Shown here piece by piece: positions 1-64,000 of a stretch of DNA of 64,000 bases. The stretch comes from Salinilacustrithrix flava (GTDB lineage Bacteria; Actinomycetota; Acidimicrobiia; Acidimicrobiales; Salinilacustritrichaceae). Where the stretch lies: contig JAMYFF010000006.1 of assembly GCA_024128875.1 (NCBI GenBank), forward strand, positions 1-64,000, read 5' to 3'. The stretch's first letter is position 1, and each line of letters begins with the position of its first letter. Made by a program: the position numbers and the translations under genes. The notes under the pieces are model-generated. The model saw nothing but the letters and a program-made list of their open reading frames with translations. It was not told the origin of the DNA and made no database searches.

Positions 1-1
1 C

Positions 2-67
2 CTCCGCCACGACACCCTCTACGACGAACACCAAGCATGGAGCCACCGCCACGACCTCGCCGCTTGA
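2..67 (+). CDS. 3' end of a truncated ORF (hypothetical)
   Basis: Only the last 21 codons and a TGA (65-67) of an open frame are visible; the rest lies before the window. The tail is rich in His, Asp and Arg (ends HRHDLAA) and its third codon positions are mostly G or C, as in real genes here. It runs toward the integrase of the integrated element, so it is probably cargo of that element. No family can be named from 21 residues, and a chance open frame cannot be excluded. Confidence 0.35.
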   Translation, partial: LRHDTLYDEHQAWSHRHDLAA

Positions 68-180
68 CACACCCGAACGTGGGATATCTAGGCCTTTTCC
101 GAGGGCAGAACCTCACGCTGTCGCCGAAGATTTTCCGCCGAGTCCGACGCCGGCACGGTGCGTGATCGGGTCAGTGAGGC

Positions 181-205
181 GCAGCTTTCCCGGAGGGAAA
201 GCTGC
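181..205. terminator. Perfect 11-bp hairpin downstream of the integrase
   Basis: GCAGCTTTCCC at 181-191 pairs perfectly with GGGAAAGCTGC at 195-205 around a 3-nt loop. It lies 68 bp past the integrase stop codon, in the transcription direction of that gene. No clear U-tract follows on the minus strand. It could be a Rho-independent-like terminator or a structured site of the element near its int end. Confidence 0.6.
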
Positions 206-273
206 AAGGGTGTGTTTGCTGGAGGGGTGCTCGGGGAGGACGGGGGTCGCCGGGTTCGGGTAAGTCGGGTGCG

Positions 274-1434
274 CTACGTGGCGTGGCGACGGGGGTCGCC
301 GATGAGGCGGGAGATGGTCTCGGCGGCGAGGGCATCGGTGGCGGGCAGCGTGTGGCTGTAGATGTTCAGGGTTGTGGCCTTGTCGCGATGGCCGAGCCGG
401 GCGCTGATCGTCGCCACCGGCGTGCCGGACTGGCCGAGCTCTGTCGCTGTGAAGTGGCGCAGATCGTGGAGGCGGACCGACTCGAGGCCGAGCGTGGCCC
501 GCAGCCGGCCGAAGCGGTTGGTGCACACGTCGGGTCGCCACGGCGTGGCGAAGTCGGGCTCCTCGCTGAACAGGAACGCCTCGTCGTCGAGGCGCACGCC
601 GACCCGGAGCGCGAGCTCTCGGCAGCGCAGCTGGTGCTGGCGGAGCAGCTCGAGCGTCGACGCGTCGATCGCCACCCGTCGGGACTGGTGGGTCTTGGTG
701 GCCTTCTCGACGATGTTCCGGCCGACGTGGGCGATGTTGCGACGGATCAGCAGCTCGCCGGTGTCCCACGAGACGCTCCTCCAGCGGAGCGCGCAGCCCT
801 CGCCCCGCCGGCAGCCGGTGGTGGCGAGCAGCCAGAGGTAGACGCCGAAGTCGGGCTCCTCGTCGAAGGCGCCGGCGAGCAGGTCGCGCACCTGGACGAC
901 CGAGGGCGGAGACACCTCGGAGTGGCCGGCCGACGGGGGAGTGGCGTCCCGCGCCGGGTTCCGAGCGATGACGCCCCACTTGCGGGCCTGGTCGAGTGAC
1001 TGGCGCATCACCGTGTGGCAGATGCGGACCGTACGGCCCGACAGCGGGCGACTCTCAACACCACCGGACAGACGGAGCTGGGCGTAGAACTCGTCCAGCT
1101 CCATGGTCCGGATGCTCGCCACCTTCCGGTCGCCGAACGCCGGCACGACGTACTGGCGAGCGATCCACTCGTAGTTCGACACGGTCGACGGCTCGACCGT
1201 CGTCGCCTTGAGCTTCAGCCACCGGTCCAGCAGCTCGGCCATCGTCATCGGTGCCGAGGGGGTCCAGCGACCCTCGCCGGCCTCGACGACCAGGCGGGCC
1301 AGCTCCTGGTCGGCCTCCCGCCGGGTGCCCCGGACGGTGCGCTCGAGGTAGCGCTTCTTCCCGTCGGCCGATCGGCCGAGGAAGACCTTGAGGCGCCAGG
1401 AGTCGGCGCCTCGCTGCTGCAGGTGACCTCGCAT
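274..1434 (-). CDS. int: Tyrosine recombinase / site-specific integrase
   Basis: A 386-aa phage/ICE-type integrase that would catalyse integration and excision of the element at the neighbouring tRNA-Arg. The N-terminal third (about residues 1-60) resembles an arm-binding domain, followed by a SAM-like core-binding domain (about 65-160). The catalytic domain carries all expected residues: Arg in GCRRGE (about 209-210), Lys in KATKTH (about 247), HDLR (323-326), LGHR (His349) and IYSH (Tyr359). I chose the ATG at 1434 because GGAGGAG precedes it at good spacing; an in-frame extension to 1572 would run into the tRNA gene. The gene lies just beyond the tRNA 3' end, the usual arrangement for tRNA-targeting elements. 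The stop is followed by a strong hairpin. Confidence 0.95.
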   Translation of the reverse strand: MRGHLQQRGADSWRLKVFLGRSADGKKRYLERTVRGTRREADQELARLVVEAGEGRWTPSAPMTMAELLDRWLKLKATTVEPSTVSNYEWIARQYVVPAFGDRKVASIRTMELDEFYAQLRLSGGVESRPLSGRTVRICHTVMRQSLDQARKWGVIARNPARDATPPSAGHSEVSPPSVVQVRDLLAGAFDEEPDFGVYLWLLATTGCRRGEGCALRWRSVSWDTGELLIRRNIAHVGRNIVEKATKTHQSRRVAIDASTLELLRQHQLRCRELALRVGVRLDDEAFLFSEEPDFATPWRPDVCTNRFGRLRATLGLESVRLHDLRHFTATELGQSGTPVATISARLGHRDKATTLNIYSHTLPATDALAAETISRLIGDPRRHAT

Positions 1435-1508
1435 CGTTCTCGCTCCTCCGTGCAAGGACCGCCGGCGGATTGCCAACGGATTGCCAAGAGGGGAACGGTG
1501 CGCTGTCC

Positions 1509-1542
1509 AGACCAGGTCCCGTACCCGATGACCTGGTCTTTT
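1509..1542. terminator. 10-bp inverted repeat between tRNA-Arg and integrase
   Basis: AGACCAGGTC (1509-1518) and GACCTGGTCT (1530-1539) form perfect 10-bp arms around an 11-nt spacer, followed by TTT on the plus strand. It sits 7 nt beyond the 3' end of tRNA-Arg. It could terminate transcription arriving from the integrase side, process or terminate the tRNA transcript, or be a pair of inverted recombinase core sites at the attachment junction. The sequence alone does not decide. Confidence 0.5.
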
Positions 1543-1545
1543 GAG

Positions 1546-1619
1546 TGCGCCCGGAGGAACTCGAATCCCCAACCTTCTGATCCGTAGTCAGATGCTCTAT
1601 CCAATTGAGCTACGGGCGC
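1546..1619 (-). tRNA. tRNA-Arg (anticodon ACG)
   Basis: A 74-nt cloverleaf on the minus strand. The acceptor stem GCGCCCG pairs with CGGGCGC, with discriminator A and no encoded CCA. The D arm contains TAGCTCAATTGGATAGAGC, the anticodon stem is TCTGA/TCAGA with loop CTACGGA (anticodon ACG), and the T arm carries TTCGAGT. Arg-ACG reads CGU/CGC/CGA after A34 deamination. The 3' end faces the integrase gene, so this is very probably the attB target and the 3' half of the gene may be duplicated at the far end of the element. Confidence 0.97.
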
Positions 1620-1629
1620 AGGGTGAACC

Positions 1630-1656
1630 AGCGTAGCCGACCTCGTCGGATCGCAA
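1630..1656 (-). promoter_or_regulatory. Probable promoter of tRNA-Arg
   Basis: On the minus strand, TACGCT (1635-1630) is a good -10 element placed 10 nt before the mature tRNA 5' end, with TTGCGA (1656-1651) as a possible -35 at 15-bp spacing. The short spacing makes the -35 call weak; the -10 is convincing by position. Confidence 0.5.
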
Positions 1657-1679
1657 CCAAGCGTGGATCCGGGCAGGTT

Positions 1680-2081
1680 TCAGCGGCTCGGCTTGTGCGG
1701 CCCGGCGGGGAGCAGGGTGGCCACGTCGCTCGTCTCCGAGGTCCCGTCCGGGTCGGCGACCACGATGCGCAGCCCGGGTCCGCCGAGCTCGAGGGCCACC
1801 TGCAGGCACGCACCGCACGGGTGCGTGAGCTTGCCGTCGGTCCGCGGCGCCACCAGGGCGAGCGCGACGGGGGTGCCGGCGTCGGTGGCGACGGTGGAGA
1901 ACAGCGCGACCCGCTCGGCGCACATGGCGAGTCCGAGGGAGACGTTCTCGACCACGGCCCCGAGGAGGACCTCGCCGGTGTCGGTGAGCACGGCCGCGCC
2001 CATGGCGAAGCCGGAGTACGGCACGTGCGAGCGCGACCGGGCGCCGGCCGCTGCGGAGATGAGATCGGCGTCGTCGGCCAC
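1680..2081 (-). CDS. cdd: Cytidine deaminase
   Basis: A 133-aa homotetrameric-type cytidine deaminase, which hydrolyses (deoxy)cytidine to (deoxy)uridine in pyrimidine salvage. The substrate-loop motif HVPYSGF is at about residues 19-25, ENVS at 45-48, the zinc/proton-shuttle motif CAE at 54-56 and the second zinc motif PCGAC at 88-92, all with the family's spacing. I chose GTG at 2081 because GAGGGA lies 7 nt upstream and the length matches the family (about 130 aa). A GTG at 2099 overlapping the upstream stop as GTGA is the alternative. It lies 14 nt downstream of the F420-type reductase gene and is probably co-transcribed with it. Confidence 0.93.
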   Translation of the reverse strand: MADDADLISAAAGARSRSHVPYSGFAMGAAVLTDTGEVLLGAVVENVSLGLAMCAERVALFSTVATDAGTPVALALVAPRTDGKLTHPCGACLQVALELGGPGLRIVVADPDGTSETSDVATLLPAGPHKPSR

Positions 2082-2095
2082 GGCGATTCCCTCGG

Positions 2096-2530
2096 TCACT
2101 TCGGCGTGCAGATGATGACCGGGATCTCCCGGTCGGTGCGCTGCTCGTACCCGGCGTAGCCCTTGTAGCTCTGGACGATGCGGGGCCACAGCGCAGCGCG
2201 CTCGTCGCCGGTGGCCTCGCGGGCCACCGCGTCGAACGTGCGGCCGCCCATCGTGATCGTCACCTCCGGGTCGGCCTTCAGGTTGAGGTACCACGCCGGA
2301 TGGCGGTCGTCGCCGCCCTTCGACGCGACGAGGACGATGTCGCCGTCCTCCTGGATCGGGGCGGTGAGCATCGAGGACCGGCGCTGCCCCGACTTCCGTC
2401 CCGTCGTCTCCAGGATGAGGGCCGGCATCCCCGCCACCGTGCCGCCCAACCGCCCCTTGGTCGCCTCGAACAGGTTGCGGTGCACCACGTTCGCGATCTT
2501 GAAGCCGGCGTCGATCAGGGCGTTCTTCAC
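2096..2530 (-). CDS. Deazaflavin (F420)-dependent nitroreductase family protein
   Basis: A 144-aa single-domain protein of the DDN/Rv3547-like split-barrel family, which uses reduced F420 to reduce quinones or nitro compounds. Family hallmarks are RKSGQRR followed by the beta-strand LTAPI, the DIVLVASKGG segment, HPAWYLNL, the ADPEVTI strand and the C-terminal TDREIPVI. The GTG at 2530 is preferred: TACGCT ends 6 nt upstream, fitting the leaderless pattern of this genome. Longer in-frame extensions run antisense into the divergent alanine dehydrogenase gene. The substrate is unknown. Confidence 0.88.
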   Translation of the reverse strand: MKNALIDAGFKIANVVHRNLFEATKGRLGGTVAGMPALILETTGRKSGQRRSSMLTAPIQEDGDIVLVASKGGDDRHPAWYLNLKADPEVTITMGGRTFDAVAREATGDERAALWPRIVQSYKGYAGYEQRTDREIPVIICTPK

Positions 2531-2642
2531 GACCGCAGCGTAGGTGCCCCCGCCGGTGGGGCCGGGCGGGACCCGTCGAGCTCCGTCATGCAGCGGCCTG
2601 TCGGCACCCGTACCGTGTCGAAGACCACCAAGGGGGCAGTGC

Positions 2643-3761
2643 ATGAGGGTCGGGACACCCACGGAGACCAAGACAGCCGAGCGACGGGTCGGGCTGACGC
2701 CAGTGAGCGTCCGTGAGCTGGCCGCCCACGGCCACGAGGTGCTCGTGCAGTCGGGGGCGGGCGCCGGCATCGGGGCCAGCGACGAGGAGTACGTCGGTGC
2801 CGGGGCGACGATCGTCGACACGGCGGCAGAGGTCTTCGAGGCCGAGCTGATCGTGAAGGTCAAGGAACCGCAGGCGCCGGAGCGGGCGATGCTGCGTCGC
2901 GACCACATCCTGTTCACCTACCTCCACCTCGCACCGGACCCGGCCCAGACCGACGACCTCGTGGCGAGCGGCGCGGCGTGCATCGCCTACGAGACCGTCA
3001 CCGACGACCACGGCCACCTGCCGCTGCTGGCCCCGATGTCGAAGGTCGCCGGCCGCATGTCGGTCCAGGCCGGCGCCAACTGGCTCGAGTCCGCCCACGG
3101 CGGGGCCGGCATCCTCCTGGGCGGTGTCCCCGGCGTCGCCCCGGCGGAGGTGACGGTCATCGGCGGCGGCGTCGTCGGCGAGAACGCCATCCAGATGGCG
3201 GTCGGCCTCGGCGCCAACGTCACGGTGCTCGACAAGGCTCCCGCCGTCCTCGACCGGCTCGACGCCCGCTTCCCGGCGATCACCACCGTGCACTCCACCC
3301 GGGCTGCGCTGGAGCACCACGTGGTGGGCAGCGACCTGGTCATCGGCGCGGTGCTGGTGCCGGGCGCGATGGCCCCGAAGCTGGTGACCGCCGAGATGGT
3401 GAAGCAGATGCGACCGGGGTCGGTGCTCGTCGACGTGGCCATCGACCAGGGCGGGTGCTTCGAGACGTCGCGCCCCACCACCCACGACGACCCCGCCTAC
3501 CTCGTCGACGGCGTCGTCCACTACTGCGTGGCCAACATGCCCGGCGCGGTTGCCCGCACCTCGACCCACGCACTCAACAACGTGACGCTGCCCCACGTGC
3601 TGGCCCTCGCCGACCTCGGGCTCGAGGGTGCGCTGGCGGCGGATCCGCACCTGCGCCGGGGGCTGAACGTGCTCGACGGCCAGATCACCGAACCGGCCGT
3701 CGCCGAGGCGCTGTCGCGTCCCCACGTCCCGGCCGAGAACGCGCTGCGCGCACGCCGCTGA
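2643..3761 (+). CDS. ald: Alanine dehydrogenase
   Basis: A 372-aa NAD-dependent L-alanine dehydrogenase, interconverting alanine and pyruvate plus ammonium in the cytoplasm. The N-terminus [20 protein letters not shown] is the family signature. KVKEP carries the substrate lysine (about residue 75), FTYLHLA the catalytic His, and [15 protein letters not shown] the Rossmann loop. The tail contains [15 protein letters not shown] and [10 protein letters not shown], both characteristic. The length equals the family norm. The start is supported by AAGGGGG before ATG; a TACCGT -10 at 2611-2616 suggests a 20-nt leader. It shares a 112-bp divergent region with the F420-type reductase. Confidence 0.97.
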
Positions 3762-3768
3762 CCCGCTG

Positions 3769-4998
3769 TCAGGCGGCCCCGAGGTCGGCGGGGTCCACCA
3801 CCTGGCGCGTCGGCAGGCGCGAGGCCAGCAGGACGGTGAGGACCGAGGCGGTGAGGGCGAACACGATCGGCACGATCTGACCGTCGCTGGCGTCGGCCAG
3901 GAAGCCGGCGGTGGTCGGCCCGAGCAGGCCGCCGAGGCCGGCGCCGAGGAAGGTGAGGCCGATGGTGCTGCCGAGCCCGACCGTGCCGAACAGCACGGCG
4001 GCGACCTCCGGGCCGAGGGCGACGAAGCCGCCATAGGCGATGCCCATGGTGACGGCGAACGCCACGAGCACCGGGTAGGAGCCGTCGGACAGGAGCCACA
4101 GCAGGAACGCCACCGGCTGGGCGGCGAGGCATCCCTGCAGCAGCCGCACGGATGACAGCCGTCCGCTCAGCGACGTGATGCCGAGGCGGCCGATGATGCT
4201 CGTCGCGCCGATGATGCCGACGAGCAGCGCGGCCCGGTCCGACGCGATGCCCTCCTCGGTGGCGAAGTCGACGATGAACGCGAACGCGATGAACAGCGAG
4301 ATCGAGAACAGCAGCCCGGTCGCGAACATGATGCGGAAGGCGGGGATGCGCAGGATCGCCTTCATGTGCTCGATGGCCGGCGGCGGCGCCACCAGGCCGG
4401 GCGGTCGGGCGATGAGGAGGGCGGCGACGGTGAAGAGGGCGACGTCGACGAGGGCGAGCCGGAGGTAGGCGCTGCGCCAGCCGTTGGCGTCGATGAGGGA
4501 CTCGGCGAAGGGGACGAGCAGCAGGGTGCCGAGGCCGTTGCCCGACGCGACCAGACCCATGGCCAGCGCCCGCCGGCGGAGGAACCAGCCGCCCGCCGTG
4601 GAGTACATCGGTGAGGCGATCATGCCGCCGCCCACGCCGACGCCGATGCCGATGGTCAGGTAGCCGACGTAGATGGAGCCGGCCTGCGAGGTGAGCGCCA
4701 GCCCGCTGGCGATGAGGACCCCGCCGCCGACCACCAGTCGGCGGGCACCGACCCGGTCGGCGAGCGGACCCGAGATGATCCCGAGGCCGAAGAACAGCAG
4801 CAGGGTGATGCCGAAGACCAGCGCGGTGGGCCCGCGGCCGGAGCCGAAGTCGTCGGCCATGGCATCGGAGAACGGGCCGAAGGTGTACGCCGAGCCGAAG
4901 GCGGTGCCCGATGCGATGCCGGCGCCGGCGGCGACCCGCCAGGCCCGCCCGGAGTCGAGGTGCGCGGGCACGTCGGTGGCTGTGGTGGTCCCCGTCAC
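3769..4998 (-). CDS. MFS transporter
   Basis: A 409-aa major facilitator superfamily protein with about 12 hydrophobic segments. The loop between TM2 and TM3 contains GPLADRVGARRLV, the MFS motif-A position. The closest general resemblance is to oxalate/formate-antiporter-like and monocarboxylate-type MFS carriers (GSAYTFGPFSDAM after TM1, then a short central loop), but the substrate cannot be assigned. GTG at 4998 is chosen because CAGACT ends 7 nt upstream and the hydrophobic part begins soon after. It converges on alanine dehydrogenase with only 7 nt between stop codons, and diverges from tesB across 38 bp. Confidence 0.85.
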   Translation of the reverse strand: MTGTTTATDVPAHLDSGRAWRVAAGAGIASGTAFGSAYTFGPFSDAMADDFGSGRGPTALVFGITLLLFFGLGIISGPLADRVGARRLVVGGGVLIASGLALTSQAGSIYVGYLTIGIGVGVGGGMIASPMYSTAGGWFLRRRALAMGLVASGNGLGTLLLVPFAESLIDANGWRSAYLRLALVDVALFTVAALLIARPPGLVAPPPAIEHMKAILRIPAFRIMFATGLLFSISLFIAFAFIVDFATEEGIASDRAALLVGIIGATSIIGRLGITSLSGRLSSVRLLQGCLAAQPVAFLLWLLSDGSYPVLVAFAVTMGIAYGGFVALGPEVAAVLFGTVGLGSTIGLTFLGAGLGGLLGPTTAGFLADASDGQIVPIVFALTASVLTVLLASRLPTRQVVDPADLGAA

Positions 4999-5036
4999 GA
5001 TGTGCAGTCTGGACGACGGCGCGACACCCTTGCCGG

Positions 5037-5867
5037 GTGCCCGACGCCCCCGCCTTCCCGACGCTGGCCGAGATCCTGACGCTGGAGCCGGCGCACGACG
5101 GGGGTGGCGCACCGGTCGCCGACACCTTCATCGGGCACAGCCCGCAGGAGAAGCGGGCTCGCGTCTTCGGCGGCCAGGTCGTGGCCCAGTCGCTCGTGGC
5201 AGCGACGCACACGGCGCCGGACGCGCACCACGTCCACTCGCTGCACGCCTACTTCCTGCGCGGGGGCGACGTCGCCGAACCGATCGCCTACGAGGTCGAG
5301 CGCCTCCGCGACGGTCGGTCCTTCACGGCACGACGGGTCACGGCGCGCCAGGGCGGCAAGGCGATCCTGGTGCTGTCGGCGTCGTTCCACGCCGGCGGCC
5401 CGAGCGGCGACTACGAGCCGCCCGCCCCGCTCGGCATCCCCGGCCCCGAGCACCTGCCCACGACCCGCTTCGCCAAGCCGGGCGTGCTCGAGACCCGAGA
5501 CGCCTCCTACGACCAGCCCCGCACTCCCCAGCGCCGACTGTGGTTCCGGGCCGGCTGCGAGCTGGACCCGGCGCTGCACGCCGCCGGGGTCGCCTACGCC
5601 ACCGACCACGGCCCCTTCGGAGCAGCCCGCCGCATCGTCGACACCGCCGGCGCCGGGCTGTTCGACCAGATGTTCCGGGCCAGCCTCGACCACGCCATCT
5701 GGTTCCACCGGCCACCCCGCATCAAGGACTGGGTGCTCTACGACGTCGAGGCCGTCACGCACCGGGACGACCGCATCCTCACGTCGGGCCGGATCCTGGA
5801 CGGCGACGGCCGCCGCATCGCCACCGTCGCCCAGGAGATCCTGGCCCGCTCGCCCGAGCCCGGCTGA
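5037..5867 (+). CDS. tesB: Acyl-CoA thioesterase II
   Basis: A 276-aa double-hotdog thioesterase that hydrolyses acyl-CoA to free fatty acid and CoA. The first hotdog shows RVFGGQVVAQSLVAA and VHSLHAYFLRGG; the second shows YATDHGP, carrying the conserved Asp, and SLDHAIWFHRPPRI followed by the conserved WVLYDVEA. The Gln of the catalytic triad is in ATVAQEILAR near the C-terminus. Length and order match E. coli TesB. The GTG at 5037 is preceded by CACCCT 6 nt upstream and no Shine-Dalgarno. Its TGA shares one base with the ATG of the next gene. Confidence 0.94.
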   Translation: MPDAPAFPTLAEILTLEPAHDGGGAPVADTFIGHSPQEKRARVFGGQVVAQSLVAATHTAPDAHHVHSLHAYFLRGGDVAEPIAYEVERLRDGRSFTARRVTARQGGKAILVLSASFHAGGPSGDYEPPAPLGIPGPEHLPTTRFAKPGVLETRDASYDQPRTPQRRLWFRAGCELDPALHAAGVAYATDHGPFGAARRIVDTAGAGLFDQMFRASLDHAIWFHRPPRIKDWVLYDVEAVTHRDDRILTSGRILDGDGRRIATVAQEILARSPEPG

Positions 5868-6628
5868 TGGCGAGGCGCCACGACCACGACGCCGGCGGGG
5901 ACGCCGAGGTCCTGGCGCACAAGCGCGCCCTGCGAGAGGCCACGTGGGACCGGATGGTCGCTGCTGGTGTCGGTCGGTTCCCCGCTCCGCACAACCGCAT
6001 CCCGAACTTCGTCGGCGCCGAGGCCGCCGCGGAGCTGCTCCGCTCGCAGCCGGCCTGGCAGTCGGCCGCGACGGTGAAGTCGAACCCCGACTCCCCGCAG
6101 TGGCCGGTGCGCCAGCGGGCGCTGGAGGACGGCAAGGTCGTCTACATGGCCGTCCCCCGCCTGGCCGAGGACGACCCCTTCTTCCTCCTCGACCCCCACG
6201 ACCTGGCCGACACGCCCCGGAAGGCGTCGAGCATCAAGGGCGCGACCCGCAGCGCCCGCACGGTCACCGTGGCCGAGCTCGAGCCCGTCGACCTCGTCGT
6301 GACCGGTTGCGTCGCGGTCGACCGATCGGGTGCCCGGCTCGGCAAGGGCGGCGGGTTCTCCGACCTGGAGTACGCGCTGGCGTGGGAGGCCGGCCTCATC
6401 GGGCCGGACACCGTGGTGGTGACCACTGTCCACGACGTGCAGGTGCTGCCCGAGGGCGACATCCCGGTGACCGACCACGACTTCCGGCTCGACCTCGTCG
6501 TCACGCCCGACGACGTGATCGAGTGCTCGCCCGGCGAGCGGACCCCGGCTGCGATCCGGTGGGACGAGCTCACCGACGACAAGATCCGATCGATCTCGCT
6601 CCTCGCCCGGCTCGCCGCCGAGCAGTAG
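5867..6628 (+). CDS. 5-formyltetrahydrofolate cyclo-ligase family protein
   Basis: A 253-aa member of the MTHFS superfamily, which in the canonical enzyme converts 5-formyl-THF plus ATP to 5,10-methenyl-THF. The N-terminus (residues 14-25, AHKRALREATWD) matches the start helix of the family. RLGKGGGFSDLEYAL is the GKGGGYYD-like nucleotide-binding loop, and TTVHDVQVLPEGDIPVTDHDFRLD follows as in the MTHFS C-terminal part. The protein is longer than E. coli YgfA (about 180 aa) and belongs to the longer subgroup that includes MTHFSD-like proteins, so the exact reaction is uncertain. It starts at the ATG overlapping the tesB stop by one base, implying one transcript. Confidence 0.82.
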   Translation: MARRHDHDAGGDAEVLAHKRALREATWDRMVAAGVGRFPAPHNRIPNFVGAEAAAELLRSQPAWQSAATVKSNPDSPQWPVRQRALEDGKVVYMAVPRLAEDDPFFLLDPHDLADTPRKASSIKGATRSARTVTVAELEPVDLVVTGCVAVDRSGARLGKGGGFSDLEYALAWEAGLIGPDTVVVTTVHDVQVLPEGDIPVTDHDFRLDLVVTPDDVIECSPGERTPAAIRWDELTDDKIRSISLLARLAAEQ

Positions 6629-6682
6629 TCGCCGCTACACCAGCACTGCCAGAACGGGTTGGGGTGCTGCGAGACTGTCCCG

Positions 6683-7273
6683 ATGCTCGAGCAGGCGGTC
6701 ACCGCCTTCGCCGTCGTGCTGGCGCTGACCCAGCCGGTGCCCCAGATCATCCGCGTGCTGCGCACGCGCTCGGTCGCCGGTGTCTCGGGCGCCACCACGT
6801 GGCTCGGCTTCACGATCAACGCCGCATGGGTCGCCTACGGCGTGGCACGGGGCCTGCTCCCCGTCGCCGTCCTGTCCACCGCGTACGTCGTCGGCTACCT
6901 CGTCGTCGGCGCGCTGCTCGTGCGGGGCGGCAACCGCAAGGGCATCGGCACCGGCGCCCTCGTGGGTGCCGGCCTGGCCGGGCTCGCCGCGGTCGGGGGC
7001 TGGGTCGCCCTCGGCACCGTGCTCGCCCTGGCCGTCGCCGTGCAGTTCCTGCCCCAGGTGGTCGAGGCATGGACGAGCGACGACCTCACCGGCCTCGCCC
7101 CCGGCACCTACGTGGTCAGCGGCCTCGACGGCATCGTGTGGGGCGGGTTCGGCCTCCTCGTCAGCGACGGACCCCTCGTCCTCTACGGCGTGATCATGTG
7201 CACGGTGGCGGTCGCCGTCCTCGTGCCCCGGGCCCGCTGGGCGGCGCGCCAGCGGGCCCTCGCCACGGCCTGA
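6683..7273 (+). CDS. PQ-loop (SemiSWEET/SWEET-like) membrane protein
   Basis: A 196-aa membrane protein with two PQ-loop repeats in one chain. Repeat 1 has TQPVPQIIRVLRTRSVAGVS, and repeat 2 has QFLPQVVEAWTSDDLTGL followed by GTYVVSGLDGIVW. Each is followed by a hydrophobic helix with a Trp/Asn-type pocket (FTINAAWVAYG; GGFGLLV). About six to seven TM helices are expected. PQ-loop proteins include sugar transporters (SWEET), cystinosin-like and KDEL-type families, so the substrate is open. ATG at 6683 is chosen because GAGACT ends 6 nt upstream; an in-frame ATG at 6659 lacks such a signal. Confidence 0.85.
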   Translation: MLEQAVTAFAVVLALTQPVPQIIRVLRTRSVAGVSGATTWLGFTINAAWVAYGVARGLLPVAVLSTAYVVGYLVVGALLVRGGNRKGIGTGALVGAGLAGLAAVGGWVALGTVLALAVAVQFLPQVVEAWTSDDLTGLAPGTYVVSGLDGIVWGGFGLLVSDGPLVLYGVIMCTVAVAVLVPRARWAARQRALATA

Positions 7274-7306
7274 GCGACCGGGGCGAGTGCACCCGAGGCG
7301 CGATCG

Positions 7307-8413
7307 TCAACGCTCCAGCCGGTAGAAGCGGAAGAAGTCGTGCTCGATCGGCAGGACGTGCACGTCCGAGAAGCCGGCCCGGCGGGCGTAGTCGGTGAAG
7401 ATGGACGAACGCATAACGGTCCCGGTCCCGGCCGAGTGCTCGTGGGACATGCCGTCGGTGAGGCAGCACGTGAGCGAGTAGCCGTACATCAGCCGCTCGA
7501 CCTCGTCGCCGGGGGCGTGGAAGGCGTCGGCGACGTTCTCGTCCATGACGACCACGGCGCCGTCATCACCGGCGAGCCGGCGCATGGTGGCCAGCACCGA
7601 CACGGGGTCGGGGAGGTCGTGGATGCACTCGAAGGCGAACACGGCGTCGTAGGGCTTCGACGGCGCGGACAGGTCCCCGGCGTCGGCGACGTGGAAGCGG
7701 ACCCGGTCGGCGACACCGGCCGCGGCCGCGTTGCGGCGCGCTGCCTCGATCGAGGGGACGTCGGTGTCGAAGCCGTCGACCGTGATGGTGGGGTAGGTCT
7801 TGGCCAGGCCGATGGCCGACCAGCCGTAGCCGGTGCCGATGTCGGCGACGCGCGCGCCGTTGCGCAGGCGCTCGTGGACGTCGCCCGCCTGGGGGAGCAG
7901 CTCGACGCCGAGCTGGTGCAGGAAGAGGGGCCGGTTGGCCGCCGCCTGGGCCTCGCGCACCTCGTCGCCCAGCTGGGCCCAGCTGACGCCGCCGCCGTGG
8001 CGGAACGTGTCGGCGATGGCGTCGAGGTGGTGGCCGACGGCCGCGACGAGCCGGGCGACGGGGGCGATGAAGGCGAGGCTGTCCTGGTCGGTGAGGACCT
8101 CGGCGTGCGCCGCCGGCAGCGAGAACCGTCGCTCCTCCGGGGCGCCGGTGTCGTCGTCCACGGTCACGTAGCCGCAGACCGCCTGGTGCTCGAGCCACTC
8201 CCGGGCGTAGCGCTCGTTGCTGCCGGTGGCCTCGGCCAGCTGCGTCGACGTCATGGGTCCGTGTTCGGCCAGGGCTGCGTACCAGCCCAGTCGGTTCCCG
8301 AGGTAGACGGCCTGCACCTCCTGGGCGCCGAGCACGGCGCCGAAGAGGCGCTCGACGAAGCCGTCGACGGTCGCTTCGTCGGGGGCGGTGGTGGGGGCGT
8401 CGGTGATGGTCAT
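7307..8413 (-). CDS. SAM-dependent methyltransferase with winged-helix domain
   Basis: A 368-aa class I methyltransferase. Residues about 15-110 form a winged-helix/dimerisation domain like that of Rv2258c and plant-type O-methyltransferases (GPMTSTQLAEATGSNERYAREWL). Motif I is VADIGTGYGWSA (189-200), followed by VDGFDTD and VFAFECIHDLPDP for the acidic and post-motif positions. ATG at 8413 has AGGAG 7 nt upstream. The gene is divergent from a SARP-type regulator, and the 129-bp gap holds three phased direct repeats, so it is a plausible direct target of that regulator. The substrate is unknown; small hydroxylated metabolites are the usual substrates of this architecture. Confidence 0.88.
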   Translation of the reverse strand: MTITDAPTTAPDEATVDGFVERLFGAVLGAQEVQAVYLGNRLGWYAALAEHGPMTSTQLAEATGSNERYAREWLEHQAVCGYVTVDDDTGAPEERRFSLPAAHAEVLTDQDSLAFIAPVARLVAAVGHHLDAIADTFRHGGGVSWAQLGDEVREAQAAANRPLFLHQLGVELLPQAGDVHERLRNGARVADIGTGYGWSAIGLAKTYPTITVDGFDTDVPSIEAARRNAAAAGVADRVRFHVADAGDLSAPSKPYDAVFAFECIHDLPDPVSVLATMRRLAGDDGAVVVMDENVADAFHAPGDEVERLMYGYSLTCCLTDGMSHEHSAGTGTVMRSSIFTDYARRAGFSDVHVLPIEHDFFRFYRLER

Positions 8414-8461
8414 GGTGGTGCTCCTGTCGGTGGTGTCGGGGTCCACCATCCGACGGAGGGG

Positions 8462-8490
8462 TTGCAGGGCGGTCGCAGCGAGATCGCAGG
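8462..8490. promoter_or_regulatory. Three 11-bp-phased direct repeats (candidate SARP box)
   Basis: TTGCAGG (8462), TCGCAGC (8473) and TCGCAGG (8484) are near-identical heptamers at exact 11-bp periodicity, i.e. 7-bp units separated by 4 bp. SARP regulators with OmpR-type DNA-binding domains bind heptamer repeats with this geometry. The repeats lie between the divergent methyltransferase and SARP genes, so they could serve either promoter or autoregulation. Confidence 0.65.
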
Positions 8491-8542
8491 CCGGGCGACA
8501 AACCCATCGACGCCGGAAGGCACGGTCCGTACGCTCGCTCGC

Positions 8543-11398
8543 GTGCGAGCGCGAGTGCAGGTCCTCGGAGCGGTCGCCGTGATCGTCGACGACGAGACCA
8601 GGGCGATCTCGAGCCCCAGCCAGCGTGTCGTCCTGTCCGTCCTCGCCGCTCGAGCCGAACGAGACGTCCCCACCGACCTCCTCGTCGACGCGCTCTGGCC
8701 CGAGGGGCCGCCCCGCACGGCGGTGAGCTCGCTGCGGACCTACGTGTCGAGGCTGCGGGGGCTGCTCGGGGACGCCCTGGTCGGGACGCCCGGCAGCTAC
8801 CGGTTGGCGCTCGAGGGGGTGGCGCTCGATCTGGCGGACTTCGAGCTGCTCCTCGACGATGCCGCGACAGCGGCTCCCGGTGCGGCGCTCGATCTCATCG
8901 ACGAGGCCCTGGCCATGTGGCGAGGACCGCCGTTCGGCGACGTGGGCGACGTCGAGCCGGTCCGGCCCGTCACGGCGCGGCTGGAGGAGCGGTGGGTGAC
9001 GGCGCGCGAGGACCGGGCGGCCGCGCTGCTGGCGTGCGGTCGGGCGGCGGATGCGGTCGCGACGGCGGAGGAGCTGGTCGCCGACCACCCGCTGCGGGAG
9101 CGCACGTGGGCCGTGCTCGTCGAGGCGCTGACCGCCACGGGCCGCTCGACCGAGGCGCTGCGCGCCTACCACCGGGCGGTGGAGGCGCTGGCCGAGGCCG
9201 GCCTCGAGCCGGCGTCCGAGCTCCGTCGGGCCGAGGCGGTGGCGCTCGAGGGTGAGGTCGCGGCACCGGCCCGGCGCCGCGTGGTGCTGCCGGCCTCGTC
9301 GTTCGTGGGGCGCGACCGGGACCGCGAGGAGCTGGCCCGGCTGTCGGCGGCCTGGCCGCTCGTCACGCTCACCGGGCCGGGCGGTGTCGGCAAGACCCGC
9401 CTCGCCCGCACCGTCGCCGCCGACATCGAGCACCGCTTCTCGGCCGGTGTCCGCTCGATCGAGCTCGCCGGCGTGGACGACGGTGGCCAGGTCGCTGCCG
9501 TGGTCGCCGACGGGCTGGGGCTCGTCGTCGGCGCCGAGGGCCCGCTCTCGGCCCTGGATGCGGTGGGGGACCTCGACGTGCTGGTGCTCATCGACAACTG
9601 CGAGCACGTCGTCGGCGCGGTCGCGGACCTGGTCGGCCGGCTCGCTGCCGGTGGGCGGCGGCTGCGCGTCATCGCCACGAGCCGGGAGCCGCTCGCGGTC
9701 GACGGCGAGCAGCTGTGGCCGGTCGACCCGCTCCCCGTGACGGGCCCGTCCGGCGGCGTGCAGCTGTTCGTCGACCGGGTTCGGGCCGCCCGACCCGACT
9801 TCGCGACGGACGAGGAGGCGCTCGGCCTGATCGCCGGGATCGTCAGGCAGCTCGACGGTCTCCCGCTCGCGATCGAGATGGCGGCGGCCGCCGCCGGCAC
9901 GATGCCGCTGGCGATGCTCCACGACCGACTGGAGGGCGAGCTCGAGCTGCCCCCGCTCAAGCGGCGCGACCTGGACGAGCGGCAGCGGACGTTGAAGGCG
10001 CTGCTCGACTGGTCGCTGCGACTGCTCGACGACGAGGGCCGTGCGATGTTCGGCTCCCTGTCGGTGTTCGCCGGCCCGGTCACCGCGGGCGACATCGCCC
10101 ACGTGTCGGGCGTCGCGTCGCCCTTCGAGGTCCTCTGCCGCCTGGTCGACCTCTCCCTCCTCCAGGTGGACGTGACGGGGGAGGAGCCGCACTTCCGCAT
10201 GCTGCGCACCGTCCGCCAGCGCGCCTGCGACGCCGCCGGCGCCGACCTCGAGGTGCTCCGGACCCGACACGCTGCCTGGCTCCTCGATGCCGTGACCGAC
10301 GCCGATCGCCGGCTCCGCGGTCCGGACGAGCGCCGGGCCCACGATCGCCTCGAGCGCCTCCTCGACGATGCCCGCACCGCCGTGGCCTGGGCGCGCGAGC
10401 ACGACCAGGTCTGCGCCGTGGGGCTCGTGGGTCGGCTCTTCCTGTACGCCCAGTCCCGCCTGCGGGACGAGGTGCTCGGCTGGGCGGCCGAGGTCGTGGA
10501 GCACGCGCCGGGGTCGCTGTCGGGCACCGACGGTGAGCTCGCGCTCGCCGCCGCCGCCCAGCGGGCGATCAACGGCGGCGACCTGGAGCGGGCCCGCCGG
10601 CTCATCGACCGGGCCGTCGACCTGAACGACTCGACCGCCGACCCGCTCGTGTACGAGCTGCTCTCCGACGTCCTCCTCTTCGGCGGCGACACCGCACCGG
10701 CACGTGAGGCGGCGCGCATCGGGCTGGCTACGGCGTCGGCCGCCGGCGACGCGCACGGCGTCGTCGCGTGCCTCACCGGCGTGGTGCTGGCCGATGCCTA
10801 TGCCGGTGAGCACCAGGCGGCGGCTCGCGCCATGGCGGAGTTCGCCGAGCCACCGGAGCTGGCGCCCTCCGATCGGGCCTGGCTCCACTACGTCGAAGGC
10901 GAGCGGTTGCTCGACCTCGACCCCGAGCCGGCCCTCGCCGCGCTCCACCGGGCCATCGCCGCCGCCGACGACGTCGGCAACGCCTACATCGCCGCCGTGG
11001 CCCGGGTCTCGTACGCATCCGTGCTCTCGCGCACCGGCGACCCGTCAGCGGCCCGGGCGCCCTTCGCCGAGCTCATCGCCCACTGGCGCTCCCACGGTGA
11101 CCGGACCCACCTGCTGACCACGCTGCGGAACCTCGTCACCGTGCTCGACCGGCTCCACATGGCCGAGCGCGCCGCCGAGCTGCTCGGCGCGGTCCTCGAC
11201 GACGCCGTGGCGCCCAGCTTCGGTGCCGAGCGGGCGATGCTCGAGAACCTGCTCGACCGCCAGGAGCGCACGCTCGGGCCCGCCGAGCTGGCCCGCCGCA
11301 TGGACGCCGGGCGGGCGCGCTCGATCGACGAGGCCGCCCGGCTGGCGCAGGCGTGGCTGGACGAACCCACGCCGGCACGGGACGGCGGGCGTTGGTAG
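8543..11398 (+). CDS. AfsR/SARP-family regulator with NB-ARC-type ATPase and TPR region
   Basis: A 951-aa cytoplasmic transcription regulator. Residues 1-90 form an OmpR/PhoB-type winged helix (SSPSQRVVLSVLAARAERDV; TYVSRLRGLLGD), and about 95-235 the bacterial transcriptional activation domain (RWVTAREDRAAALLACGR; RAYHRAVEALAEAGLEP). A STAND/NB-ARC-like ATPase follows, with P-loop LTGPGGVGKTRLA (about 275-287), Walker B VLVLIDNCEH and GLPLAIEMAA. The C-terminal third is helical repeat. Start GTG 8543 lies in a 16-bp palindrome (8536-8551), with TACGCT ending 7 nt upstream; GTG 8555 is the alternative. Such proteins usually activate specialised metabolism, and the divergent methyltransferase is the obvious local target. 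The TAG stop doubles as part of the -10 of the next gene. Confidence 0.9.
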   Translation: MRARVQVLGAVAVIVDDETRAISSPSQRVVLSVLAARAERDVPTDLLVDALWPEGPPRTAVSSLRTYVSRLRGLLGDALVGTPGSYRLALEGVALDLADFELLLDDAATAAPGAALDLIDEALAMWRGPPFGDVGDVEPVRPVTARLEERWVTAREDRAAALLACGRAADAVATAEELVADHPLRERTWAVLVEALTATGRSTEALRAYHRAVEALAEAGLEPASELRRAEAVALEGEVAAPARRRVVLPASSFVGRDRDREELARLSAAWPLVTLTGPGGVGKTRLARTVAADIEHRFSAGVRSIELAGVDDGGQVAAVVADGLGLVVGAEGPLSALDAVGDLDVLVLIDNCEHVVGAVADLVGRLAAGGRRLRVIATSREPLAVDGEQLWPVDPLPVTGPSGGVQLFVDRVRAARPDFATDEEALGLIAGIVRQLDGLPLAIEMAAAAAGTMPLAMLHDRLEGELELPPLKRRDLDERQRTLKALLDWSLRLLDDEGRAMFGSLSVFAGPVTAGDIAHVSGVASPFEVLCRLVDLSLLQVDVTGEEPHFRMLRTVRQRACDAAGADLEVLRTRHAAWLLDAVTDADRRLRGPDERRAHDRLERLLDDARTAVAWAREHDQVCAVGLVGRLFLYAQSRLRDEVLGWAAEVVEHAPGSLSGTDGELALAAAAQRAINGGDLERARRLIDRAVDLNDSTADPLVYELLSDVLLFGGDTAPAREAARIGLATASAAGDAHGVVACLTGVVLADAYAGEHQAAARAMAEFAEPPELAPSDRAWLHYVEGERLLDLDPEPALAALHRAIAAADDVGNAYIAAVARVSYASVLSRTGDPSAARAPFAELIAHWRSHGDRTHLLTTLRNLVTVLDRLHMAERAAELLGAVLDDAVAPSFGAERAMLENLLDRQERTLGPAELARRMDAGRARSIDEAARLAQAWLDEPTPARDGGRW

Positions 11399-11408
11399 CG
11401 TTTCTCCC

Positions 11409-11765
11409 ATGCCGAGCGAAGAGGGGGCCGACCGGGACGGCTGGGGCGACGTCGTCCCGTTCCCGGGCAAGCACCGCGACGACGAGGTGCGTCGCGACGT
11501 CGGGCTGCGAGAGCTGATCGGCGAGATCCTGCGCGAGGAGCGGCATCACCAGGAGCGCACGCTCGCCGATGTCGCCGAGGCCGCCGCGGTCTCGCTGCAG
11601 TACCTCTCCGAGGTCGAGCGCGGCCGCAAGGACGTGTCCTCCGAGCTGCTCGGTGCGATGCACGAGGCCCTCGGCCTCGACCTGGCCGACGTCCTCGAGC
11701 GGGCGACCCGACGGCTACACGTCCGGTCGCAGGGCGGTGGCGGGCTCCGCATGCTCGCCGCCTGA
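11409..11765 (+). CDS. clgR: XRE-family regulator, ClgR-like
   Basis: A 118-aa protein with a single helix-turn-helix domain (about residues 36-95). The segment [18 protein letters not shown] followed by GLDLADVLE matches the recognition helix and tail of actinobacterial ClgR, the activator of clpP1P2 and other Clp genes. Two clpP genes lie immediately downstream on the opposite strand, and the two 3' ends overlap by 51 nt, which supports the assignment. TAGCGT (11396-11401) ends 7 nt before the ATG with no Shine-Dalgarno, suggesting a leaderless transcript whose -10 overlaps the SARP stop codon. That ClgR regulates this clpP pair is inferred from family and position. Confidence 0.82.
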
Positions 11766-12350
11766 TCCGGGCTCGAGGAGCTCGTCCGCGATGCCGTAGG
11801 CGATGGCATCGCGTCCGGTGAGCACCAGCGCCCGGTCGGTGTCGGCGCGGATCTGCTCCACCGGCCGACCGGTGTGCCTGGCCAGCAGCTCCTCGCCCTG
11901 GGCGCGGATCCGGGCGATCTCGGCGGCTTCGAGGGCGAGGTCGCTGAGGGAACCACGGCTCCCCTCGGTGTGGGGCTGGTGCAGCACGACCCGTGCGTGG
12001 GGGAGGAGCGACCGCTTCCCGGGGGCGCCGGCTGCGAGCAGGATCGCGGAGGTCGCCGTCACCTGACCCACGCACAACGTCGCCACGTCCGGGGCGACGA
12101 ACTGCATGGTGTCGTAGATCGCCATCACCGCGCTGAACGACCCGCCGGGCGAGTTGAGGTAGAGCTGCATCTCCGCCGTCGAATCGGCCGCCAGGTGCAG
12201 CATCTGGGCGATGACGACGTTGGCGACCCCGTCGTCGATCGGCGTGCCGACGAAGACGATCCGCTCCGAGAGGAGCCGGCTGAACACGTCCGACACGCGC
12301 TCGCCCTTCGGCGTCGACTCGATGACGCTGGGGATCGTGTAGCTGCTCAC
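11715..12350 (-). CDS. clpP: ATP-dependent Clp protease proteolytic subunit (ClpP paralog, distal gene)
   Basis: A 211-aa ClpP serine protease subunit of the cytoplasmic barrel that degrades substrates fed by a Clp ATPase. The Ser-His-Asp triad is visible: Ser101 in TATSAILL (instead of the usual AASMG), His124 in VLHQPH, and Asp172 in ADTDRALVL. The oxyanion-region LNSPGGS is at 66-71. The GTG at 12350 overlaps the upstream clpP stop as GTGA, so the two are translationally coupled and probably form a mixed ClpP1P2 tetradecamer, as in other actinobacteria. No Clp ATPase gene lies nearby. The 3' end is antisense to the last 51 nt of the ClgR-like gene. Confidence 0.93.
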
Positions 12351-12955
12351 GACTGCCTCCCGAGGCCGATGCGCCGGGTCGACGGGGCGGGGATGAGCTC
12401 CTCGAGCGAGGTCACGACGTGGTCCACGAAGCCGTACTCCTTCGCCTGCTCCGCATCGAACCACCTGTCGCGCCCCACGTCCCGGACCACCTCGTCCATG
12501 GTGCGACCGGTGTGGCGCGAGATGATGCCGCGCATCCGGTCGAGGGTCGCCTGGAGGTTGTCGGCCTGGATCTCGACGTCGGCGGCCGACCCGCCCAGCC
12601 CGGCAGATCCCTCGTGCATCACGACCTGCGCGCTCGGCAGGGCGTAGCGCTTCCCGGGGGCGCCGGCGCACAGCAGGATCTGGCCCATGCTGGCGGCGAA
12701 CCCGACGGCGACGGTCGCGACGTCGTTCGGGATGAGCTGCATCGTGTCGTAGACGGCGAGGCCGGCCATGACCGACCCGCCCGGCGAGTTGATGTGCAGG
12801 CAGATGTCGCTGTGGGGGTCGTCCGTGGACAGCATCAGCAGCTGGGCGACGACGCGGTTCGCGCTCTCGTCGTCGACGGATTCACCCAGCACGACGATGC
12901 GCCGGTCCAGCAGCCGGTCGAAGACCGTGCCCGGAGAGGTGGAGATCGTTGTCAT
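12347..12955 (-). CDS. clpP: ATP-dependent Clp protease proteolytic subunit (ClpP paralog, proximal gene)
   Basis: A 202-aa ClpP subunit with canonical motifs: [11 protein letters not shown] (55-65), [11 protein letters not shown] with nucleophile Ser89, VMHEG with His114, and [16 protein letters not shown] with Asp163. Its [11 protein letters not shown] segment differs from the LHQPH form of the downstream paralog, as is typical of the two subunits in actinobacterial ClpP1P2 pairs. ATG at 12955 is preceded at 6 nt by CACACT, a -10-like hexamer, with no Shine-Dalgarno. A perfect 7+7 palindrome 39 bp upstream (12994-13012) is a candidate regulator site. Confidence 0.95.
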
Positions 12956-12993
12956 GGGCCGAGTGTGTCGCCCGGCCGAGCCCGTCGGACCCG

Positions 12994-13012
12994 GTTCTGC
13001 TGCAGGCAGAAC
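12994..13012. promoter_or_regulatory. 19-bp palindrome upstream of the clpP pair
   Basis: GTTCTGC (12994-13000) and GCAGAAC (13006-13012) are perfect arms around TGCAG. The site lies 39 bp upstream of the proximal clpP start and 54 bp before the divergent MFS gene. The outer GTTC...GAAC resembles the ends of published ClgR operators (GTTCGC-type half-sites), but the inner bases differ, so assignment to the ClgR-like protein encoded 1.2 kb away is an inference. Confidence 0.5.
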
Positions 13013-13065
13013 GGGCGCGCCACCGCGGGCTGAGCAGTTGTCTCCGTCCGGCGGCGACGTGCACC

Positions 13066-14460
13066 ATGGCCATCGTGGCCGGTCCTCCCCGCACCGTCGA
13101 CGTCGCCTCGACGACGCCTGCACCGACGCCCGACGGCACCGAGGGCCGCGCGCGCCTCGGCGTCGTCGTGCTGGGTGCCTGGCCGCTGCTGCTCTCGATC
13201 CTGCTTCTGATGGTCGGCAGCGGCCTCCAGGGTGCGCTGCTCGGCGTGCGCGCCGAGCGGGCCGCCTTCAATTCCACCGTCACCGGTCTGGTGCTCGGCC
13301 TCTACTACCTGGGTTACGTGGCGGGCTCGACGTGGGTGCCGGGGCTCGTCCGCGCCGTCGGCCACATCCGGGTGTTCTCCTCGCTCGCGTCGCTCGCCTC
13401 GGCGGCCGTCGTCATCCACGGCGTGTGGGTCTCTCCGCTCCCGTGGATGTTCCTGCGCTTCATCACGGGCGTGTGCGTGGCCGGCCTGTTCATCGTGAGC
13501 GAGTCGTGGCTGAACGACGTGTCGACGTCGCGCACCCGGGGCTCGCTGCTCGCCGTCTACAACTCCGTGGTCACGGCCGGCCTCGCCATCGGCAGCCTCC
13601 TGCTCAACGTCGCCGACATCGGTGGCTTCGTCCTGTTCGTCATCGGTTCGGTGATGCTCTCGGTCGCCGCGGTGCCCGTCGCGCTGGCGCCGCACGAGGC
13701 CCCACCGCCGCGGGAGTACGCGCCCCGGTCGATCCGAGACGTGATCCGGTCCGCGCCGCTCGGCATCACCGGCGCCACCCTCTCGGGCTTCGCCACCGGC
13801 GCTGCGCTCGGCTTCGGCGCCGTGTACGCCAGCCGTGCCGGGTTCGGCGTCTCCGGCGCGTCCACGTTCATCGCCGTCCTGCTCGTCGGCGCCGTCGCCG
13901 GCCAGTTCCCGCTCGGGCGGTGGTCGGACAGCACCGACCGCCGCTACGTCATGGCGGTCGCCGCGCTGCTCGTCACCGTGGGTTCCGGCATCGGTGTCGG
14001 GGCGACGGTGCGGGAGAGCTTCGTCGGGGCCCTGGCCGCGGCGTTCTTCATCGGTGCCGGCTCGTTCTCGCTGTACGGCCTCTCCTTCGCCCACGTCGCC
14101 GACTACGTCGACCCGGCGGTGATGCCGGCCACGGGCGCCCGCCTCCTCACCTTCAACGGCCTCGGCGCCGCCGCCGGCCCCTTCGTCGCCTCGGCTGCGA
14201 TCGGGATGGTCGGGCCCGAGGGGATCTTCCACGTGCTCGGCGCGCTGACCCTGCCCTTCGTCGTCTACGTGCTGTACCGCCTGACCCGCCGGGCCGCGGT
14301 GAGCGACGAGCGCCGCGCCCACTACACCCCGCTCGCCACCTCGGCCACGGTCGGTTCCCTCGACGAGCTCACGTCGGAGATCAGCGGCGTCGAGCTGCTG
14401 GACGAGCGGACGCCGGACCGCCGGCGCCGCGTCCCCCTGCCCCGCTCGGTCCGGAGGTGA
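13066..14460 (+). CDS. MFS transporter (YfcJ/UMF2-like)
   Basis: A 464-aa MFS protein with about 12 TM helices. Features typical of the UMF2/YfcJ-like group are GLYYLGYVAGSTWVPGLVRAVGHIR at TM2-3, RFITGVCVAGLFIVSESWLND at TM4-5 and QFPLGRWSDSTDRR at the TM8-9 motif-A repeat. It ends with a basic cytoplasmic tail of about 40 residues. The substrate is unknown. ATG at 13066 is the first start before the Thr/Pro-rich N-terminal region; no clear Shine-Dalgarno or -10 hexamer is seen, so the start is moderately certain. Its TGA overlaps the azlC GTG (GTGA), so it is probably co-transcribed with the branched-chain amino-acid exporter. Confidence 0.84.
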   Translation: MAIVAGPPRTVDVASTTPAPTPDGTEGRARLGVVVLGAWPLLLSILLLMVGSGLQGALLGVRAERAAFNSTVTGLVLGLYYLGYVAGSTWVPGLVRAVGHIRVFSSLASLASAAVVIHGVWVSPLPWMFLRFITGVCVAGLFIVSESWLNDVSTSRTRGSLLAVYNSVVTAGLAIGSLLLNVADIGGFVLFVIGSVMLSVAAVPVALAPHEAPPPREYAPRSIRDVIRSAPLGITGATLSGFATGAALGFGAVYASRAGFGVSGASTFIAVLLVGAVAGQFPLGRWSDSTDRRYVMAVAALLVTVGSGIGVGATVRESFVGALAAAFFIGAGSFSLYGLSFAHVADYVDPAVMPATGARLLTFNGLGAAAGPFVASAAIGMVGPEGIFHVLGALTLPFVVYVLYRLTRRAAVSDERRAHYTPLATSATVGSLDELTSEISGVELLDERTPDRRRRVPLPRSVRR

Positions 14461-15170
14461 CAGCCCGCCGCCAGGCCATGCGCGACGGCATCACAGACGT
14501 CGCGCCCATGCTCGTCGGCATCATCCCCTTCGGGCTCGTGGCCGGGGCCGCGCCGATCGCCGCCGGGCTCGACCTCGGCCACGCGGTCGCCATGTCGCTC
14601 CTGCTCTTCGCCGGCGCCAGCCAGCTGGCCATGGCCGACGTGCTCGGGAGCGGCGGCGGGGTCGCGGTCGCGGTGGTGACGGCGCTCACCATCAACCTCC
14701 GCATGCTGCTGTACTCGGCGTCGCTCGCCCCGACGCTGTCCTCCGAGCGCCTCGGGGCCCGACTGCGGGTCAGCTACCTGCTCGTGGACCAGGCCTACGC
14801 GCTCTCGGTCATCCGGTGGGACGGCAACGACGACCGCCGCCAGCGCCTGCCCTACTTCTTCGCCATCGGCATCCTGCTCTGGTCGTCGTGGCAGATCACC
14901 ACGGTGATCGGAGCGCTGGTGGGCAGCAGCGTGCCCGACGACGTGCCGCTCGACTTCGCCGTCCCGCTCGTGTTCCTGGTGCTGCTCGTGCCCGTGCTCC
15001 AGCGGTGGCCGAGCCTGGTCGCGGCGGCGGTCGGCGGCACGACCGCGGTGCTGGCCGCCGAGCTGGGGGCAGCTCGCCTCTCCATCCTCATCGGGGGTGT
15101 CGCCGGGATCGTCGCCGGCGCGCTCGCCGAGGGCCACCAGGAGCGCCGTCGCGAGGTGACCCCGCGATGA
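14457..15170 (+). CDS. azlC: Branched-chain amino acid exporter large subunit AzlC
   Basis: A 237-aa AzlC/YgaZ-type permease that exports branched-chain amino acids (and azaleucine) together with the small AzlD subunit. The N-terminal MRDGITDVAPMLVGIIPFGLVAG and the LLLFAGASQLAMADVL segment are family signatures, followed by ALTINLRMLLYSASL. About 6-7 TM helices. I start at GTG 14457, which overlaps the previous stop as GTGA; ATG 14478, 18 nt downstream of GGAGGTGA, is the alternative. It ends in an ATGA overlap with azlD. Confidence 0.9.
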   Translation: MTARRQAMRDGITDVAPMLVGIIPFGLVAGAAPIAAGLDLGHAVAMSLLLFAGASQLAMADVLGSGGGVAVAVVTALTINLRMLLYSASLAPTLSSERLGARLRVSYLLVDQAYALSVIRWDGNDDRRQRLPYFFAIGILLWSSWQITTVIGALVGSSVPDDVPLDFAVPLVFLVLLVPVLQRWPSLVAAAVGGTTAVLAAELGAARLSILIGGVAGIVAGALAEGHQERRREVTPR

Positions 15171-15481
15171 GCGGCACCTGGGTCGCCATCCTGCTGGCCG
15201 GCGCGGGCACGTACGCCATGCGGGCGTCCTTCCTCGCCTTCGCCAACCGGTTCGTGGACCTTCCGCCCCTGGCCCAGCGGGTCCTGCGCCAGATCCCGCC
15301 GGCGGTGCTCGCCGCCCTGGTGGTGCCGGCCCTCGTCCGCCCCAGCGGGCAGCTCGACCTGTGGCAGCCCCGGCTCCTCGCCGGCGTGCTCGCCGCGCTC
15401 GTGTCGTGGCGGACCCGCAACGTCGGTCTCACCCTGGTCGTGGGGATGGTCGTGCTCGTGGTGGTCGAGCAGCTCACCTGA
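15167..15481 (+). CDS. azlD: Branched-chain amino acid exporter small subunit AzlD
   Basis: A 104-aa AzlD/YgaH-type protein with four hydrophobic segments. GTYAMRASFLAF near the N-terminus and VLRQIPPAVLAALVVPALV match the family. It starts at the ATG of the ATGA overlap with azlC, giving a fixed translational coupling of the two exporter subunits. A second, separate azlCD pair occurs at the right end of the window. Confidence 0.9.
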   Translation: MSGTWVAILLAGAGTYAMRASFLAFANRFVDLPPLAQRVLRQIPPAVLAALVVPALVRPSGQLDLWQPRLLAGVLAALVSWRTRNVGLTLVVGMVVLVVVEQLT

Positions 15482-15501
15482 CCGCCTCCTGCAACGGGCG
15501 T

Positions 15502-15514
15502 TGCCAACTTGGCA
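15502..15514. promoter_or_regulatory. 13-bp palindrome just before the P450 gene
   Basis: TGCCAA-C-TTGGCA is a perfect palindrome ending 10 nt before the P450 GTG start and overlapping the expected -10 (CAGGAT at 15513-15518) by two bases. A repressor bound here would block the promoter. The cognate regulator is not evident in the window. Confidence 0.45.
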
Positions 15515-15524
15515 GGATGGGCCG

Positions 15525-16712
15525 GTGAGCACGATCCAGCCCCCCGTCACCATCGACCTGCGCGACCCCGAGTTCTGGCGGACCCGGCAGCACGAGGCGT
15601 GGACGTGGGCCCGGGCCAACGACCCCGTGCACTGGGACGAGGCCAACCAGCTGTGGGCGATCACCCGCCACGCCGACGTCCAGCACGTGGAGCGCCACTC
15701 CGAGGTGTTCTCCTCGCTGCGCACCTACCGCCTCAACGAGACGCCGACCGAGTCGAACATGATCGCCAACGACGACCCGCGCCACCTCCAGCAGCGTCGC
15801 CTCGTCAACCGGGGCTTCACGCCCAAGGCCGTGCGCGAGCAGTCGGCCCAGTTCGAGGCGATGATCGCCGCCATGGTCGATCCGCTCACCCCCCAGGGCC
15901 GCTGCGAGGTCGTCGACGCCATCGCCGGGCAGCTGCCGGCCCGCTTCACCTGCAACCTGCTCGGGCTGCCCGAGGACGAGTGGCGCACGGTGAAGAGCTG
16001 GTCCGAGCGCCTCATGCGCATCGACTCGGTGATGTTCGACCAGGAGGCCATGGCCGGGCTGATGGCAGCCACCATGGAGATCTGGGGGATGGTCGAGGCC
16101 GAGGTGACCGACCTGCGGGGTTGCCCGGCCCACGGGCTCATCTCGACCTGGGCCAACGCCGAGATCGAGGGCGAGCCGCTCTCCCAGGACACGATCTTCA
16201 ACGAGGTCGGCCTGTTCATCGCCGGCGGCGCCGAGACCACCCGCACCGCCATCGCCCACGGGTTGCGCACCTTCTGCGACCACAACGACCAGTGGGAGCT
16301 GCTCCACGACCGCCCCGAGCTCATCCCCTCGGCGGTGGACGAGGTCATCCGCTGGGTCACGCCCCTCAACAACATGTTCCGCAAGGCGACCGAGGACGTC
16401 GAGCTGCGGGGCCGCACGATCAAGGCCGGCGACCGGCTCGCCCTCGTCTACCCGTCGGCGAACCGCGACGAAGACGTGTTCGAGGACCCGTTCACCTTCG
16501 ACGTCACCCGCTCGCCCAACCCGCACGTGGCCTTCGGCTACGGCACCCACTTCTGCCTCGGCGCCAACTTCGCCCGCCGCGAGCTCGAGATCCTGCTGGG
16601 CACGCTCACCCGCGAGTGGACGAACCTGCGGGTCGAGGACGAGATCGACGTCGAGCCCAACATCTTCGCCCCGGCCGTGCGATCGTTCGGACTGGCCTTC
16701 GACGCCCGGTAG
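15525..16712 (+). CDS. Cytochrome P450 (CYP142/CYP125-like)
   Basis: A 395-aa soluble bacterial class I P450. The I-helix AGGAETT is at 233-239, the K-helix ExxR is E273-R276 (EVIR), the aromatic/meander region follows, and the heme loop FGYGTHFCLGANFARRE has the thiolate Cys344. NDDPRHLQQRRLVNRGFTPKAV in the B-C region and the overall layout resemble mycobacterial steroid C26-oxidising P450s (CYP142 type), so a sterol, terpenoid or fatty acyl substrate is plausible. No ferredoxin or reductase gene is adjacent. GTG 15525 is supported by CAGGAT ending 6 nt upstream. A small palindrome overlaps the promoter. Confidence 0.93.
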   Translation: MSTIQPPVTIDLRDPEFWRTRQHEAWTWARANDPVHWDEANQLWAITRHADVQHVERHSEVFSSLRTYRLNETPTESNMIANDDPRHLQQRRLVNRGFTPKAVREQSAQFEAMIAAMVDPLTPQGRCEVVDAIAGQLPARFTCNLLGLPEDEWRTVKSWSERLMRIDSVMFDQEAMAGLMAATMEIWGMVEAEVTDLRGCPAHGLISTWANAEIEGEPLSQDTIFNEVGLFIAGGAETTRTAIAHGLRTFCDHNDQWELLHDRPELIPSAVDEVIRWVTPLNNMFRKATEDVELRGRTIKAGDRLALVYPSANRDEDVFEDPFTFDVTRSPNPHVAFGYGTHFCLGANFARRELEILLGTLTREWTNLRVEDEIDVEPNIFAPAVRSFGLAFDAR

Positions 16713-16723
16713 CGTCGATGGGG

Positions 16724-16996
16724 ATGCGCCCCGTCCACGCTTCCGAGCCGAGCACGTCTCCGACGCCCACGATCACGCCGGACACCACCGTCCAGCCGAC
16801 GACGGGAGACGGTGACCACGACAAGTACGCGCACATCTGCCGCAAGGAGGACGTGACGCGGGCCTACATCACCGGCGAGGCCATCGAGGCGCTCTGCGGC
16901 AAGAAGTGGGTGCCCACCCGGGACCCCGACCGCTACCCGGTCTGCCCGGCGTGCAAGGAAGCCATCGGCAAGATCCGCAACGCCGGCGAGAACTAG
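16724..16996 (+). CDS. DUF3039 family protein
   Basis: A 90-aa protein of the actinobacterial DUF3039 family, whose function is unknown. After a Ser/Thr/Pro-rich N-terminus, the conserved core reads HICRKEDVTRAYITGEAI, EALCGKKWVPTRDP and YPVCPACKEA. Conserved His and Cys residues, including CPAC, suggest a small zinc ribbon. ATG 16724 is preferred over 16718 because TAGCGT (16710-16715) ends 8 nt before it. It sits 11 nt after the P450 stop, and the TAG stop of the P450 is part of that -10. Confidence 0.86.
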   Translation: MRPVHASEPSTSPTPTITPDTTVQPTTGDGDHDKYAHICRKEDVTRAYITGEAIEALCGKKWVPTRDPDRYPVCPACKEAIGKIRNAGEN

Positions 16997-17016
16997 CCGG
17001 GGCGGCTCGTCGGACT

Positions 17017-17060
17017 GTTCCGCAGCCGCTGCCAGAAGCTTCTGGCAGCGACCACGGAAC
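17017..17060. terminator. 44-bp palindrome between convergent genes
   Basis: The core (17027-17050) is a perfect 24-bp palindrome, CGCTGCCAGAAG followed directly by CTTCTGGCAGCG. It is flanked by a second matching pair GTTCCG (17017-17022) and CGGAAC (17055-17060), with 4-nt mismatched segments between. It fills the 67-bp gap between the convergent DUF3039 and pckA genes. As RNA it would form a long stem read from both sides, so a bidirectional terminator is likely. No U-tract is present. Confidence 0.7.
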
Positions 17061-17063
17061 GCC

Positions 17064-18611
17064 TCAGGCGGTCCGGACCCGGTCGTCGAGGGCGGGGAAG
17101 CCGTCGAGGTACTCGGTGCGCTCCCGGCGCAGCCGCTCGACCAGCTCCCGGTACTCGTCGTCCCGGCCCTGGCGCTCGTACAGGCGGCGGGGCTGGAGCA
17201 GCTCGGCATCGTCGATGCCGGGGATCGACGTGGCGACGTCGTAGCCGAAGTCCGGGTCGGTCTCCCACTCGATCGTGCCGTCGACGATGCCGGCCTGCAC
17301 CGCGGCCGACACGTCGATCGAGACCTTCTTGGACCGGTCGTCGTCGGCGTCGCCTCCCACCCGGCCGGTGTTGAGCAGGTACACCTCGAGCGGGTGCTGC
17401 TCGAGGAGCTCCAGCAGCCGGTTGGCCTGGGAGGCGTCGTCTTCGAACCAGAACGGGTTCGTGCCGGGCACCCGGAGCCGCTTGCCCGCCTCGGCCGCCC
17501 CGCCGGCGCTCGTCCCCTTGGTCTCGCCCAGCATGAAGTAGTGCGCAGCCTGCTCGGGCCGGAGGCGGGCCACGGCGGGGATGATGTCCTCGTTGCGGTT
17601 CAGGATGAACAGGTACTTGGCCTTCGGCAGGTCGCGCGGATCCCGGTGGCGGATGTCGGCGAGGGGGAACGTGACCCGGCCGTTGGCCGTGTAGCGGTCG
17701 TCGAAGAAGTCGATCTGCTTGGTGATCGGATCGATGCGGGTGTTCTCCAGCCACGCCTCGGGGTCGATCGCGCCGCCGTGGATGGTGGGCTCGTCCTCGG
17801 CGTCGAGGCCGTAGGTCTTCGCGAAGCACCCGTTCTCGGTGGCGTGCACGGTGCCGTCGGGCATGAGGGCGATGAAGTCGTCCTGCACCGGCAGCGAGCC
17901 CTTCACCTCGCGGAACGTGGTGGTCGTCTTGCCCGTGCCCGACAGGCCGATGATCAGGGCCAGCTCCTCCTCGCCCGAGCCGGTCTCCTCGGCGGGGAAG
18001 ACCTTGGCGCCGGAGTGCATGGCCAGGCCGCCGCGCTCGTGGACCAGGTGGTTCCACATGCGCAGGCCGCCCATCTTGGACTCGCCGAAGTAGTCGGAGC
18101 CGAACACCCGGGTGACGTAGTTGTCGAGGTCCACGGCGATGAGCCGGTCGTTGGGCTGGCCCGGCGCCAGGAGGCCGGGCGTGTAGATCACCGTGAACCC
18201 CCCGTCGGCGTGCTCCTCGTCGAAGGCGGCTTCGTCCTCGACCGGGAAGTACAGCTGCTGCTGCATCGCCGGGATGTTGGAGCTCTTGCGCTCGATGAAG
18301 AGGCGCACGGGCGTGCGGAAGTCGGGATCCGGGCCGATGTAGCCCTCGATGAGCACCATGTCCTGGTCGGCGATGAACGCGTCCTGCTCCTCGGCCCACT
18401 GCTCGTACTCGGCGCGCGACATGGTCGGCTTGCCCGTCGGCTGGTCGGACACGAACGCGGTCGACGGCGCGAGTCGGGCGGTGACCATCGTCGTGTAGCC
18501 GATGTTGCCGTGCTCGCTGACCTGCACGCGGGACATGTGGGCCAGGACCCAGTCGCGCAGCTGCTCCTGGGAGGGGTTGCGGGTGACCGAGGCGGCGGTG
18601 GGGAGGGTCAT
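17064..18611 (-). CDS. pckA: Phosphoenolpyruvate carboxykinase (ATP-type fold, divergent)
   Basis: A 515-aa PEP carboxykinase, converting oxaloacetate plus nucleotide triphosphate to PEP and CO2 in gluconeogenesis. The kinase-1a P-loop GLSGTGKTTTT and ENGCFAKTYGL place it in the ATP-utilising PckA family rather than the GTP family usual in actinobacteria. It is divergent near the C-terminus: HYFMLGETKGTSAGG replaces the canonical segment after the adenine-binding region. ATG 18611 follows GAGGG-like purines, although a longer in-frame extension exists. It is likely in one transcript with the upstream gamma-carbonic anhydrase (25-nt gap), which could supply or remove bicarbonate. It converges on DUF3039 across a large palindrome. 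Confidence 0.88.
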   Translation of the reverse strand: MTLPTAASVTRNPSQEQLRDWVLAHMSRVQVSEHGNIGYTTMVTARLAPSTAFVSDQPTGKPTMSRAEYEQWAEEQDAFIADQDMVLIEGYIGPDPDFRTPVRLFIERKSSNIPAMQQQLYFPVEDEAAFDEEHADGGFTVIYTPGLLAPGQPNDRLIAVDLDNYVTRVFGSDYFGESKMGGLRMWNHLVHERGGLAMHSGAKVFPAEETGSGEEELALIIGLSGTGKTTTTFREVKGSLPVQDDFIALMPDGTVHATENGCFAKTYGLDAEDEPTIHGGAIDPEAWLENTRIDPITKQIDFFDDRYTANGRVTFPLADIRHRDPRDLPKAKYLFILNRNEDIIPAVARLRPEQAAHYFMLGETKGTSAGGAAEAGKRLRVPGTNPFWFEDDASQANRLLELLEQHPLEVYLLNTGRVGGDADDDRSKKVSIDVSAAVQAGIVDGTIEWETDPDFGYDVATSIPGIDDAELLQPRRLYERQGRDDEYRELVERLRRERTEYLDGFPALDDRVRTA

Positions 18612-18636
18612 GCCTTGGTCCCCTACCCACGGCACC

Positions 18637-19155
18637 TCAGTCGATGCGGCGCAGCTCCTGCCGGTAGCGGTGGCCGCGGTCCCGGTAGAACTCGGCGGAC
18701 TCCTGGATCATGGCCAGGTCCACGGCGTCGTGGCGGAGCTTGGCCGGCACGCCGAGGGCCATGGCGCCGGAGGGCACCTCGAAGCCGCCGCTGCAGACGG
18801 CGTTGGCCCCGACCAGGCCGCCGCTGCGGACGATGGCCTTGTGCAGCACCACGCTGCCCGAGCCGACGAGGGCGTCGTCTTCGATGATGCAGCCCTCGAG
18901 GTGGACGATGTGGCCGATGACGCAGCCGCTGCCGATCTGGGTCGGGGCCCACTCGGTGGTGTGGATGACCGACCCGTCCTGGATGGACGTGCGCTCGCCG
19001 ACGGTGATCGGACCGCTGTCACCGCGCAGGACCGCGCCGGGCCAGACGGTGGACTCGGAGCCGATGGTGACGTCGCCGATCACGACCGCATCGGGGTGGA
19101 CGAAGGCGTCGTCGGCGATGGTGGGGGTGAGGTCGCCGAGTGCGTAGAGGGGCAT
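18637..19155 (-). CDS. Gamma-carbonic anhydrase family protein
   Basis: A 172-aa left-handed beta-helix (hexapeptide-repeat) protein of the gamma-CA/YrdA/PaaY group. Repeats are visible as ADDAFVHPDAVVIGDVTIGSE and IGSGCVIGHIVHLEGCIIED. The zinc-ligand histidines fit HTTEW (about 64) and GHIVHLEGC (about 81 and 85). The RGDSGPITVGERTSIQDG segment matches the active-site Arg-Asp and Gln. It is probably a bicarbonate-forming or CoA-thioester-related enzyme; the exact activity of this subgroup is often unproven. GGAG lies just upstream of the ATG. The pairing with PEP carboxykinase, a CO2-releasing enzyme, is suggestive. Confidence 0.88.
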   Translation of the reverse strand: MPLYALGDLTPTIADDAFVHPDAVVIGDVTIGSESTVWPGAVLRGDSGPITVGERTSIQDGSVIHTTEWAPTQIGSGCVIGHIVHLEGCIIEDDALVGSGSVVLHKAIVRSGGLVGANAVCSGGFEVPSGAMALGVPAKLRHDAVDLAMIQESAEFYRDRGHRYRQELRRID

Positions 19156-19204
19156 GTGGATCTCCGGGGGGAGGGTGCGAGGGGTGGTGCCATCCTCGCA
19201 GCGG

Positions 19205-20749
19205 TCACGACGTCGGGACGAGCGCGGTGGTGCGGCGCACGGCGCGGCGCAGCGGTCCGCCGGGCAGGGCGCCGGTGATCCGCCCGATGACGTAGAGCAC
19301 CGGGAAGATCTCGAGGCGGCCGGCCAGCATCATCACCATCAGTAGCCCGCGGGCGGGCCGGGAGAAGTACAGGTAGTTGGACGCCGGACCGGCCTCGCCG
19401 AGCGCCGGGCCCATGTTGCCCATGGCGGAGGTGGCCGCACCCGCGGCCTCGGTGAGGCCGGAGCCGAGGAACGTGAGGGCCAGGCAGCCGACGCCGATGA
19501 AGACGACGTAGAGCAGGGCGTAGCCGATGACGCGCTGCACGATCCGCTCCGGCATCGCGTCCCGGCCCAGCCGCACCGGCAGGACGGCGCGCGGGTGGCG
19601 GATGCGTCGCAGCTCTCGCAGTGCGTGGATCAGGAGCACGCGGGCTCGGACCAGCTTCAGCCCGCCAGAGGTCGAGCCGGCCATCCCGCCCGACACCATG
19701 AGGGCGAGCAGCAGCAGCTGGGTGCCGGGCACCCACTGGACGAAGTCGGCGGTGCCGAACCCGGTCGAGGTGAGCAGCGAGGCGACGTTGAACGTGGCGT
19801 CCCGGAGCGACTTGCCGAAGCCGAGGCCCTGCTGGGTCCACAGCAGCGCCGTGACCGCGGCGGTGAACACGACGAAGACGCCGAGGTAGAAGCGCAGCAG
19901 GGGGGACTCGGCGTAGATGCGGGGTCGGCCCGTGACGGCGCGCCAGTGGAGGGTGAAGCTGGTGGCCGAGACGAGCATGAGGACCACGAGCGCCAGCTCC
20001 ACGGCGACCGAGTCGAAGGCGGCGATCGAGGAGTCGTAGGGGGAGAGGCCGCCGGTGGAGACGGCGGTGAAGGCGTGGGTGACGGCGTCGAAGGGCGACA
20101 TGCCGACCGCCAGCAGCAGGGCGATGGCGGCCACGGTGAGCCCGGCGTACACCTGCCACAGCCGCCGGGCCGTCTCGGAGATGCGCGGGGCGAGGCGATC
20201 CGTGGTCGGCCCCGGCGCCTCGGCGCTGAGCATGTCCATGCCGCCCACGCCGAGGAAGGGCAGGATCGCCACCGCGAGCACGACGATGCCGGTGCCGCCG
20301 TACCACTGGGTGAGGTTGCGCCAGAACAGCACGCCCCGCGGTGCCGCCTCGATCGGTGCGAGCACGGTCGACCCGGTGCCGGTGAAGCCCGAGACCGACT
20401 CGAACAGGGCGTTGTCGATCGAGCCGAAGGTCCCGGTGAGCAGGTACGGGACGGCGCCCGCGATCGACGCGAGGAGCCAGGTGCTGCCGACGGCGACGAA
20501 GGTGGCCGACGCCGTCATCTTCGCCGGCACCTCGGTGCCCCGCCACAGCACGAACCCGGCCACCGCCACGATGCCGGCGGCCAGCATCATCGCCGGGGTC
20601 TCGTCGCCCCCGGCCCCGAGCTCGACGAGCGCGGAGACGATGATGCCGGCGGCGACGAAGAGCATGGCGGCGCCGCCCACGTGGGCGCTGAGGCTGGGCC
20701 AGCGGCGCGACGGCGTGCGGAAGCTCGTCGTCGCGTCACCGCCGATCAA
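19205..20749 (-). CDS. trkH: Potassium uptake protein TrkH
   Basis: A 514-aa K+ translocating subunit in the cytoplasmic membrane. The four selectivity-filter loops are visible: SVSGFTGTGSTVL, AVSTGGLSPYD, LTSTGFGTADF and SAMGNMGPALGEAG. SQTxGG-type features include WYGGTGIVVLAVAILPFLGVGGM. I chose TTG 20749: it overlaps the fur/zur stop (TTGA) and has an excellent Shine-Dalgarno, GGGGGAGG, 6 nt upstream. The next in-frame ATG is too far inside. No trkA regulatory partner lies in the window. Co-transcription with a metal-responsive repressor is unusual and worth noting. Confidence 0.92.
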   Translation of the reverse strand: MIGGDATTSFRTPSRRWPSLSAHVGGAAMLFVAAGIIVSALVELGAGGDETPAMMLAAGIVAVAGFVLWRGTEVPAKMTASATFVAVGSTWLLASIAGAVPYLLTGTFGSIDNALFESVSGFTGTGSTVLAPIEAAPRGVLFWRNLTQWYGGTGIVVLAVAILPFLGVGGMDMLSAEAPGPTTDRLAPRISETARRLWQVYAGLTVAAIALLLAVGMSPFDAVTHAFTAVSTGGLSPYDSSIAAFDSVAVELALVVLMLVSATSFTLHWRAVTGRPRIYAESPLLRFYLGVFVVFTAAVTALLWTQQGLGFGKSLRDATFNVASLLTSTGFGTADFVQWVPGTQLLLLALMVSGGMAGSTSGGLKLVRARVLLIHALRELRRIRHPRAVLPVRLGRDAMPERIVQRVIGYALLYVVFIGVGCLALTFLGSGLTEAAGAATSAMGNMGPALGEAGPASNYLYFSRPARGLLMVMMLAGRLEIFPVLYVIGRITGALPGGPLRRAVRRTTALVPTS

Positions 20750-21186
20750 CTGCTGCCTCCCCCGGGCCGGCACCGCCGGCACCAACCGGTGAGGGCGAAG
20801 TGGCGCAGGTCCAGCTGGAACCCGAATCGGTCGTCGACGGCCCTGGCGAAGGGGTCGGTGACAGCGCAGTCGATCTCGAGCACGGCACCGCACCCGTTGC
20901 AGACGACGTGCGAGTGCTCGTCGTCGGCGAGGTGGAACTCGGCCGGGCCGTGGCCGAGGTGGACGTGGGTGACGATGCCCAGCTCGGTCAGCAGGTCCAG
21001 GGTCCGGTAGATGCTCGAGTGGCTGACGTCCGGATGGCGGGCCTGCACGCGAGCATGGAGGGTCTCGGCGGTGACGTGCGAACCGACCTCGACCAGTGCC
21101 TCGACCACGGCACGACGGGGCGCGGTGATGCGGACGCCTCGATGGCGGAGCTGGTCGACCAGGTCGTCCGCGGTCGCAGCAGCCAT
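20746..21186 (-). CDS. Fur-family metalloregulator (probably Zur)
   Basis: A 146-aa Fur-superfamily repressor. The winged helix spans about residues 10-80 (APRRAVVEALVEVG; SHSSIYRTLDLLTELGIV). The hinge and dimer domain carry metal ligands HLADDEHSHVVCNGCG, with structural Zn site Cys96/Cys99 and Cys136/Cys139 (GWCRRC). It is divergent from a Zn/Mn-type ABC importer (87-bp gap), so Zur or a Mn regulator is more likely than Fur proper. TACTGT (21198-21193) ends 6 nt before the ATG, giving a leaderless start. No perfect 9-1-9 Zur box was found in the intergenic region by eye. Confidence 0.9.
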   Translation of the reverse strand: MAAATADDLVDQLRHRGVRITAPRRAVVEALVEVGSHVTAETLHARVQARHPDVSHSSIYRTLDLLTELGIVTHVHLGHGPAEFHLADDEHSHVVCNGCGAVLEIDCAVTDPFARAVDDRFGFQLDLRHFALTGWCRRCRPGGGSS

Positions 21187-21192
21187 CTCCGG

Positions 21193-21265
21193 ACAGTAGC
21201 GACCGCCCCGGTCACCTCCGGCCCCTGGGGGCGCGTGTTGAGAACAGGTTGCAGGTGGCTATCGT
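21193..21265. promoter_or_regulatory. Divergent promoters of zur-like and metal ABC genes
   Basis: Minus strand: TACTGT (21198-21193) lies 6 nt from the repressor ATG. Plus strand: TTGAGA (21238-21243), a 16-bp spacer, and TATCGT (21260-21265), 8 nt from the binding-protein ATG. Both starts would therefore be leaderless. The plus-strand promoter is the only one here with a recognisable -35 at proper spacing. Confidence 0.6.
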
Positions 21266-21273
21266 CCGCATCC

Positions 21274-22290
21274 ATGACGAGACCTCGCCTGCTGGCCCCG
21301 CTCGCCCTGCTGCTGCCGCTGGCCCTCCTCGCCGGTGCGTGCGGCGGTGACGACGACGCGGCCGGATCCGACGGCGACGGGGACGACCGGCTGGTCGTGG
21401 TCACGACGGTGAGCCCGATCACGTCGATCGCCGCCGATGTCATCGGCGACCTCGCCCGGATCCAGGGGGTCGTCCCCGAGGGCACCAACTCCCACACCTT
21501 CGAGCCCAGCCCGTCGGTGTCGGAGGTGCTCGAGGGTGCCGACGTGGTGTTCGCCAACGGCCTCCAGCTCGAGGAGCCGACGCTGGCGCTCGCCCGCGAC
21601 GTGGCGGGGGACGCCACCATCGTGGAGCTCGGCGACCTCATCGTCAGCCCGGACGACTACCTCTACGACTTCTCGTTCCCGGAGGACGAGGGCAAGCCCA
21701 ACCCCCACCTGTGGACCGACCCGACCCTCGCCAAGGGCTACGCCCGCTACATCGCCGACACGATGAGCGAGGTCGACCCGGACAACGCGGCGACCTACGA
21801 GGCCAACCGGGCCGAGTTCGACGGGATCGTCGACGAGCTCGACGCCGCCCTGCGCACCGCCCTGGACACCGTGCCCGAGGACAACCGCAAGCTCGTGACC
21901 TACCACGACGCCTACGCCTACTGGGCCCGGACCTACGGCTGGACGGTCGTGGGGGCGGTGCAGCCCGAGGACTTCGGCGACCCCTCGCCCCGCGCCGTGG
22001 CCGACCTGGTCGACCAGATCCGGGCCGAGGGCGTCCCGGCCGTGTTCGGCTCCGAGGTCTTCCCGTCCCCCGTGCTGGAGACGATCGCCGAGGAGGCCGG
22101 CGCCGAGTACGTCGCCGACCTCCGCGACGACGACCTCCCGGGCGAGCCCGGCGACGAGGACCACAGCTGGCTGGCCCTGATGCGCTCCAACTACGCCACC
22201 ATCGTCGAGGTCCTCGGCGGTGACCCCGAGGCGCTCGAGCAGCTCGAGCTGCGCCGGGTCGGGCCCGATACCGCGGATTATCCGCAGTGA
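21274..22290 (+). CDS. Metal ABC transporter substrate-binding lipoprotein (ZnuA/MntC-like)
   Basis: A 338-aa cluster A-I solute-binding protein for Zn2+ or Mn2+. The signal peptide ends in a lipobox, LLAGAC, with lipid-anchored Cys23. An acidic Gly/Asp linker follows. Metal-ligand candidates are His in TNSHTFEPSP, His in PNPHLWTDP, His in TYHDAYAYW and the acidic residue in GSEVFPSP, in the canonical order. No long His-rich loop (typical of ZnuA) is present, so Mn2+ is also possible. It is the first gene of a three-gene importer operon divergent from the Fur-family repressor. Confidence 0.92.
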   Translation: MTRPRLLAPLALLLPLALLAGACGGDDDAAGSDGDGDDRLVVVTTVSPITSIAADVIGDLARIQGVVPEGTNSHTFEPSPSVSEVLEGADVVFANGLQLEEPTLALARDVAGDATIVELGDLIVSPDDYLYDFSFPEDEGKPNPHLWTDPTLAKGYARYIADTMSEVDPDNAATYEANRAEFDGIVDELDAALRTALDTVPEDNRKLVTYHDAYAYWARTYGWTVVGAVQPEDFGDPSPRAVADLVDQIRAEGVPAVFGSEVFPSPVLETIAEEAGAEYVADLRDDDLPGEPGDEDHSWLALMRSNYATIVEVLGGDPEALEQLELRRVGPDTADYPQ

Positions 22291-22311
22291 AACATCGGTA
22301 GCGTCGCTCCG

Positions 22312-23088
22312 GTGACCCCGCTCCTCACGCTCGAGGGAGTCGCCGCCGGCTACGGCGACGGGTCCGTCATCACCGGGGTCGACCTCCAGATCGATCGCGG
22401 CGACTTCGTCGGCATCGTCGGGCCGTCCGGTTCGGGCAAGTCCACGTTGCTGCGCGTGCTGCTCGGGAGCGTCCCGGCGAGCGCGGGGCGGCTCGAACGG
22501 CCCGGCGGCACGCGCCTCGGCTACGTGCCCCAGGTCGAGCAGATCGACTGGGACTTCCCGGTCACCGTCGCCCAGTGCGTGCTGATGTCCCGGGTCCGGG
22601 GCCGGCTGCTGCCGTGGGCCTCGAAGGCGGAGAAGGCCGACGTGGCCCGGGTGCTGGACCGCCTCGGCATCGGCGAGCTCGCCGGCCGCCACATCCGCGC
22701 CCTCTCCGGCGGCCAGCAGCAGCGGGTGTTCCTCGCGCGCGCCCTGCTCGCCGAGCCGGACCTGCTGCTGCTCGACGAGCCCACGTCGGGGGTGGACGTG
22801 CGCACCCGGCACGAGATCCTCCACCTGCTCGGGGAGCTCCACGACGGCGGGCTCGGCATCGTCCTGACGACCCACGACCTCAACGGCATCGCCGCCCACC
22901 TGCCTCGGTTGGTCTGCCTGAACAAGGAGGTCATCGGCGCCGGCGCCCCCCACGAGGTGCTCGTCCCGTCGGTGCTCGAGGCCACCTACGGCTCCCCCAT
23001 GGAGGTGCTCGAGCACGGCGGCATGCGCGTCGTCGTCGACGTCCCGAGCGAGGCGCAGATCATCCAGCTCCGGGACCGCAGCGCGTGA
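22312..23088 (+). CDS. Metal ABC transporter ATP-binding protein
   Basis: A 258-aa ABC ATPase of the Mn/Zn/Fe importer group. Walker A is GPSGSGKST, the Q-loop is VPQVEQIDWDFPVTV, a hallmark of the ZnuC/MntB family, the signature is LSGGQQQR, Walker B is LLLLDEP and the switch His is in TTHD. It energises uptake by the permease encoded next. GTG 22312 has TAGCGT (22299-22304) ending 7 nt upstream, which could add a second promoter inside the operon. Its stop overlaps the permease start as GTGA. Confidence 0.94.
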   Translation: MTPLLTLEGVAAGYGDGSVITGVDLQIDRGDFVGIVGPSGSGKSTLLRVLLGSVPASAGRLERPGGTRLGYVPQVEQIDWDFPVTVAQCVLMSRVRGRLLPWASKAEKADVARVLDRLGIGELAGRHIRALSGGQQQRVFLARALLAEPDLLLLDEPTSGVDVRTRHEILHLLGELHDGGLGIVLTTHDLNGIAAHLPRLVCLNKEVIGAGAPHEVLVPSVLEATYGSPMEVLEHGGMRVVVDVPSEAQIIQLRDRSA

Positions 23089-23936
23089 TCACCCTCGACG
23101 AGCTGCTCCGACCGTTCGAGTTCCAGTTCTTCCAGAACGGGCTCGTCGTGGCCACGGTCGCGGGCGCGCTCTGCGGCCTCATCGGCGTGTACGTCGTGCT
23201 GCGCTCGATGAGCTACATCGGCCACGGGCTCAGCCACGCCATCTTCGGCGGCTTCGCCGTCTCCGCACTCGCCGGGGTCAACGTGTTCCTCGGGGCCGGC
23301 CTCTGGGGGCTCGCGTCGGCGCTCGCGGTGTCGTCGGTGACCCGCCGGCGGCCGATCGGGTCCGACGCCGCCATCGGCGTCATCACGACGGCGTCGTTCG
23401 CCTTCGGCCTCGCCGTGCTGCAGCTCGGCGGCGGCGCCGACGTGGACGCCGACGCGGCGCTGTTCGGCAACGTCCTCGGCGTCACCCGGGGGGACGTGTG
23501 GATCGTGAGCGGCGTCACCCTCTTCGCGATCGCGGTGATCGTGCTGCGCTACCGGTCGCTGCTGTTCGTCACCTTCGACCCCGAGGTCGCCGAGGCGTCC
23601 GGGGTGAAGGTCGCCCGCATCGATGCCCTCCTGATGCTCGTGCTGGCGGCCTCGATCCTCGCCACCATGAACGTCATGGGCGTCACGCTCATCGCCGCCG
23701 CCCTCGTGGTGCCGGCGGTCGTGGCTCGCATGGTGACCTCGTCGTTCTCGACGATGCTGTGGCTGTCGACGCTCATCGGGGCGGTGTGCGGCTTCGTGGG
23801 GATGAACCTCAGCTACCACCTCGACGTCGCGTCCGGGCCCACGATCGTGCTGGTCGGCGGTGCGCTCTTCGTGGGGGCGCTGGCGGTCACCGGGGTCCGG
23901 GGTCGGACCCGGCTCGCCGGGGTGGATGCTCACTGA
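23085..23936 (+). CDS. Metal ABC transporter permease
   Basis: A 283-aa integral membrane permease of the ABC-3 family (ZnuB/MntC-type) with about eight TM helices. Family features are QNGLVVATVAGALCGLIGVYVVLRSMSYIGHGLSHAIFGG-like N-terminal segments, FGNVLGV in the central loop, and TLIAAALVVPAVVARMV near the C-terminus. The start GTG overlaps the ATPase stop (GTGA). It completes the three-gene importer. Confidence 0.93.
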   Translation: MITLDELLRPFEFQFFQNGLVVATVAGALCGLIGVYVVLRSMSYIGHGLSHAIFGGFAVSALAGVNVFLGAGLWGLASALAVSSVTRRRPIGSDAAIGVITTASFAFGLAVLQLGGGADVDADAALFGNVLGVTRGDVWIVSGVTLFAIAVIVLRYRSLLFVTFDPEVAEASGVKVARIDALLMLVLAASILATMNVMGVTLIAAALVVPAVVARMVTSSFSTMLWLSTLIGAVCGFVGMNLSYHLDVASGPTIVLVGGALFVGALAVTGVRGRTRLAGVDAH

Positions 23937-23955
23937 CCGGGACTAGCGTTCCGGC

Positions 23956-25107
23956 ATGGACTCTCAGCGCACGAAGCGCATGCTCGAATCGGTGTTGGGC
24001 GTGTCGGTCACCACCGGCAACCGCATCGACGTGCTGAAGAACGGCGATCAGATCTTCCCCGCCATGCTCGAGGCCATCGACGCGGCCGAGCGGTCCATCG
24101 ACTTCCTCACCTTCATCTACTGGAACGGCGAGATCGGCCAGGAGTTCGCCGCCCACCTGGCCGCCAAGGCCCAGGAGGGCCTGCGCGTCCGGGTCCTGCT
24201 CGACGCGGCCGGGGCCTGGGAGCTCGACACCGACGTGGTGGACGGCATGGACAGCGCCGGGTGCGACGTCCGCTGGTTCCGCCCCATCAAGGCCCGGGGC
24301 GCGCTGCAGGCCAACAACCGGACCCACCGCAAGCTCCTGGTGTGCGACGAGACGCTCGCCTTCACCGGTGGCGTCGGCATCGCCGACGAGTGGAGCGGCG
24401 ATGCCCGAGGTGAGGGCGAGTGGCGCGACACCCACTTCCGGGTCGTCGGCCCCGCCGTGGCCGGCCTGCGCGGTGCCTTCTTCGACAACTGGGCCGAGAC
24501 CGGCACGGACCTGGTGGACGACGTCGACCAGTTCCCGGAGCTCCCCCAGCCCGGCGAGCTCGACGTGCAGGTCATCAAGGGCGTCGCCGAGGCCGGCAAC
24601 AGCGACGTGTGGAACCTGTTCCGGGTGCTGATCGACTGCGCCGAGGAGCGCATCCGCATCACCACCGCCTACTTCACGCCGGACGAGGAGATCCTCCGTC
24701 GCCTGGTGGACGCGTCGGAGCGGGGGGTCGAGGTCGAGGTGCTCGTGCCCGGGCCCCACGCCGACAAGCGCCTGGTGCAGGTGGCCAGCGAGGCCAGCTT
24801 CCAGCAGCTGCTCGACGCAGGCGTGCAGATCTGCACGTTCCAGCCCTCGATGCTGCATGCCAAGGTGCTCACGATCGACCGATCGGTCTGCGTGGTCGGC
24901 TCGGCGAACATGAACCAGCGCTCGACCGAGCACGACGACGAGGTCTGCCTCGTCATCTTCGACGAGGCCATGACGGCGCTGCTCGACGGGCACATGGACG
25001 AGGACCTGGAGCGGGCCGAACCCGTCGACCTCAACGAGTGGGATCAGCGCAACCTGTTCCAGCGCATCGAGGAGAAGGCGGTGAACGCGATCGACGGGCT
25101 GCTCTAG
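23956..25107 (+). CDS. Phospholipase D-like / cardiolipin synthase family protein
   Basis: A 383-aa PLD-superfamily protein with two HKD motifs: HRKLLVCDETLAFTGG (about residue 119) and HAKVLTIDRSVCVVGSANMNQRS (about 302). The arrangement and spacing fit bacterial cardiolipin synthases, which join two phosphatidylglycerols. The usual N-terminal TM helices are absent, so it may be a ClsB/YbhO-like or cytoplasmic-face enzyme. TAGCGT ends 6 nt before the ATG, with no Shine-Dalgarno. Its last 4 nt overlap the 3' end of the convergent diacylglycerol kinase, another lipid enzyme. Confidence 0.87.
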   Translation: MDSQRTKRMLESVLGVSVTTGNRIDVLKNGDQIFPAMLEAIDAAERSIDFLTFIYWNGEIGQEFAAHLAAKAQEGLRVRVLLDAAGAWELDTDVVDGMDSAGCDVRWFRPIKARGALQANNRTHRKLLVCDETLAFTGGVGIADEWSGDARGEGEWRDTHFRVVGPAVAGLRGAFFDNWAETGTDLVDDVDQFPELPQPGELDVQVIKGVAEAGNSDVWNLFRVLIDCAEERIRITTAYFTPDEEILRRLVDASERGVEVEVLVPGPHADKRLVQVASEASFQQLLDAGVQICTFQPSMLHAKVLTIDRSVCVVGSANMNQRSTEHDDEVCLVIFDEAMTALLDGHMDEDLERAEPVDLNEWDQRNLFQRIEEKAVNAIDGLL

Positions 25108-26009
25108 CCCGTCTTCGACGGCCCCGCCGGCACCAGGACGGTCCAGGCCCGGGGCTTCAGCTCCAGGTGCAGCGTGTGGGCGTGCTCGCACAGCTCGCCG
25201 TCGATGTCGGTGTCGAGCACCCCGGTGGCCTGCACGCTCGCCCGGCGCCCGGTCCAGCGGTGGGCTTCCTCGGTGGCGCCGAGGCCGTCGCGCATCGCGG
25301 CGCGGACGAGGGCCACCCGCTCCCGCGGCTCGACCGGTTCGACCACGACGACGTCGATGGTGCCCTCGGTGGTGTCGACCAGCTTCACGCCGCCACCCAT
25401 GCTGGGTCCGAGGAGGAAGAGGCAGGCGAGCACCGGCCCGTCCCAGACGACCTCGTCCTCGACCGTGACCCGCAGCGGAGCCGAGCCGCCCGTGGCGCCG
25501 GTCCAGGCCGTGGCGGCGGGGTAGGCGAAGCGCTTCAGCACCGGCTTGAGCCGCTGGGCGGCCCGGGCGGAGTCCACGCCCATCCCGAGGTGCAGGTTGT
25601 TCGCCACCAGCTCGCGGTGGGTCCCGTCGTCGCGGAGCTCGATGGCGTCGACGGCGCGGGCCCGACCCTCGAGGACGACGTCGGCGGCCTCCTGGGGATC
25701 GAGCGGGATGCCGTGGTTGCGGGCGAAGTCGTTGCCGGTGCCGAGGGGGATGATGCCGATCGCCTCGTCGGTTCGGTCCAGACCATCCAGGGTCTGCAGG
25801 GCGAGGTGCAGCGACCCGTCACCGCCGGCGACCACCAGCTGCTGCTCCCGGGCGTCGCGCACCAGCTCCTCGAACTCGTCTGGGGTGCTGGTCCAGCGCA
25901 GCTCGGTGGGGGCGTGCTCGGCGAGGCGGCTGACGGCGAGCGCCACGTCGCGGCGCGACGTGCTGCCGGCGTCGTCGTTGGCGAGGACGAGGTGGGGGCG
26001 TGGGGTCAT
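25104..26009 (-). CDS. Diacylglycerol kinase family lipid kinase
   Basis: A 301-aa DgkB/YegS-type kinase. The nucleotide-binding motif VVAGGDGSLH is at about residues 59-68 and PLGTGNDFARN at 88-98. The C-terminal beta-sandwich contains NLHLGMGVDS, GGGVKLVDTTEGTIDVV and DIDGELCEHAH, with the conserved DGE. It probably phosphorylates diacylglycerol, sphingosine-like or other lipid alcohols at the membrane. ATG 26009 is the first start; GTATCGG lies near it but is an imperfect -10. It heads toward the PLD gene with a 4-nt convergent overlap. Confidence 0.9.
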   Translation of the reverse strand: MTPRPHLVLANDDAGSTSRRDVALAVSRLAEHAPTELRWTSTPDEFEELVRDAREQQLVVAGGDGSLHLALQTLDGLDRTDEAIGIIPLGTGNDFARNHGIPLDPQEAADVVLEGRARAVDAIELRDDGTHRELVANNLHLGMGVDSARAAQRLKPVLKRFAYPAATAWTGATGGSAPLRVTVEDEVVWDGPVLACLFLLGPSMGGGVKLVDTTEGTIDVVVVEPVEPRERVALVRAAMRDGLGATEEAHRWTGRRASVQATGVLDTDIDGELCEHAHTLHLELKPRAWTVLVPAGPSKTG

Positions 26010-26042
26010 CCGCTGCCGATACCCCCGGGCCGCAGCCGCCAG

Positions 26043-26693
26043 TCAGGCCCGCCGGACGCGGTCGCCGGCGCGGACCTCGCCGTCGACGACGACCTTGGCG
26101 TTCACGCCCCGCAGGCGCAGCTCGGTGCCGACGGGTGAGTTGACGAAGCGCAGGGCGTCGCGCCCGAAGCGCTCGGCGAACTTGGCGCAGCCGGTGTGGG
26201 GCTGGTCGGTGATCTCCACCACGGCGGTGCCGATGGCGAGCCGCGTGCCCGCCGGCAGGGCGGCCGCGGACAGGTCGAGGTCGACGTAGAGCTGGTCGCC
26301 CGCCAGGGGCATGCGCTCGTCGCTGACGGCCAGCAGGCGGGCCACCCGTGTGCCCATGATGTTGAGCTGCATGTCGGGGTGGGGGCCGCCGTCGGGGGTG
26401 CGCCGGCTCGGTCGCTGCGACCAGGTGTCGCCGACCAGGCCCTCGGCGCGGGAGAGGACGCCGACGTCGAGCACCCGGCGCTGGTCCAGGGCCGGGCGGC
26501 ACACGACGAGCTCCAGGACGCCGTCGTCGGCGGGGGCAGCGCGCAGGTGGTCGAGCTGGGCGTCGAGCTCGGCGCGGGTGCGGTGCCCGGTGGCAGGCGG
26601 AGCCGGGAGCCGGTCGCTGATGGAGGCCGGACCGCGGTCGGGGGCGGCGAGGGGCGTGGGCGCGACCGGGGCGGGGGTGCTGGGGTCGGTCAT
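26043..26693 (-). CDS. MOSC domain-containing protein
   Basis: A 216-aa protein with an N-terminal Pro/Ala-rich segment (about 1-40) and a MOSC beta-barrel. MOSC domains bind molybdenum cofactor or transfer sulfur and occur in MARC/YiiM proteins. ITDQPHTGCAKFAERFG carries the conserved Cys, and RLRGVNAKVVVDGEVRAGD is the typical C-terminal strand pair. Its role is probably detoxifying reduction or sulfur handling; no partner oxidoreductase is adjacent. ATG 26693 overlaps the chorismate mutase stop as ATGA, so the genes are coupled. Confidence 0.86.
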   Translation of the reverse strand: MTDPSTPAPVAPTPLAAPDRGPASISDRLPAPPATGHRTRAELDAQLDHLRAAPADDGVLELVVCRPALDQRRVLDVGVLSRAEGLVGDTWSQRPSRRTPDGGPHPDMQLNIMGTRVARLLAVSDERMPLAGDQLYVDLDLSAAALPAGTRLAIGTAVVEITDQPHTGCAKFAERFGRDALRFVNSPVGTELRLRGVNAKVVVDGEVRAGDRVRRA

Positions 26694-26968
26694 CTCGAGT
26701 GCAGCTCCCGGTGCTCGGCGACGACCCGGTCGATGACCGCGCGCAGCACGTCGGACACCAGGCCTTCGTCCAGGGCGTGCTCGGCAGCGAGGCGCCGGAC
26801 CTTCTCGTCGATCTGTGCCTCGCGGATGGAGTCCTGGGCCGGCAGCCCCCGCTCGGACTTGATGTGGCCGACTCGCCGGGTGATGCGGAACCGCTCGGCG
26901 AGGAGCTCGACGAAGCGCTCGTCGACGGCGTCGATCTGGCGGCGGAGCACCTCGAGCTCGTCTTCCAT
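26690..26968 (-). CDS. Chorismate mutase (AroQ class, monofunctional)
   Basis: A 92-aa all-helical AroQ-type chorismate mutase, converting chorismate to prephenate for Phe/Tyr. The start LEVLRRQIDAVDERFVELLAERF carries the conserved first-helix Arg, and RVGHIKSERGLP the second Arg/Lys pair; the third helix follows. ATG 26968 is chosen because CACGAT ends 6 nt upstream; ATG 26986 gives a 98-aa alternative. It is coupled to the MOSC gene by ATGA. A free-standing short mutase like this often works with a DAHP synthase partner; none is in the window. Confidence 0.87.
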   Translation of the reverse strand: MEDELEVLRRQIDAVDERFVELLAERFRITRRVGHIKSERGLPAQDSIREAQIDEKVRRLAAEHALDEGLVSDVLRAVIDRVVAEHRELHSR

Positions 26969-27057
26969 CGCCCCATCGTGGCGCACGGACCGGGTCGGGT
27001 ACGACCCATTCCGGATCTGGCATCAGCGTTGCCTGAATTTGTCGTCAAGATCGGGGT

Positions 27058-27315
27058 ATGGCCTGCCGACACCTAGGCCAGAAGGACCATGCCGTGACGA
27101 TCTCCCCGCTCCCCCTCCTCGACGTCACCGACACCGCCGCGGCTTGGCCCGACGACGTCGCCGACCTCACCGACCGCCGCCGCCTCCTGGTGCGCGCCGT
27201 GCTCGGGATCGACCTCCCGCGGCGGGCGGTCGACCAGGTCTTCTGCCCCGCCCCTCAGTCTTCCTCGACGACGATGCGCTCCGGCGGGCGGGTGCCGAGC
27301 ACCGACGAGACGTAG
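27058..27315 (+). CDS. Possible small protein of unknown function
   Basis: An 85-codon frame in the 286-bp gap between chorismate mutase and the DUF4032 gene, running antisense over the last 61 nt of the latter. Codons up to about 27250 are strongly G/C in position three (LLDVTDTAAAWPDDVADL; LLVRAVLGIDLPRRAV), as in real genes here. CAAGAT ends 6 nt before the ATG, the leaderless spacing. No family is recognised. The antisense overlap and lack of a known relative make it uncertain. Confidence 0.4.
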   Translation: MACRHLGQKDHAVTISPLPLLDVTDTAAAWPDDVADLTDRRRLLVRAVLGIDLPRRAVDQVFCPAPQSSSTTMRSGGRVPSTDET

Positions 27316-28496
27316 TCCGCCAGCGCCTCGTCGTTGCTGACGTGGGCACCCCGCTGCTCGGACAGGAACCAGCGGTGCTCGAGCAGCTCGTGGAACAGCT
27401 CGGCCGGCTCCAGGCGATCGGCGAGCTCCGGTGGCACCACGGTGTGGGGCGCGTAGACCTCCTCGAGCCAACGAGCTGCGGCGACCCCCCGGGGGACGTC
27501 GCGCCCCTCCTCCTGGCTCAGGTAGGCCTGCCAGGAGGTGATGTCGGCGAGGAAGCGCCGGGCCTGGTTCTCCTGCACCCGCAGCCCGGTCAGCCGCTCC
27601 AGCTCCCGCGCGTGGTGGCCCTCCTCCAGCAGCACCGGCCGCATGCGGATGGCGGTCCCACCCTTGGTCGGCTGCAGCGACACCTCGGACACGTCGAAGC
27701 CCAGGTCCTCGAGGCGCCGGATGCGCCCCTCGATGAGGTGGCGCTCGGATGACGGGAACTCCTCGGCGCGGGTGAGCTCCTCCCAGAGCGCCCGGTACCG
27801 GGCGACGACGTCGTCGACCGCGTCGACCACGTCGATCTCGGGGATCCGACCGGACGCCATGAGGTCGGTGAGGTCGCCGGCGATGTTGATGCGGGCGATC
27901 TCCAGGTCGTGCTCGCGCATGGTGTCGGAGATCGACGGGTGGTGCTCGCCGGTCTCGGCATCCACCAGGTACGCCATGAGCGCACCCGCGTCGCGACGGA
28001 ACAGGATGTTGTTCAGCGAGCAGTCGCCCCAGAAGAAGCCCTCCAGGTGCAGGCGCGCCAGCAGGATCACGCCGGCGTCGACCAGGCGCGGGCGCAGGTC
28101 CATGCCCGTCGGGTTGCCGAACAGGTAGCGGTACGGCAGGGCGAAGTCCAGGTAGCGGGTGACGAGCACCGCGCCGAGGGGCTCGCCGTCGGGGGAGGTG
28201 CGCCCGGTGACGACGCCGACCGCCTCGACCACCGGCAACCGGGACTCGGCCAGCCCGCGCAGCAGGTCGTACTCGCGGTGGGCGACCGCCTCCTCGGTGG
28301 ACTTCAGCGCGTAGACGCGCCCCTCGTACTGCACGAAGCGCACGACGTGTCGTGACACGCCGTGCGCCATGCGCACGAGCCGGCCGTCGGTGTTGTCGAC
28401 GTCCCACTCGAGCAGCGGCAGCTGCCAGGGCAGATCGAGGAAGTCCGGGTGCCCGCGCCGGGCCCGGATCTCCATCTCCGGTACGGGCCCGCTCAC
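27255..28496 (-). CDS. DUF4032 protein with lipopolysaccharide-kinase-like domain
   Basis: A 413-aa protein. The N-terminal two thirds has a protein-kinase-like fold: beta-3 lysine in VYALKSTEEA (about 62), a helix-C Glu in AHREYDLL, a catalytic loop WGDCSLNNILF with Asp and Asn, and VDAETGE in the DFG position. The C-terminal third is DUF4032 (RRFLADITSWQAYLSQEEGRDV; HRWFLSEQRG). It is widespread in actinobacteria but uncharacterised; the substrate could be a sugar, lipid or protein. GTG 28496 is preferred over ATG 28475 because TACCGT (28509-28504) ends 7 nt upstream. Confidence 0.86.
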   Translation of the reverse strand: MSGPVPEMEIRARRGHPDFLDLPWQLPLLEWDVDNTDGRLVRMAHGVSRHVVRFVQYEGRVYALKSTEEAVAHREYDLLRGLAESRLPVVEAVGVVTGRTSPDGEPLGAVLVTRYLDFALPYRYLFGNPTGMDLRPRLVDAGVILLARLHLEGFFWGDCSLNNILFRRDAGALMAYLVDAETGEHHPSISDTMREHDLEIARINIAGDLTDLMASGRIPEIDVVDAVDDVVARYRALWEELTRAEEFPSSERHLIEGRIRRLEDLGFDVSEVSLQPTKGGTAIRMRPVLLEEGHHARELERLTGLRVQENQARRFLADITSWQAYLSQEEGRDVPRGVAAARWLEEVYAPHTVVPPELADRLEPAELFHELLEHRWFLSEQRGAHVSNDEALADYVSSVLGTRPPERIVVEED

Positions 28497-28516
28497 GGGC
28501 CGGACGGTACCTCTGT

Positions 28517-29662
28517 TCAGGCCGTCTCTGCGGCCCGGTCCTTGGCGACCTCGTCGAGCATCTCGTACTCCTCGCCGGTGTCGACCCAGTCCTCGAACTG
28601 GGTGACGCCGAGCGTGTCGAAGCGCTTGCGCAGCCAGCCGTCGTTGGCGTCGAGCAGGCCGAGCTTCTTGCAGTTCGGCACGATCTTGGAGAAGAGGAGC
28701 TGCTGGAAGGGGTCCTCGTTCTTCAGCTCGGGGTCGTCCTGCTTGAAGATGGAGATGGCCTCCTTGACCGGGATGCCCATGTTCTCCCACACCTCCTGCT
28801 GGAGGAAGCGGTCCCGCATGCGGACGGCGGCCTCGAAGGCGAACTCCTGGCGGTCCATCATCTCCTTGTCGGAGAGGCCCTCGTAGTACTCGCGCAGCGA
28901 CAGCACGCCGAAGGCCACGTGGCGGGCCTCGTCGGACATGACGTAGCGGAGGAGCTGCTTGAGCAGCGGATCGTCCGTGGTCTGCATGGCCATGCCGAAC
29001 GCGGCGAGGGCGAGGCCCTCGACCATGATCTGCATGCCCAGGTAGGTCATGTCCCACCGGCTGTCGAGGATGATGTCGTCGAGCAGCATCTTGAGGTGGT
29101 GGTTGATCGGGTAGTGGCCCGACAGCTTCGTGTCGAGGTACTTGGCGAAGACCTCGACGTGGCGGGCCTCGTCCATGACCTGGGTGGCGGCGTAGTACTT
29201 GGCATCGATCCACGGCACCGTCTCGACGATCTTGGCGGTGCAGATCAGGGCACCCTGCTCGCCGTGCATGAACTGCGAGAGGCTCCAGTTCTGGGACTCG
29301 ATCTGGAACTGGCGCCACTCCTTGTTGGTCCAGCTCTGGAACGAGGTGCCGCTGAAGTCGGCGCCGAGCGCCTCCCAGCCCTCGACCGTCGGCGTCATCG
29401 GGCTCTCGGCGGCCAGCTTCTCCTGGTCGACCTCGATCGACCAGTCCAGGTCGGTCTCACCGTTCCACTGGGAGTTCTTGGCCTTCTCGTACAGCTTGAT
29501 CAGCGGCGGGCGCGACCGCTCGTAGTCCCAGGTGAACAGCGCGTCGGCGTTGTCCTGGACGGTGTGGATCACCTCGTCGCGCTCGGTGTTGGTGAGGGCG
29601 AGGATCGCGTCGAGGTCGTTGACGTCGTCGCGGCCGATGATGTCGGCGTCGGTGCGAGCCAT
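28517..29662 (-). CDS. Ferritin-like diiron protein (RNR-R2/AurF-like superfamily)
   Basis: A 381-aa, strongly helical protein with two diiron half-sites of equal spacing: Glu135 with DEARH at 164-168, and Glu215 with DEARH at 244-248. That is E-x29-E-x2-H repeated 80 residues apart, the pattern of the ferritin-like/ribonucleotide-reductase-like family that includes N-oxygenases such as AurF. It is not a normal R2 subunit and no R1 gene is nearby. It likely binds an oxygen-activating diiron centre; the substrate is unknown. The ATG is preceded by AGGGGA. A 25-bp AT-rich palindrome lies 50 bp upstream, overlapping the likely promoter, and a 40-aa basic protein gene precedes that. Confidence 0.85.
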   Translation of the reverse strand: MARTDADIIGRDDVNDLDAILALTNTERDEVIHTVQDNADALFTWDYERSRPPLIKLYEKAKNSQWNGETDLDWSIEVDQEKLAAESPMTPTVEGWEALGADFSGTSFQSWTNKEWRQFQIESQNWSLSQFMHGEQGALICTAKIVETVPWIDAKYYAATQVMDEARHVEVFAKYLDTKLSGHYPINHHLKMLLDDIILDSRWDMTYLGMQIMVEGLALAAFGMAMQTTDDPLLKQLLRYVMSDEARHVAFGVLSLREYYEGLSDKEMMDRQEFAFEAAVRMRDRFLQQEVWENMGIPVKEAISIFKQDDPELKNEDPFQQLLFSKIVPNCKKLGLLDANDGWLRKRFDTLGVTQFEDWVDTGEEYEMLDEVAKDRAAETA

Positions 29663-29711
29663 TGTGGGTTCCCCTGGTGTGTGGCGGTCTGCGGGCGCCC
29701 CGATGGGGCAC

Positions 29712-29736
29712 GTCGATAATAACGGTAGTTATCGAC
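29712..29736. promoter_or_regulatory. AT-rich operator-like palindrome upstream of the diiron gene
   Basis: GTCGATAA (29712-29719) and TTATCGAC (29729-29736) are perfect 8-bp arms separated by 9 nt (TAACGGTAG). It is strikingly AT-rich for a genome of this GC content and sits between the microprotein stop and the diiron-protein start. On the minus strand TACCGT falls inside the spacer, so the palindrome covers a -10 and looks like a TetR- or GntR-type operator. Confidence 0.65.
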
Positions 29737-29758
29737 GGCGCCGGCCGCAAGGGGTGCC

Positions 29759-29881
29759 TCAGCGGCGGGCCGTCACCCTCGATCCGGACTTCGACCGCTG
29801 GCGCTTCTTCCACCACCGGCGAGCCTTGTCGAAGGCGGCCTTGCCCATCTTGAACTTGGCGTAGCTGCGGAAGAGGGCCAT
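29759..29881 (-). CDS. 40-aa basic microprotein
   Basis: A short gene encoding 40 residues. It has an almost ideal Shine-Dalgarno, AAAGGAG, 8 nt before the ATG (29881). The protein starts MALFRSYAKFKMGKAAFDKA, continues with a WWKKRQR patch, and ends in a Ser/Arg-rich tail (SGSRVTARR). About a third of residues are Lys or Arg, and the first 25 could form an amphipathic helix, so membrane or nucleic-acid binding is conceivable. It lies upstream of the diiron gene on the same strand, with the operator-like palindrome between them. No family is recognised. Confidence 0.65.
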   Translation of the reverse strand: MALFRSYAKFKMGKAAFDKARRWWKKRQRSKSGSRVTARR

Positions 29882-29946
29882 GTCGTTGCTCCTTTGTTCG
29901 TCCGGAGCCAGGGCACTACCCGGACCGGCGGCCGTACAGTCCGGGC

Positions 29947-32900
29947 GTGCACGACGATCGTGACCTCGCCGAGACCCGGATCCGCCGCACGATCAGCGAC
30001 CGGATCCGTCCCCACATCCACGGACCGGGGACGCCGCTCGAGGTCACCGCCTGGCACCTGCCGGGGGAGCCGGTCCCCGTGGCCGACGCCCGGGAGCACC
30101 TCGCTGCCGTCGGGTTCGACCCCTTCGAGATCGGTGGGCGGTGGGGGAAGCCCTGGGGGACGACGTGGTTCCGGCTGCAGGGTCGGGTGCCCGACGCGTG
30201 GGCCGGGGAGACCGTCGAGGCCATCGTGGACTTCTCCACCGGCGTCGGTGCCGGGTTCCAGTCCGAGGGGCTCCTGTTCCGCACCGCCGGCGGCGGGCCG
30301 ATCCGGGGCATCCACCCGATGCACCAGGCCGTGCCCGTCGGCCTCGTGGCCGACGACGACGGCACGATCGACGTGCTGGTCGAGGCCGCCGCCAACCCGG
30401 TTGTGGCCACGTCCTACCGGCCGACCCCGCTCGGCGACCCGGCCACCGCCGGGGAGGACCTCCTCTACCGCCTCAACCGCGCCGAGCTCGCCGTGCGCAA
30501 CGACGCGGTCTGGCACCTCGACCTCGACCTGCAGGTGCTCGGCGGCCTGATGCGCGAGCTCGGCCTCGACGACCCCCGGCGCCACGAGCTGCTGCGGGCC
30601 ATCGACGCCGCGGTCGATGCGCTCGACCCGGCCCGACCCGCAGAGACCGCGGTCGATGCCCGCGCCGTGCTGGCGCCGATGCTGGCCCGGGACGCCAGCG
30701 ACCACGCCCACCGCATGTCGGCGATCGGCCACGCCCACATCGACTCGGCCTGGCTCTGGCCGCTGCGCGAGACCATGCGCAAATGCGCCCGCACGTTCTC
30801 CTCCGCGGTCACGCTCATGGACGAGTACCCCGAGTACCGCTTCGCCTGCTCCCAGGCGGCCCAGTACGCCTGGATCGAGGAGCAGCAGCCCGAGCTGTTC
30901 GCCCGCATCGCCGAGAAGGTGGCCGAGGGACGCTTCGTGCCCGTCGGGTCGATGTGGGTGGAGGCCGACGCCAACCTGCCCTCCGGTGAGTCCCTGGCCC
31001 GCCAGCTGGTGTGGGGTCGCCGCTGGTTCCTCGACCACTTCGGCGAGGGTGTCGAGCCGGGGAACCGCATCGTGTGGATCCCCGACGTGTTCGGCTACGC
31101 CGGGAACCTGCCCCAGCTGATGGCCCAGGCCGGCTGCGAGTTCTTCCTCACCCAGAAGCTGTCGTGGAACCAGACCAACCGGTTCCCGCACCACACCTTC
31201 TGGTGGGAGGGCATCGACGGCACCCGGATCTTCACCCACTTCCCGCCGGCCGACACCTACAACGGCGAGGTCGTGCCCTCCGAGCTGGCCTACGCCGTGC
31301 GCAACTTCCGGGACAAGGGCGGCTCGAGCCGGTCGATGTACCTGTTCGGCCACGGCGACGGCGGCGGGGGACCGACCCGGGAGATGCTCGAGCGGGCCCG
31401 GCGGGTGTCCGGCGAGGACGGGGCCGGCATCGACGGCCTGCCCCGTCTCGCCATCGAATCGCCGGCAGCGTTCTTCGAGGCCGCACGCGACGAGTACCCG
31501 GACGCGCCGGTGTGGCGCGGCGAGCTGTACTTCGAGATGCACCGGGGCACCTACACCACCCAGGCCCGCACCAAGTGGGGCAACCGGCGCGGCGAGCTCG
31601 CCCTGCGCGAGCTCGAGCTGTGGACCGCGCCCGGCGCGCCCACCGGCGCCGACGCCCCCCTCGCCGACCTCGAGCGGCTGTGGAAGGTGCTGCTCCTGCA
31701 CCAGTTCCACGACATCATCCCGGGCAGCTCCATCGCTTGGGTGCACGACGACACCGAGGCCGCCCACGCCGAGCTGCTCGCCGAGGTCGAGGACCTGCTC
31801 GCCACCGCCCTCCCGCTCCGTTCTGGCCTGCATCCGACCCCGCCAGCGGGGGAATCGGTAGGCCAGAACGGGGTGGTGGCGGCCAATCCGGCGCCGTTCG
31901 CGGTCCGCGGAGTGGTCGCCACCGGCGACGGCGAGGTGTGGGTCGACGCGCCCGCGCACGGGATGGGCCCGGTCAGCCACGAGCTCCCGGCCGGCACCGC
32001 CCCTGCCCACGTCGAGCGCGACGGCGACAGGATCGTGCTGACCAACGGCGTCGTCCGGGCGGTGGTCGGGCCCGACGGCACGCTCACCTCCCTGGTCGAC
32101 CTGCGGCTCGACCGCGAGCTGCTGGCCGGGCCGGCCAACGTGCTCCAGCTGTTCCCCGACCACCCGAACACCTACGACGCCTGGGACATCGACCAGCACA
32201 CGCTGCGCCTTCCGCCCGAGGAGCTCACCGACGCCGACGCGGTCGACGTGGGCGAGGATGGACCCATGCAGGCGACCGTGCAGGTCCGGCGCCGGTTCGG
32301 TTCGTCCTCCATCACCCAGATCTACGTGCTCCGGGCCGGGTCGGCCCGCCTCGACGTGGAGTGCGAGGTCGACTGGCACGAGGACGAGAAGCTCCTGAAG
32401 GTGGCCTTCCCTCTCGACCTGCGGGCCGACGAGGCCCGCTACGACGTGCAGTACGGCCACGTGCGCCGGCCCACGCACCGCAACACCTCCTGGGACGCCG
32501 CCCGGTTCGAGGTGTGCGGCCACTTCTGGGCCGACGTCGCCGAGCCGGGGTGCGGGGTCGCCCTGCTGAACGACTCGAAGTACGGCCACGACTGCCTGGG
32601 CGACGCCACCAGCACGACGATGCGGCTCACGCTCCTGCGAGCCACGCGCTACCCGGATCCCGACGCCGACCGCGGCGCCCACCGGTTCACCTACGCGCTG
32701 CTGCCCCACGCCGACGGGCTCGCCGACGTCCTGGCCGAGTCGTGGGCGCTGAACGCGCCGGTGCGCCTGGTCGAGGGTGCGCCGCAGCCGTCGGTCGTGT
32801 CCGTCGACCACCCGGGCGTCGTGATCACCGCGGTGAAGGCCGCCGATGACGGCTCCGGCGACCTGGTCGTGCGCCTGCACGAGGCCTTCGGCGGCCGGGC

Positions 32901-33051
32901 CCGGACCACGCTGCGCGCCGCTGCGCCGGTGTTCACCGCGGCGACGTGCGATCTGCTGGAGCGGCCGCTCGGCGATGTCGACCTGGCCGCCGAGGGGGTG
33001 GCCCTCGAGCTGCGCCCGTTCGAGGTCCGGACCCTGCGCCTGCGCACCTGA
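29947..33051 (+). CDS. Alpha-mannosidase (glycoside hydrolase family 38)
   Basis: A 1034-aa retaining alpha-mannosidase, apparently cytoplasmic (no signal peptide). The catalytic (beta/alpha)7 domain contains GHAHIDSAWLWP with zinc ligands His and Asp, and WIPDVFGYAGNLPQLM with the nucleophile Asp region. The middle domain has LLLHQFHDIIPGSSI, a GH38 signature carrying a zinc His. The C-terminal beta-sandwich includes EVDWHEDEKLLKVAFPLDL. It probably trims alpha-mannosides from imported glycans. GTG 29947 is preceded by TACAGT at 6 nt. A 54-bp in-frame nested palindrome (31818-31871) interrupts the link between catalytic and C-terminal regions. Confidence 0.92.
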   Translation: MHDDRDLAETRIRRTISDRIRPHIHGPGTPLEVTAWHLPGEPVPVADAREHLAAVGFDPFEIGGRWGKPWGTTWFRLQGRVPDAWAGETVEAIVDFSTGVGAGFQSEGLLFRTAGGGPIRGIHPMHQAVPVGLVADDDGTIDVLVEAAANPVVATSYRPTPLGDPATAGEDLLYRLNRAELAVRNDAVWHLDLDLQVLGGLMRELGLDDPRRHELLRAIDAAVDALDPARPAETAVDARAVLAPMLARDASDHAHRMSAIGHAHIDSAWLWPLRETMRKCARTFSSAVTLMDEYPEYRFACSQAAQYAWIEEQQPELFARIAEKVAEGRFVPVGSMWVEADANLPSGESLARQLVWGRRWFLDHFGEGVEPGNRIVWIPDVFGYAGNLPQLMAQAGCEFFLTQKLSWNQTNRFPHHTFWWEGIDGTRIFTHFPPADTYNGEVVPSELAYAVRNFRDKGGSSRSMYLFGHGDGGGGPTREMLERARRVSGEDGAGIDGLPRLAIESPAAFFEAARDEYPDAPVWRGELYFEMHRGTYTTQARTKWGNRRGELALRELELWTAPGAPTGADAPLADLERLWKVLLLHQFHDIIPGSSIAWVHDDTEAAHAELLAEVEDLLATALPLRSGLHPTPPAGESVGQNGVVAANPAPFAVRGVVATGDGEVWVDAPAHGMGPVSHELPAGTAPAHVERDGDRIVLTNGVVRAVVGPDGTLTSLVDLRLDRELLAGPANVLQLFPDHPNTYDAWDIDQHTLRLPPEELTDADAVDVGEDGPMQATVQVRRRFGSSSITQIYVLRAGSARLDVECEVDWHEDEKLLKVAFPLDLRADEARYDVQYGHVRRPTHRNTSWDAARFEVCGHFWADVAEPGCGVALLNDSKYGHDCLGDATSTTMRLTLLRATRYPDPDADRGAHRFTYALLPHADGLADVLAESWALNAPVRLVEGAPQPSVVSVDHPGVVITAVKAADDGSGDLVVRLHEAFGGRARTTLRAAAPVFTAATCDLLERPLGDVDLAAEGVALELRPFEVRTLRLRT
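31818..31871 (+). repeat. Nested palindromic insert of 54 bp inside the mannosidase gene
   Basis: CCGTTCTGGCCT (31818-31829) and AGGCCAGAACGG (31860-31871) are perfect 12-bp arms. The 30-nt interior holds a second hairpin, CCCCGC-CA-GCGGGG (31838-31851). The unit is exactly 54 bp, so it adds 18 codons without shifting frame, at a low-complexity linker (SGLHPTPPAGESVGQNG). This looks like insertion of a small palindromic element into a gene, though selection on the RNA structure is possible. Confidence 0.55.
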
Positions 33052-33108
33052 GCCCGATGTCACGGTCCGGGTTCTGGCGTCGCCAGCGCCCGGTTACGGA
33101 CCCGAACC

Positions 33109-33339
33109 ATGCAGAACCAACTTGCCAAGCGCGCACTCGGTGCCGGCTTCGCCGCCGCCCTCCTGCTCGGAGCAGCAGCCTGCGGGGACGACGACGACGA
33201 CGTGAACACCGACGACATCGAACAGGACGCCGAGGACCTCGGCGAGAGCACCGGCGACGAGGCCGAAGACCTCGGCGGCGAGCTCGAGGAAGAGGGCGAC
33301 GAGATGGAGGAGGACATGGACGAGGAGATGGACGAGTAG
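33109..33339 (+). CDS. Small, highly acidic lipoprotein
   Basis: A 76-aa protein with a signal peptide (LAKRALGAGFAAALLLGAA) and a lipobox at Cys25 (AAACG). The mature part is about half Asp and Glu (DDDDDVNTDD; EEEGDEMEEDMDEEMDE), with little hydrophobic content, so it is probably disordered. It would be tethered to the outer face of the membrane and might bind cations. TACGGA ends 8 nt before the ATG. No homology is recognised. A bidirectional terminator follows. Confidence 0.7.
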   Translation: MQNQLAKRALGAGFAAALLLGAAACGDDDDDVNTDDIEQDAEDLGESTGDEAEDLGGELEEEGDEMEEDMDEEMDE

Positions 33340-33358
33340 TTCGTCCGGCTCTGGAGTC

Positions 33359-33390
33359 CTCGCACTGCACCCTCAGGGGTGCAGGGCGAG
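33359..33390. terminator. Bidirectional hairpin between convergent genes
   Basis: CTCGC-A-CTGCACCC (33359-33372) pairs with GGGTGCAG-G-GCGAG (33377-33390), 13 of 14 positions matched, around a TCAG loop. It separates the acidic lipoprotein gene from the convergent flippase gene and overlaps the flippase stop codon, so it can end transcription from either side. Confidence 0.6.
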
Positions 33391-34692
33391 TCCGTCCTCG
33401 ACCGATCCCGGCTCCGGCACGGCGGTGACCCGTCGCCGCCGGCCGAACCGGTGGAAGGCCACGGCCACGACGGCGGCGGCCACGTTCCCCAGCAGGAACG
33501 CACGGGTCGCCCCGTCGATGCCGTCGTCGGGCACGAGCACCAGTGCCGGCACCAGGATCGCCACCGTCAGCACCCCCGTGATCGCCACGGTCGGGAGGTG
33601 GCGGTGCAGCACCCGCGCCTCGGTCAGGTACACCGACGTGACCGCCCATGGGATGCCGGCCACGACCAGCGCCGGCAGGATCCGTGCCGCGTCCTCGTAG
33701 TCGGCGCCGTAGACGACGGTCACCAGCTCCCGACCGGCCCAGGCGACGACGGCGGCGAGGCCCATCAGGGCGCTCGTCCCCACGAGCACGACCCGGACCT
33801 GGCCGCGCAGCTCCGCGCCGTCCTTGCCGCCCTCGGCGAGCAGCGCCTGGCCGATGGCCATCGGCACGTAGAGCACGATGCTGGTGATGCCCCACGCCAC
33901 GTAGAACGCCGCGTTGCGGTCGGGGTCGACCGACAGCAGCACGATGACGGGCAGCACGAACTGCGGCGCCTGGTACGCCAGCGTCGAGACGTAGTTGACC
34001 GCCGAGTAGCGGATGGCGGCGCCGCCCGAGGTGGGCAGGGGGAACAGCCGGTGGCCCATGCCGCTGATGCGGGGCATGGCGAGCACGCCTCCCACCCCGG
34101 TGACGATGAGGGGCAGGGCGGCGACCGCGAACAGGTGCACCGTGTGGTGGCTGCCCGCCGGCACCAGGAACAGCAGCGGGAACCGCAGCGCTCCGACCAC
34201 GGTGATCCGCACGAGCACGAGCGCCCAGCGGCGGACCGTCATCCAGCGGACGTCGACGATGAGCGTGAGCGCAGCCCCGATGGCGCCGGTGACGAACAGC
34301 GCCGGTCCGAGCACCGGGTGCCAGTCGGTCAGCGACCTGGTCGCCTCGGTGTCGACGGCCAGGAGGTACCCGCTGGCGACGACCGTGGCCGACACCACCG
34401 TGGCCAGCACCGCCCAGGAGAACACGGTGTGGGACTCCCGGTCCCGGCCCGGGGCGAACCGGGCGAGGGAGACCTGCAGGCCCAGCCCGGCCAGGTAGGC
34501 GATGAAGAGGATCGAGGTGAACAGCGCGGTGGCGCGGCCGACGTCGTCGGTGGTGTCCATGCGAGCGGCCACGAGCCAGAAGACCGCACCGGTCACGGCC
34601 TGCACGGCCGCGCCCACGACGAGGGCAGCCGACCCGGCGAGCAGGTGGCGATGCTTCCCGGCCCGGCCGGTCGTGCCAGGGTCGGCGACCAT
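33373..34692 (-). CDS. Polysaccharide flippase-like membrane protein (MOP superfamily)
   Basis: A 439-aa integral membrane protein with about 12 hydrophobic helices, resembling Wzx/MATE-like lipid-linked oligosaccharide flippases (VGAAVQAVTGAVFWLVAARMD at TM1; YSAVNYVSTLAYQAPQFVLPVIVL in the middle). It may move a lipid-linked glycan across the membrane, but no glycosyltransferase cluster adjoins it. ATG 34692 is preceded by TAGCCT at 8 nt. It is divergent from the alpha/beta hydrolase with a 36-bp gap that must hold both promoters. Confidence 0.75.
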   Translation of the reverse strand: MVADPGTTGRAGKHRHLLAGSAALVVGAAVQAVTGAVFWLVAARMDTTDDVGRATALFTSILFIAYLAGLGLQVSLARFAPGRDRESHTVFSWAVLATVVSATVVASGYLLAVDTEATRSLTDWHPVLGPALFVTGAIGAALTLIVDVRWMTVRRWALVLVRITVVGALRFPLLFLVPAGSHHTVHLFAVAALPLIVTGVGGVLAMPRISGMGHRLFPLPTSGGAAIRYSAVNYVSTLAYQAPQFVLPVIVLLSVDPDRNAAFYVAWGITSIVLYVPMAIGQALLAEGGKDGAELRGQVRVVLVGTSALMGLAAVVAWAGRELVTVVYGADYEDAARILPALVVAGIPWAVTSVYLTEARVLHRHLPTVAITGVLTVAILVPALVLVPDDGIDGATRAFLLGNVAAAVVAVAFHRFGRRRRVTAVPEPGSVEDGLALHP

Positions 34693-34700
34693 CGCCGGCG

Positions 34701-34720
34701 AGGCTACTTCGACGTATGGT
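34701..34720. promoter_or_regulatory. Closely spaced divergent -10 elements
   Basis: Minus strand TAGCCT (34706-34701) lies 8 nt before the flippase ATG; plus strand TATGGT (34715-34720) lies 8 nt before the hydrolase GTG. The two -10s are only 8 bp apart, so RNA polymerase could not occupy both at once. Confidence 0.5.
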
Positions 34721-34728
34721 CCTGGCCT

Positions 34729-35661
34729 GTGACGAGCCCAGCCGAGACCCGCACCTACCCGGGCGCCCGCCGCCCCGATCGCCACCGCCGGGTCGACACC
34801 ACGGGCATCAGCCTGGCCGTGCACGAGTGGGGTGACGAGGCCGCGCCGCCCGTGCTGCTGGCCCACGGTGGGTTCGACTTCGCCGGCACCTACGACGTGT
34901 TCGCACCGCTGCTGGCCGACGCCGGGTGGCGGGTCGTGTCCTGGGACCAGCGCGGCCACGGCGACTCCGAGCACGCCCCGCTGTACCAGTGGGAGGCCGA
35001 CATCCGCGACGCCCTCGCCGTGTTCGACTCGGTGACGCCGGACCCCGTCCCCGTCATCGGGCACTCGAAGGGCGGTTCGCTCATGAGCCAGCTGGCAGCG
35101 TCGCTGCCCGGCCGCATCAGCTCGCTCGTGAACATCGACGGGGTGCCGAGCCACCGGTCGATGCCCGACGTGCAGGACCACGACCGCACGAAGCTGCTCG
35201 CCGACGACCTCGCCGGCTGGCTCGACCACCGGCGCCGATCGGCGACCAACTCCCGCAAGCCCGGCACCATCGAGGAGCTGGCCCAGCGGCGGTCGCAGAT
35301 GAACCCCCGCCTGTCGCTGGAGTGGCTGGAGTACCTCGTCACCATCGGTGCCCGCCGGGACGAGGACGGCTGGCGCTGGAAGATCGACCCGAGCCTGCGC
35401 ATGGGCGGCTTCGGCCCGTGGCGGCCCGAGTGGTCGCTCTACCGGCTGCCCGACATCACCATCCCGTTCCTCGTCGTCCTCGGCAGCGAGCCCGAGCCGA
35501 TGGGCTGGGGCACCAAGACCGGCGATGTGTGGCCCTACCTGCCCCGCCAGGCCCGCGTCGTCGAGGTGCCCGACGTCGGCCACTTCGTCCACATCGAGGC
35601 ACCCGAGGCCACGGCCGAGCTCGTCCTCGAGCACCTCGGCGCACCGGGAGGCCGGCGATGA
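34729..35661 (+). CDS. Alpha/beta hydrolase
   Basis: A 310-aa alpha/beta-fold hydrolase. The oxyanion-loop motif LAHGGFDFAGTYD (about 43-55), the strand SWDQRGHGDSEHA and the nucleophile elbow GHSKGG (Ser at about 114) are intact. The acid and His fit FLVVLGSEPEP and DVGHFVHIEAPE near the C-terminus. It is probably an esterase or similar hydrolase; the substrate is unknown. GTG 34729 has TATGGT at 8 nt. It is coupled by ATGA to a second, shorter hydrolase-like gene. Confidence 0.88.
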   Translation: MTSPAETRTYPGARRPDRHRRVDTTGISLAVHEWGDEAAPPVLLAHGGFDFAGTYDVFAPLLADAGWRVVSWDQRGHGDSEHAPLYQWEADIRDALAVFDSVTPDPVPVIGHSKGGSLMSQLAASLPGRISSLVNIDGVPSHRSMPDVQDHDRTKLLADDLAGWLDHRRRSATNSRKPGTIEELAQRRSQMNPRLSLEWLEYLVTIGARRDEDGWRWKIDPSLRMGGFGPWRPEWSLYRLPDITIPFLVVLGSEPEPMGWGTKTGDVWPYLPRQARVVEVPDVGHFVHIEAPEATAELVLEHLGAPGGRR

Positions 35662-36323
35662 AGCGCACCGACCTGCTGCACAACCACCTGACCCTCGCCC
35701 TGTGGGAGCTGCGGGCCGGTGCCGGCCGACCGCTGCTGCTGCTCCACGGCCTCGGCGAGCGCACCACCCCCGACGCCCTCGACGCGGTCGAGTCCTGGCC
35801 CGGTCCCGTGCACGGGCTCGACCTCACCGGCCACGGCGCCTCCGATGTGCCCAAGGGCGGCGGCTACTACTGCGAGATCCTGATGGCGGACGCCGATGCC
35901 GCGCTCGCGGCGCTGCAGCCGGACGGCGACGGCCCCGGCGTCACCGTCGTGGGCCGCGGCCTCGGCGGCTACGTCGCCCTGCTCATCGCCGGTGCCCGCC
36001 CTGGCCTCGTGCGTGGTGCGGTGATCGCCGACGGTCCGGGCCTCCACGGCGGCGGCCCCGGTCCGACCTCGCCGATGCTCTTCCGCCCCGAGCAGGACGG
36101 CTCCACCCCCGATCCCGTCGCGCTCGTCGAGCTGGCCACCGACGTGCGCCCGCCCGACTACGCCCGCACGTTCGCGTGGCAGGCGAGCGCCCTGTCCGGC
36201 CTCGACACCGCCATCGCCATCTCGGCGGTCAACCGGCCGCCGTGGCTGGCCGAGGTCGCGTCGCAGCCCGGCGTGGTCGAGGCCGAGCTCCCCGCCGCGC
36301 TCGAGCTGTTCGCCCGACCCTGA
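35658..36323 (+). CDS. Alpha/beta hydrolase-fold protein lacking the nucleophile Ser
   Basis: A 221-aa alpha/beta-hydrolase-like protein with an oxyanion region LLLLHGLGERTTPD and GLDLTGHGASD. The nucleophile elbow reads VVGRGLGGYVALL, so the Ser of GxSxG is Gly. Near the C-terminus it also lacks a clear catalytic His motif. It is shorter than its neighbour and starts within the neighbour's stop (ATGA), so the two are co-produced. It may be a catalytically dead partner or regulator of the active hydrolase, or use other chemistry. Confidence 0.75.
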   Translation: MKRTDLLHNHLTLALWELRAGAGRPLLLLHGLGERTTPDALDAVESWPGPVHGLDLTGHGASDVPKGGGYYCEILMADADAALAALQPDGDGPGVTVVGRGLGGYVALLIAGARPGLVRGAVIADGPGLHGGGPGPTSPMLFRPEQDGSTPDPVALVELATDVRPPDYARTFAWQASALSGLDTAIAISAVNRPPWLAEVASQPGVVEAELPAALELFARP

Positions 36324-36375
36324 TCGCCGGCTGACGGGAGCCGCCGCGGCCCCGCGGGTACCGTCGCGCCCGCCC

Positions 36376-36687
36376 ATGGACCGCTACCAGTACCTGCTCA
36401 TCATGGCCGCCTGCGCCGCGATCACGCTGCCGCTGGAGTTCGTGTTCCGGGCTCGCGTGTACCGGCGGCCCCGCCGGCTCCTTCGAGCCATGTGGCTCCC
36501 GCTCGCCATCTTCATCGTGTGGGACGTCATCGCCATCGCCCGGGGCCACTGGACCTTCGACGAGCGGTGGGTCACCGGGTGGCGGCTGCCCGGCGACATC
36601 CCGGTGGAGGAGGTCGCCTTCTTCATCGTGATCCCGCTCTGCGCGCTGTTGACGTTCGAAGCCTCCCGGCACACGCTGAAGCGGTGA
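36376..36687 (+). CDS. crtYc: Lycopene cyclase domain protein, subunit 1 (CrtYc-like)
   Basis: A 103-aa membrane protein with three TM helices, one half of the heterodimeric lycopene beta/epsilon-cyclase of actinobacteria. Family features are YLLIMAACAAITLPLEFVF, WDVIAIARGHWTFDE and LPGDIPVEEVAFFIVIPLCALL, where PxEE is conserved in these cyclases. It acts with the adjacent CrtYd-like subunit to close a carotenoid end ring. TACCGT lies 11 nt before the ATG, slightly farther than usual here. Confidence 0.92.
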   Translation: MDRYQYLLIMAACAAITLPLEFVFRARVYRRPRRLLRAMWLPLAIFIVWDVIAIARGHWTFDERWVTGWRLPGDIPVEEVAFFIVIPLCALLTFEASRHTLKR

Positions 36688-36694
36688 ACGGCCC

Positions 36695-37036
36695 ATGAGC
36701 TACGAGTACGCCATCCCCGCCGTCCTGTCGGCGATCGCCGTCGTCGCCCTCGAGAAGCGCGTGCTGCGCACGGGTCTGTTCCGCAGCCCGTCGTACTGGT
36801 GGACGATGGGCATCAGCCTGTTCTTCATGTTCCTGGTCAACGGCTGGCTCACCAAGCTGTCGGCACCGATCGTGCGCTACGACCCGGACCAGAAGACCCC
36901 GTGGCGCTTCCCGTGGGACATCCCGGTGGAGGACTACTTCTTCGGCTTCTCGCTCCTCACCCTGGTGCTGCTGCTGTGGGTCCGCCAGGACACGCCGAAC
37001 GACCCGGCACCGTGGCGACCGGAGGGACGGACATGA
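36695..37036 (+). CDS. crtYd: Lycopene cyclase domain protein, subunit 2 (CrtYd-like)
   Basis: A 113-aa membrane protein, the second half of the split cyclase. VEDYFFGFSLLTLVLLLWV corresponds to the PxED/EE region, and the middle has MGISLFFMFLVNGWLTK followed by RYDPDQKTPWRFPWDIPVED, typical of the family. It begins 7 nt after the first subunit and ends in an ATGA overlap with the hydroxylase gene. Split cyclases may form one or both rings; which is not readable from sequence. Confidence 0.92.
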   Translation: MSYEYAIPAVLSAIAVVALEKRVLRTGLFRSPSYWWTMGISLFFMFLVNGWLTKLSAPIVRYDPDQKTPWRFPWDIPVEDYFFGFSLLTLVLLLWVRQDTPNDPAPWRPEGRT

Positions 37037-37524
37037 CCGCGCTCGCCCTCATCGTCGCCGCGTTCGTGGTCATGGAGCCGGTGACCTACCTGGCCCATCG
37101 CTACGTGATGCACGGCCTCGGCCGCCGACTGCACCGCTCGCACCACCGCCGCTGGCCGGCCCGTGCCGAAGGCGAGCCCTTCTTCGAGGCCAACGACGCC
37201 TTCCCCGCCGTCTTCGCCGGCGTGGTGATGGTCGCGATGGCCGCTGGGTTCAACGTCGACGGCCTCGGCGTGCTGCTGCCCGTCACCGTCGGCGTCACGC
37301 TGTACGGCTTCGCCTACGCGCTGGTGCACGACGGCTACATCCACCGGCGCATCCCCGTCCGGGGACGCCACCCGGCGCTCGACCGGCTGGCCGAGGCGCA
37401 CGCGCTGCACCACCGCTTCGGCGGCGAGCCCTACGGGATGCTGGTGCCGATCGTGCCCGCGTCGGTGCGGGCACGGGCCGAGGCAGCCGACGACCGGCAG
37501 CTCACACGCACAGACCGTCGCTGA
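37033..37524 (+). CDS. crtZ: Carotenoid 3-hydroxylase (CrtZ-like)
   Basis: A 163-aa fatty-acid-hydroxylase-superfamily membrane protein. Its histidine boxes match beta-carotene hydroxylases: HRYVMH, HRSHH, HDGYIH and HALHH, which bind the diiron centre. It would add 3-OH to a beta-ring. It is translationally coupled to the cyclase subunit (ATGA). Its last 23 nt overlap the 3' end of a convergent lipoprotein gene. Confidence 0.9.
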   Translation: MTALALIVAAFVVMEPVTYLAHRYVMHGLGRRLHRSHHRRWPARAEGEPFFEANDAFPAVFAGVVMVAMAAGFNVDGLGVLLPVTVGVTLYGFAYALVHDGYIHRRIPVRGRHPALDRLAEAHALHHRFGGEPYGMLVPIVPASVRARAEAADDRQLTRTDRR

Positions 37525-38275
37525 CGCCCCGCCGGCACAGCGTGGTGGACTCCACCGTGCGCACCGTGAAGCTCTCGCCGCCCGGATCGGGCTCGGCGAA
37601 GACGTGGAGGCGCTCGCCGAGCACGGCGTCGTCGGGGAAGCCGACGACGTCGACCGTGATCTCGCCGAGGTCGCCCACGGAGGGGCCGTCGACGACGACC
37701 ACGTCGGGCTCGGGTTCGTCGAAGCCGGCGACCCGGTCGGCCACGAGCTCGCCGAGCTGCACCATGGTGTCGCCGCGCGGCCGATCGGCCACGTCGGGGT
37801 AGAGCTCGGTGGTGGCGTCGCGCGTCTCGCCGAGGTGGGCGAGGAAGGCCGTGCTCGCCCATCCGGTCTCACCGTCCACCTCGATCTCGGCCCAGATCCC
37901 TCCCTCGTCGAGCTGGCGGTTGTGCCCGGTGGGCATGATCCCGTCGTCCAGCGGGTCGAGCTCGGCGACGACCTCGTACTCCACGCCCGGTGCGGCGCGC
38001 ATGTTGAGGACGTCGTCGGCCTCGACGCCGACCACGGCGAGCTCGGCGCCTTCGTAGGGGAAGATGTCGATGCGCTCGCCGGGCAGCTCCGACGGGGTCG
38101 GGGCGGCGGTGGTCGAGGACGGGTCGGCGGTCTCCGTCTCCGTCTCCGTCTCGGTCTCGGTCTCCGTCTCGGTCGGGACCGACGTGTCGGTGGTCGTGTC
38201 GGTGTCGTCGTCGTCGCCGCACCCGGCGGCGATCAGGGCGACGGTGAGCAGTCCCAGCAGCAGTGCGCGGCGCAT
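37502..38275 (-). CDS. Lipoprotein with SH3-like domain and (Thr-Glu)n linker
   Basis: A 257-aa secreted lipoprotein: signal peptide with lipobox AAGC (Cys19), then a linker of repeated Thr-Glu dipeptides encoded by seven GTCTCS hexamers on the plus strand (38130-38171). An SH3_3-like domain follows (VLNMRAAPGVEYEVVAEL and WAEIEVDGETGWASTAFLAHL), which usually binds cell-wall peptides. The C-terminal domain is unassigned. TACCGT ends 6 nt before the ATG. It is not evidently linked to carotenoid synthesis. Confidence 0.8.
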   Translation of the reverse strand: MRRALLLGLLTVALIAAGCGDDDDTDTTTDTSVPTETETETETETETETADPSSTTAAPTPSELPGERIDIFPYEGAELAVVGVEADDVLNMRAAPGVEYEVVAELDPLDDGIMPTGHNRQLDEGGIWAEIEVDGETGWASTAFLAHLGETRDATTELYPDVADRPRGDTMVQLGELVADRVAGFDEPEPDVVVVDGPSVGDLGEITVDVVGFPDDAVLGERLHVFAEPDPGGESFTVRTVESTTLCRRGVSDGLCV

Positions 38276-38297
38276 GACCCCACGGTACGGCAGGAGG

Positions 38298-38996
38298 TCA
38301 CACCCACGTCGCGGGGCCCAGCGGCTGCGCGCCCGACCACGTCCCGGACCAGGCGACCGGCGCGAACCGGGCGAAGAGCTCCTCTCCGTACCAGTCCTCG
38401 TCGCGCGTCCGGCGCACGACCTCGACGTGCTCAGCGGACCGGTACGAGAACCGCTGCATGGCATCCGCGTCTCGCCACAGGCTGAACGTGGCCTGGCGAC
38501 CGATCGGCCACTCGCCGACGCCCGCCGCCTGGAGCAGTCCCTCGACCGACGCCAGGTGCGCGTCGACCGGCGGGACGGCGCGCACGAACGCGGGGAGGCG
38601 GCGCCAGCGGACGGTGGCGCGGGTGAGCACGGCGATCGGACCGTCGTGGTCGGCCGCCTGGTCGTGGCCGGCGAGGGGATCGACGCCGTCCCAGGTGCCG
38701 CGGGACCCGAGGGGCCGGAGCTGCACGTCGAATCGCTCCTCGGCCCGGTCCCACCGTCGGGACAGCGGGTGGTGGTCCCGGAACCGGACCAGGTCGGCGA
38801 CGTCGTCCCACACGGCGAAGGCGGCCCAGCGGCGCAGGTCGGCCGACGTCGTCATCGTCTGGCCTTCGCCGGTGCCGAGCAGCCGCCCGAACCGCAGGCC
38901 GGGCACGCGGCGCAGCGCGCGCCGGTCGAGGGGCAGGCGTGCGGTGGGCTCGAGCGTGCCGGCGTGGCGCACGAGGTGGAAGGAGGCGACGGCCAT
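38298..38996 (-). CDS. crtA: Spheroidene monooxygenase-like protein (CrtA family)
   Basis: A 232-aa protein of the CrtA family, which oxidises C-2 of acyclic carotenoid ends to ketones. RFGRLLGTGEGQTMTTSADLRRWAAFAVWDD matches the family's GTG/FAVWD region, and GRQATFSLWRDADAM the conserved FSLW motif. The neighbourhood supports a carotenoid role. TAGCGT ends 9 nt before the ATG. CrtA proteins are also found outside photosynthetic bacteria, where substrates differ. Confidence 0.82.
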   Translation of the reverse strand: MAVASFHLVRHAGTLEPTARLPLDRRALRRVPGLRFGRLLGTGEGQTMTTSADLRRWAAFAVWDDVADLVRFRDHHPLSRRWDRAEERFDVQLRPLGSRGTWDGVDPLAGHDQAADHDGPIAVLTRATVRWRRLPAFVRAVPPVDAHLASVEGLLQAAGVGEWPIGRQATFSLWRDADAMQRFSYRSAEHVEVVRRTRDEDWYGEELFARFAPVAWSGTWSGAQPLGPATWV

Positions 38997-39035
38997 GCGC
39001 CCCCGACGCTACGGGCCGTGGATCAGAGTGGTGCG

Positions 39036-39601
39036 GTGCTCCCTGCCCTCATCGCCGCCGTCGTGGCCGGCTACCTCCTGGGCTCGATCCCGGTGGCGGT
39101 CCTCGTCGGCCGGGCCCGGGGGTTCGATCCCCGGGACGTCGGGGACCGCAACCCCGGCTACTGGAACGTCAAGGACCAGCTCGGGCCACGGGGTTCGCTG
39201 CCGGTGTTCGCCGGCGACGTGGCCAAGGGGGCCGTTGCGGGTGCGGTGGGTCTGCTGCTCGACGACCCGGCCTGGGGCATCGCCCACGTGGCGGTGGGCT
39301 CGGCCATGTTCGGCCACGCCTACCCGGTGTTCGCCGGCTTCCGGGGCGGCCGCTCGATCCTCACCTTCGTCGGCGGGATGGCGGTGCTCGCCCCGGTGCC
39401 CGCGGTCGTCACGGTGCTGGTCCTGCTCCTGGTGTGGGCGGCGACCCGGTCGTTCGCGTGGGCGGCGCGGGTGGGCGTGTTCGGGTTCCCGGTCGTGCAG
39501 CTGGCCTTCGAGAGCAAGGAGCGGGTGGCCGCGACCGGCGCGCTGCTGTCGATCATCGGGCTCCGCTTCGCCCAGGCCGCGATGAGCGAGCGGCGTGCTG
39601 C

Positions 39602-39608
<7 letters not shown>
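39036..39608 (+). CDS. plsY: Glycerol-3-phosphate acyltransferase PlsY
   Basis: A 190-aa membrane acyltransferase that transfers acyl from acyl-phosphate to glycerol-3-phosphate. Conserved motifs are GSIPVAVLVGRARGFDPRDVGDRNPGYWNVK (motif 1), VFAGDVAKGAVAG (motif 2) and GHAYPVFAGFRGGRSILTFVG (motif 3). The usual motif-1 GSGNxGxTN is GDRNPGYWN here. GTG 39036 starts directly before the first TM; GTG 39031 is out of frame. Its last 7 nt overlap the convergent glycosyltransferase. Confidence 0.86.
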
Positions 39609-43948
<4,340 letters not shown>

Positions 43949-43952
43949 AAAG

Positions 43953-43988
43953 CCGTGGATCCCGACCACGGGTGGTCGGGATCCACGG
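43953..43988. terminator. 16-bp perfect hairpin, bidirectional terminator
   Basis: CCGTGGATCCCGACCA (43953-43968) pairs perfectly with the segment 43973-43988 around a CGGG loop. It lies 4 nt after the beta-galactosidase stop; AAAA at 43948-43951 provides a U-tract for transcripts of the convergent alcohol dehydrogenase on the minus strand. Confidence 0.85.
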
Positions 43989-44010
43989 GATGTCCGGGCG
44001 GGGGCGAGCG

Positions 44011-45192
44011 TCAGGGCTGGAAGACGACCTTGAAGACGCCGTCGCGCTTCTTCTGGAAGTCCTCGTACATCTGCGGGGCCTGCTCGAGCGGGACCCGGTG
44101 GGTGGCGAAGTCGTCCACGCCGAGCGGGTCGTCGTCGGTGAGCAGCGGCATGATGTCGTCGACCCAGCGCTTCACGTTGGCCTGGCCCATCCGCAGCTGG
44201 ATCTGCTTGTCGAACATGTTCAGCATCGGCATGGGGTCGGCGGAGCCGCCGTAGACGCCGATGAGCGACACGGTGCCGCCGCGGCGGACCATCTCGAGCG
44301 CCGGGTACAGCGCGCCGAGGCGGTCGATGCCGGCGGTCTCCATGATCTTCCGGCCGAGCGCGTCGGGCAGGTACGACAGCATCTGGTGGGCGAGCTTGCC
44401 GACCGGTGCACCGTGGGCCTCCATGCCGACCGCGTCGATCACGGCGTCGGCGCCGCGACCCGAGGTCATCTCCTTGACGACCTCGGCGACGTCCTTGTGG
44501 TCACGGAGGTCGATGGTCTCCACCCCGCGTGCTGCGGCGCGGGCGAGGCGGCCGGGGACGAGGTCGATGCCGATGACCCGCTCGACGCCGAGGTGCTTGG
44601 CGATCCGGCACGCCATCTCGCCGATCGGCCCGAGGCCGAGCACGGCCAGGGTGCCGCCCTCCGGGGTGTCGGCGTAGGCGACGGCCTGCCACGCCGTGGG
44701 CAGCACGTCTGAGAGGAAGAGGAAGCGGTCGTCCGGCGGCCCCTCCGGCACGACGATCGGGCCGAAGTGGGCCTGGGGGACCCGCAGGTACTGGGCCTGC
44801 GCGCCGGGGACGCTGCCGTACAGGTCGGTGTAGCCGAAGAGGGCGGCGCCCATGCCCTGCTCGGTCACCTGCGTGGTCTCGCACTGGGTGTGCAGGCCCT
44901 CGCCGCACATGAAGCAGGAGCCGCAGGCGATCTGGAACGGGATCACGACCCGGTCTCCGGCCTTGATGTTCGAGACGCCGGAGCCGACCTCCCGGACGAT
45001 GCCCATCGGCTCGTGGCCGAGGACGTCGCCGGCGTGCAGGTACGGCCCGAGCACCTCGTAGAGGTGCAGGTCGGAGCCGCACAGACCGGACGAGGTGATC
45101 TCGATGATCGCGTCCGTCGGCTCCTCGATCCTCGGGTCGGGGACGTCCTCGACTCGGACGTCTCGCTTGCCGTGCCAGGTGAGTGCGCGCAT
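44011..45192 (-). CDS. Zinc-dependent alcohol dehydrogenase (FDH-like)
   Basis: A 393-aa medium-chain zinc dehydrogenase. Catalytic zinc ligands lie in SSGLCGSDLHLYE and GHEPMG, and the structural zinc loop is CGSCFMCGEGLHTQC. The Rossmann motif VLGLGPIGEMACRIAKHLG and the long insert typical of glutathione-independent formaldehyde dehydrogenase-like enzymes are present. The natural substrate is unclear: formaldehyde, threonine-type or other alcohols. The start has GGGAGGAC before ATG 45192. The 182-bp upstream region has GC-rich hairpins but no clear second gene. Confidence 0.9.
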   Translation of the reverse strand: MRALTWHGKRDVRVEDVPDPRIEEPTDAIIEITSSGLCGSDLHLYEVLGPYLHAGDVLGHEPMGIVREVGSGVSNIKAGDRVVIPFQIACGSCFMCGEGLHTQCETTQVTEQGMGAALFGYTDLYGSVPGAQAQYLRVPQAHFGPIVVPEGPPDDRFLFLSDVLPTAWQAVAYADTPEGGTLAVLGLGPIGEMACRIAKHLGVERVIGIDLVPGRLARAAARGVETIDLRDHKDVAEVVKEMTSGRGADAVIDAVGMEAHGAPVGKLAHQMLSYLPDALGRKIMETAGIDRLGALYPALEMVRRGGTVSLIGVYGGSADPMPMLNMFDKQIQLRMGQANVKRWVDDIMPLLTDDDPLGVDDFATHRVPLEQAPQMYEDFQKKRDGVFKVVFQP

Positions 45193-45374
45193 GGGTCCTC
45201 CCGTCGGGTGCTGGGGTGTCGCTACCCCCGGGCCGGGGGGCGCCATGCGCGTTCCCGGGAACTGGCAGTGCTGCTGTCGCGGCTGCGGCGTCAGATGCAG
45301 AGCTCGTTGCCCTCGAGGCCTGTCCCGGTGAACGCTCGCCGCCGATCGGCGACGAAGGTGCGGATGCGCTCGGT

Positions 45375-46844
45375 TCAGCGCCGATCCTTGCGGGGCGCCC
45401 CGAGGTCTGCGGCGCAGAGGCCGGCGGCGATGGCGCCGCTCATCGCCACGAGGGGCAGGCCGCCGCCGGGGTGGCTGCTGCCGCCGCAGAGGTAGAGCCG
45501 GTCGAGCGGTCCCCGGTTGCCCGGGCGGAGGAACGCCGCGGCCCGACCGTTGGACGACGTGCCGTAGATCGCGCCGCCCGGGGTGCGGAAGCGGGACTCG
45601 ATGTCGGCCGGGCTGATCTGCTCGTGGTGCACGATGCGACCCGACAGGTCCCAGCCCCGCTCGGCCATCACGTCGAGCAGGTGGTCGCCGTAGCCGGGCA
45701 TGTCGCCGGCGCCCTCGGGTGCGTTGACGAGCACGAACCAGCTCTCGTGCCCGGCCGGCGCCTGCGCCGGGTCGGTGACGGACGCGGCGCAGACGTAGAC
45801 GGAGGGGTCGGTGGCCGGGACCCCGGCGTCGAAGAGCTGGTCGAACTCCGTCTCGTAGTCGGCCGAGAACGACAGGTTGTGGTGGGCCAGGTCCGGGGTC
45901 TCGCCCTCGACGCCGAGCAGGAGCACGAAGCCCGAGGACGATCGGGGCGCGGCCTCGGCCCGCCGCCGGCGCAGTCGGTGGGGGAGCAGGTCGCGGTACA
46001 GGTGGAGGGCGTCGACGTTGGCGACCACCGCATCGGCGGCCACGTGCTCCCCGCTGGCCAGGCGCACGCCGGTGGCCGCTCCGTCCCGGCGCTCGATCTC
46101 CTCGACGTCGACGCCGGTGCGGATCTCCACGCCGGCGCCGGCGGCCAGCTCCACCAGCGCGTCGGCCAGCCGGCCGAGCCCGCCGTCGACGTACCAGCCG
46201 CCCAACGACTGCTCGATGTGGGCGATGCAGGCGAGCGTCGCCGGCGCCCGGAACGGGGACGACCCGGAGTAGGTGGCGTAGCGGTCCACGTACTGCACCA
46301 GGCGGGGGTCGGAGAACGAGGCCGACGCCCGGGTGTGCAGCGATCGGAGCGGGTCGATGGCCAGCAGGTCGCGGGGCGAGCGCATCCGGCCGAGCAGCTC
46401 GAGGGGGGAGGACATGGCCCCGGCGAAGAACGTGCGCTCCGACACCTCCCACACCTCGCGTGCATGCGCCATGAAGGACTGCCACTCCTCGCCGCTGCCC
46501 GGCGAGAGCGCGTCGGCTGCCGCGACCGCGTCGTCGAGGTCGGCCCGGTGGTCGAACGTGGTGCCGTCGGCGAAGCGGTAGCGGCAGATCGGGTCCAGCC
46601 GGCGGAGGGCGACGAGGTCGTCGAGCGAGCGACCGGCGGCGGCGGCGAGGTCGCGGAACACTCCGGGCAGCGTCAGCAGGGACGGGCCGGTCTCCCACGT
46701 GAACCCGGCGGCGGTGTGCTCGGCCAGCTTCCCGCCGGCGCGATCCAGCCGCTCGAGGACGACCACGTCGTGGCCGGCCGCGGCGAGGTGGATCGACGCG
46801 GCGAGGCCGCCCACGCCGGCGCCGACGACCACGACCGAGGCCAC
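45375..46844 (-). CDS. CrtI-type FAD carotenoid oxidoreductase (second paralog)
   Basis: A 489-aa flavoprotein of the phytoene desaturase family. FAD binding is VVVVGAGVGGLAASIHLAAAG (residues 4-24 approx.), and the tail CGGSSHPGGGLPLVAMSG is the conserved CrtI C-terminal signature. As the second CrtI-type protein in the operon it may be a CrtD-like 3,4-desaturase acting after CruF hydration, or a CrtP/CruO-like oxygenase. It is separated from the cruF stop by one base, and GTG 46844 starts the FAD fold. It is the last gene of the operon. Confidence 0.87.
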   Translation of the reverse strand: MASVVVVGAGVGGLAASIHLAAAGHDVVVLERLDRAGGKLAEHTAAGFTWETGPSLLTLPGVFRDLAAAAGRSLDDLVALRRLDPICRYRFADGTTFDHRADLDDAVAAADALSPGSGEEWQSFMAHAREVWEVSERTFFAGAMSSPLELLGRMRSPRDLLAIDPLRSLHTRASASFSDPRLVQYVDRYATYSGSSPFRAPATLACIAHIEQSLGGWYVDGGLGRLADALVELAAGAGVEIRTGVDVEEIERRDGAATGVRLASGEHVAADAVVANVDALHLYRDLLPHRLRRRRAEAAPRSSSGFVLLLGVEGETPDLAHHNLSFSADYETEFDQLFDAGVPATDPSVYVCAASVTDPAQAPAGHESWFVLVNAPEGAGDMPGYGDHLLDVMAERGWDLSGRIVHHEQISPADIESRFRTPGGAIYGTSSNGRAAAFLRPGNRGPLDRLYLCGGSSHPGGGLPLVAMSGAIAAGLCAADLGAPRKDRR

Positions 46845-46845
46845 G

Positions 46846-47562
46846 TCAGCGCGCCCGCATCCAGGCCAGTGCGGTGATCGCACCCATGCCCACACCGCCG
46901 ACCAGGCCCACCCAGGGACGCCCGAAGAACACGACGAAGCCGATGGTGCTCATGACCGCCCACCACGTGTAGAGCCAACGCAGGCCCGGCGACGGTGGCC
47001 GGGCCGGGCGGATGATCTCGACGACGGCCAGCACGACCAGCCCGGTGAGCAGCCAGCCCCCGTAGTTGGACAGCGGGATGCCCTGGTAGGCGCCGTCGAC
47101 GGCCCACTCCCAGTAGCCGGCTTCGACCATCTGGGGGTCGAGGAACAGATCCCACGCCGTCAGCCCGAGCGCGCCGACGACGACGGCCACGATCCGGGAG
47201 CCGACGTGGTGCCCGACCTCCAGCGCGGTGGCGCCCATGGCGAACCACGCCAGCGGGACGATCACCGGAACCCCGCCGACCGTGGGCTGGAGGGCGCCGG
47301 TGTAGTCGTACTCCCCGAACGGGAAGCCGGTGGCCGTGCCCAGCTTCTCGACGGCGAGGGTGGCGGCCACCACGAACGCGGCGGCACCGAGGGCCCGGGC
47401 CAGACCCCAGCGGGCGACGGTGATGACGAGGACCGTGAGGAAGAAGGCGACGACCACCAGGGACGAGAGCCACTCGAGGGTGGCGTCGTCGTCGGTGAGG
47501 GGGATGCCGATCTGGAGGAGCGCCAGCGCGGCGAACGGCGCCCACGCGAGGCGCGAGGTCAT
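46846..47562 (-). CDS. cruF: Carotenoid biosynthesis protein CruF-like (1,2-hydratase)
   Basis: A 238-aa membrane protein of the CruF/bisanhydrobacterioruberin hydratase family (DUF422), which adds water to the psi-end C1-C2 double bond. FPFGEYDYTGALQP, PVIVPLAWFAMG, AWDLFLDPQMV and the GYWEW region are family hallmarks, with about seven TM helices. Start ATG 47562 overlaps the crtB stop (ATGA). In other bacteria CruF works with a CrtD-type desaturase and a glycosyltransferase; both have candidates in this window. Confidence 0.9.
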   Translation of the reverse strand: MTSRLAWAPFAALALLQIGIPLTDDDATLEWLSSLVVVAFFLTVLVITVARWGLARALGAAAFVVAATLAVEKLGTATGFPFGEYDYTGALQPTVGGVPVIVPLAWFAMGATALEVGHHVGSRIVAVVVGALGLTAWDLFLDPQMVEAGYWEWAVDGAYQGIPLSNYGGWLLTGLVVLAVVEIIRPARPPSPGLRWLYTWWAVMSTIGFVVFFGRPWVGLVGGVGMGAITALAWMRAR

Positions 47563-48425
47563 CGACCGAGGAGCAGCGCCCGTCCGGCGATGGTCACCTT
47601 CTGCCACGTGGGCACCCTGGCACGTGCGTGGAACACGTCGAGCCCCTGGGCCTCGATCTGGTCGAGGATGCGGGCGTAGAGGGTGCGGGCGGCGCGGATG
47701 GATCGTCCGGAGCGGCCGGGCAGGAGGGCGATGCCGGTGTCCGCCACGGCGTACAGCTGCCGGGCCCGCTCGATCTCGAAGCGCATCAGCGCCTGGAACT
47801 CGGGCGTCGCCGTCCGGGTCTCGAAGGCCGACTCGGCACCGAAGCGGCGGATGTCCTCCTGGGGGACGTAGACGCGCGACCGGTCGAGGTCCTCATCGAT
47901 GTCGCGCAGGAAGTTGGTGAGCTGGAAGGCGTTGCCGAGCTCACGCGCCGGCGCGAGCGCGGCCGGGTCGGTCGGCTCGAGGATCGGGAGCATCATCTCG
48001 CCGATCACTGCCGCCGAGCCATCCATGTAGTCGAGCAGGTCATCCCAGGTCTCGTAGGTCTCGACGGTGAGGTCCATGGCCATCGAGCGCAGGAACCGGC
48101 GCACGCAGTCGGGGTCGATGCGGAACGCCCGCACCGTGTGGACCATCGCCTTCAGCACGAGGTCGTCGCTGTCGCCGGCCTCGAGGTCCTCGAAGAAGCG
48201 GTCGCCGAAGTCGGCCAGCGCCTTGGCCCGCACGTCGGTGGCCACGTCGCCGAGGTCGTCGACGATGTCGTCGGCGTGGCGGCAGAACCCGTAGAGGGCG
48301 TGGACGTGGTGCCGCTTGACGACCGGCAGCACCGTGGTGGCCCAGTAGTAGGTGGTGCCGTTGCGCTTGTTCAGCGCCTTGGAGTGCGCGTAGCTCTGCT
48401 CGAGCGTGATGGGCGTGGTGCTCAT
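47559..48425 (-). CDS. crtB: Phytoene synthase
   Basis: A 288-aa head-to-head prenyl synthase that joins two GGPP into phytoene. FCRHADDIVDD is the first Asp-rich motif (about 48-57), and GNAFQLTNFLRDIDEDL with the following RVYVPQED the second. YYWATTVLPVVKR near the N-terminus is typical. It is coupled to crtI on one side and cruF on the other by ATGA overlaps, so it lies in a single operon. Confidence 0.96.
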   Translation of the reverse strand: MSTTPITLEQSYAHSKALNKRNGTTYYWATTVLPVVKRHHVHALYGFCRHADDIVDDLGDVATDVRAKALADFGDRFFEDLEAGDSDDLVLKAMVHTVRAFRIDPDCVRRFLRSMAMDLTVETYETWDDLLDYMDGSAAVIGEMMLPILEPTDPAALAPARELGNAFQLTNFLRDIDEDLDRSRVYVPQEDIRRFGAESAFETRTATPEFQALMRFEIERARQLYAVADTGIALLPGRSGRSIRAARTLYARILDQIEAQGLDVFHARARVPTWQKVTIAGRALLLGR

Positions 48426-49933
48426 CGGCTCTCGAGCTGGTCGACCCGCTCGGCGGCGAGCTTGCCGGAGATCAGCACCATCGGCACCCCGACGCCGGGC
48501 AGCGTCCCGGACCCGACGAACACGAGGCCGGGGGCGTGCTTGGTGACGTTGTTGGGCCGGAACGGGCCGGTCTGGAGGAACTTGTGGGACAGGGCGAACG
48601 GCGTGCCGCGCTCCATGCCCTGGCGCTCCCAGTCGGTGGGGTCGACGAAGGCCTCGACCTCGATGTCGGCGGCGCTGACCGGGTAGCCCATGGCGCCGAG
48701 GCGGCGCTGGAGCGAATCGTGCAGCCGGTCCCGCTCGCGGGTCCAGTCGATCGTGCCGTCCAGGTTCGGGACGGGTTCGAGCACGTAGAGGGAGTTGCGG
48801 GTTGCCCCGTCGCCCCGGTCGGGCACCAGCGACGGCTCGTCGAGGCTGTGGACGGTGACGAGGATCGACGGGTCGCCCATCAGCGTCCCCCGCTTCAGCA
48901 GGTCCTCGAACGCGCCGTCCCACTCCTGGCCGAAGTGGATGTTGTGGTGCGCCGTCCGTTCTGGCAGCGCTCCCGTCACACCGACGTGCCAGAGGGCGCA
49001 GCTGGGGGAGTAGTGGCCGTGGCGCACGTTGAAGGGCTGCTTCAGCCCGGGGAGCAGGGTGCGGTAGGCGACGGGGAGGTCGGGGTTGCACACGACGGCG
49101 TCGGCCTCGAGCAGCTCGGTGGTGCCGTCGGGGTTGGTGACGTGGACGCCACGGACCTGTCCGCTGGTGCCCTCGGCCAGCACGATGCGGTCGACCTCGA
49201 CGCCGTAGCGGAGCTCGGTGCCGGCCTTCTCCAGCGCTGCGGCGAGCCCGGCGGGGACGGCGTGCATCCCGCCCTCGGGGAAGTACACGCCCTCGATGGA
49301 GTCCATGTAGGTGATGACGCAGTAGATGGCCAGCGCCTCGTAGGGGGCGAGGCCGGCGTACATGGACTGGAAGCCGAAGATCTTCTGCAGCCGGTGGTCG
49401 TCGAAGTACGACGCCACCTTCTTGCCGAGCTTGCCGAAGCCGCCGAGGCGGACCAGATCGAGCGCCGGCTTGAGCGGCCAGGCCAGGTCGAGCGGCGAGT
49501 CGAAGTTGGCGTCGATGAAGTGGTCGCGCTCGAGCACGTACAGCTCGCGGAGCCAGTCGGCGAAGCGGCCGAACTGCCGGGCGGCCTCGGGGCCGACGAC
49601 CTCGCGGATCTCCTGGGTCATGCGGTCGCGGCCGTGCCACACCCGCAGCTCGGAGCCGTCGTGGTACGTGGCCCGGTACATCGGATCGACCGGCTTCAGG
49701 GTGACGAAGTCGTCCATCTCGGACCCGAGCGCCTCGAATGCGGACCGCAGCAGGTCGGGCATCGTGAACACGGTGGGGCCCGTGTCGAAGCGGTAGCCGC
49801 CGAGCTCCAGCAGGCCGTTGCGCCCACCCGGGACGACGGCCTTCTCCAGCACGAGCACGTCGTGGCCGCGCCCGCGCAGATGTGCTGCGGCCGACAGGCC
49901 ACCCAGTCCGGCACCGACGACGATGGTTCGCAC
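48422..49933 (-). CDS. crtI: Phytoene desaturase
   Basis: A 503-aa FAD-dependent CrtI that desaturates phytoene, typically to lycopene. The dinucleotide motif VVGAGLGGLSAAAHLRGRG is at residues 5-23, GGYRFDTGPTVFTMP follows, and the C-terminal VGSGTLPGVGVPMVLISGKLAAERV is diagnostic. GTG 49933 is 33 nt after crtE; the end overlaps crtB (ATGA). Compared with the second CrtI-type gene it is closer to the classical desaturase. Confidence 0.94.
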   Translation of the reverse strand: MRTIVVGAGLGGLSAAAHLRGRGHDVLVLEKAVVPGGRNGLLELGGYRFDTGPTVFTMPDLLRSAFEALGSEMDDFVTLKPVDPMYRATYHDGSELRVWHGRDRMTQEIREVVGPEAARQFGRFADWLRELYVLERDHFIDANFDSPLDLAWPLKPALDLVRLGGFGKLGKKVASYFDDHRLQKIFGFQSMYAGLAPYEALAIYCVITYMDSIEGVYFPEGGMHAVPAGLAAALEKAGTELRYGVEVDRIVLAEGTSGQVRGVHVTNPDGTTELLEADAVVCNPDLPVAYRTLLPGLKQPFNVRHGHYSPSCALWHVGVTGALPERTAHHNIHFGQEWDGAFEDLLKRGTLMGDPSILVTVHSLDEPSLVPDRGDGATRNSLYVLEPVPNLDGTIDWTRERDRLHDSLQRRLGAMGYPVSAADIEVEAFVDPTDWERQGMERGTPFALSHKFLQTGPFRPNNVTKHAPGLVFVGSGTLPGVGVPMVLISGKLAAERVDQLESR

Positions 49934-49966
49934 GTCAGGTCTCCGGAGCCGGACGGCGTCTGGATG

Positions 49967-51040
49967 TCATGTCTCCCGCCAGGCGACGAAGTGGGCCAGG
50001 TCGACGAGCGCGGTCCGGGCCTCTTCGATGATGTCGGCCTCCTGGATGGCGGCGATGGCGCTGGCGGACAGCTGCGCGATCTGGGCCTCGATCTCGTCGA
50101 GGGCCCCCGTGTCCCGCAGGGTCGCCTGGATGGCCGAGACCTCGTCGTCGGTGAGGTCCGGCTCGCCGATGCGGGCGAGCACGTCCCGCTGGCCGGCGTC
50201 GGCCGCGCCGCTGGCGGCGGCGAGCAGGGGGGTGGGCTTGCCCTCGCGCAGGTCGTCGCCCACCGGCTTGCCGATGACGGTGCCCTCGCCGAACGCGCCG
50301 AGGATGTCGTCGCGCAGCTGGAAGGCCTCCCCGAGCGGGTCGCCGTAGGCGGACAGCACCGGTCCGAGCTCGGCGTAGCGGCCGGCCAGGGCCGCCCCGA
50401 CGTGGAGCGGGCGCTCGATCGTGTACTTGCCGGACTTGTACCGGGCGATCCGGCGGGCGCCCTCGGGATCGGTGTCGCCCCGGGCCGTGCCGAGGATGTC
50501 GAGGTACTGGCCGACGTTGAGCTCGATGCGCAGCTCGTCCCAGACGTCGAGGACCTCGCGGTGGGCATCGCGCAGCAGCAGGTCGGCGTAGACGTGGGCG
50601 AGGTCGCCGATGAGGATGGCCACGCCCTCGCCGAAGCGACGGCCCTCCCCGCGCCACACCTCCAGCTGGTGGCGGTCCGCGAAGGCCAGGTGGGCGGTGC
50701 GGAACCCCCGGCGGGTGGCGGAGCCGTCCATGACGTCGTCGTGCACGAGGGCGAAGGCCTGGAGCAGCTCGAAGGCAGCCCCGGCGTCGACGACGATGGG
50801 GTCGTCGGGGTCGCCGCCGGCGCCGACGAAGCCCCAGAAGCAGAAGGCGGGACGGAGGCGCTTGCCTCCGGCCATGACGAGCGAGCGCAGGGCGTCGAGC
50901 GGCTCGACGAGGTCGCTGGTGAGCGCGGACCAGCGCGCCACCTCGGCGTCGAGCAGCGCGGTGAGCCTGACCTCGACGACATCGGCCACGTGCAGGAGGC
51001 TCGGCGGCGTCGGGACGGCACTGCGGGTCGGTTGGGGCAT
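49967..51040 (-). CDS. crtE: Polyprenyl diphosphate synthase (geranylgeranyl-PP synthase)
   Basis: A 357-aa trans-prenyltransferase. The first Asp-rich motif is DDVMD (101-105) preceded by FALVH, GGKRLRP is at about 58-64, and the second Asp motif region is QLRDDILGAFGEG. In this operon it most likely supplies GGPP to CrtB. TAGGCT ends 9 nt before ATG 51040, the likely promoter of the whole crtE-crtI-crtB-cruF operon, which is divergent from an extracytoplasmic protein gene. Confidence 0.94.
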   Translation of the reverse strand: MPQPTRSAVPTPPSLLHVADVVEVRLTALLDAEVARWSALTSDLVEPLDALRSLVMAGGKRLRPAFCFWGFVGAGGDPDDPIVVDAGAAFELLQAFALVHDDVMDGSATRRGFRTAHLAFADRHQLEVWRGEGRRFGEGVAILIGDLAHVYADLLLRDAHREVLDVWDELRIELNVGQYLDILGTARGDTDPEGARRIARYKSGKYTIERPLHVGAALAGRYAELGPVLSAYGDPLGEAFQLRDDILGAFGEGTVIGKPVGDDLREGKPTPLLAAASGAADAGQRDVLARIGEPDLTDDEVSAIQATLRDTGALDEIEAQIAQLSASAIAAIQEADIIEEARTALVDLAHFVAWRET

Positions 51041-51123
51041 GGTGCCCCGAGCCTACGGCGCTGCTGGTCGACGGTGCCCTCGCGCTGCCGACCGCCTCCG
51101 GCCCGGCTGGCATGCTGGCCGCC

Positions 51124-52302
51124 ATGGCTCGGGGGACCCGCATCCACCCGCTGGTGCCGGCCCTGCTCGCGGTGGTCGTCGTCGGCGTGCTGGTTCTGGT
51201 CGTGGCGCGCTCGACCGCCGGTGACGACGGCGCCGCGCCGCCGACCTCGGCACCACCGAGCACGACCACGGTGGCGCCGACGACGTCCACCACCGCCGCC
51301 CCGGTCCAGCGGGTCCCGGTGGACGCGCTGCTGGCGCCCCCACCCGAGGTGGACCCGCCGCAGTCGTACCGGATCACCTACGAGGTGGTGGAGAACGGTC
51401 TGGCCCGGACCGAGGAGTGGACGGTGCGGCGCCCCTACGAGTCCCTGGTGGTGTCCCGGCGCGGCGAGCTCGTGATCTCGGGCACGTCGACCTCGCGACG
51501 CCGCCTGCAGCAGTACCTCTCCGACGAGGAGGGGTGGTTGCCGATCCAGCCCGAGCTGCACCGCGCCGCCTACGACCAGCACCCCGCCGCGGCGGTCGGC
51601 GCCATGCGGTCGCTGGGCCTGGTCGAGGTCCGCGGCGAACAGGAGCACCTCGGCCGCACCTGCACCGTGTACCGCACGGGCCAGCCGCCGAGTGCGGGGC
51701 TGGCCACCGCCCCCAGCGACGGCGAGCACACCGACGTCTGCATCGACGCCGCCGGCCTCGTCCTCCACGAGCGGTGGGAGATCGGCGGCGGCGTGGTCGT
51801 CGAGCGCACCGCGACCGCGCTCGAGCTCGATCCGGAGATCGACGGCGCCTCGTTCGAGCCCGGTCCGGTCGTGGACGAGGAGGAGGCGCTCTCCCGGCTC
51901 TTCACCACCATCGCGGTGGAGGCCGACGCCGAGACCCTGGAGCGCCTGGAGACCTCGCTCCCGGTGCCTCCCGGCTACGTCGACGACGGGGCAGTGTTCC
52001 GCGCGGCCGGTGGCGGGACGGCCGGGGGCGCATCGGCGCCGGGCAGCGCGGAGATCGTGCGCTTCTACTCGTCCGGCCCGGCGCTGCTCGAGGTGGCCGA
52101 GGTGTTCGTCGACGGTGATGCCGACCTGGCGTCGGGTGCGGCCGTGCCGGTCGACATCGACGGGTTCGGCGAGGTGTGGTTCGAGCCGGGGTTCCGGAGC
52201 TCGTCGCTGCGGGCCCGCACCGGCGACTCGTCCTACGTCGACCTGCGCCACCACGACGTGGCGTTCCTGTTCGACGTCCTCCGCTCGCTCGAACCCGCCT
52301 GA
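51124..52302 (+). CDS. Membrane-anchored extracytoplasmic protein, unknown function
   Basis: A 392-aa protein with one N-terminal TM helix (VPALLAVVVVGVLVLVVA), a Pro/Thr/Ala/Ser-rich linker (about 35-65) and an extracytoplasmic domain. The domain may be LolA/LppX-like or DUF4367-like by its beta-rich pattern (SYRITYEVVENGLARTEEWTV; CIDAAGLVLHERWEI), but I cannot name a family with confidence. CATGCT ends 7 nt before ATG 51124. It is divergent from crtE and converges on xseB with 16 nt between stops. Confidence 0.75.
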   Translation: MARGTRIHPLVPALLAVVVVGVLVLVVARSTAGDDGAAPPTSAPPSTTTVAPTTSTTAAPVQRVPVDALLAPPPEVDPPQSYRITYEVVENGLARTEEWTVRRPYESLVVSRRGELVISGTSTSRRRLQQYLSDEEGWLPIQPELHRAAYDQHPAAAVGAMRSLGLVEVRGEQEHLGRTCTVYRTGQPPSAGLATAPSDGEHTDVCIDAAGLVLHERWEIGGGVVVERTATALELDPEIDGASFEPGPVVDEEEALSRLFTTIAVEADAETLERLETSLPVPPGYVDDGAVFRAAGGGTAGGASAPGSAEIVRFYSSGPALLEVAEVFVDGDADLASGAAVPVDIDGFGEVWFEPGFRSSSLRARTGDSSYVDLRHHDVAFLFDVLRSLEPA

Positions 52303-52318
52303 GGGCGGTGGTGCAGCT

Positions 52319-52552
52319 TCAGGAGGGGTCGTCGTCGACCAGGTCGGCGGTGGCGTCCTCGACGGCGGTGCGGGCGGCCAGGATGCGGCCCCGGCACCAG
52401 TCGATGAGCTGCGCCGCCCGCCGGACCCGCTCGGCCAGGACGTCGACGTCCACGTCCACGTCCTCGATCTCCCGGAGGATGGACTCCAGCTCGGTGACCG
52501 CCTCGCCGTAGCCGGCGGGCTCCCGGTCGTCAGGGGCGTCGGTCGAGCTCAT
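52319..52552 (-). CDS. xseB: Exodeoxyribonuclease VII small subunit
   Basis: A 77-aa helical small subunit of exonuclease VII, which degrades single-stranded DNA with XseA. YGEAVTELESILREIEDVDVDVDVLAERVRRAAQ-like helical pattern matches XseB, ending in WCRGRILAAR. Its ATG overlaps the xseA stop (ATGA), the usual xseA-xseB order. Confidence 0.92.
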   Translation of the reverse strand: MSSTDAPDDREPAGYGEAVTELESILREIEDVDVDVDVLAERVRRAAQLIDWCRGRILAARTAVEDATADLVDDDPS

Positions 52553-53886
52553 GGCCCGCCATCGTGGTCGACGCGCTCGACGCGGACGTGGAGGGTGCCG
52601 TCGCCGACCCGCACCGACAGGACGTCCCCGACCGCCACGTCGTCGACGGAGCGGACGATGCCGCGATCGTCGCGCCGGGCGATCGACCACCCGCGGGACA
52701 GCACGTGCACGGGGTCGAGCAGATCGGCTCGGGTCGCCAGCACCTCCAGGCGGGAGGCGGCGTCGTCGACGCGCCGGCGGGAGGTGGCGACGAGCCGGCG
52801 GGCGGCCTCGTCCAACCGGCGGTCAGCGCCGTCGAGCACTGAGGTCGCGCTCCGTGCGAGGCGGACGGCGGCGTCGTCGATGCGGCCCTGCTCGCGGTGG
52901 GCCGCGGTGCGCGCCGCGAGCGCAGCGCGGCCCCGGGACCGGTCCAGGTGGGCGTCGGCCCGGTCGAGCACCTGGGTCGCCCGGACCGCGACCCGCTGCC
53001 AGGCGTGCTCGGCCCGCTCCAGCGCGCCGGCCACCAGCCCGACGACGTGCTGGGCGGCCGCCGTGGGGGTCTTGGCCGCGGTGTGGGCGACGGCGTCGGC
53101 GACCGAGCGGTCGACCTCGTGGCCGATGCCGGTGATGACCGGCTTCCCGGCGGCGGCGATGGCCCGGGCCACGAGCTCGCTGTCGAAGGCGGCCAGGTCG
53201 GTCGCCGCCCCACCACCGCGCGCCACCAAGACCACGTCGACCCGGGTGCGGGCCAGGCCGGTGATGGCGCCGGCGACCGCCCCCGGCGCCTCCGGGCCCT
53301 GGACCCGGACGTCGGCGCGGGTGATCTCGAACGCGAACCCGGATCGGCGCAGCTCGTCGAGCACGTCTGCCTCCGCCGCGCTCCCGGCCGAGGTCACCAG
53401 CCCGATCCGCAGCGGCGCGAGCGCGAGCGGCACGAGGGAGTTGGCGTCGACGAGGCCCTCGGCGCGGAGCCGGTCGAGCAGCTCGGCACGGGCGGCAGCC
53501 AGCTGGCCGAGCGTGAAGGCGGGGTCGATCGAGGTCATCTGCAGCTGCAGCTGGCCCCGGGGGCCGTACCAGTCGAGCCGGCCCCGGATCCGCACCTCGG
53601 TGCCGTCGGTCATCCGGACCCGGTCCCCGCCCCGGAGCAGCAGCCGGTTGACGCGGACGCGGTTCGTCGACGAGAGCATCACCGACAGCTGGGCGGTGAC
53701 GTCTCCGTCGGCGTCGCGGAGGGTGAAGTACACGTGGTTCGAGCGAGCCCGGGTGAGGTCGTGGATCTCGCCCCGCACCCACACCTCGCCGGGGAAGGCG
53801 GCGCGCAACCGGTCGCCGATCGCCTCGGACAGCTCGCCGACGGACCAGGTCGTGGTCCCCGGCGCAGCATCGGGTGAGTCGGCCAC
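52549..53886 (-). CDS. xseA: Exodeoxyribonuclease VII large subunit
   Basis: A 445-aa catalytic subunit. The N-terminal OB-fold has VWVRGEIHDLTRARSNHVYFTLRD; the catalytic part shows RIGLVTSAGSAAEADVL, VVLVARGGGAATDLAAFDSE and PVITGIGHEVDRSVADAVAHTAAKTPTAAA, all conserved. A coiled-coil region (about 270-370) binds XseB. It acts on single-stranded DNA in repair. GTG 53886 has TACCGT (53899-53894) at 7 nt, and the same 49-bp gap must also serve the divergent thiolase. Confidence 0.95.
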   Translation of the reverse strand: MADSPDAAPGTTTWSVGELSEAIGDRLRAAFPGEVWVRGEIHDLTRARSNHVYFTLRDADGDVTAQLSVMLSSTNRVRVNRLLLRGGDRVRMTDGTEVRIRGRLDWYGPRGQLQLQMTSIDPAFTLGQLAAARAELLDRLRAEGLVDANSLVPLALAPLRIGLVTSAGSAAEADVLDELRRSGFAFEITRADVRVQGPEAPGAVAGAITGLARTRVDVVLVARGGGAATDLAAFDSELVARAIAAAGKPVITGIGHEVDRSVADAVAHTAAKTPTAAAQHVVGLVAGALERAEHAWQRVAVRATQVLDRADAHLDRSRGRAALAARTAAHREQGRIDDAAVRLARSATSVLDGADRRLDEAARRLVATSRRRVDDAASRLEVLATRADLLDPVHVLSRGWSIARRDDRGIVRSVDDVAVGDVLSVRVGDGTLHVRVERVDHDGGP

Positions 53887-53934
53887 GGCTCCGACGGTAC
53901 TGTCGGCGGCCGTTCCCGAGCCGAGGAGGGCCCC

Positions 53935-55140
53935 ATGCCCGAAGCAGTCATCGTCGCCACGTCCCGCACGCCGATCGGTCGTGCCAACAAGGGGTCCCTC
54001 GCCGAGGCCCGCCCCGACGACATGACGGCCTTCATCCTGAAGGACGTCCTCTCGAAGGTGCCGTCGCTGGACCCGACGCTGGTCGAGGACATCATGCTCG
54101 GCTGCGGCCAGCCCGCCGGCGAGGCCGGCTACAACCTGGCTCGCGTCGCCGCCGTGCTCGCCGGGCTCGACGACGTCCCCGGCGTGACCGTCAATCGCTA
54201 CTGCTCCTCGTCGCTGCAGACCATCCGCATGGCCGCCCACGCCATCCGGGCCGGTGAGGGCGACGTCTTCATCGCCGCCGGCGTCGAGGCCGTGTCCCGC
54301 TACATGAACGGCGCATCCGACGTCGGCCCGCACCACGAGGCCTTCGCCGAGGCCGAGGCCCGCACCGCCGAGCGCGCCCAGGGCGGCGCCGAGACCTGGA
54401 CGCCCCCCTCCGGCCTGCCCGACATCTACATCGCCATGGGCCAGACCGCCGAGAACGTGGTCCAGGCCGAGGGCGTGTCCCGCCAGGAGATGGACGAGTG
54501 GGGTGCCCGCTCCCAGCAGCGTGCCGTCGAGAGCCAGGAGAACGGCTTCTTCGAGCGCGAGATCACGCCCTACACCCTCCCCGACGGCACGGTCGTCTCC
54601 AAGGACGACGGTCCTCGTGCCGGCACCACGGTCGAGAAGCTGGCCGAGCTGAAGCCGGTGTTCCGCCCCGACGGCTCGATCACCGCCGGCAACGCGTGCC
54701 CGCTCAACGACGGCGCCGCCGCCGTCATCGTCATGAGCGACACCAAGGCCAAGGAGCTGGGCATCACCCCGCTGGCCCGCATCGTGTCCTCCGGGGTCAC
54801 CGGCCTCAACCCCGAGATCATGGGCATGGGCCCGGTCGGGGCCGTCCGCCAGGCCCTGGGCCGGGCGAACATGACCATCGACGACATCGACCTGTACGAG
54901 ATCAACGAGGCCTTCGCCGCCCAGGTGCTGCCCTCGGCCCGGCACCTCGGCATGGACCTGGACAAGCTGAACGTCAAGGGCGGCTCGATCGCCCTCGGCC
55001 ACCCCTTCGGCATGACCGGCGCCCGCATCATGACCACGCTGCTCAACGCCCTCCAGGACGAGGACAAGGAGTTCGGCCTCGAGACGATGTGCGTCGGCGG
55101 TGGCCAGGGCATGGCCATGGTGGTCCAGCGCCTCAGCTGA
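53935..55140 (+). CDS. Acetyl-CoA acetyltransferase (thiolase)
   Basis: A 401-aa thiolase-superfamily enzyme that condenses or cleaves acyl-CoAs. The nucleophile Cys is in NRYCSSSLQT (about 86), EINEAFAAQ carries the NEAF motif, GHPFGMTGAR the catalytic His and MCVGGGQGMA the second Cys. The N-terminus EAVIVATSRTPIGRANKGSL is typical. It could serve fatty-acid beta-oxidation or acetoacetyl-CoA formation. GAGGAGG precedes ATG 53935, so this gene, unlike most neighbours, has a conventional leader. Confidence 0.94.
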   Translation: MPEAVIVATSRTPIGRANKGSLAEARPDDMTAFILKDVLSKVPSLDPTLVEDIMLGCGQPAGEAGYNLARVAAVLAGLDDVPGVTVNRYCSSSLQTIRMAAHAIRAGEGDVFIAAGVEAVSRYMNGASDVGPHHEAFAEAEARTAERAQGGAETWTPPSGLPDIYIAMGQTAENVVQAEGVSRQEMDEWGARSQQRAVESQENGFFEREITPYTLPDGTVVSKDDGPRAGTTVEKLAELKPVFRPDGSITAGNACPLNDGAAAVIVMSDTKAKELGITPLARIVSSGVTGLNPEIMGMGPVGAVRQALGRANMTIDDIDLYEINEAFAAQVLPSARHLGMDLDKLNVKGGSIALGHPFGMTGARIMTTLLNALQDEDKEFGLETMCVGGGQGMAMVVQRLS

Positions 55141-55186
55141 GCCGCCCCCCATTCCCCTGCGGGGGCATGGTCAGAACGTCATTCGG

Positions 55187-55231
55187 TTACGGAGAGGTGA
55201 CGGTCTCGGCTTGACCGTCACCTTTCCGTAA
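55187..55231. promoter_or_regulatory. Long inverted repeat before the M23 peptidase gene
   Basis: Arms of 18 bp at 55187-55204 and 55214-55231, both beginning or ending with TTACGGA/TCCGTAA and AGGTGACGGT/ACCGTCACCT, match at 17 of 18 positions around a 9-nt loop (CTCGGCTTG). It lies 15 nt before the peptidase ATG. It could be a terminator for the thiolase, an operator, or an RNA element. No U-tract is present and no known riboswitch core was recognised. Confidence 0.6.
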
Positions 55232-55246
55232 TGAAAGCATCTCCGG

Positions 55247-55930
55247 ATGCGCCAGCAGCCCTCGGCCCGTGCGCGGGCTGTCCGACGCCGTCCGTTCGCG
55301 GTCTCCGCCGCCATCGCCGGCGTCGCCGCCGCCGTGATCACCTCCGTCGTCCTGGTCGCTCCGCCCGCCCAGGCCCAGACGGACGTGGACGCCGCGCCGC
55401 CGGTGGCGTCGCTCGCCCCCCTCTTCGAGCCGGTCGGCCTCCTGGCCGGCAGCGGCGTCGACCTCGTCGCCGCCACCACGAGCCACATGATCACGGCAGC
55501 GACCCCACCGCCTCCGCCCCCGCCCCCCACGCACGTGTGCCCGACGCCGGACTCGGAGTTCATCGATTCGTGGGGCTTCGCCCGCTCCGGCGGCCGGCGC
55601 CACAAGGGCGTGGACATGATGGCGCCGCACGGCACGCCCGTGTACGCCCCGGCGGCCGGGAACATCCGGGCGTCGAACTCGTCCCTCGGCGGCCTCGGCT
55701 TCTGGCTCGAGGGTGCCGACGGCAACACCTACTTCGGCTCGCACCTGCAGTCCCTCAGCGTCCGCGAGGGCTGGGTCGAGCCGGGGACGCCGATCGGCAC
55801 GGTCGGCTCCACCGGCAACGCCGGGGGCACGCCGCACCTGCACTTCGAGGTCATGCTCGGCGGGGCCGGCTCGGTCAACCCGTACCCGTTCGTCCTCGAC
55901 TGGTGCGGCGGCGGGGCGCCCGCCGCCTGA
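55247..55930 (+). CDS. M23 family metallopeptidase, secreted
   Basis: A 227-aa cell-wall endopeptidase. A basic N-terminus and hydrophobic helix form a signal peptide ending near AQAQT (about residue 43). A Pro-rich stretch (about 86-94) leads to the LytM domain: RRHKGVDMMAPHGTPVYA with zinc ligands His119 and Asp123, a loop with His166, and HLHFEV with His197/His199. It cleaves peptidoglycan cross-links outside the cell. AAGCAT ends 6 nt before the ATG, and a long inverted repeat precedes it. Confidence 0.93.
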   Translation: MRQQPSARARAVRRRPFAVSAAIAGVAAAVITSVVLVAPPAQAQTDVDAAPPVASLAPLFEPVGLLAGSGVDLVAATTSHMITAATPPPPPPPPTHVCPTPDSEFIDSWGFARSGGRRHKGVDMMAPHGTPVYAPAAGNIRASNSSLGGLGFWLEGADGNTYFGSHLQSLSVREGWVEPGTPIGTVGSTGNAGGTPHLHFEVMLGGAGSVNPYPFVLDWCGGGAPAA

Positions 55931-55976
55931 CCGTGCGGTTCCGGCCGAGCCGGTCCCTTACGCGAGGATGGTCCCG

Positions 55977-56660
55977 GTGAGCGCAGCCGAGCTGTTCCGG
56001 ATCGAGCCCCGGTACGACACGCCGTCGTACCTGTGGCCCCGTCCGAAGTACCGCGGCCTGCTCCATGCCGTCGGGGCCTTCGCCGTCGTCCCCCTGGGCG
56101 CGGTGCTCGTCCTCGACGCCGCCGGGCCCACGGCGCGGCTGGCCGCCGCGGTGTACGTGCTCGCCCAGCTCATCGTGTTCGCCACGTCGGCCAGCTACCA
56201 CCGGCTGGCCAAGTCGCCGACCGCCCGACGCCGCATGCAGCTGGCCGACCACTCGATGATCTACCTGCTCATCGCCGGCACCTGGGTCCCCATCTGCGTC
56301 ATGGTCCTGCCCGAGGCCACCGGCCGGGCGTTCCTGGTCGGCGTGCTGGCTGCCGCCGCGTTCGGCATCGGCCTCAAGTCCTTCGGCATCGACCGCTTCC
56401 CCCGCTCGAGCAACACGATGTACGGGGTGATGGGCGGTGCCGGGCTGCTCGCACTCCCCGGGATCGTGGCCAACATCAGCACCGGTGCCGTGGCCCTGCT
56501 CGCCGTCGGCGGAGCTGCCTACGCCGTGGGCGCCTTCGTGCTGCTCTTCAAGCGGCCCGACCCGCTGCCGAGCGTGTTCGGGTACCACGAGATCTGGCAC
56601 GCCTGCACCGTGGCGGCCGCCGCCTGCCACTTCGCCATGGTCTGGATGATCGTCAGCTAG
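55977..56660 (+). CDS. HlyIII/PAQR family membrane protein
   Basis: A 227-aa seven-TM protein of the hemolysin III/YqfA family. FATSASYHR, the motif ADHSMIYLLIAGTWVP, and GYHEIWHACTVAAAACHF supply the conserved Ser, Asp and zinc-binding His residues of the PAQR fold. Members are thought to be lipid hydrolases or membrane-lipid homeostasis proteins rather than toxins. GTG 55977 (GAGGAT at 7 nt) or ATG 55968 are alternative starts. It overlaps the convergent SpoIIE-type gene by 8 nt. Confidence 0.9.
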   Translation: MSAAELFRIEPRYDTPSYLWPRPKYRGLLHAVGAFAVVPLGAVLVLDAAGPTARLAAAVYVLAQLIVFATSASYHRLAKSPTARRRMQLADHSMIYLLIAGTWVPICVMVLPEATGRAFLVGVLAAAAFGIGLKSFGIDRFPRSSNTMYGVMGGAGLLALPGIVANISTGAVALLAVGGAAYAVGAFVLLFKRPDPLPSVFGYHEIWHACTVAAAACHFAMVWMIVS

Positions 56661-58239
56661 CTCGGCCCTCGGGGCCGATGGCGAGCACGGCGATGTCGTC
56701 GCGTGCCACGCCCGACTGGAACGTGAGCACGGCCTCCTCGACCGCGCCGGCGACGTCGTCGGCCGGTCGGCCCGCGCAGGACGAGAGGAGGTCGCGGAGG
56801 CGGTCCTCGCCGTACTCCTCGCGGCCCCGGCGGGCCTCGGTGACGCCGTCGGTGTAGAGCACGAGCACGTCGCCGGGGGCGAGGCGGGCTTCGCCGGTGG
56901 TGAACGTGGCCTCTGCGAAGACGCCGAGGAGCGGCCCGCGGCACGCCACCTCCTCCACGTTCCCGTCGGCCCGCACCACGAGGGGTGATGGGTGCCCGCC
57001 CGACCCGGCCCGCACCGTCACGCCGTCCCCGTCGGTCTCGAACCGGATGGCGGTGGCGGTGGCGAAGCGGTGCTGGCCGCGCTCCCGATCGAGGTCGTAC
57101 TGGCGGTTGAGGGCCGTGTTCAGGTCGTGCAGGTTGGTGGCGAGGTGCTTCGTGCGCACCGTGGCGGCCCGCAGGCTGTAGCGGCTGAGGGCGGTCAGAC
57201 GAGCCGCGCCGGCGCCCTTGCCGCAGACGTCGCCGACCACGGCGAACCACTCGCCGTCGGCGACCTGGAAGATGTCGTAGAAGTCGCCGCCGATCTCGGA
57301 GCCGTCCCCGGCCGGGTGGTAGCGGGTGCCGAGGTGGATGCCCTCGATGGCGGGCAGGTCCGGGGGCAGCAGGCTCTCCTGGAGGGTCCAGGCCAGCTCG
57401 GCGTAGCGCTCGGCGTCGGCTTCCGCCGTCTGGCGGGCCCGCTGCGCGGCCTCGAGGGCCTGGATGCGCTCGGACTCGTCCCGCAGCAGCACGAACACGC
57501 CGAGATCCCAGTGGTCGGGGTCCACCGGGGCGACCGTGACCTCGAGGTGCTGGGTGGTCCCGTCCGGCCCGGTGCGGGTGATGGTTGCCTCGTTCGGCTC
57601 CCCGGCGCGGACGCTCGCCCGGAGCAGCCCGGACGCGACGTCGGCGGCCTCACCGCTGAACATGTCGGTGAGCGACGTGCCGATCGCGTGGCGGGGCTTC
57701 CAGCCCAGCACCTCCCCGCTGCACGGGTTGGCGGCGCGCACGACGCCGTCGGGGTCGGCGAGCAGGATGCCCACCGGGGCGTGCTCGAACAGCTGGCCGA
57801 GGTAGACCGACAGGGTCTCGGGGGCCGCGCCCTCGAACGCGCTGATGTCGTCGCGCACGCGCTCGAGGGTGCGGCGGTGCTGCAGGCGCAGCTGGGCCCG
57901 CTCGACCTCGTCGGCGATCCGGTCGAGGGTGTCGGGCTCCTGGAGCACGACGCACGTGGCATGGCGGCCGATGCCGGGCGTCACCGTCAGCATGGCCCGG
58001 ACCTCGTTGCCCTCGGCGACGTCGCCGGCCACGAGCACGACCGCGACCTCCGGGGCGACGTCGTGGACCGCCTGGGCGAGGGTGACCCCGCCGTCGGGGA
58101 CGCCGACGACGACGAGGGTGGCGTCGTCGATGGCGGTGCCGAGGTCGCCGGCCCGCGCGCGGTGGGGGATGCGGCCGGTGCGGGCGCCGATCTGGCGCAC
58201 GACGGCGTCGGGCAGGTCGACGACCACGATGTCGGTCAC
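56653..58239 (-). CDS. PAS domain PP2C phosphatase (SpoIIE/RsbU-type)
   Basis: A 528-aa signalling protein. Residues 1-115 may be a receiver-like or sensory domain, a PAS domain follows (LFEHAPVGILLADPDGVVRAANP, about 150-260), then a coiled coil, and then the PP2C domain: GGDFYDIF, VVGDVCGKGAGAA, LYTDGVTEARRG and RDDIAVLAI carry the Asp metal ligands. Such enzymes dephosphorylate anti-anti-sigma factors to set the general stress response; no partner kinase is adjacent. GTG 58239 lies 10 nt after the acyl-CoA dehydrogenase stop. Confidence 0.92.
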   Translation of the reverse strand: MTDIVVVDLPDAVVRQIGARTGRIPHRARAGDLGTAIDDATLVVVGVPDGGVTLAQAVHDVAPEVAVVLVAGDVAEGNEVRAMLTVTPGIGRHATCVVLQEPDTLDRIADEVERAQLRLQHRRTLERVRDDISAFEGAAPETLSVYLGQLFEHAPVGILLADPDGVVRAANPCSGEVLGWKPRHAIGTSLTDMFSGEAADVASGLLRASVRAGEPNEATITRTGPDGTTQHLEVTVAPVDPDHWDLGVFVLLRDESERIQALEAAQRARQTAEADAERYAELAWTLQESLLPPDLPAIEGIHLGTRYHPAGDGSEIGGDFYDIFQVADGEWFAVVGDVCGKGAGAARLTALSRYSLRAATVRTKHLATNLHDLNTALNRQYDLDRERGQHRFATATAIRFETDGDGVTVRAGSGGHPSPLVVRADGNVEEVACRGPLLGVFAEATFTTGEARLAPGDVLVLYTDGVTEARRGREEYGEDRLRDLLSSCAGRPADDVAGAVEEAVLTFQSGVARDDIAVLAIGPEGRAS

Positions 58240-58249
58240 GGCGGCGGCC

Positions 58250-59422
58250 TCAGTCGGCCAGGATGTGCTCGTCGAGGATGGCGCGTCCGGTCCAGAGGCG
58301 CAGCAGGTCCGTGGTGGGCGCCATCACGTGGGCGGCACGGGCGTCGCGCATGCGCCGCCCGAGGCTGCCGTGCTCCCGGTAGCCGATGCCGCCGACGAGG
58401 GTCATGGCCCCGTTGACCACGCGGGTGGCGCACTCGGCCACCTCGGCCTTGGCCGAGGCCAGGGCCGGCAGCGCCCACGGTTCGCCGCGGTCGGCCCCGT
58501 TCGCGGCGTGGCGGACGAGCTGGCGGGTGCGCTCGAGCTCGGCCCAGAGCTCGCCGACCCGGTGCTGGATGACCGGCTGCTCGGCCAGGCGGCTGCCGTC
58601 GTGGGAGTAGCGGCGCTGGGTCACGTGGAGGCGCATGTCCTCGAAGGCGCCGGCGGCCACGCCCAGGTAGCTGCCGGACATGGCCATGAGGAAGTACGGG
58701 GCGATGACGTTGAAGACGTACCAGATCTGGTCGCCGGGCTCGCCGAGCAGGGCATCCTCCGGCAGCTGGACGCCGCGCAGCTCCACGGAGCGGCTGCTGT
58801 TGCCGCGCATGCCGAGGCCGTCCCAGGACGGTCCCCACTCGAGGCCCGGGTTGGTCGCGTCGACGACCACGCAGGAGAACTCACCGATCGGCGACGTCGC
58901 GTCGGCGTCGACGGCGGAGACGACGTAGGAGTCGGCGTGGGCGCCGCTGGTGACGAACGTCTTGGTGCCGGACAGGACGAAGCCGTCGTCGGTCCGGCGC
59001 AGCTCGGACTGGGGCAGCCAGAAGTGCGACCCCGTGCCGGGCTCGCTGAGGGTGAGCGTGGTGAGGTGCCGGCCGGCGACGATGGGCTCGAGGTACCGCT
59101 CCTGCTGCTCCTCGGTGGCCTTGGCGGCGATGACCGCCGAACCGACCCCGTGCATGCCGAAGCACATGGCCGTCGATGCGCAGGCGGCGCCGAGGATCTC
59201 GCAGACCTGGGCGAGGGTGGCGAGCCCGTGGCCGAGACCGCCGTCGCGCTCGGGGACGACGAGCCCGCCGAGGCCGGCCTCCTGCAGGGCGCGCAGGGAC
59301 GCCTCCGGCCACCGGGCCTCGGCGTCGACCGCCTCGGCGGCGGGGGCCGCGACCTCGTGCGCGACCTCGTGGGCTCGATCGAGCACCTTGTCCATCGAGA
59401 GACTCGCCAAGGGGCTCTCCAC
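58250..59422 (-). CDS. Acyl-CoA dehydrogenase family protein lacking the usual catalytic Glu
   Basis: A 390-aa FAD flavoprotein of the acyl-CoA dehydrogenase fold. TLTLSEPGTGSHF and KTFVTSGAHADSY bind FAD and substrate, and VGGIGYREHGSLGRRMRDAR is the conserved C-terminal region. The catalytic base of most family members (YEGT) is replaced by MAPT here (HVMAPTTDLLR), so a different base or reaction is likely. GTG 59422 lies after a GC-rich leader. It may belong to a minus-strand operon that also carries argJ. Confidence 0.88.
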   Translation of the reverse strand: MESPLASLSMDKVLDRAHEVAHEVAAPAAEAVDAEARWPEASLRALQEAGLGGLVVPERDGGLGHGLATLAQVCEILGAACASTAMCFGMHGVGSAVIAAKATEEQQERYLEPIVAGRHLTTLTLSEPGTGSHFWLPQSELRRTDDGFVLSGTKTFVTSGAHADSYVVSAVDADATSPIGEFSCVVVDATNPGLEWGPSWDGLGMRGNSSRSVELRGVQLPEDALLGEPGDQIWYVFNVIAPYFLMAMSGSYLGVAAGAFEDMRLHVTQRRYSHDGSRLAEQPVIQHRVGELWAELERTRQLVRHAANGADRGEPWALPALASAKAEVAECATRVVNGAMTLVGGIGYREHGSLGRRMRDARAAHVMAPTTDLLRLWTGRAILDEHILAD

Positions 59423-59500
59423 TGTTCCAGCCCGCCGCCATCACTGTGAGCGACGGTGAATCTACGCCACGTGGGGTGCTGGCGTGAACCTGCCAGTTCC

Positions 59501-60673
59501 TCAGGTGGTGTAGTCGGCGTTGATGCGCACGTAGCCGTCGGTGAGGTCGCAGCCGTAGACCGTGGCGCTGGCTCCGTCCCCGCCGGGGGCGACCCCGAGC
59601 GAGACGTGGATGGTGACCTCGTCGCCCTCGAGGTGCTCGACCAGGGCATCGAGGTCGGCCTCGCTGGCCGGCTTCGGGTACAGCTCCCGGCCGCCGATGC
59701 GGATGGTGACGGCCCGCTGATCGATGTCGGCGTCGTCGCTGCACTTGCCCACCGCCATGGCGATGCGACCCCAGTTCGGGTCGGCGCCGTGCACCGCCGT
59801 CTTCACCAGCGGGGAGTTGACGATGGCCTTGGCCACCCGCTTGGCCTGGGCGTGGTCGCGGGCCTCGTCGACCGTGACGACCACGAGGGTCTCGGCCCCC
59901 TCCCCGTCGGCGGCGAGCTGCCGGGTGAGATCCAGGCAGACCTCGTGGAGGGCGACCTCGAGGTCGGCGTCGTCCACCGGCCCGGCGAGGCCGCTCGCCA
60001 GCACGGCCGCCGTGTCGGAGGTCGAGGTGTCGGTGTCCACGGACAGGGCGTTGAACGTCCGCTCCACGACCGCCCGGAACGTCCGGTCGAGCACGGCGGC
60101 GTCGACCTCGGCGTCGGTGAGCACGAAGGCGAGCATCGTGGCCATGTCGGGCTCGATCATGCCGACCCCCTTGGCGATCCCCACCACGCTCGCCTCGCCA
60201 CCGGTGGACGTCGCCAGGGTGGCCCGGGCCGTCTTCGGGTGGGTGTCGGTGGTCATGATCGCCTCGGCGACGGCATCGGCATCCGTGGACCGGGGTGCGG
60301 GCATCGACGCCAGGTGCTGACGGATGCGGTCCATCGGGTACCGGCGGCCGATCACCCCGGTGGAGGCGACGAGCACGTCGGTGGGTTCGCAACCGAGGGC
60401 GTGGGCGACCCCCTCGACCAGCTCGAGCGCGTCGGCGTCGCCGTCGGGCCCGGTGGCCACGTTGGCGTTCTTGGACACGACCACCACCGCCTGGAGGCGC
60501 CCGTCACCTGCGTGCCCCCGGGACAGGGTGACGCTCGGCCCGGAGAAGCGGGAGCGGGTGAACACCGCGGCCGCCGAGCAGGGTCGCTCGGCGGCGATGA
60601 CGGCGAAGTCGGTGGTGTCGTCCTTGATCCCGACGTTGGCGGTGTGGGCCCGGAAGCCGGCAGGGAGCTGCAC
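59501..60673 (-). CDS. argJ: Bifunctional ornithine acetyltransferase / N-acetylglutamate synthase
   Basis: A 390-aa ArgJ of the arginine pathway. The self-cleavage site is MATMLAF, where Thr becomes the N-terminal nucleophile of the beta chain, within KGVGMIEPDMATML. SKNANVATG, STGVIGR and the AVHGADPNWGRI segment are family signatures. It transfers acetyl from N-acetylornithine to glutamate. No other arg gene is adjacent, so it stands alone. GTG 60673 has CAGACT ending 7 nt upstream. Confidence 0.95.
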   Translation of the reverse strand: MQLPAGFRAHTANVGIKDDTTDFAVIAAERPCSAAAVFTRSRFSGPSVTLSRGHAGDGRLQAVVVVSKNANVATGPDGDADALELVEGVAHALGCEPTDVLVASTGVIGRRYPMDRIRQHLASMPAPRSTDADAVAEAIMTTDTHPKTARATLATSTGGEASVVGIAKGVGMIEPDMATMLAFVLTDAEVDAAVLDRTFRAVVERTFNALSVDTDTSTSDTAAVLASGLAGPVDDADLEVALHEVCLDLTRQLAADGEGAETLVVVTVDEARDHAQAKRVAKAIVNSPLVKTAVHGADPNWGRIAMAVGKCSDDADIDQRAVTIRIGGRELYPKPASEADLDALVEHLEGDEVTIHVSLGVAPGGDGASATVYGCDLTDGYVRINADYTT

Positions 60674-60714
60674 GGCGCCGAGTCTGGCACCACCTGCGGG
60701 AGAAGCCTCCAGGC

Positions 60715-62454
60715 CTAGCCGCCGCAGGCGGAGAGGGCCCCGAACAGGACGTCCTGGGCCTCGAGCGACGGCTCGTACTCGAACTCGTAGGCGTCGGCGA
60801 GCTCGAACAGCTGCTCGGTGCTCGCCTGGAGCCGGAGCTGCTCGAGCGTGCACGCCGCCACGTCCGGGTCGCCGGTGAACACGGAGACCATGTCGGCCAG
60901 CGTGGCATCGAGGTCGTTCCCCCCGATCGGGCCGCCGGGCTCCTCGAAGGTCTCGACCTCGGTCTCCCCGAAGCCGAACTCGTCGTCGAAGTCGTCGAAC
61001 TCGTCGAACTCGTCGGTCATCCCGGGTGGGACGAAGCCGCCGCCGAGCATGCCGCCCCCGAAGAAGCTGCTGCCGAAGAACTCCTCGACGCCGTCGACCA
61101 TGGCGTCGAGGTCCTCGCGATCGATGGTCTCGAGCACGGCGAGGCCGACGTCGGCCCAGGTCCCGATGGGGGCGACGAACCAGTCGCCGTCGATGCGGAC
61201 CACGGTGATGCCGAGCTCGGGCGCCTCGCCCTCGCCCATCATGAGGCCCTCCATGCCTCCGAAACCGAAGATGTTCGCGCTGCCCATGTCGCCCGCGGCG
61301 TCCTCGAGGAGGGCCTCGATGTCGTCCCGGCAGATCGGGCCGTCCGGCAGCTCCAGCTCGGCGGCCTCCATCTCCTCGCGGATGTCGCCCCGGACCTCGA
61401 TGCAGCCGTCGGCGATGGTGGCGCCGCCCTCGAAGTCCTCGGTGGTCACGTCGACGCCGATGCTGTCGATGAACACCTGCCCCCGATCGCCGTCGGTGGA
61501 GGACCGCAGCGACAGGTCGACGAGCTCGATGTCGGCCGGGACGTCCGCGGCGGTGGGGAGATCGTCGCCGCCGACGAGCACCGGCCAGTAGTCGTGCACG
61601 GCGCGCAGCTCGCCGGGGGAGAGCCGGGCGACGACGCCTTCGATGTCGATGCCGGTCGCCGCCAGCAGGAAGCCCTCGACGGCCTCCTCGGGCGTGTCGG
61701 CGCCGATGGCGGTGAGCCCGCCGCCGGCGGCGGGCATGGGTGCGCCCTGCGCGACCCGGGCGGCCTCCATCGCGGTGTACCCCAGGCTGACCCGCCAGCC
61801 GTCGCCGGTGTCGCGTGCGACGAGGAAGGTGTCATCGGCCTCGCTGGGGTCGATGGTGTCGGAGTCGGACTCCTGGACGCCCTGGTACTCCACGCCGAAG
61901 CGGTCGAAGGTGTCGGTGAGGAACTCGCCGACGGGGATCTCGTCGGTGTCCACCGCGAAGGTCGCCGTGCCCCCGGTGAGGTAGACGCGGGTGAGGTCGT
62001 CGCGCACGGGTTCGGTGCGGAAGGTCAGGTCCTCGAACCCGAGGTCGATCCCGGCGACCCCGCTGAGCTCGAAGGAGTCGTCGAGCACCTCGAGGCGCTC
62101 GAGCTCGCCGAAGAACCGCTCGACCGGCTGGGACAGCGCGTCGCGCTCGCCGGGGTCCAGCGTGGCGAGCATGCCGAGGACGTCCTCGTCGGCGATGGCG
62201 TCGAACAGCTCGACGACGGCGGCCTCGGGGTCGCTCGCCCCGTCGTCGCTGCCCAGCTGGGTGGCGGCGAAGGCCACGCCGCCGACCAGCAGCACCAGGC
62301 CGACGGCGCCGGCGGCGATGCGGCCGCCGATGCCACCGGAGCGGACCTGCGTCTCGGAGTCGAGGGTGACCGTCCCGGCCGGGGGCGGTGGCGGGGGCGG
62401 CGGCTCCGTGGGGGGTCCCCCCGGCATGCCCAGGTCCTCGGGTCGATCGGTCAT
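60715..62454 (-). CDS. Large single-pass membrane protein with acidic extracytoplasmic domain
   Basis: A 579-aa protein. Residues about 1-45 are Pro-rich and cytoplasmic, one TM helix follows (IAAGAVGLVLLVGGVAFAAT), then a long, strongly acidic extracytoplasmic part with repeated DxFDxxDDF segments near the C-terminus (about 480-510). The central region has beta-strand patterns suggesting DUF4878-like or flagellar-stator-like repeats, but I do not recognise a family. AAGGAG lies before ATG 62454, which overlaps the previous stop (ATGA). Confidence 0.72.
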   Translation of the reverse strand: MTDRPEDLGMPGGPPTEPPPPPPPPAGTVTLDSETQVRSGGIGGRIAAGAVGLVLLVGGVAFAATQLGSDDGASDPEAAVVELFDAIADEDVLGMLATLDPGERDALSQPVERFFGELERLEVLDDSFELSGVAGIDLGFEDLTFRTEPVRDDLTRVYLTGGTATFAVDTDEIPVGEFLTDTFDRFGVEYQGVQESDSDTIDPSEADDTFLVARDTGDGWRVSLGYTAMEAARVAQGAPMPAAGGGLTAIGADTPEEAVEGFLLAATGIDIEGVVARLSPGELRAVHDYWPVLVGGDDLPTAADVPADIELVDLSLRSSTDGDRGQVFIDSIGVDVTTEDFEGGATIADGCIEVRGDIREEMEAAELELPDGPICRDDIEALLEDAAGDMGSANIFGFGGMEGLMMGEGEAPELGITVVRIDGDWFVAPIGTWADVGLAVLETIDREDLDAMVDGVEEFFGSSFFGGGMLGGGFVPPGMTDEFDEFDDFDDEFGFGETEVETFEEPGGPIGGNDLDATLADMVSVFTGDPDVAACTLEQLRLQASTEQLFELADAYEFEYEPSLEAQDVLFGALSACGG

Positions 62455-62876
62455 CCCGCCGTCTCCTTCCGTGCCGTGACGAGCACGGCGACTCCACTCA
62501 GAGCCGTGGCAAGACCGAGCCCGACGGCCACCCCGACCGCCGGCTCGGCGACGAGTGGTGACCGGTCGACCAGGATCGCGCCCGTGCTCACCAGCGCACC
62601 CAGCGTAGTCATGAGCGCACCGGCGATCGCGTGTCGATGTGCGGCGAGGACGACCAGTGCGGCCCCGCAGACCGCGGGCACGAGGAACCACAGCGCCGCG
62701 GCCCACGCGACGTCGTCGTCGAGGACGCCGGCCCGGCCCGCGACGTCGACCAGCTCGTAGCTCGTGCGGGTGCGCTGCCCGGACCGGCCCCAGCCCAGGA
62801 ACGTGGTGGCGGTCGTGAGGAGGGCGAGGACGCCGGCCACCCACCCCGTGAGCTCCCGTCGCCGCGTCGCCGTCAT
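62451..62876 (-). CDS. Small four-TM membrane protein, unknown function
   Basis: A 141-aa protein with four hydrophobic helices (WVAGVLALLTTATTFLGW; AALWFLVPAVCGAALVVLAA; IAGALMTTLGALVSTGAIL; VGVAVGLGLATALSGVAVLV). Both its ends overlap neighbours as ATGA, so it is translated with the pyridoxamine-oxidase-like gene upstream and the large membrane protein downstream. No family is recognised. Confidence 0.75.
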   Translation of the reverse strand: MTATRRRELTGWVAGVLALLTTATTFLGWGRSGQRTRTSYELVDVAGRAGVLDDDVAWAAALWFLVPAVCGAALVVLAAHRHAIAGALMTTLGALVSTGAILVDRSPLVAEPAVGVAVGLGLATALSGVAVLVTARKETAG

Positions 62877-63535
62877 CGGCCGTAGTCGACCACGCTCGGT
62901 GGCGTGGGCAGGGCCTCGGACAGCTCGTCCGGTTCAGGCTCGCCGAACGCCGTCCGCACGGGGATCACGCCGGCCCACACGTCGACCAGGTCGAGGTCGT
63001 CGTCGTCGTCGATCGGGCCGCCCGCGCGGATCTTGGTGGACGCCTCGTCGAGGCGGAGGCGCACCACGAGGGTGCCGCGGACCTCGTCGTCGCGCATGGG
63101 GCGGACCTCGGCGGTGCGGCCCGGCACGATGTGCTCGACGATGGCGTCGAGCGCGGCCGCCTTCTCGCCGTGGTCGGTGATGGGCTCGGCCTGACCGAAG
63201 ACGACCACGGACCGGTAGTTCATCGAGTGGTGGAAGGCGCTGCGGGCCAGCACGAGGCCGTCGACCATGGTGACGGTGACGCACACCGGGGTCCCCTTGC
63301 CGGTGGCCCGGAGCCAGCTCGCCGCCGGTGAGCCGTGGATCAGGAGCTCGTCGCCGCGGCGGGCGTAGGTGGTGGGGATGACGACGGGGCCGTGGTCGGT
63401 GGTGACCCCGACGTGGCAGAGGACCCCCTCGTCGAGGATCGCCTCGGCCACGCGCCGGTCGCGGGTGCCGCGGTCGGGGCTGCGGCCGATCGTGGTCCGC
63501 TCGGTGGCGGGGAAGGGAGCCTCGTCGGGGGTCAC
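62873..63535 (-). CDS. Pyridoxamine 5'-phosphate oxidase-like FMN-binding protein
   Basis: A 220-aa split-barrel flavoprotein (PNPOx/Rv1155-like; not F420 type by obvious motifs). CHVGVTTDHGPVVIPTTYARRGDELLIHG is the typical N-terminal barrel, and FHHSMNYRSVVVFGQAEPI the central flavin-binding strand pair. Such proteins bind FMN or heme and are often of unknown function. GTG 63535 is the first start. It is probably the first gene of the minus-strand run to 56653. Confidence 0.85.
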   Translation of the reverse strand: MTPDEAPFPATERTTIGRSPDRGTRDRRVAEAILDEGVLCHVGVTTDHGPVVIPTTYARRGDELLIHGSPAASWLRATGKGTPVCVTVTMVDGLVLARSAFHHSMNYRSVVVFGQAEPITDHGEKAAALDAIVEHIVPGRTAEVRPMRDDEVRGTLVVRLRLDEASTKIRAGGPIDDDDDLDLVDVWAGVIPVRTAFGEPEPDELSEALPTPPSVVDYGR

Positions 63536-63580
63536 GGCCGGGCAGCCAAGGCGACGCGGGGTGCTCGGCGCACGTCGGTT

Positions 63581-63892
63581 TCAGCCGAGGAGGGCGCGCA
63601 CGACCCCGGTGACAGCCACCGCCACGGCGACGACCACGATGAACGGCGCCCGCAGGCGCAGCGCCACCCCACCGGCGACGACGCCGGCGAGGCGGGCGTC
63701 GACCACGAGCGCCCGGTCGCCCGCCACCGTGCTCACGACCACGAGCGATGCCAGCAGCGCGGCCGGGAGCAGCTGCGCGATCCGCTCGACCGCCGTCGGC
63801 AGGCGGCGGCCGCCGAGGAGCAGCGGCCCAGCCGCCTTCAGCGCGTACGTGCCGAGCCCGAGGCCGATGATGACGACGACCGAGGTGCTCAC
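63581..63892 (-). CDS. azlD: AzlD family protein (second exporter small subunit)
   Basis: A 103-aa AzlD-like protein with about three to four TM helices. GTYALKAAGPLLLGGRRLP and AQLLPAALLASLVVVSTV match the family, and differ enough from the copy at 15167-15481 to be a separate paralog. GTG 63892 overlaps the stop of the partial azlC gene (GTGA). Confidence 0.86.
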   Translation of the reverse strand: MSTSVVVIIGLGLGTYALKAAGPLLLGGRRLPTAVERIAQLLPAALLASLVVVSTVAGDRALVVDARLAGVVAGGVALRLRAPFIVVVAVAVAVTGVVRALLG

Positions 63893-64000
63893 GAGGGCAC
63901 CTCGCGCGTGGTGCGGGCGGCCAGGACGCCGAGGCCCGCCAGCAGGATCGGGATGCCCGGGGGTGCGAACGGCACGGCGGCGGCCGCGACGAGGCCGCCG
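63889..64000 (-). CDS. azlC: 3' end of a second azlC (truncated by the window)
   Basis: The last 36 codons of an AzlC-like permease: the visible tail VPFAPPGIPILLAGLGVLAA matches the final TM segment of the family (LPPGLPILxA). The rest lies past the window end. Its TGA overlaps the azlD start as GTGA, giving the standard azlC-azlD coupling. Confidence 0.75.
   Translation of the reverse strand, partial: GGLVAAAAVPFAPPGIPILLAGLGVLAARTTREVPS

Follow-up and report, generated by a model that had tools for sequence, protein, structure and literature searches.

Leaderless transcription from promoters that carry a -10 element and little else is a known actinobacterial pattern. Zheng et al. 2011 (PMC3160421) reported TA-led genes, with a TAnnnT hexamer some 12 nt ahead of the start codon, no Shine-Dalgarno (SD) sequence and high GC, in 86 of 89 actinobacterial genomes, where they made up about 20% of genes; the string "Acidimicrobi" is absent from the main text of that paper. 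In Mycobacterium tuberculosis, 26% of genes with a primary transcription start site (TSS) were described as leaderless by Cortes et al. 2013 (PMC3898074), with a TANNNT -10, no conserved -35, equal use of ATG and GTG and C favoured at position -1. Avoidance of such elements inside genes has also been described. Froula and Francino 2007 (PMC1939733) found -10 motifs avoided in the coding DNA of 24 out of 42 genomes, with enrichment in regulatory DNA. For E. coli coding DNA, the avoidance was reported by Yona et al. 2018 (PMC5906472). According to Hegelmeyer et al. 2023 (PMC10653884), mycobacterial coding DNA is poor in TANNNT in all three frames, which was explained by the avoidance of intragenic transcription.

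The DNA analysed here (the window) is a stretch of 64,000 nt from Salinilacustrithrix flava, a member of the Acidimicrobiia. A sequence-only reading had listed 25 hexamers in it as leaderless promoters with a fixed distance between the -10 and the start codon. Leaderless transcription from -10-only promoters is very probably the right explanation of these hexamers, judged from their placement, enrichment and conservation. Nine of the ten other actinobacteria sampled showed the same leaderless pattern. The pattern itself is an ordinary actinobacterial habit, and what is unusual in this genome is the degree to which TAnnnT has been cleared from inside genes.

Hexamers and gene starts in the window

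All 25 hexamers were found at the listed positions and on the listed strands, each with an ATG or GTG downstream. Genes were called with a simple, self-made finder, in which starts were picked from the coding score and a start-codon prior alone and the upstream sequence was ignored. Among the 62 genes called in the window, 24 had a candidate start 6-9 nt after one of the hexamers. This start was the top-scoring one for 16 of the 24 genes and scored 0.1 to 3.0 nats lower than the best in the other eight. The remaining hexamer (11396-11401) precedes ATG 11409, the start of a 118-aa HTH gene which was overlooked by the finder and has a coding score of +28. The sites are as follows; spacers are in nt, and G085 and G001 are two genomes of the same genus.

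2537-2542, minus strand: candidate -10 TACGCT, spacer 6 to GTG 2530, F420H2-dependent quinone reductase family; conserved in G085
8530-8535, plus strand: candidate -10 TACGCT, spacer 7 to GTG 8543, BTAD-domain regulator; start 2.1 nats under the best; no orthologous start listed
11396-11401, plus strand: candidate -10 TAGCGT, spacer 7 to ATG 11409, 118-aa HTH protein; the hexamer overlaps a TAG stop that ends the gene upstream
16710-16715, plus strand: candidate -10 TAGCGT, spacer 8 to ATG 16724; the hexamer overlaps the TAG stop that ends a P450 gene upstream; kept in G085 and G001
21193-21198, minus strand: candidate -10 TACTGT, spacer 6 to ATG 21186, Fur-family regulator; the longer start agrees with a domain match that begins at residue 16
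21260-21265, plus strand: candidate -10 TATCGT, spacer 8 to ATG 21274, ZnuA
22299-22304, plus strand: candidate -10 TAGCGT, spacer 7 to GTG 22312, ABC transporter ATPase adjoining ZnuA
23944-23949, plus strand: candidate -10 TAGCGT, spacer 6 to ATG 23956, PLD-like protein
28504-28509, minus strand: candidate -10 TACCGT, spacer 7 to GTG 28496
29935-29940, plus strand: candidate -10 TACAGT, spacer 6 to GTG 29947, GH38 alpha-mannosidase family; TAnnnT and spacer 6 kept in G001, flanks diverged
34701-34706, minus strand: candidate -10 TAGCCT, spacer 8 to ATG 34692
34715-34720, plus strand: candidate -10 TATGGT, spacer 8 to GTG 34729, alpha/beta hydrolase
38282-38287, minus strand: candidate -10 TACCGT, spacer 6 to ATG 38275, SH3_3 protein
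39006-39011, minus strand: candidate -10 TAGCGT, spacer 9 to ATG 38996; spacer 9 kept in G001 (58% aa identity)
40698-40703, minus strand: candidate -10 TAGTTT, spacer 7 to GTG 40690, glycosyltransferase family 2
40702-40707, plus strand: candidate -10 TACGGT, spacer 7 to ATG 40715, GH2 beta-galactosidase; TA in common with 40698-40703 (minus)
51050-51055, minus strand: candidate -10 TAGGCT, spacer 9 to ATG 51040, polyprenyl synthetase
53894-53899, minus strand: candidate -10 TACCGT, spacer 7 to GTG 53886, exonuclease VII large subunit
5006-5011, minus strand: weak form CAGACT, spacer 7 to GTG 4998, MFS transporter; singly non-significant
5025-5030, plus strand: weak form CACCCT, spacer 6 to GTG 5037; singly non-significant
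6671-6676, plus strand: weak form GAGACT, spacer 6 to ATG 6683; singly non-significant
12962-12967, minus strand: weak form CACACT, spacer 6 to ATG 12955; retained in G085 while the flanks changed
15513-15518, plus strand: weak form CAGGAT, spacer 6 to GTG 15525, P450; retained in G085
51111-51116, plus strand: weak form CATGCT, spacer 7 to ATG 51124; start 3.0 nats under the best
60681-60686, minus strand: weak form CAGACT, spacer 7 to GTG 60673; CAGACT in G085, CACAAT in G001
1630-1635, minus strand: TACGCT, ending 10 nt upstream of tRNA-Arg (1545-1619, minus), of which it is the probable promoter; absent from the earlier list

Counting both strands, the whole window holds only 27 TAnnnT, of which 18 are those of the earlier list. 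With any start within 4 nats of the best allowed, TAnnnT stood at spacers 6-9 before 12 of the 27 genes that head a transcript, 4 of the 18 in an intermediate position and 1 of the 16 that overlap or abut their neighbour. The proposed use of ATGA/GTGA coupling inside operons was borne out by a 4-nt overlap in 11 of these 16 genes. All seven weak nAnnnT sites were present as described, but none was significant individually, because CAnnnT, GAnnnT and AAnnnT together precede about 6% of genes by chance per three positions.

The sites at 40698 and 40702, and those at 53894 and 53898, form the symmetrical pattern AnnnTAnnnT, which might serve as a common bidirectional -10 for divergent pairs. Opposed TAnnnT in divergent regions were indeed most often offset by 4, with 7 cases in the genome studied (G000) and 64 over 11 genomes. 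Since TA is self-complementary, an A four bases ahead of any TAnnnT is enough to make the pattern, and 7 cases among 86 sites on both strands are, by estimate rather than by shuffling, at about the level expected from base composition. Moreover, starts lay at 6-9 nt on both sides in only one of the two window examples. Back-to-back -10s of this kind were rejected as highly improbable.

Positional enrichment in the genome sample

The independent sample consisted of 20 stretches of the genome outside the window. Of its 116 divergent genes, 32 had TAnnnT at spacers 6-9, one at spacers 0-5 and two at 10-19. The counts cover genes with a closed 5' end and a neighbour in the same stretch, lying more than 40-80 nt from either end of that stretch. 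The earlier estimate that chance alone would put the motif before one gene in a hundred proved about right: the 116 genes had 14 off-position matches over 34 positions, i.e., about 1.4% per four positions, and this rate climbs to 2-3% once any start within 4 nats is permitted. For the window and the sample together, with start ambiguity allowed, TAnnnT was present at 6-9 nt in 63 of 205 lead genes (31%), 29 of 105 intermediate genes and 5 of 95 overlapping or abutting genes; ten decoy motifs of the same composition gave means of 6.8, 2.5 and 0.9, respectively. Lead genes with TAnnnT were more frequent in the window than in the remaining sample, for which subtraction leaves 51 of 178. At the same place, the weak forms nAnnnT and TAnnnn also exceeded expectation.

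The reading of leaderless genes as dominant was therefore overstated, since TAnnnT precedes only those 63 of the 205 transcript-heading genes. When weak forms are counted, the leaderless-type share is perhaps 35-40% of non-overlapping genes by estimate, which would be close to the upper end of the range published for bacteria, yet below a majority. The share of TA-led genes is similar to, or somewhat above, that given by Zheng et al. 2011 (PMC3160421).

One source of TA close to a start could be the TAG or TAA stop of an upstream gene, and two listed hexamers (11396 and 16710) do overlap an upstream TAG. Divergent genes, where no co-directional stop immediately precedes the start, gave the strongest peak, and the decoys of the same composition remained low. 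In the window plus sample, a stop could supply the TA in 3 of 69 matches (29 of the 69 being co-directional), a figure which is an undercount as it covers only gaps of more than 10 nt. Stop codons as a general source of TA are refuted, with a probability that is close to negligible, and may account for a few sites.

The spacing also bears on the possibility that the hexamers are ordinary -10 elements of genes with normal leaders, the true start codons lying further downstream. Alternative starts do exist, and eight of the 24 listed starts in called genes are not the top ones by coding score. The peak at 6-9 nt, however, arose with starts chosen blind to the upstream sequence and persisted in the subset of confident starts (27 of 117 genes at spacers 6-8). 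Leadered promoters would be expected to spread broadly, but spacers 10-19 were almost empty.

Sequence features of TAnnnT-led starts

The claim that SD sequences are missing at these genes held up well: an SD 4-mer was found in 2 of 69 TAnnnT-led genes vs 57 of 239 other genes (Fisher p = 1.9e-5). The near-absence of SD at these starts also speaks against leadered genes with later starts. No conserved -35 was detected in the 69 TAnnnT-led genes, as every column from -45 to -9 contained at most 0.15 bits. TTGACA-like sequences (at least 4 of 6 bases) were counted in 14 of 69 genes in the -35 zone and in 6 of 69 in a control zone, and a loose -35 is possible at some TAnnnT sites. The base directly before the start was C in 54 of the 69 genes, the same -1 preference as that reported for M. 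tuberculosis start sites (PMC3898074). An extended TAnCGT consensus, suggested earlier from the recurrence of TAGCGT and TACCGT, was not supported, with 16 cases seen in the 69 genes vs 13.9 predicted from the base frequencies at the middle positions.

Conservation in same-genus genomes

In the comparison with G085, covering 16 genes, none of 96 hexamer bases was changed vs 71 of 864 in the spacer and upstream sequence (p = 7e-4), G085 being a close relative with only 8% of the flanks changed. In the more distant G001 (58-82% aa identity), TAnnnT was located 6-10 nt before a start in 6 of 7 orthologues of TAnnnT-led genes, the best of up to three listed starts being taken per orthologue. In three of the six retained cases this start lay 1, 3 or 6 codons off the aligned place, e.g., in the orthologue of ATG 40715, TACGTT stands at spacer 7 from a start displaced by 3 codons. 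A direct DNA alignment with G001 held only one gene and gave no significant difference (p = 0.32). In the seventh orthologue, that of GTG 34729, the start was found 39 nt past TATGGT, behind an SD-like GGAGG, which favours a downstream start there. Orthologues otherwise retained the hexamer and the start together, once with an indel between them. Downstream starts are very unlikely as the explanation of the hexamers.

The overlooked gene at ATG 11409 retained TAnnnT in both G085 and G001, with a spacer one base shorter (6). Its substitutions pile up at the third codon position, where 19 of 27 fall when the main alignment with G085 is considered and 40 of 65 in the G001 alignment, which has 22 gap columns.

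Depletion of TAnnnT in coding DNA

TAnnnT was rare in coding DNA, with 22 occurrences vs 124 expected on both strands under a synonymous null (ratio 0.18), which made it the most depleted of 320 gapped patterns. The test covered genes longer than 300 nt, apart from low-score ones, with 60 nt trimmed from either end of each. The TAnnnT total for both strands, coding or not, was 282 in 464 kb, in comparison with about 16,400 TANNNT in the M. tuberculosis genome (PMC3898074), the GC content being higher here.

Codon usage as the source of this rarity was rejected by synonymous shuffles. Within-gene shuffles gave 163 + 140 expected vs 14 + 5 observed, and pooled shuffles which kept the codon-junction dinucleotides gave 69 + 50 expected for the same observed numbers. 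Under this junction-preserving null the control patterns TAnnT, TAnnnnT, TAnnnC and TAnnnG had ratios of 0.95-1.09, while AAnnnT (0.65-0.70) and TAnnnA (0.82-0.83) were also below one. In the window alone the counts were small and pointed in the same direction (1 observed vs about 13 expected, the lowest of 20 shuffles being 7).

E. coli, used as a yardstick under the same null (28 of 41 CDS from 50 kb), had a ratio of 0.88, far weaker than the value obtained here. TAnnnT depletion as such is already published for M. tuberculosis; relative to the account of Hegelmeyer et al. 2023 (PMC10653884), the present data give an observed/expected ratio under a synonymous null on both strands, extend over 11 actinobacteria and show no tracking of leaderless frequency. 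Three of four genomes sampled from the same order had the strongest purge among the 11 actinobacteria. The order-mate G010 was only average (0.42), and the extreme purge is therefore not order-wide. In G060, leaderless heads were 2 of 86 and the purge index was 0.29; in G051, 10 of 92 heads were leaderless and the index was 0.94, i.e., no detectable purge, although its leaderless contrast was weaker than that of the others (13 of 92 vs a decoy mean of 5.1 with variable starts). In G084, leaderless starts were present and the purge was weak at most. The idea that leaderless use drives the purge is thus unsupported, G060 being purged almost without leaderless starts and G051 showing the opposite. 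The purge does not track leaderless frequency, and both traits are therefore separable for study.

Discussion

The hexamers are best regarded as candidate -10 elements of housekeeping promoters (sigma-70 type, presumably SigA-like) without a clear -35. RNA polymerase would begin about 7 nt past the hexamer, at the first base of ATG/GTG or one to three bases earlier. The resulting mRNAs would be essentially without a 5' leader, and translation would start from the 5'-terminal start codon without an SD sequence. The remaining genes would be SD-led, coupled by 4-nt overlaps or provided with other leaders. The sequence-only reading thus stood in its promoter type, spacing peak, near-absent SD and operon coupling, and failed in the dominance and the extended consensus. 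In M. tuberculosis leaderlessness was established by TSS mapping (PMC3898074), whereas here the 5' ends, the sigma factor used and the mode of ribosome initiation are predicted from sequence alone.

As a tentative explanation of the purge, which we consider possible but hold at less than even weight, a bare TAnnnT without a -35 might be sufficient for transcription almost anywhere in this Acidimicrobiia lineage. Unusually strong selection would then have cleared genes of it on both strands, on the antisense strand if anything more, leaving TAnnnT to serve as an almost unique mark of promoters. Among actinobacteria the purge varies in strength independently of leaderless use, which may reflect differences in silencing, in population size or in the promiscuity of RNA polymerase, and not in translation.

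Leaderless use in Acidimicrobiia bears on annotation, as several starts hinge on reading the -10, and one small gene (ATG 11409) came to light through the hexamer alone. A single gapped motif is purged five- to six-fold from coding DNA, and this offers a purely genomic read-out of what may be the minimal sequence need of RNA polymerase, one that can be ranked over thousands of genomes without RNA data.

Genes and hexamers of the window

The assembly of the source organism (G000), taken to be an actinobacterium of the Acidimicrobiia and probably of the order Acidimicrobiales, comprises 4.10 Mb in 28 contigs, and the window covers contig 25 from its start to 64 kb (GC 70-75% per 4-kb block). Our own gene finder called 62 genes in it and chose starts by coding score and a start-codon prior only, so upstream motifs could not bias the start calls. 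The kinship of compared genomes is given as stated by the search tool. The features considered individually were:

1630-1635, TAnnnT, 10 nt upstream of a tRNA-Arg
11396-11401 (+), hexamer heading the gene 11409-11765 (+)
11409-11765 (+), small HTH gene
17064-18611 (-), ATP-type PEPCK
20746-23088, Fur-family regulator divergent from ZnuA, then an ABC ATPase
34715-34735, TATGGT region of an alpha/beta hydrolase gene
52549-53886 (-), exonuclease VII large subunit

The sequence-only reading had listed 25 hexamers (18 TAnnnT and seven weaker nAnnnT) as -10 elements of leaderless genes, and a direct check of the window found all of them as positioned. For 24 of them a called gene had a candidate start 6-9 nt downstream; this hexamer-linked start was the top-scoring one in 16 cases and 0.1-3.0 nats lower in the other eight. 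The window contained 27 TAnnnT, nine of them outside that list, including the one preceding tRNA-Arg.

The 11409 gene was absent from the gene finder's calls and was detected via its -10 element. It had a coding score of +28 and matches to HTH_31 and HTH_3, and it overlapped the end of its convergent neighbour by about 50 nt. An excess of substitutions at codon position 3 was seen in two same-genus relatives, with 19 of 27 in G085 (main alignment, with a break of about 100 bases near the start) and 40 of 65 in G001 (22 gap columns). Both retained TAnnnT with a spacer one base shorter.

In the 20746-23088 region, TAnnnT preceded all three starts by 6-8 nt, that of the second transporter gene included. 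A scan of genome contigs gave 11 relatives of the exonuclease VII subunit: seven from Methanoregula or Methanoregulaceae archaea (31-35% identity), two from acidimicrobia (97% and 58%), one from a Tetrasphaera and one from a Patescibacteria MAG, the 97% match being a MAG deposited as Acidimicrobiaceae (UBA9382), on which the assignment of G000 to the Acidimicrobiia is based. The archaeal share may be an effect of the pattern-based search only. For the PEPCK, the best four listed plasmid-collection relatives were haloarchaeal and matched about 90% of the query at 31-34% identity.

Enrichment and anatomy of the probable promoter element

In an independent sample of 20 stretches of 20 kb from G000, TAnnnT preceded divergent genes (n = 116) at spacers of 6, 7, 8 and 9 nt in 14, 10, 6 and 2 cases, with one case at 0-5 nt and two at 10-19 nt. 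It was found in only 4 of 77 genes that abut or overlap a co-directional neighbour upstream (Fisher p = 5e-5 versus divergent genes). When starts scoring up to 4 nats below the top one were also admitted, the window and sample together had TAnnnT at 63 of 205 genes heading a transcript, 29 of 105 of the intermediate class and 5 of 95 inside operons; ten composition-matched decoys gave means of 6.8, 2.5 and 0.9 for the same classes. In the 183 non-overlapping genes whose start was confident, positions 6-8 held 49 TAnnnT versus 1.5 expected from other positions, 13 CAnnnT versus 4.3 and 11 GAnnnT versus 5.3. The summed excess of all near-matches suggests a leaderless share of roughly 35-40% of non-overlapping genes. 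With this rough share and the count for transcript-heading genes, the proposed dominance of leaderless promoters does not hold.

Across 69 best-start TAnnnT matches no clear -35 column was seen, and TTGACA-like matches were mildly in excess (14 versus 6). The base preceding the start was C in 54 of the 69. Start codons were ATG 35, GTG 33 and TTG 1, compared with 125, 110 and 4 in other genes, and SD 4-mers occurred in 2 of 69 versus 57 of 239. The extended consensus TAnCGT suggested earlier showed no enrichment (16 observed versus 13.9). The coupling described inside operons was confirmed, with 4-nt overlaps making up 52 of the 95 gaps of <=10 nt between co-directional genes.

Conservation within the genus

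Of 17 TAnnnT-led window genes submitted for DNA alignment to G085, 16 aligned. None of their 96 hexamer bases had changed, compared with 12 of 115 spacer bases and 59 of 749 upstream bases. G001 is more distant; there a single gene aligned and the difference was not significant. Through proteins, 24 submitted starts gave seven TAnnnT-led orthologues with a start near the aligned place; in this small number, six had TAnnnT 6-10 nt before a candidate start with rewritten flanks, and in three of the six the start used was 1, 3 or 6 codons from the aligned place. In the G001 orthologue of 34729, TATGGT lies 39 nt upstream of the start and GGAGG directly before it, apparently a switch to a leadered start. 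The orthologous hydrolase genes at 34715-34735 and in L143, a stretch from the same genus, both carry TATGGT; the start is apparently leaderless in one and lies behind an SD-like GGAGG in the other.

Breadth across actinobacteria

For ten other actinobacteria, ten stretches of 20 kb per genome were analysed with a strict start rule, by which 22% of lead genes in G000 had TAnnnT at 6-9 nt. The share was 21% in G002, 21% in G006 and 17% in G010 (same order), and 16% in same-class G032; five others had 12-14%, and G060 had 2%. Because other sampled actinobacteria also show TAnnnT-headed lead genes, the phenomenon is a known actinobacterial pattern. The portions of the literature consulted give about 20% TAnnnT-led genes in Actinobacteria (Zheng et al. 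2011, PMC3160421), 26% leaderless with TANNNT and a non-conserved -35 in M. tuberculosis (Cortes et al. 2013, PMC3898074), and leaderless transcription predicted in 21.6% of bacterial species, for up to 40% of their transcripts (PMC9581028). One limited literature search found no report of leaderless genes in Acidimicrobiia; in the part of one paper retrieved, a table of anti-SD types is the only place where the class is mentioned. The finding is thus true but ordinary, adding Acidimicrobiia as a further case of a known pattern.

Purge of TAnnnT from coding DNA

Under a synonymous null preserving the first two bases of every codon and the codon-junction dinucleotides, G000 genes had 22 TAnnnT versus 124.5 expected, a purge value (observed/expected) of 0.18 (interval 0.11-0.27). 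This was the lowest of 320 gapped patterns with strands pooled, the next being AAnnnT (0.64). In L001-L020, the sample, plus the window the purge was five- to six-fold on both strands and, going by the counts, somewhat stronger on the antisense strand. The sample without the window gave 15 sense and 6 antisense versus 61 and 44 expected, and genes >900 nt gave 9 and 5 versus 52 and 40.

TAnnnT was the most depleted of the 320 patterns in 9 of 11 actinobacteria. Values for order-mates were 0.17 for G002 (only 4 versus 23), 0.20 for G006 and 0.42 for G010. Class-mate G032 had 0.41, and G038, G080, G060 and G070 had 0.29-0.49. G084 had 0.73 (0.46-1.11; 0.88 by another shuffle set), G051 0.94 and E. 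coli 0.88 (28 CDS). In G060 (L102-L111) 2 of 86 heads were leaderless, yet the purge was strong (0.29), and in G051 (L092-L101), with 10 of 92, it was undetectable.

Against a dinucleotide model in six genomes, TAnnnT was low in convergent intergenic DNA (0.15-0.78, 1-12 sites each), high in divergent in five of six (1.78-2.41; G038 0.86) and mixed in tandem (0.77-2.71). Among 282 TAnnnT in 464 kb, 97 were at the leaderless position and 64 on the same strand 10-200 nt upstream of a start, the remainder being 94 other intergenic and 27 other coding. We infer selection against spurious promoters as the cause of the purge; alternatively, it could be due to a restriction site or another protein's binding site of the same shape.

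Coding-DNA depletion of TANNNT has been published for M. tuberculosis (PMC10653884) and in general form (PMC1939733, PMC5906472), as far as the consulted parts of these papers go. Among the titles of the literature matches listed there was no cross-actinobacterial measurement, which leaves its absence unproven. Worth following are the strength of the purge in G000 and in two of the three order-mates that were sampled, and the fact that it does not depend on leaderless use.
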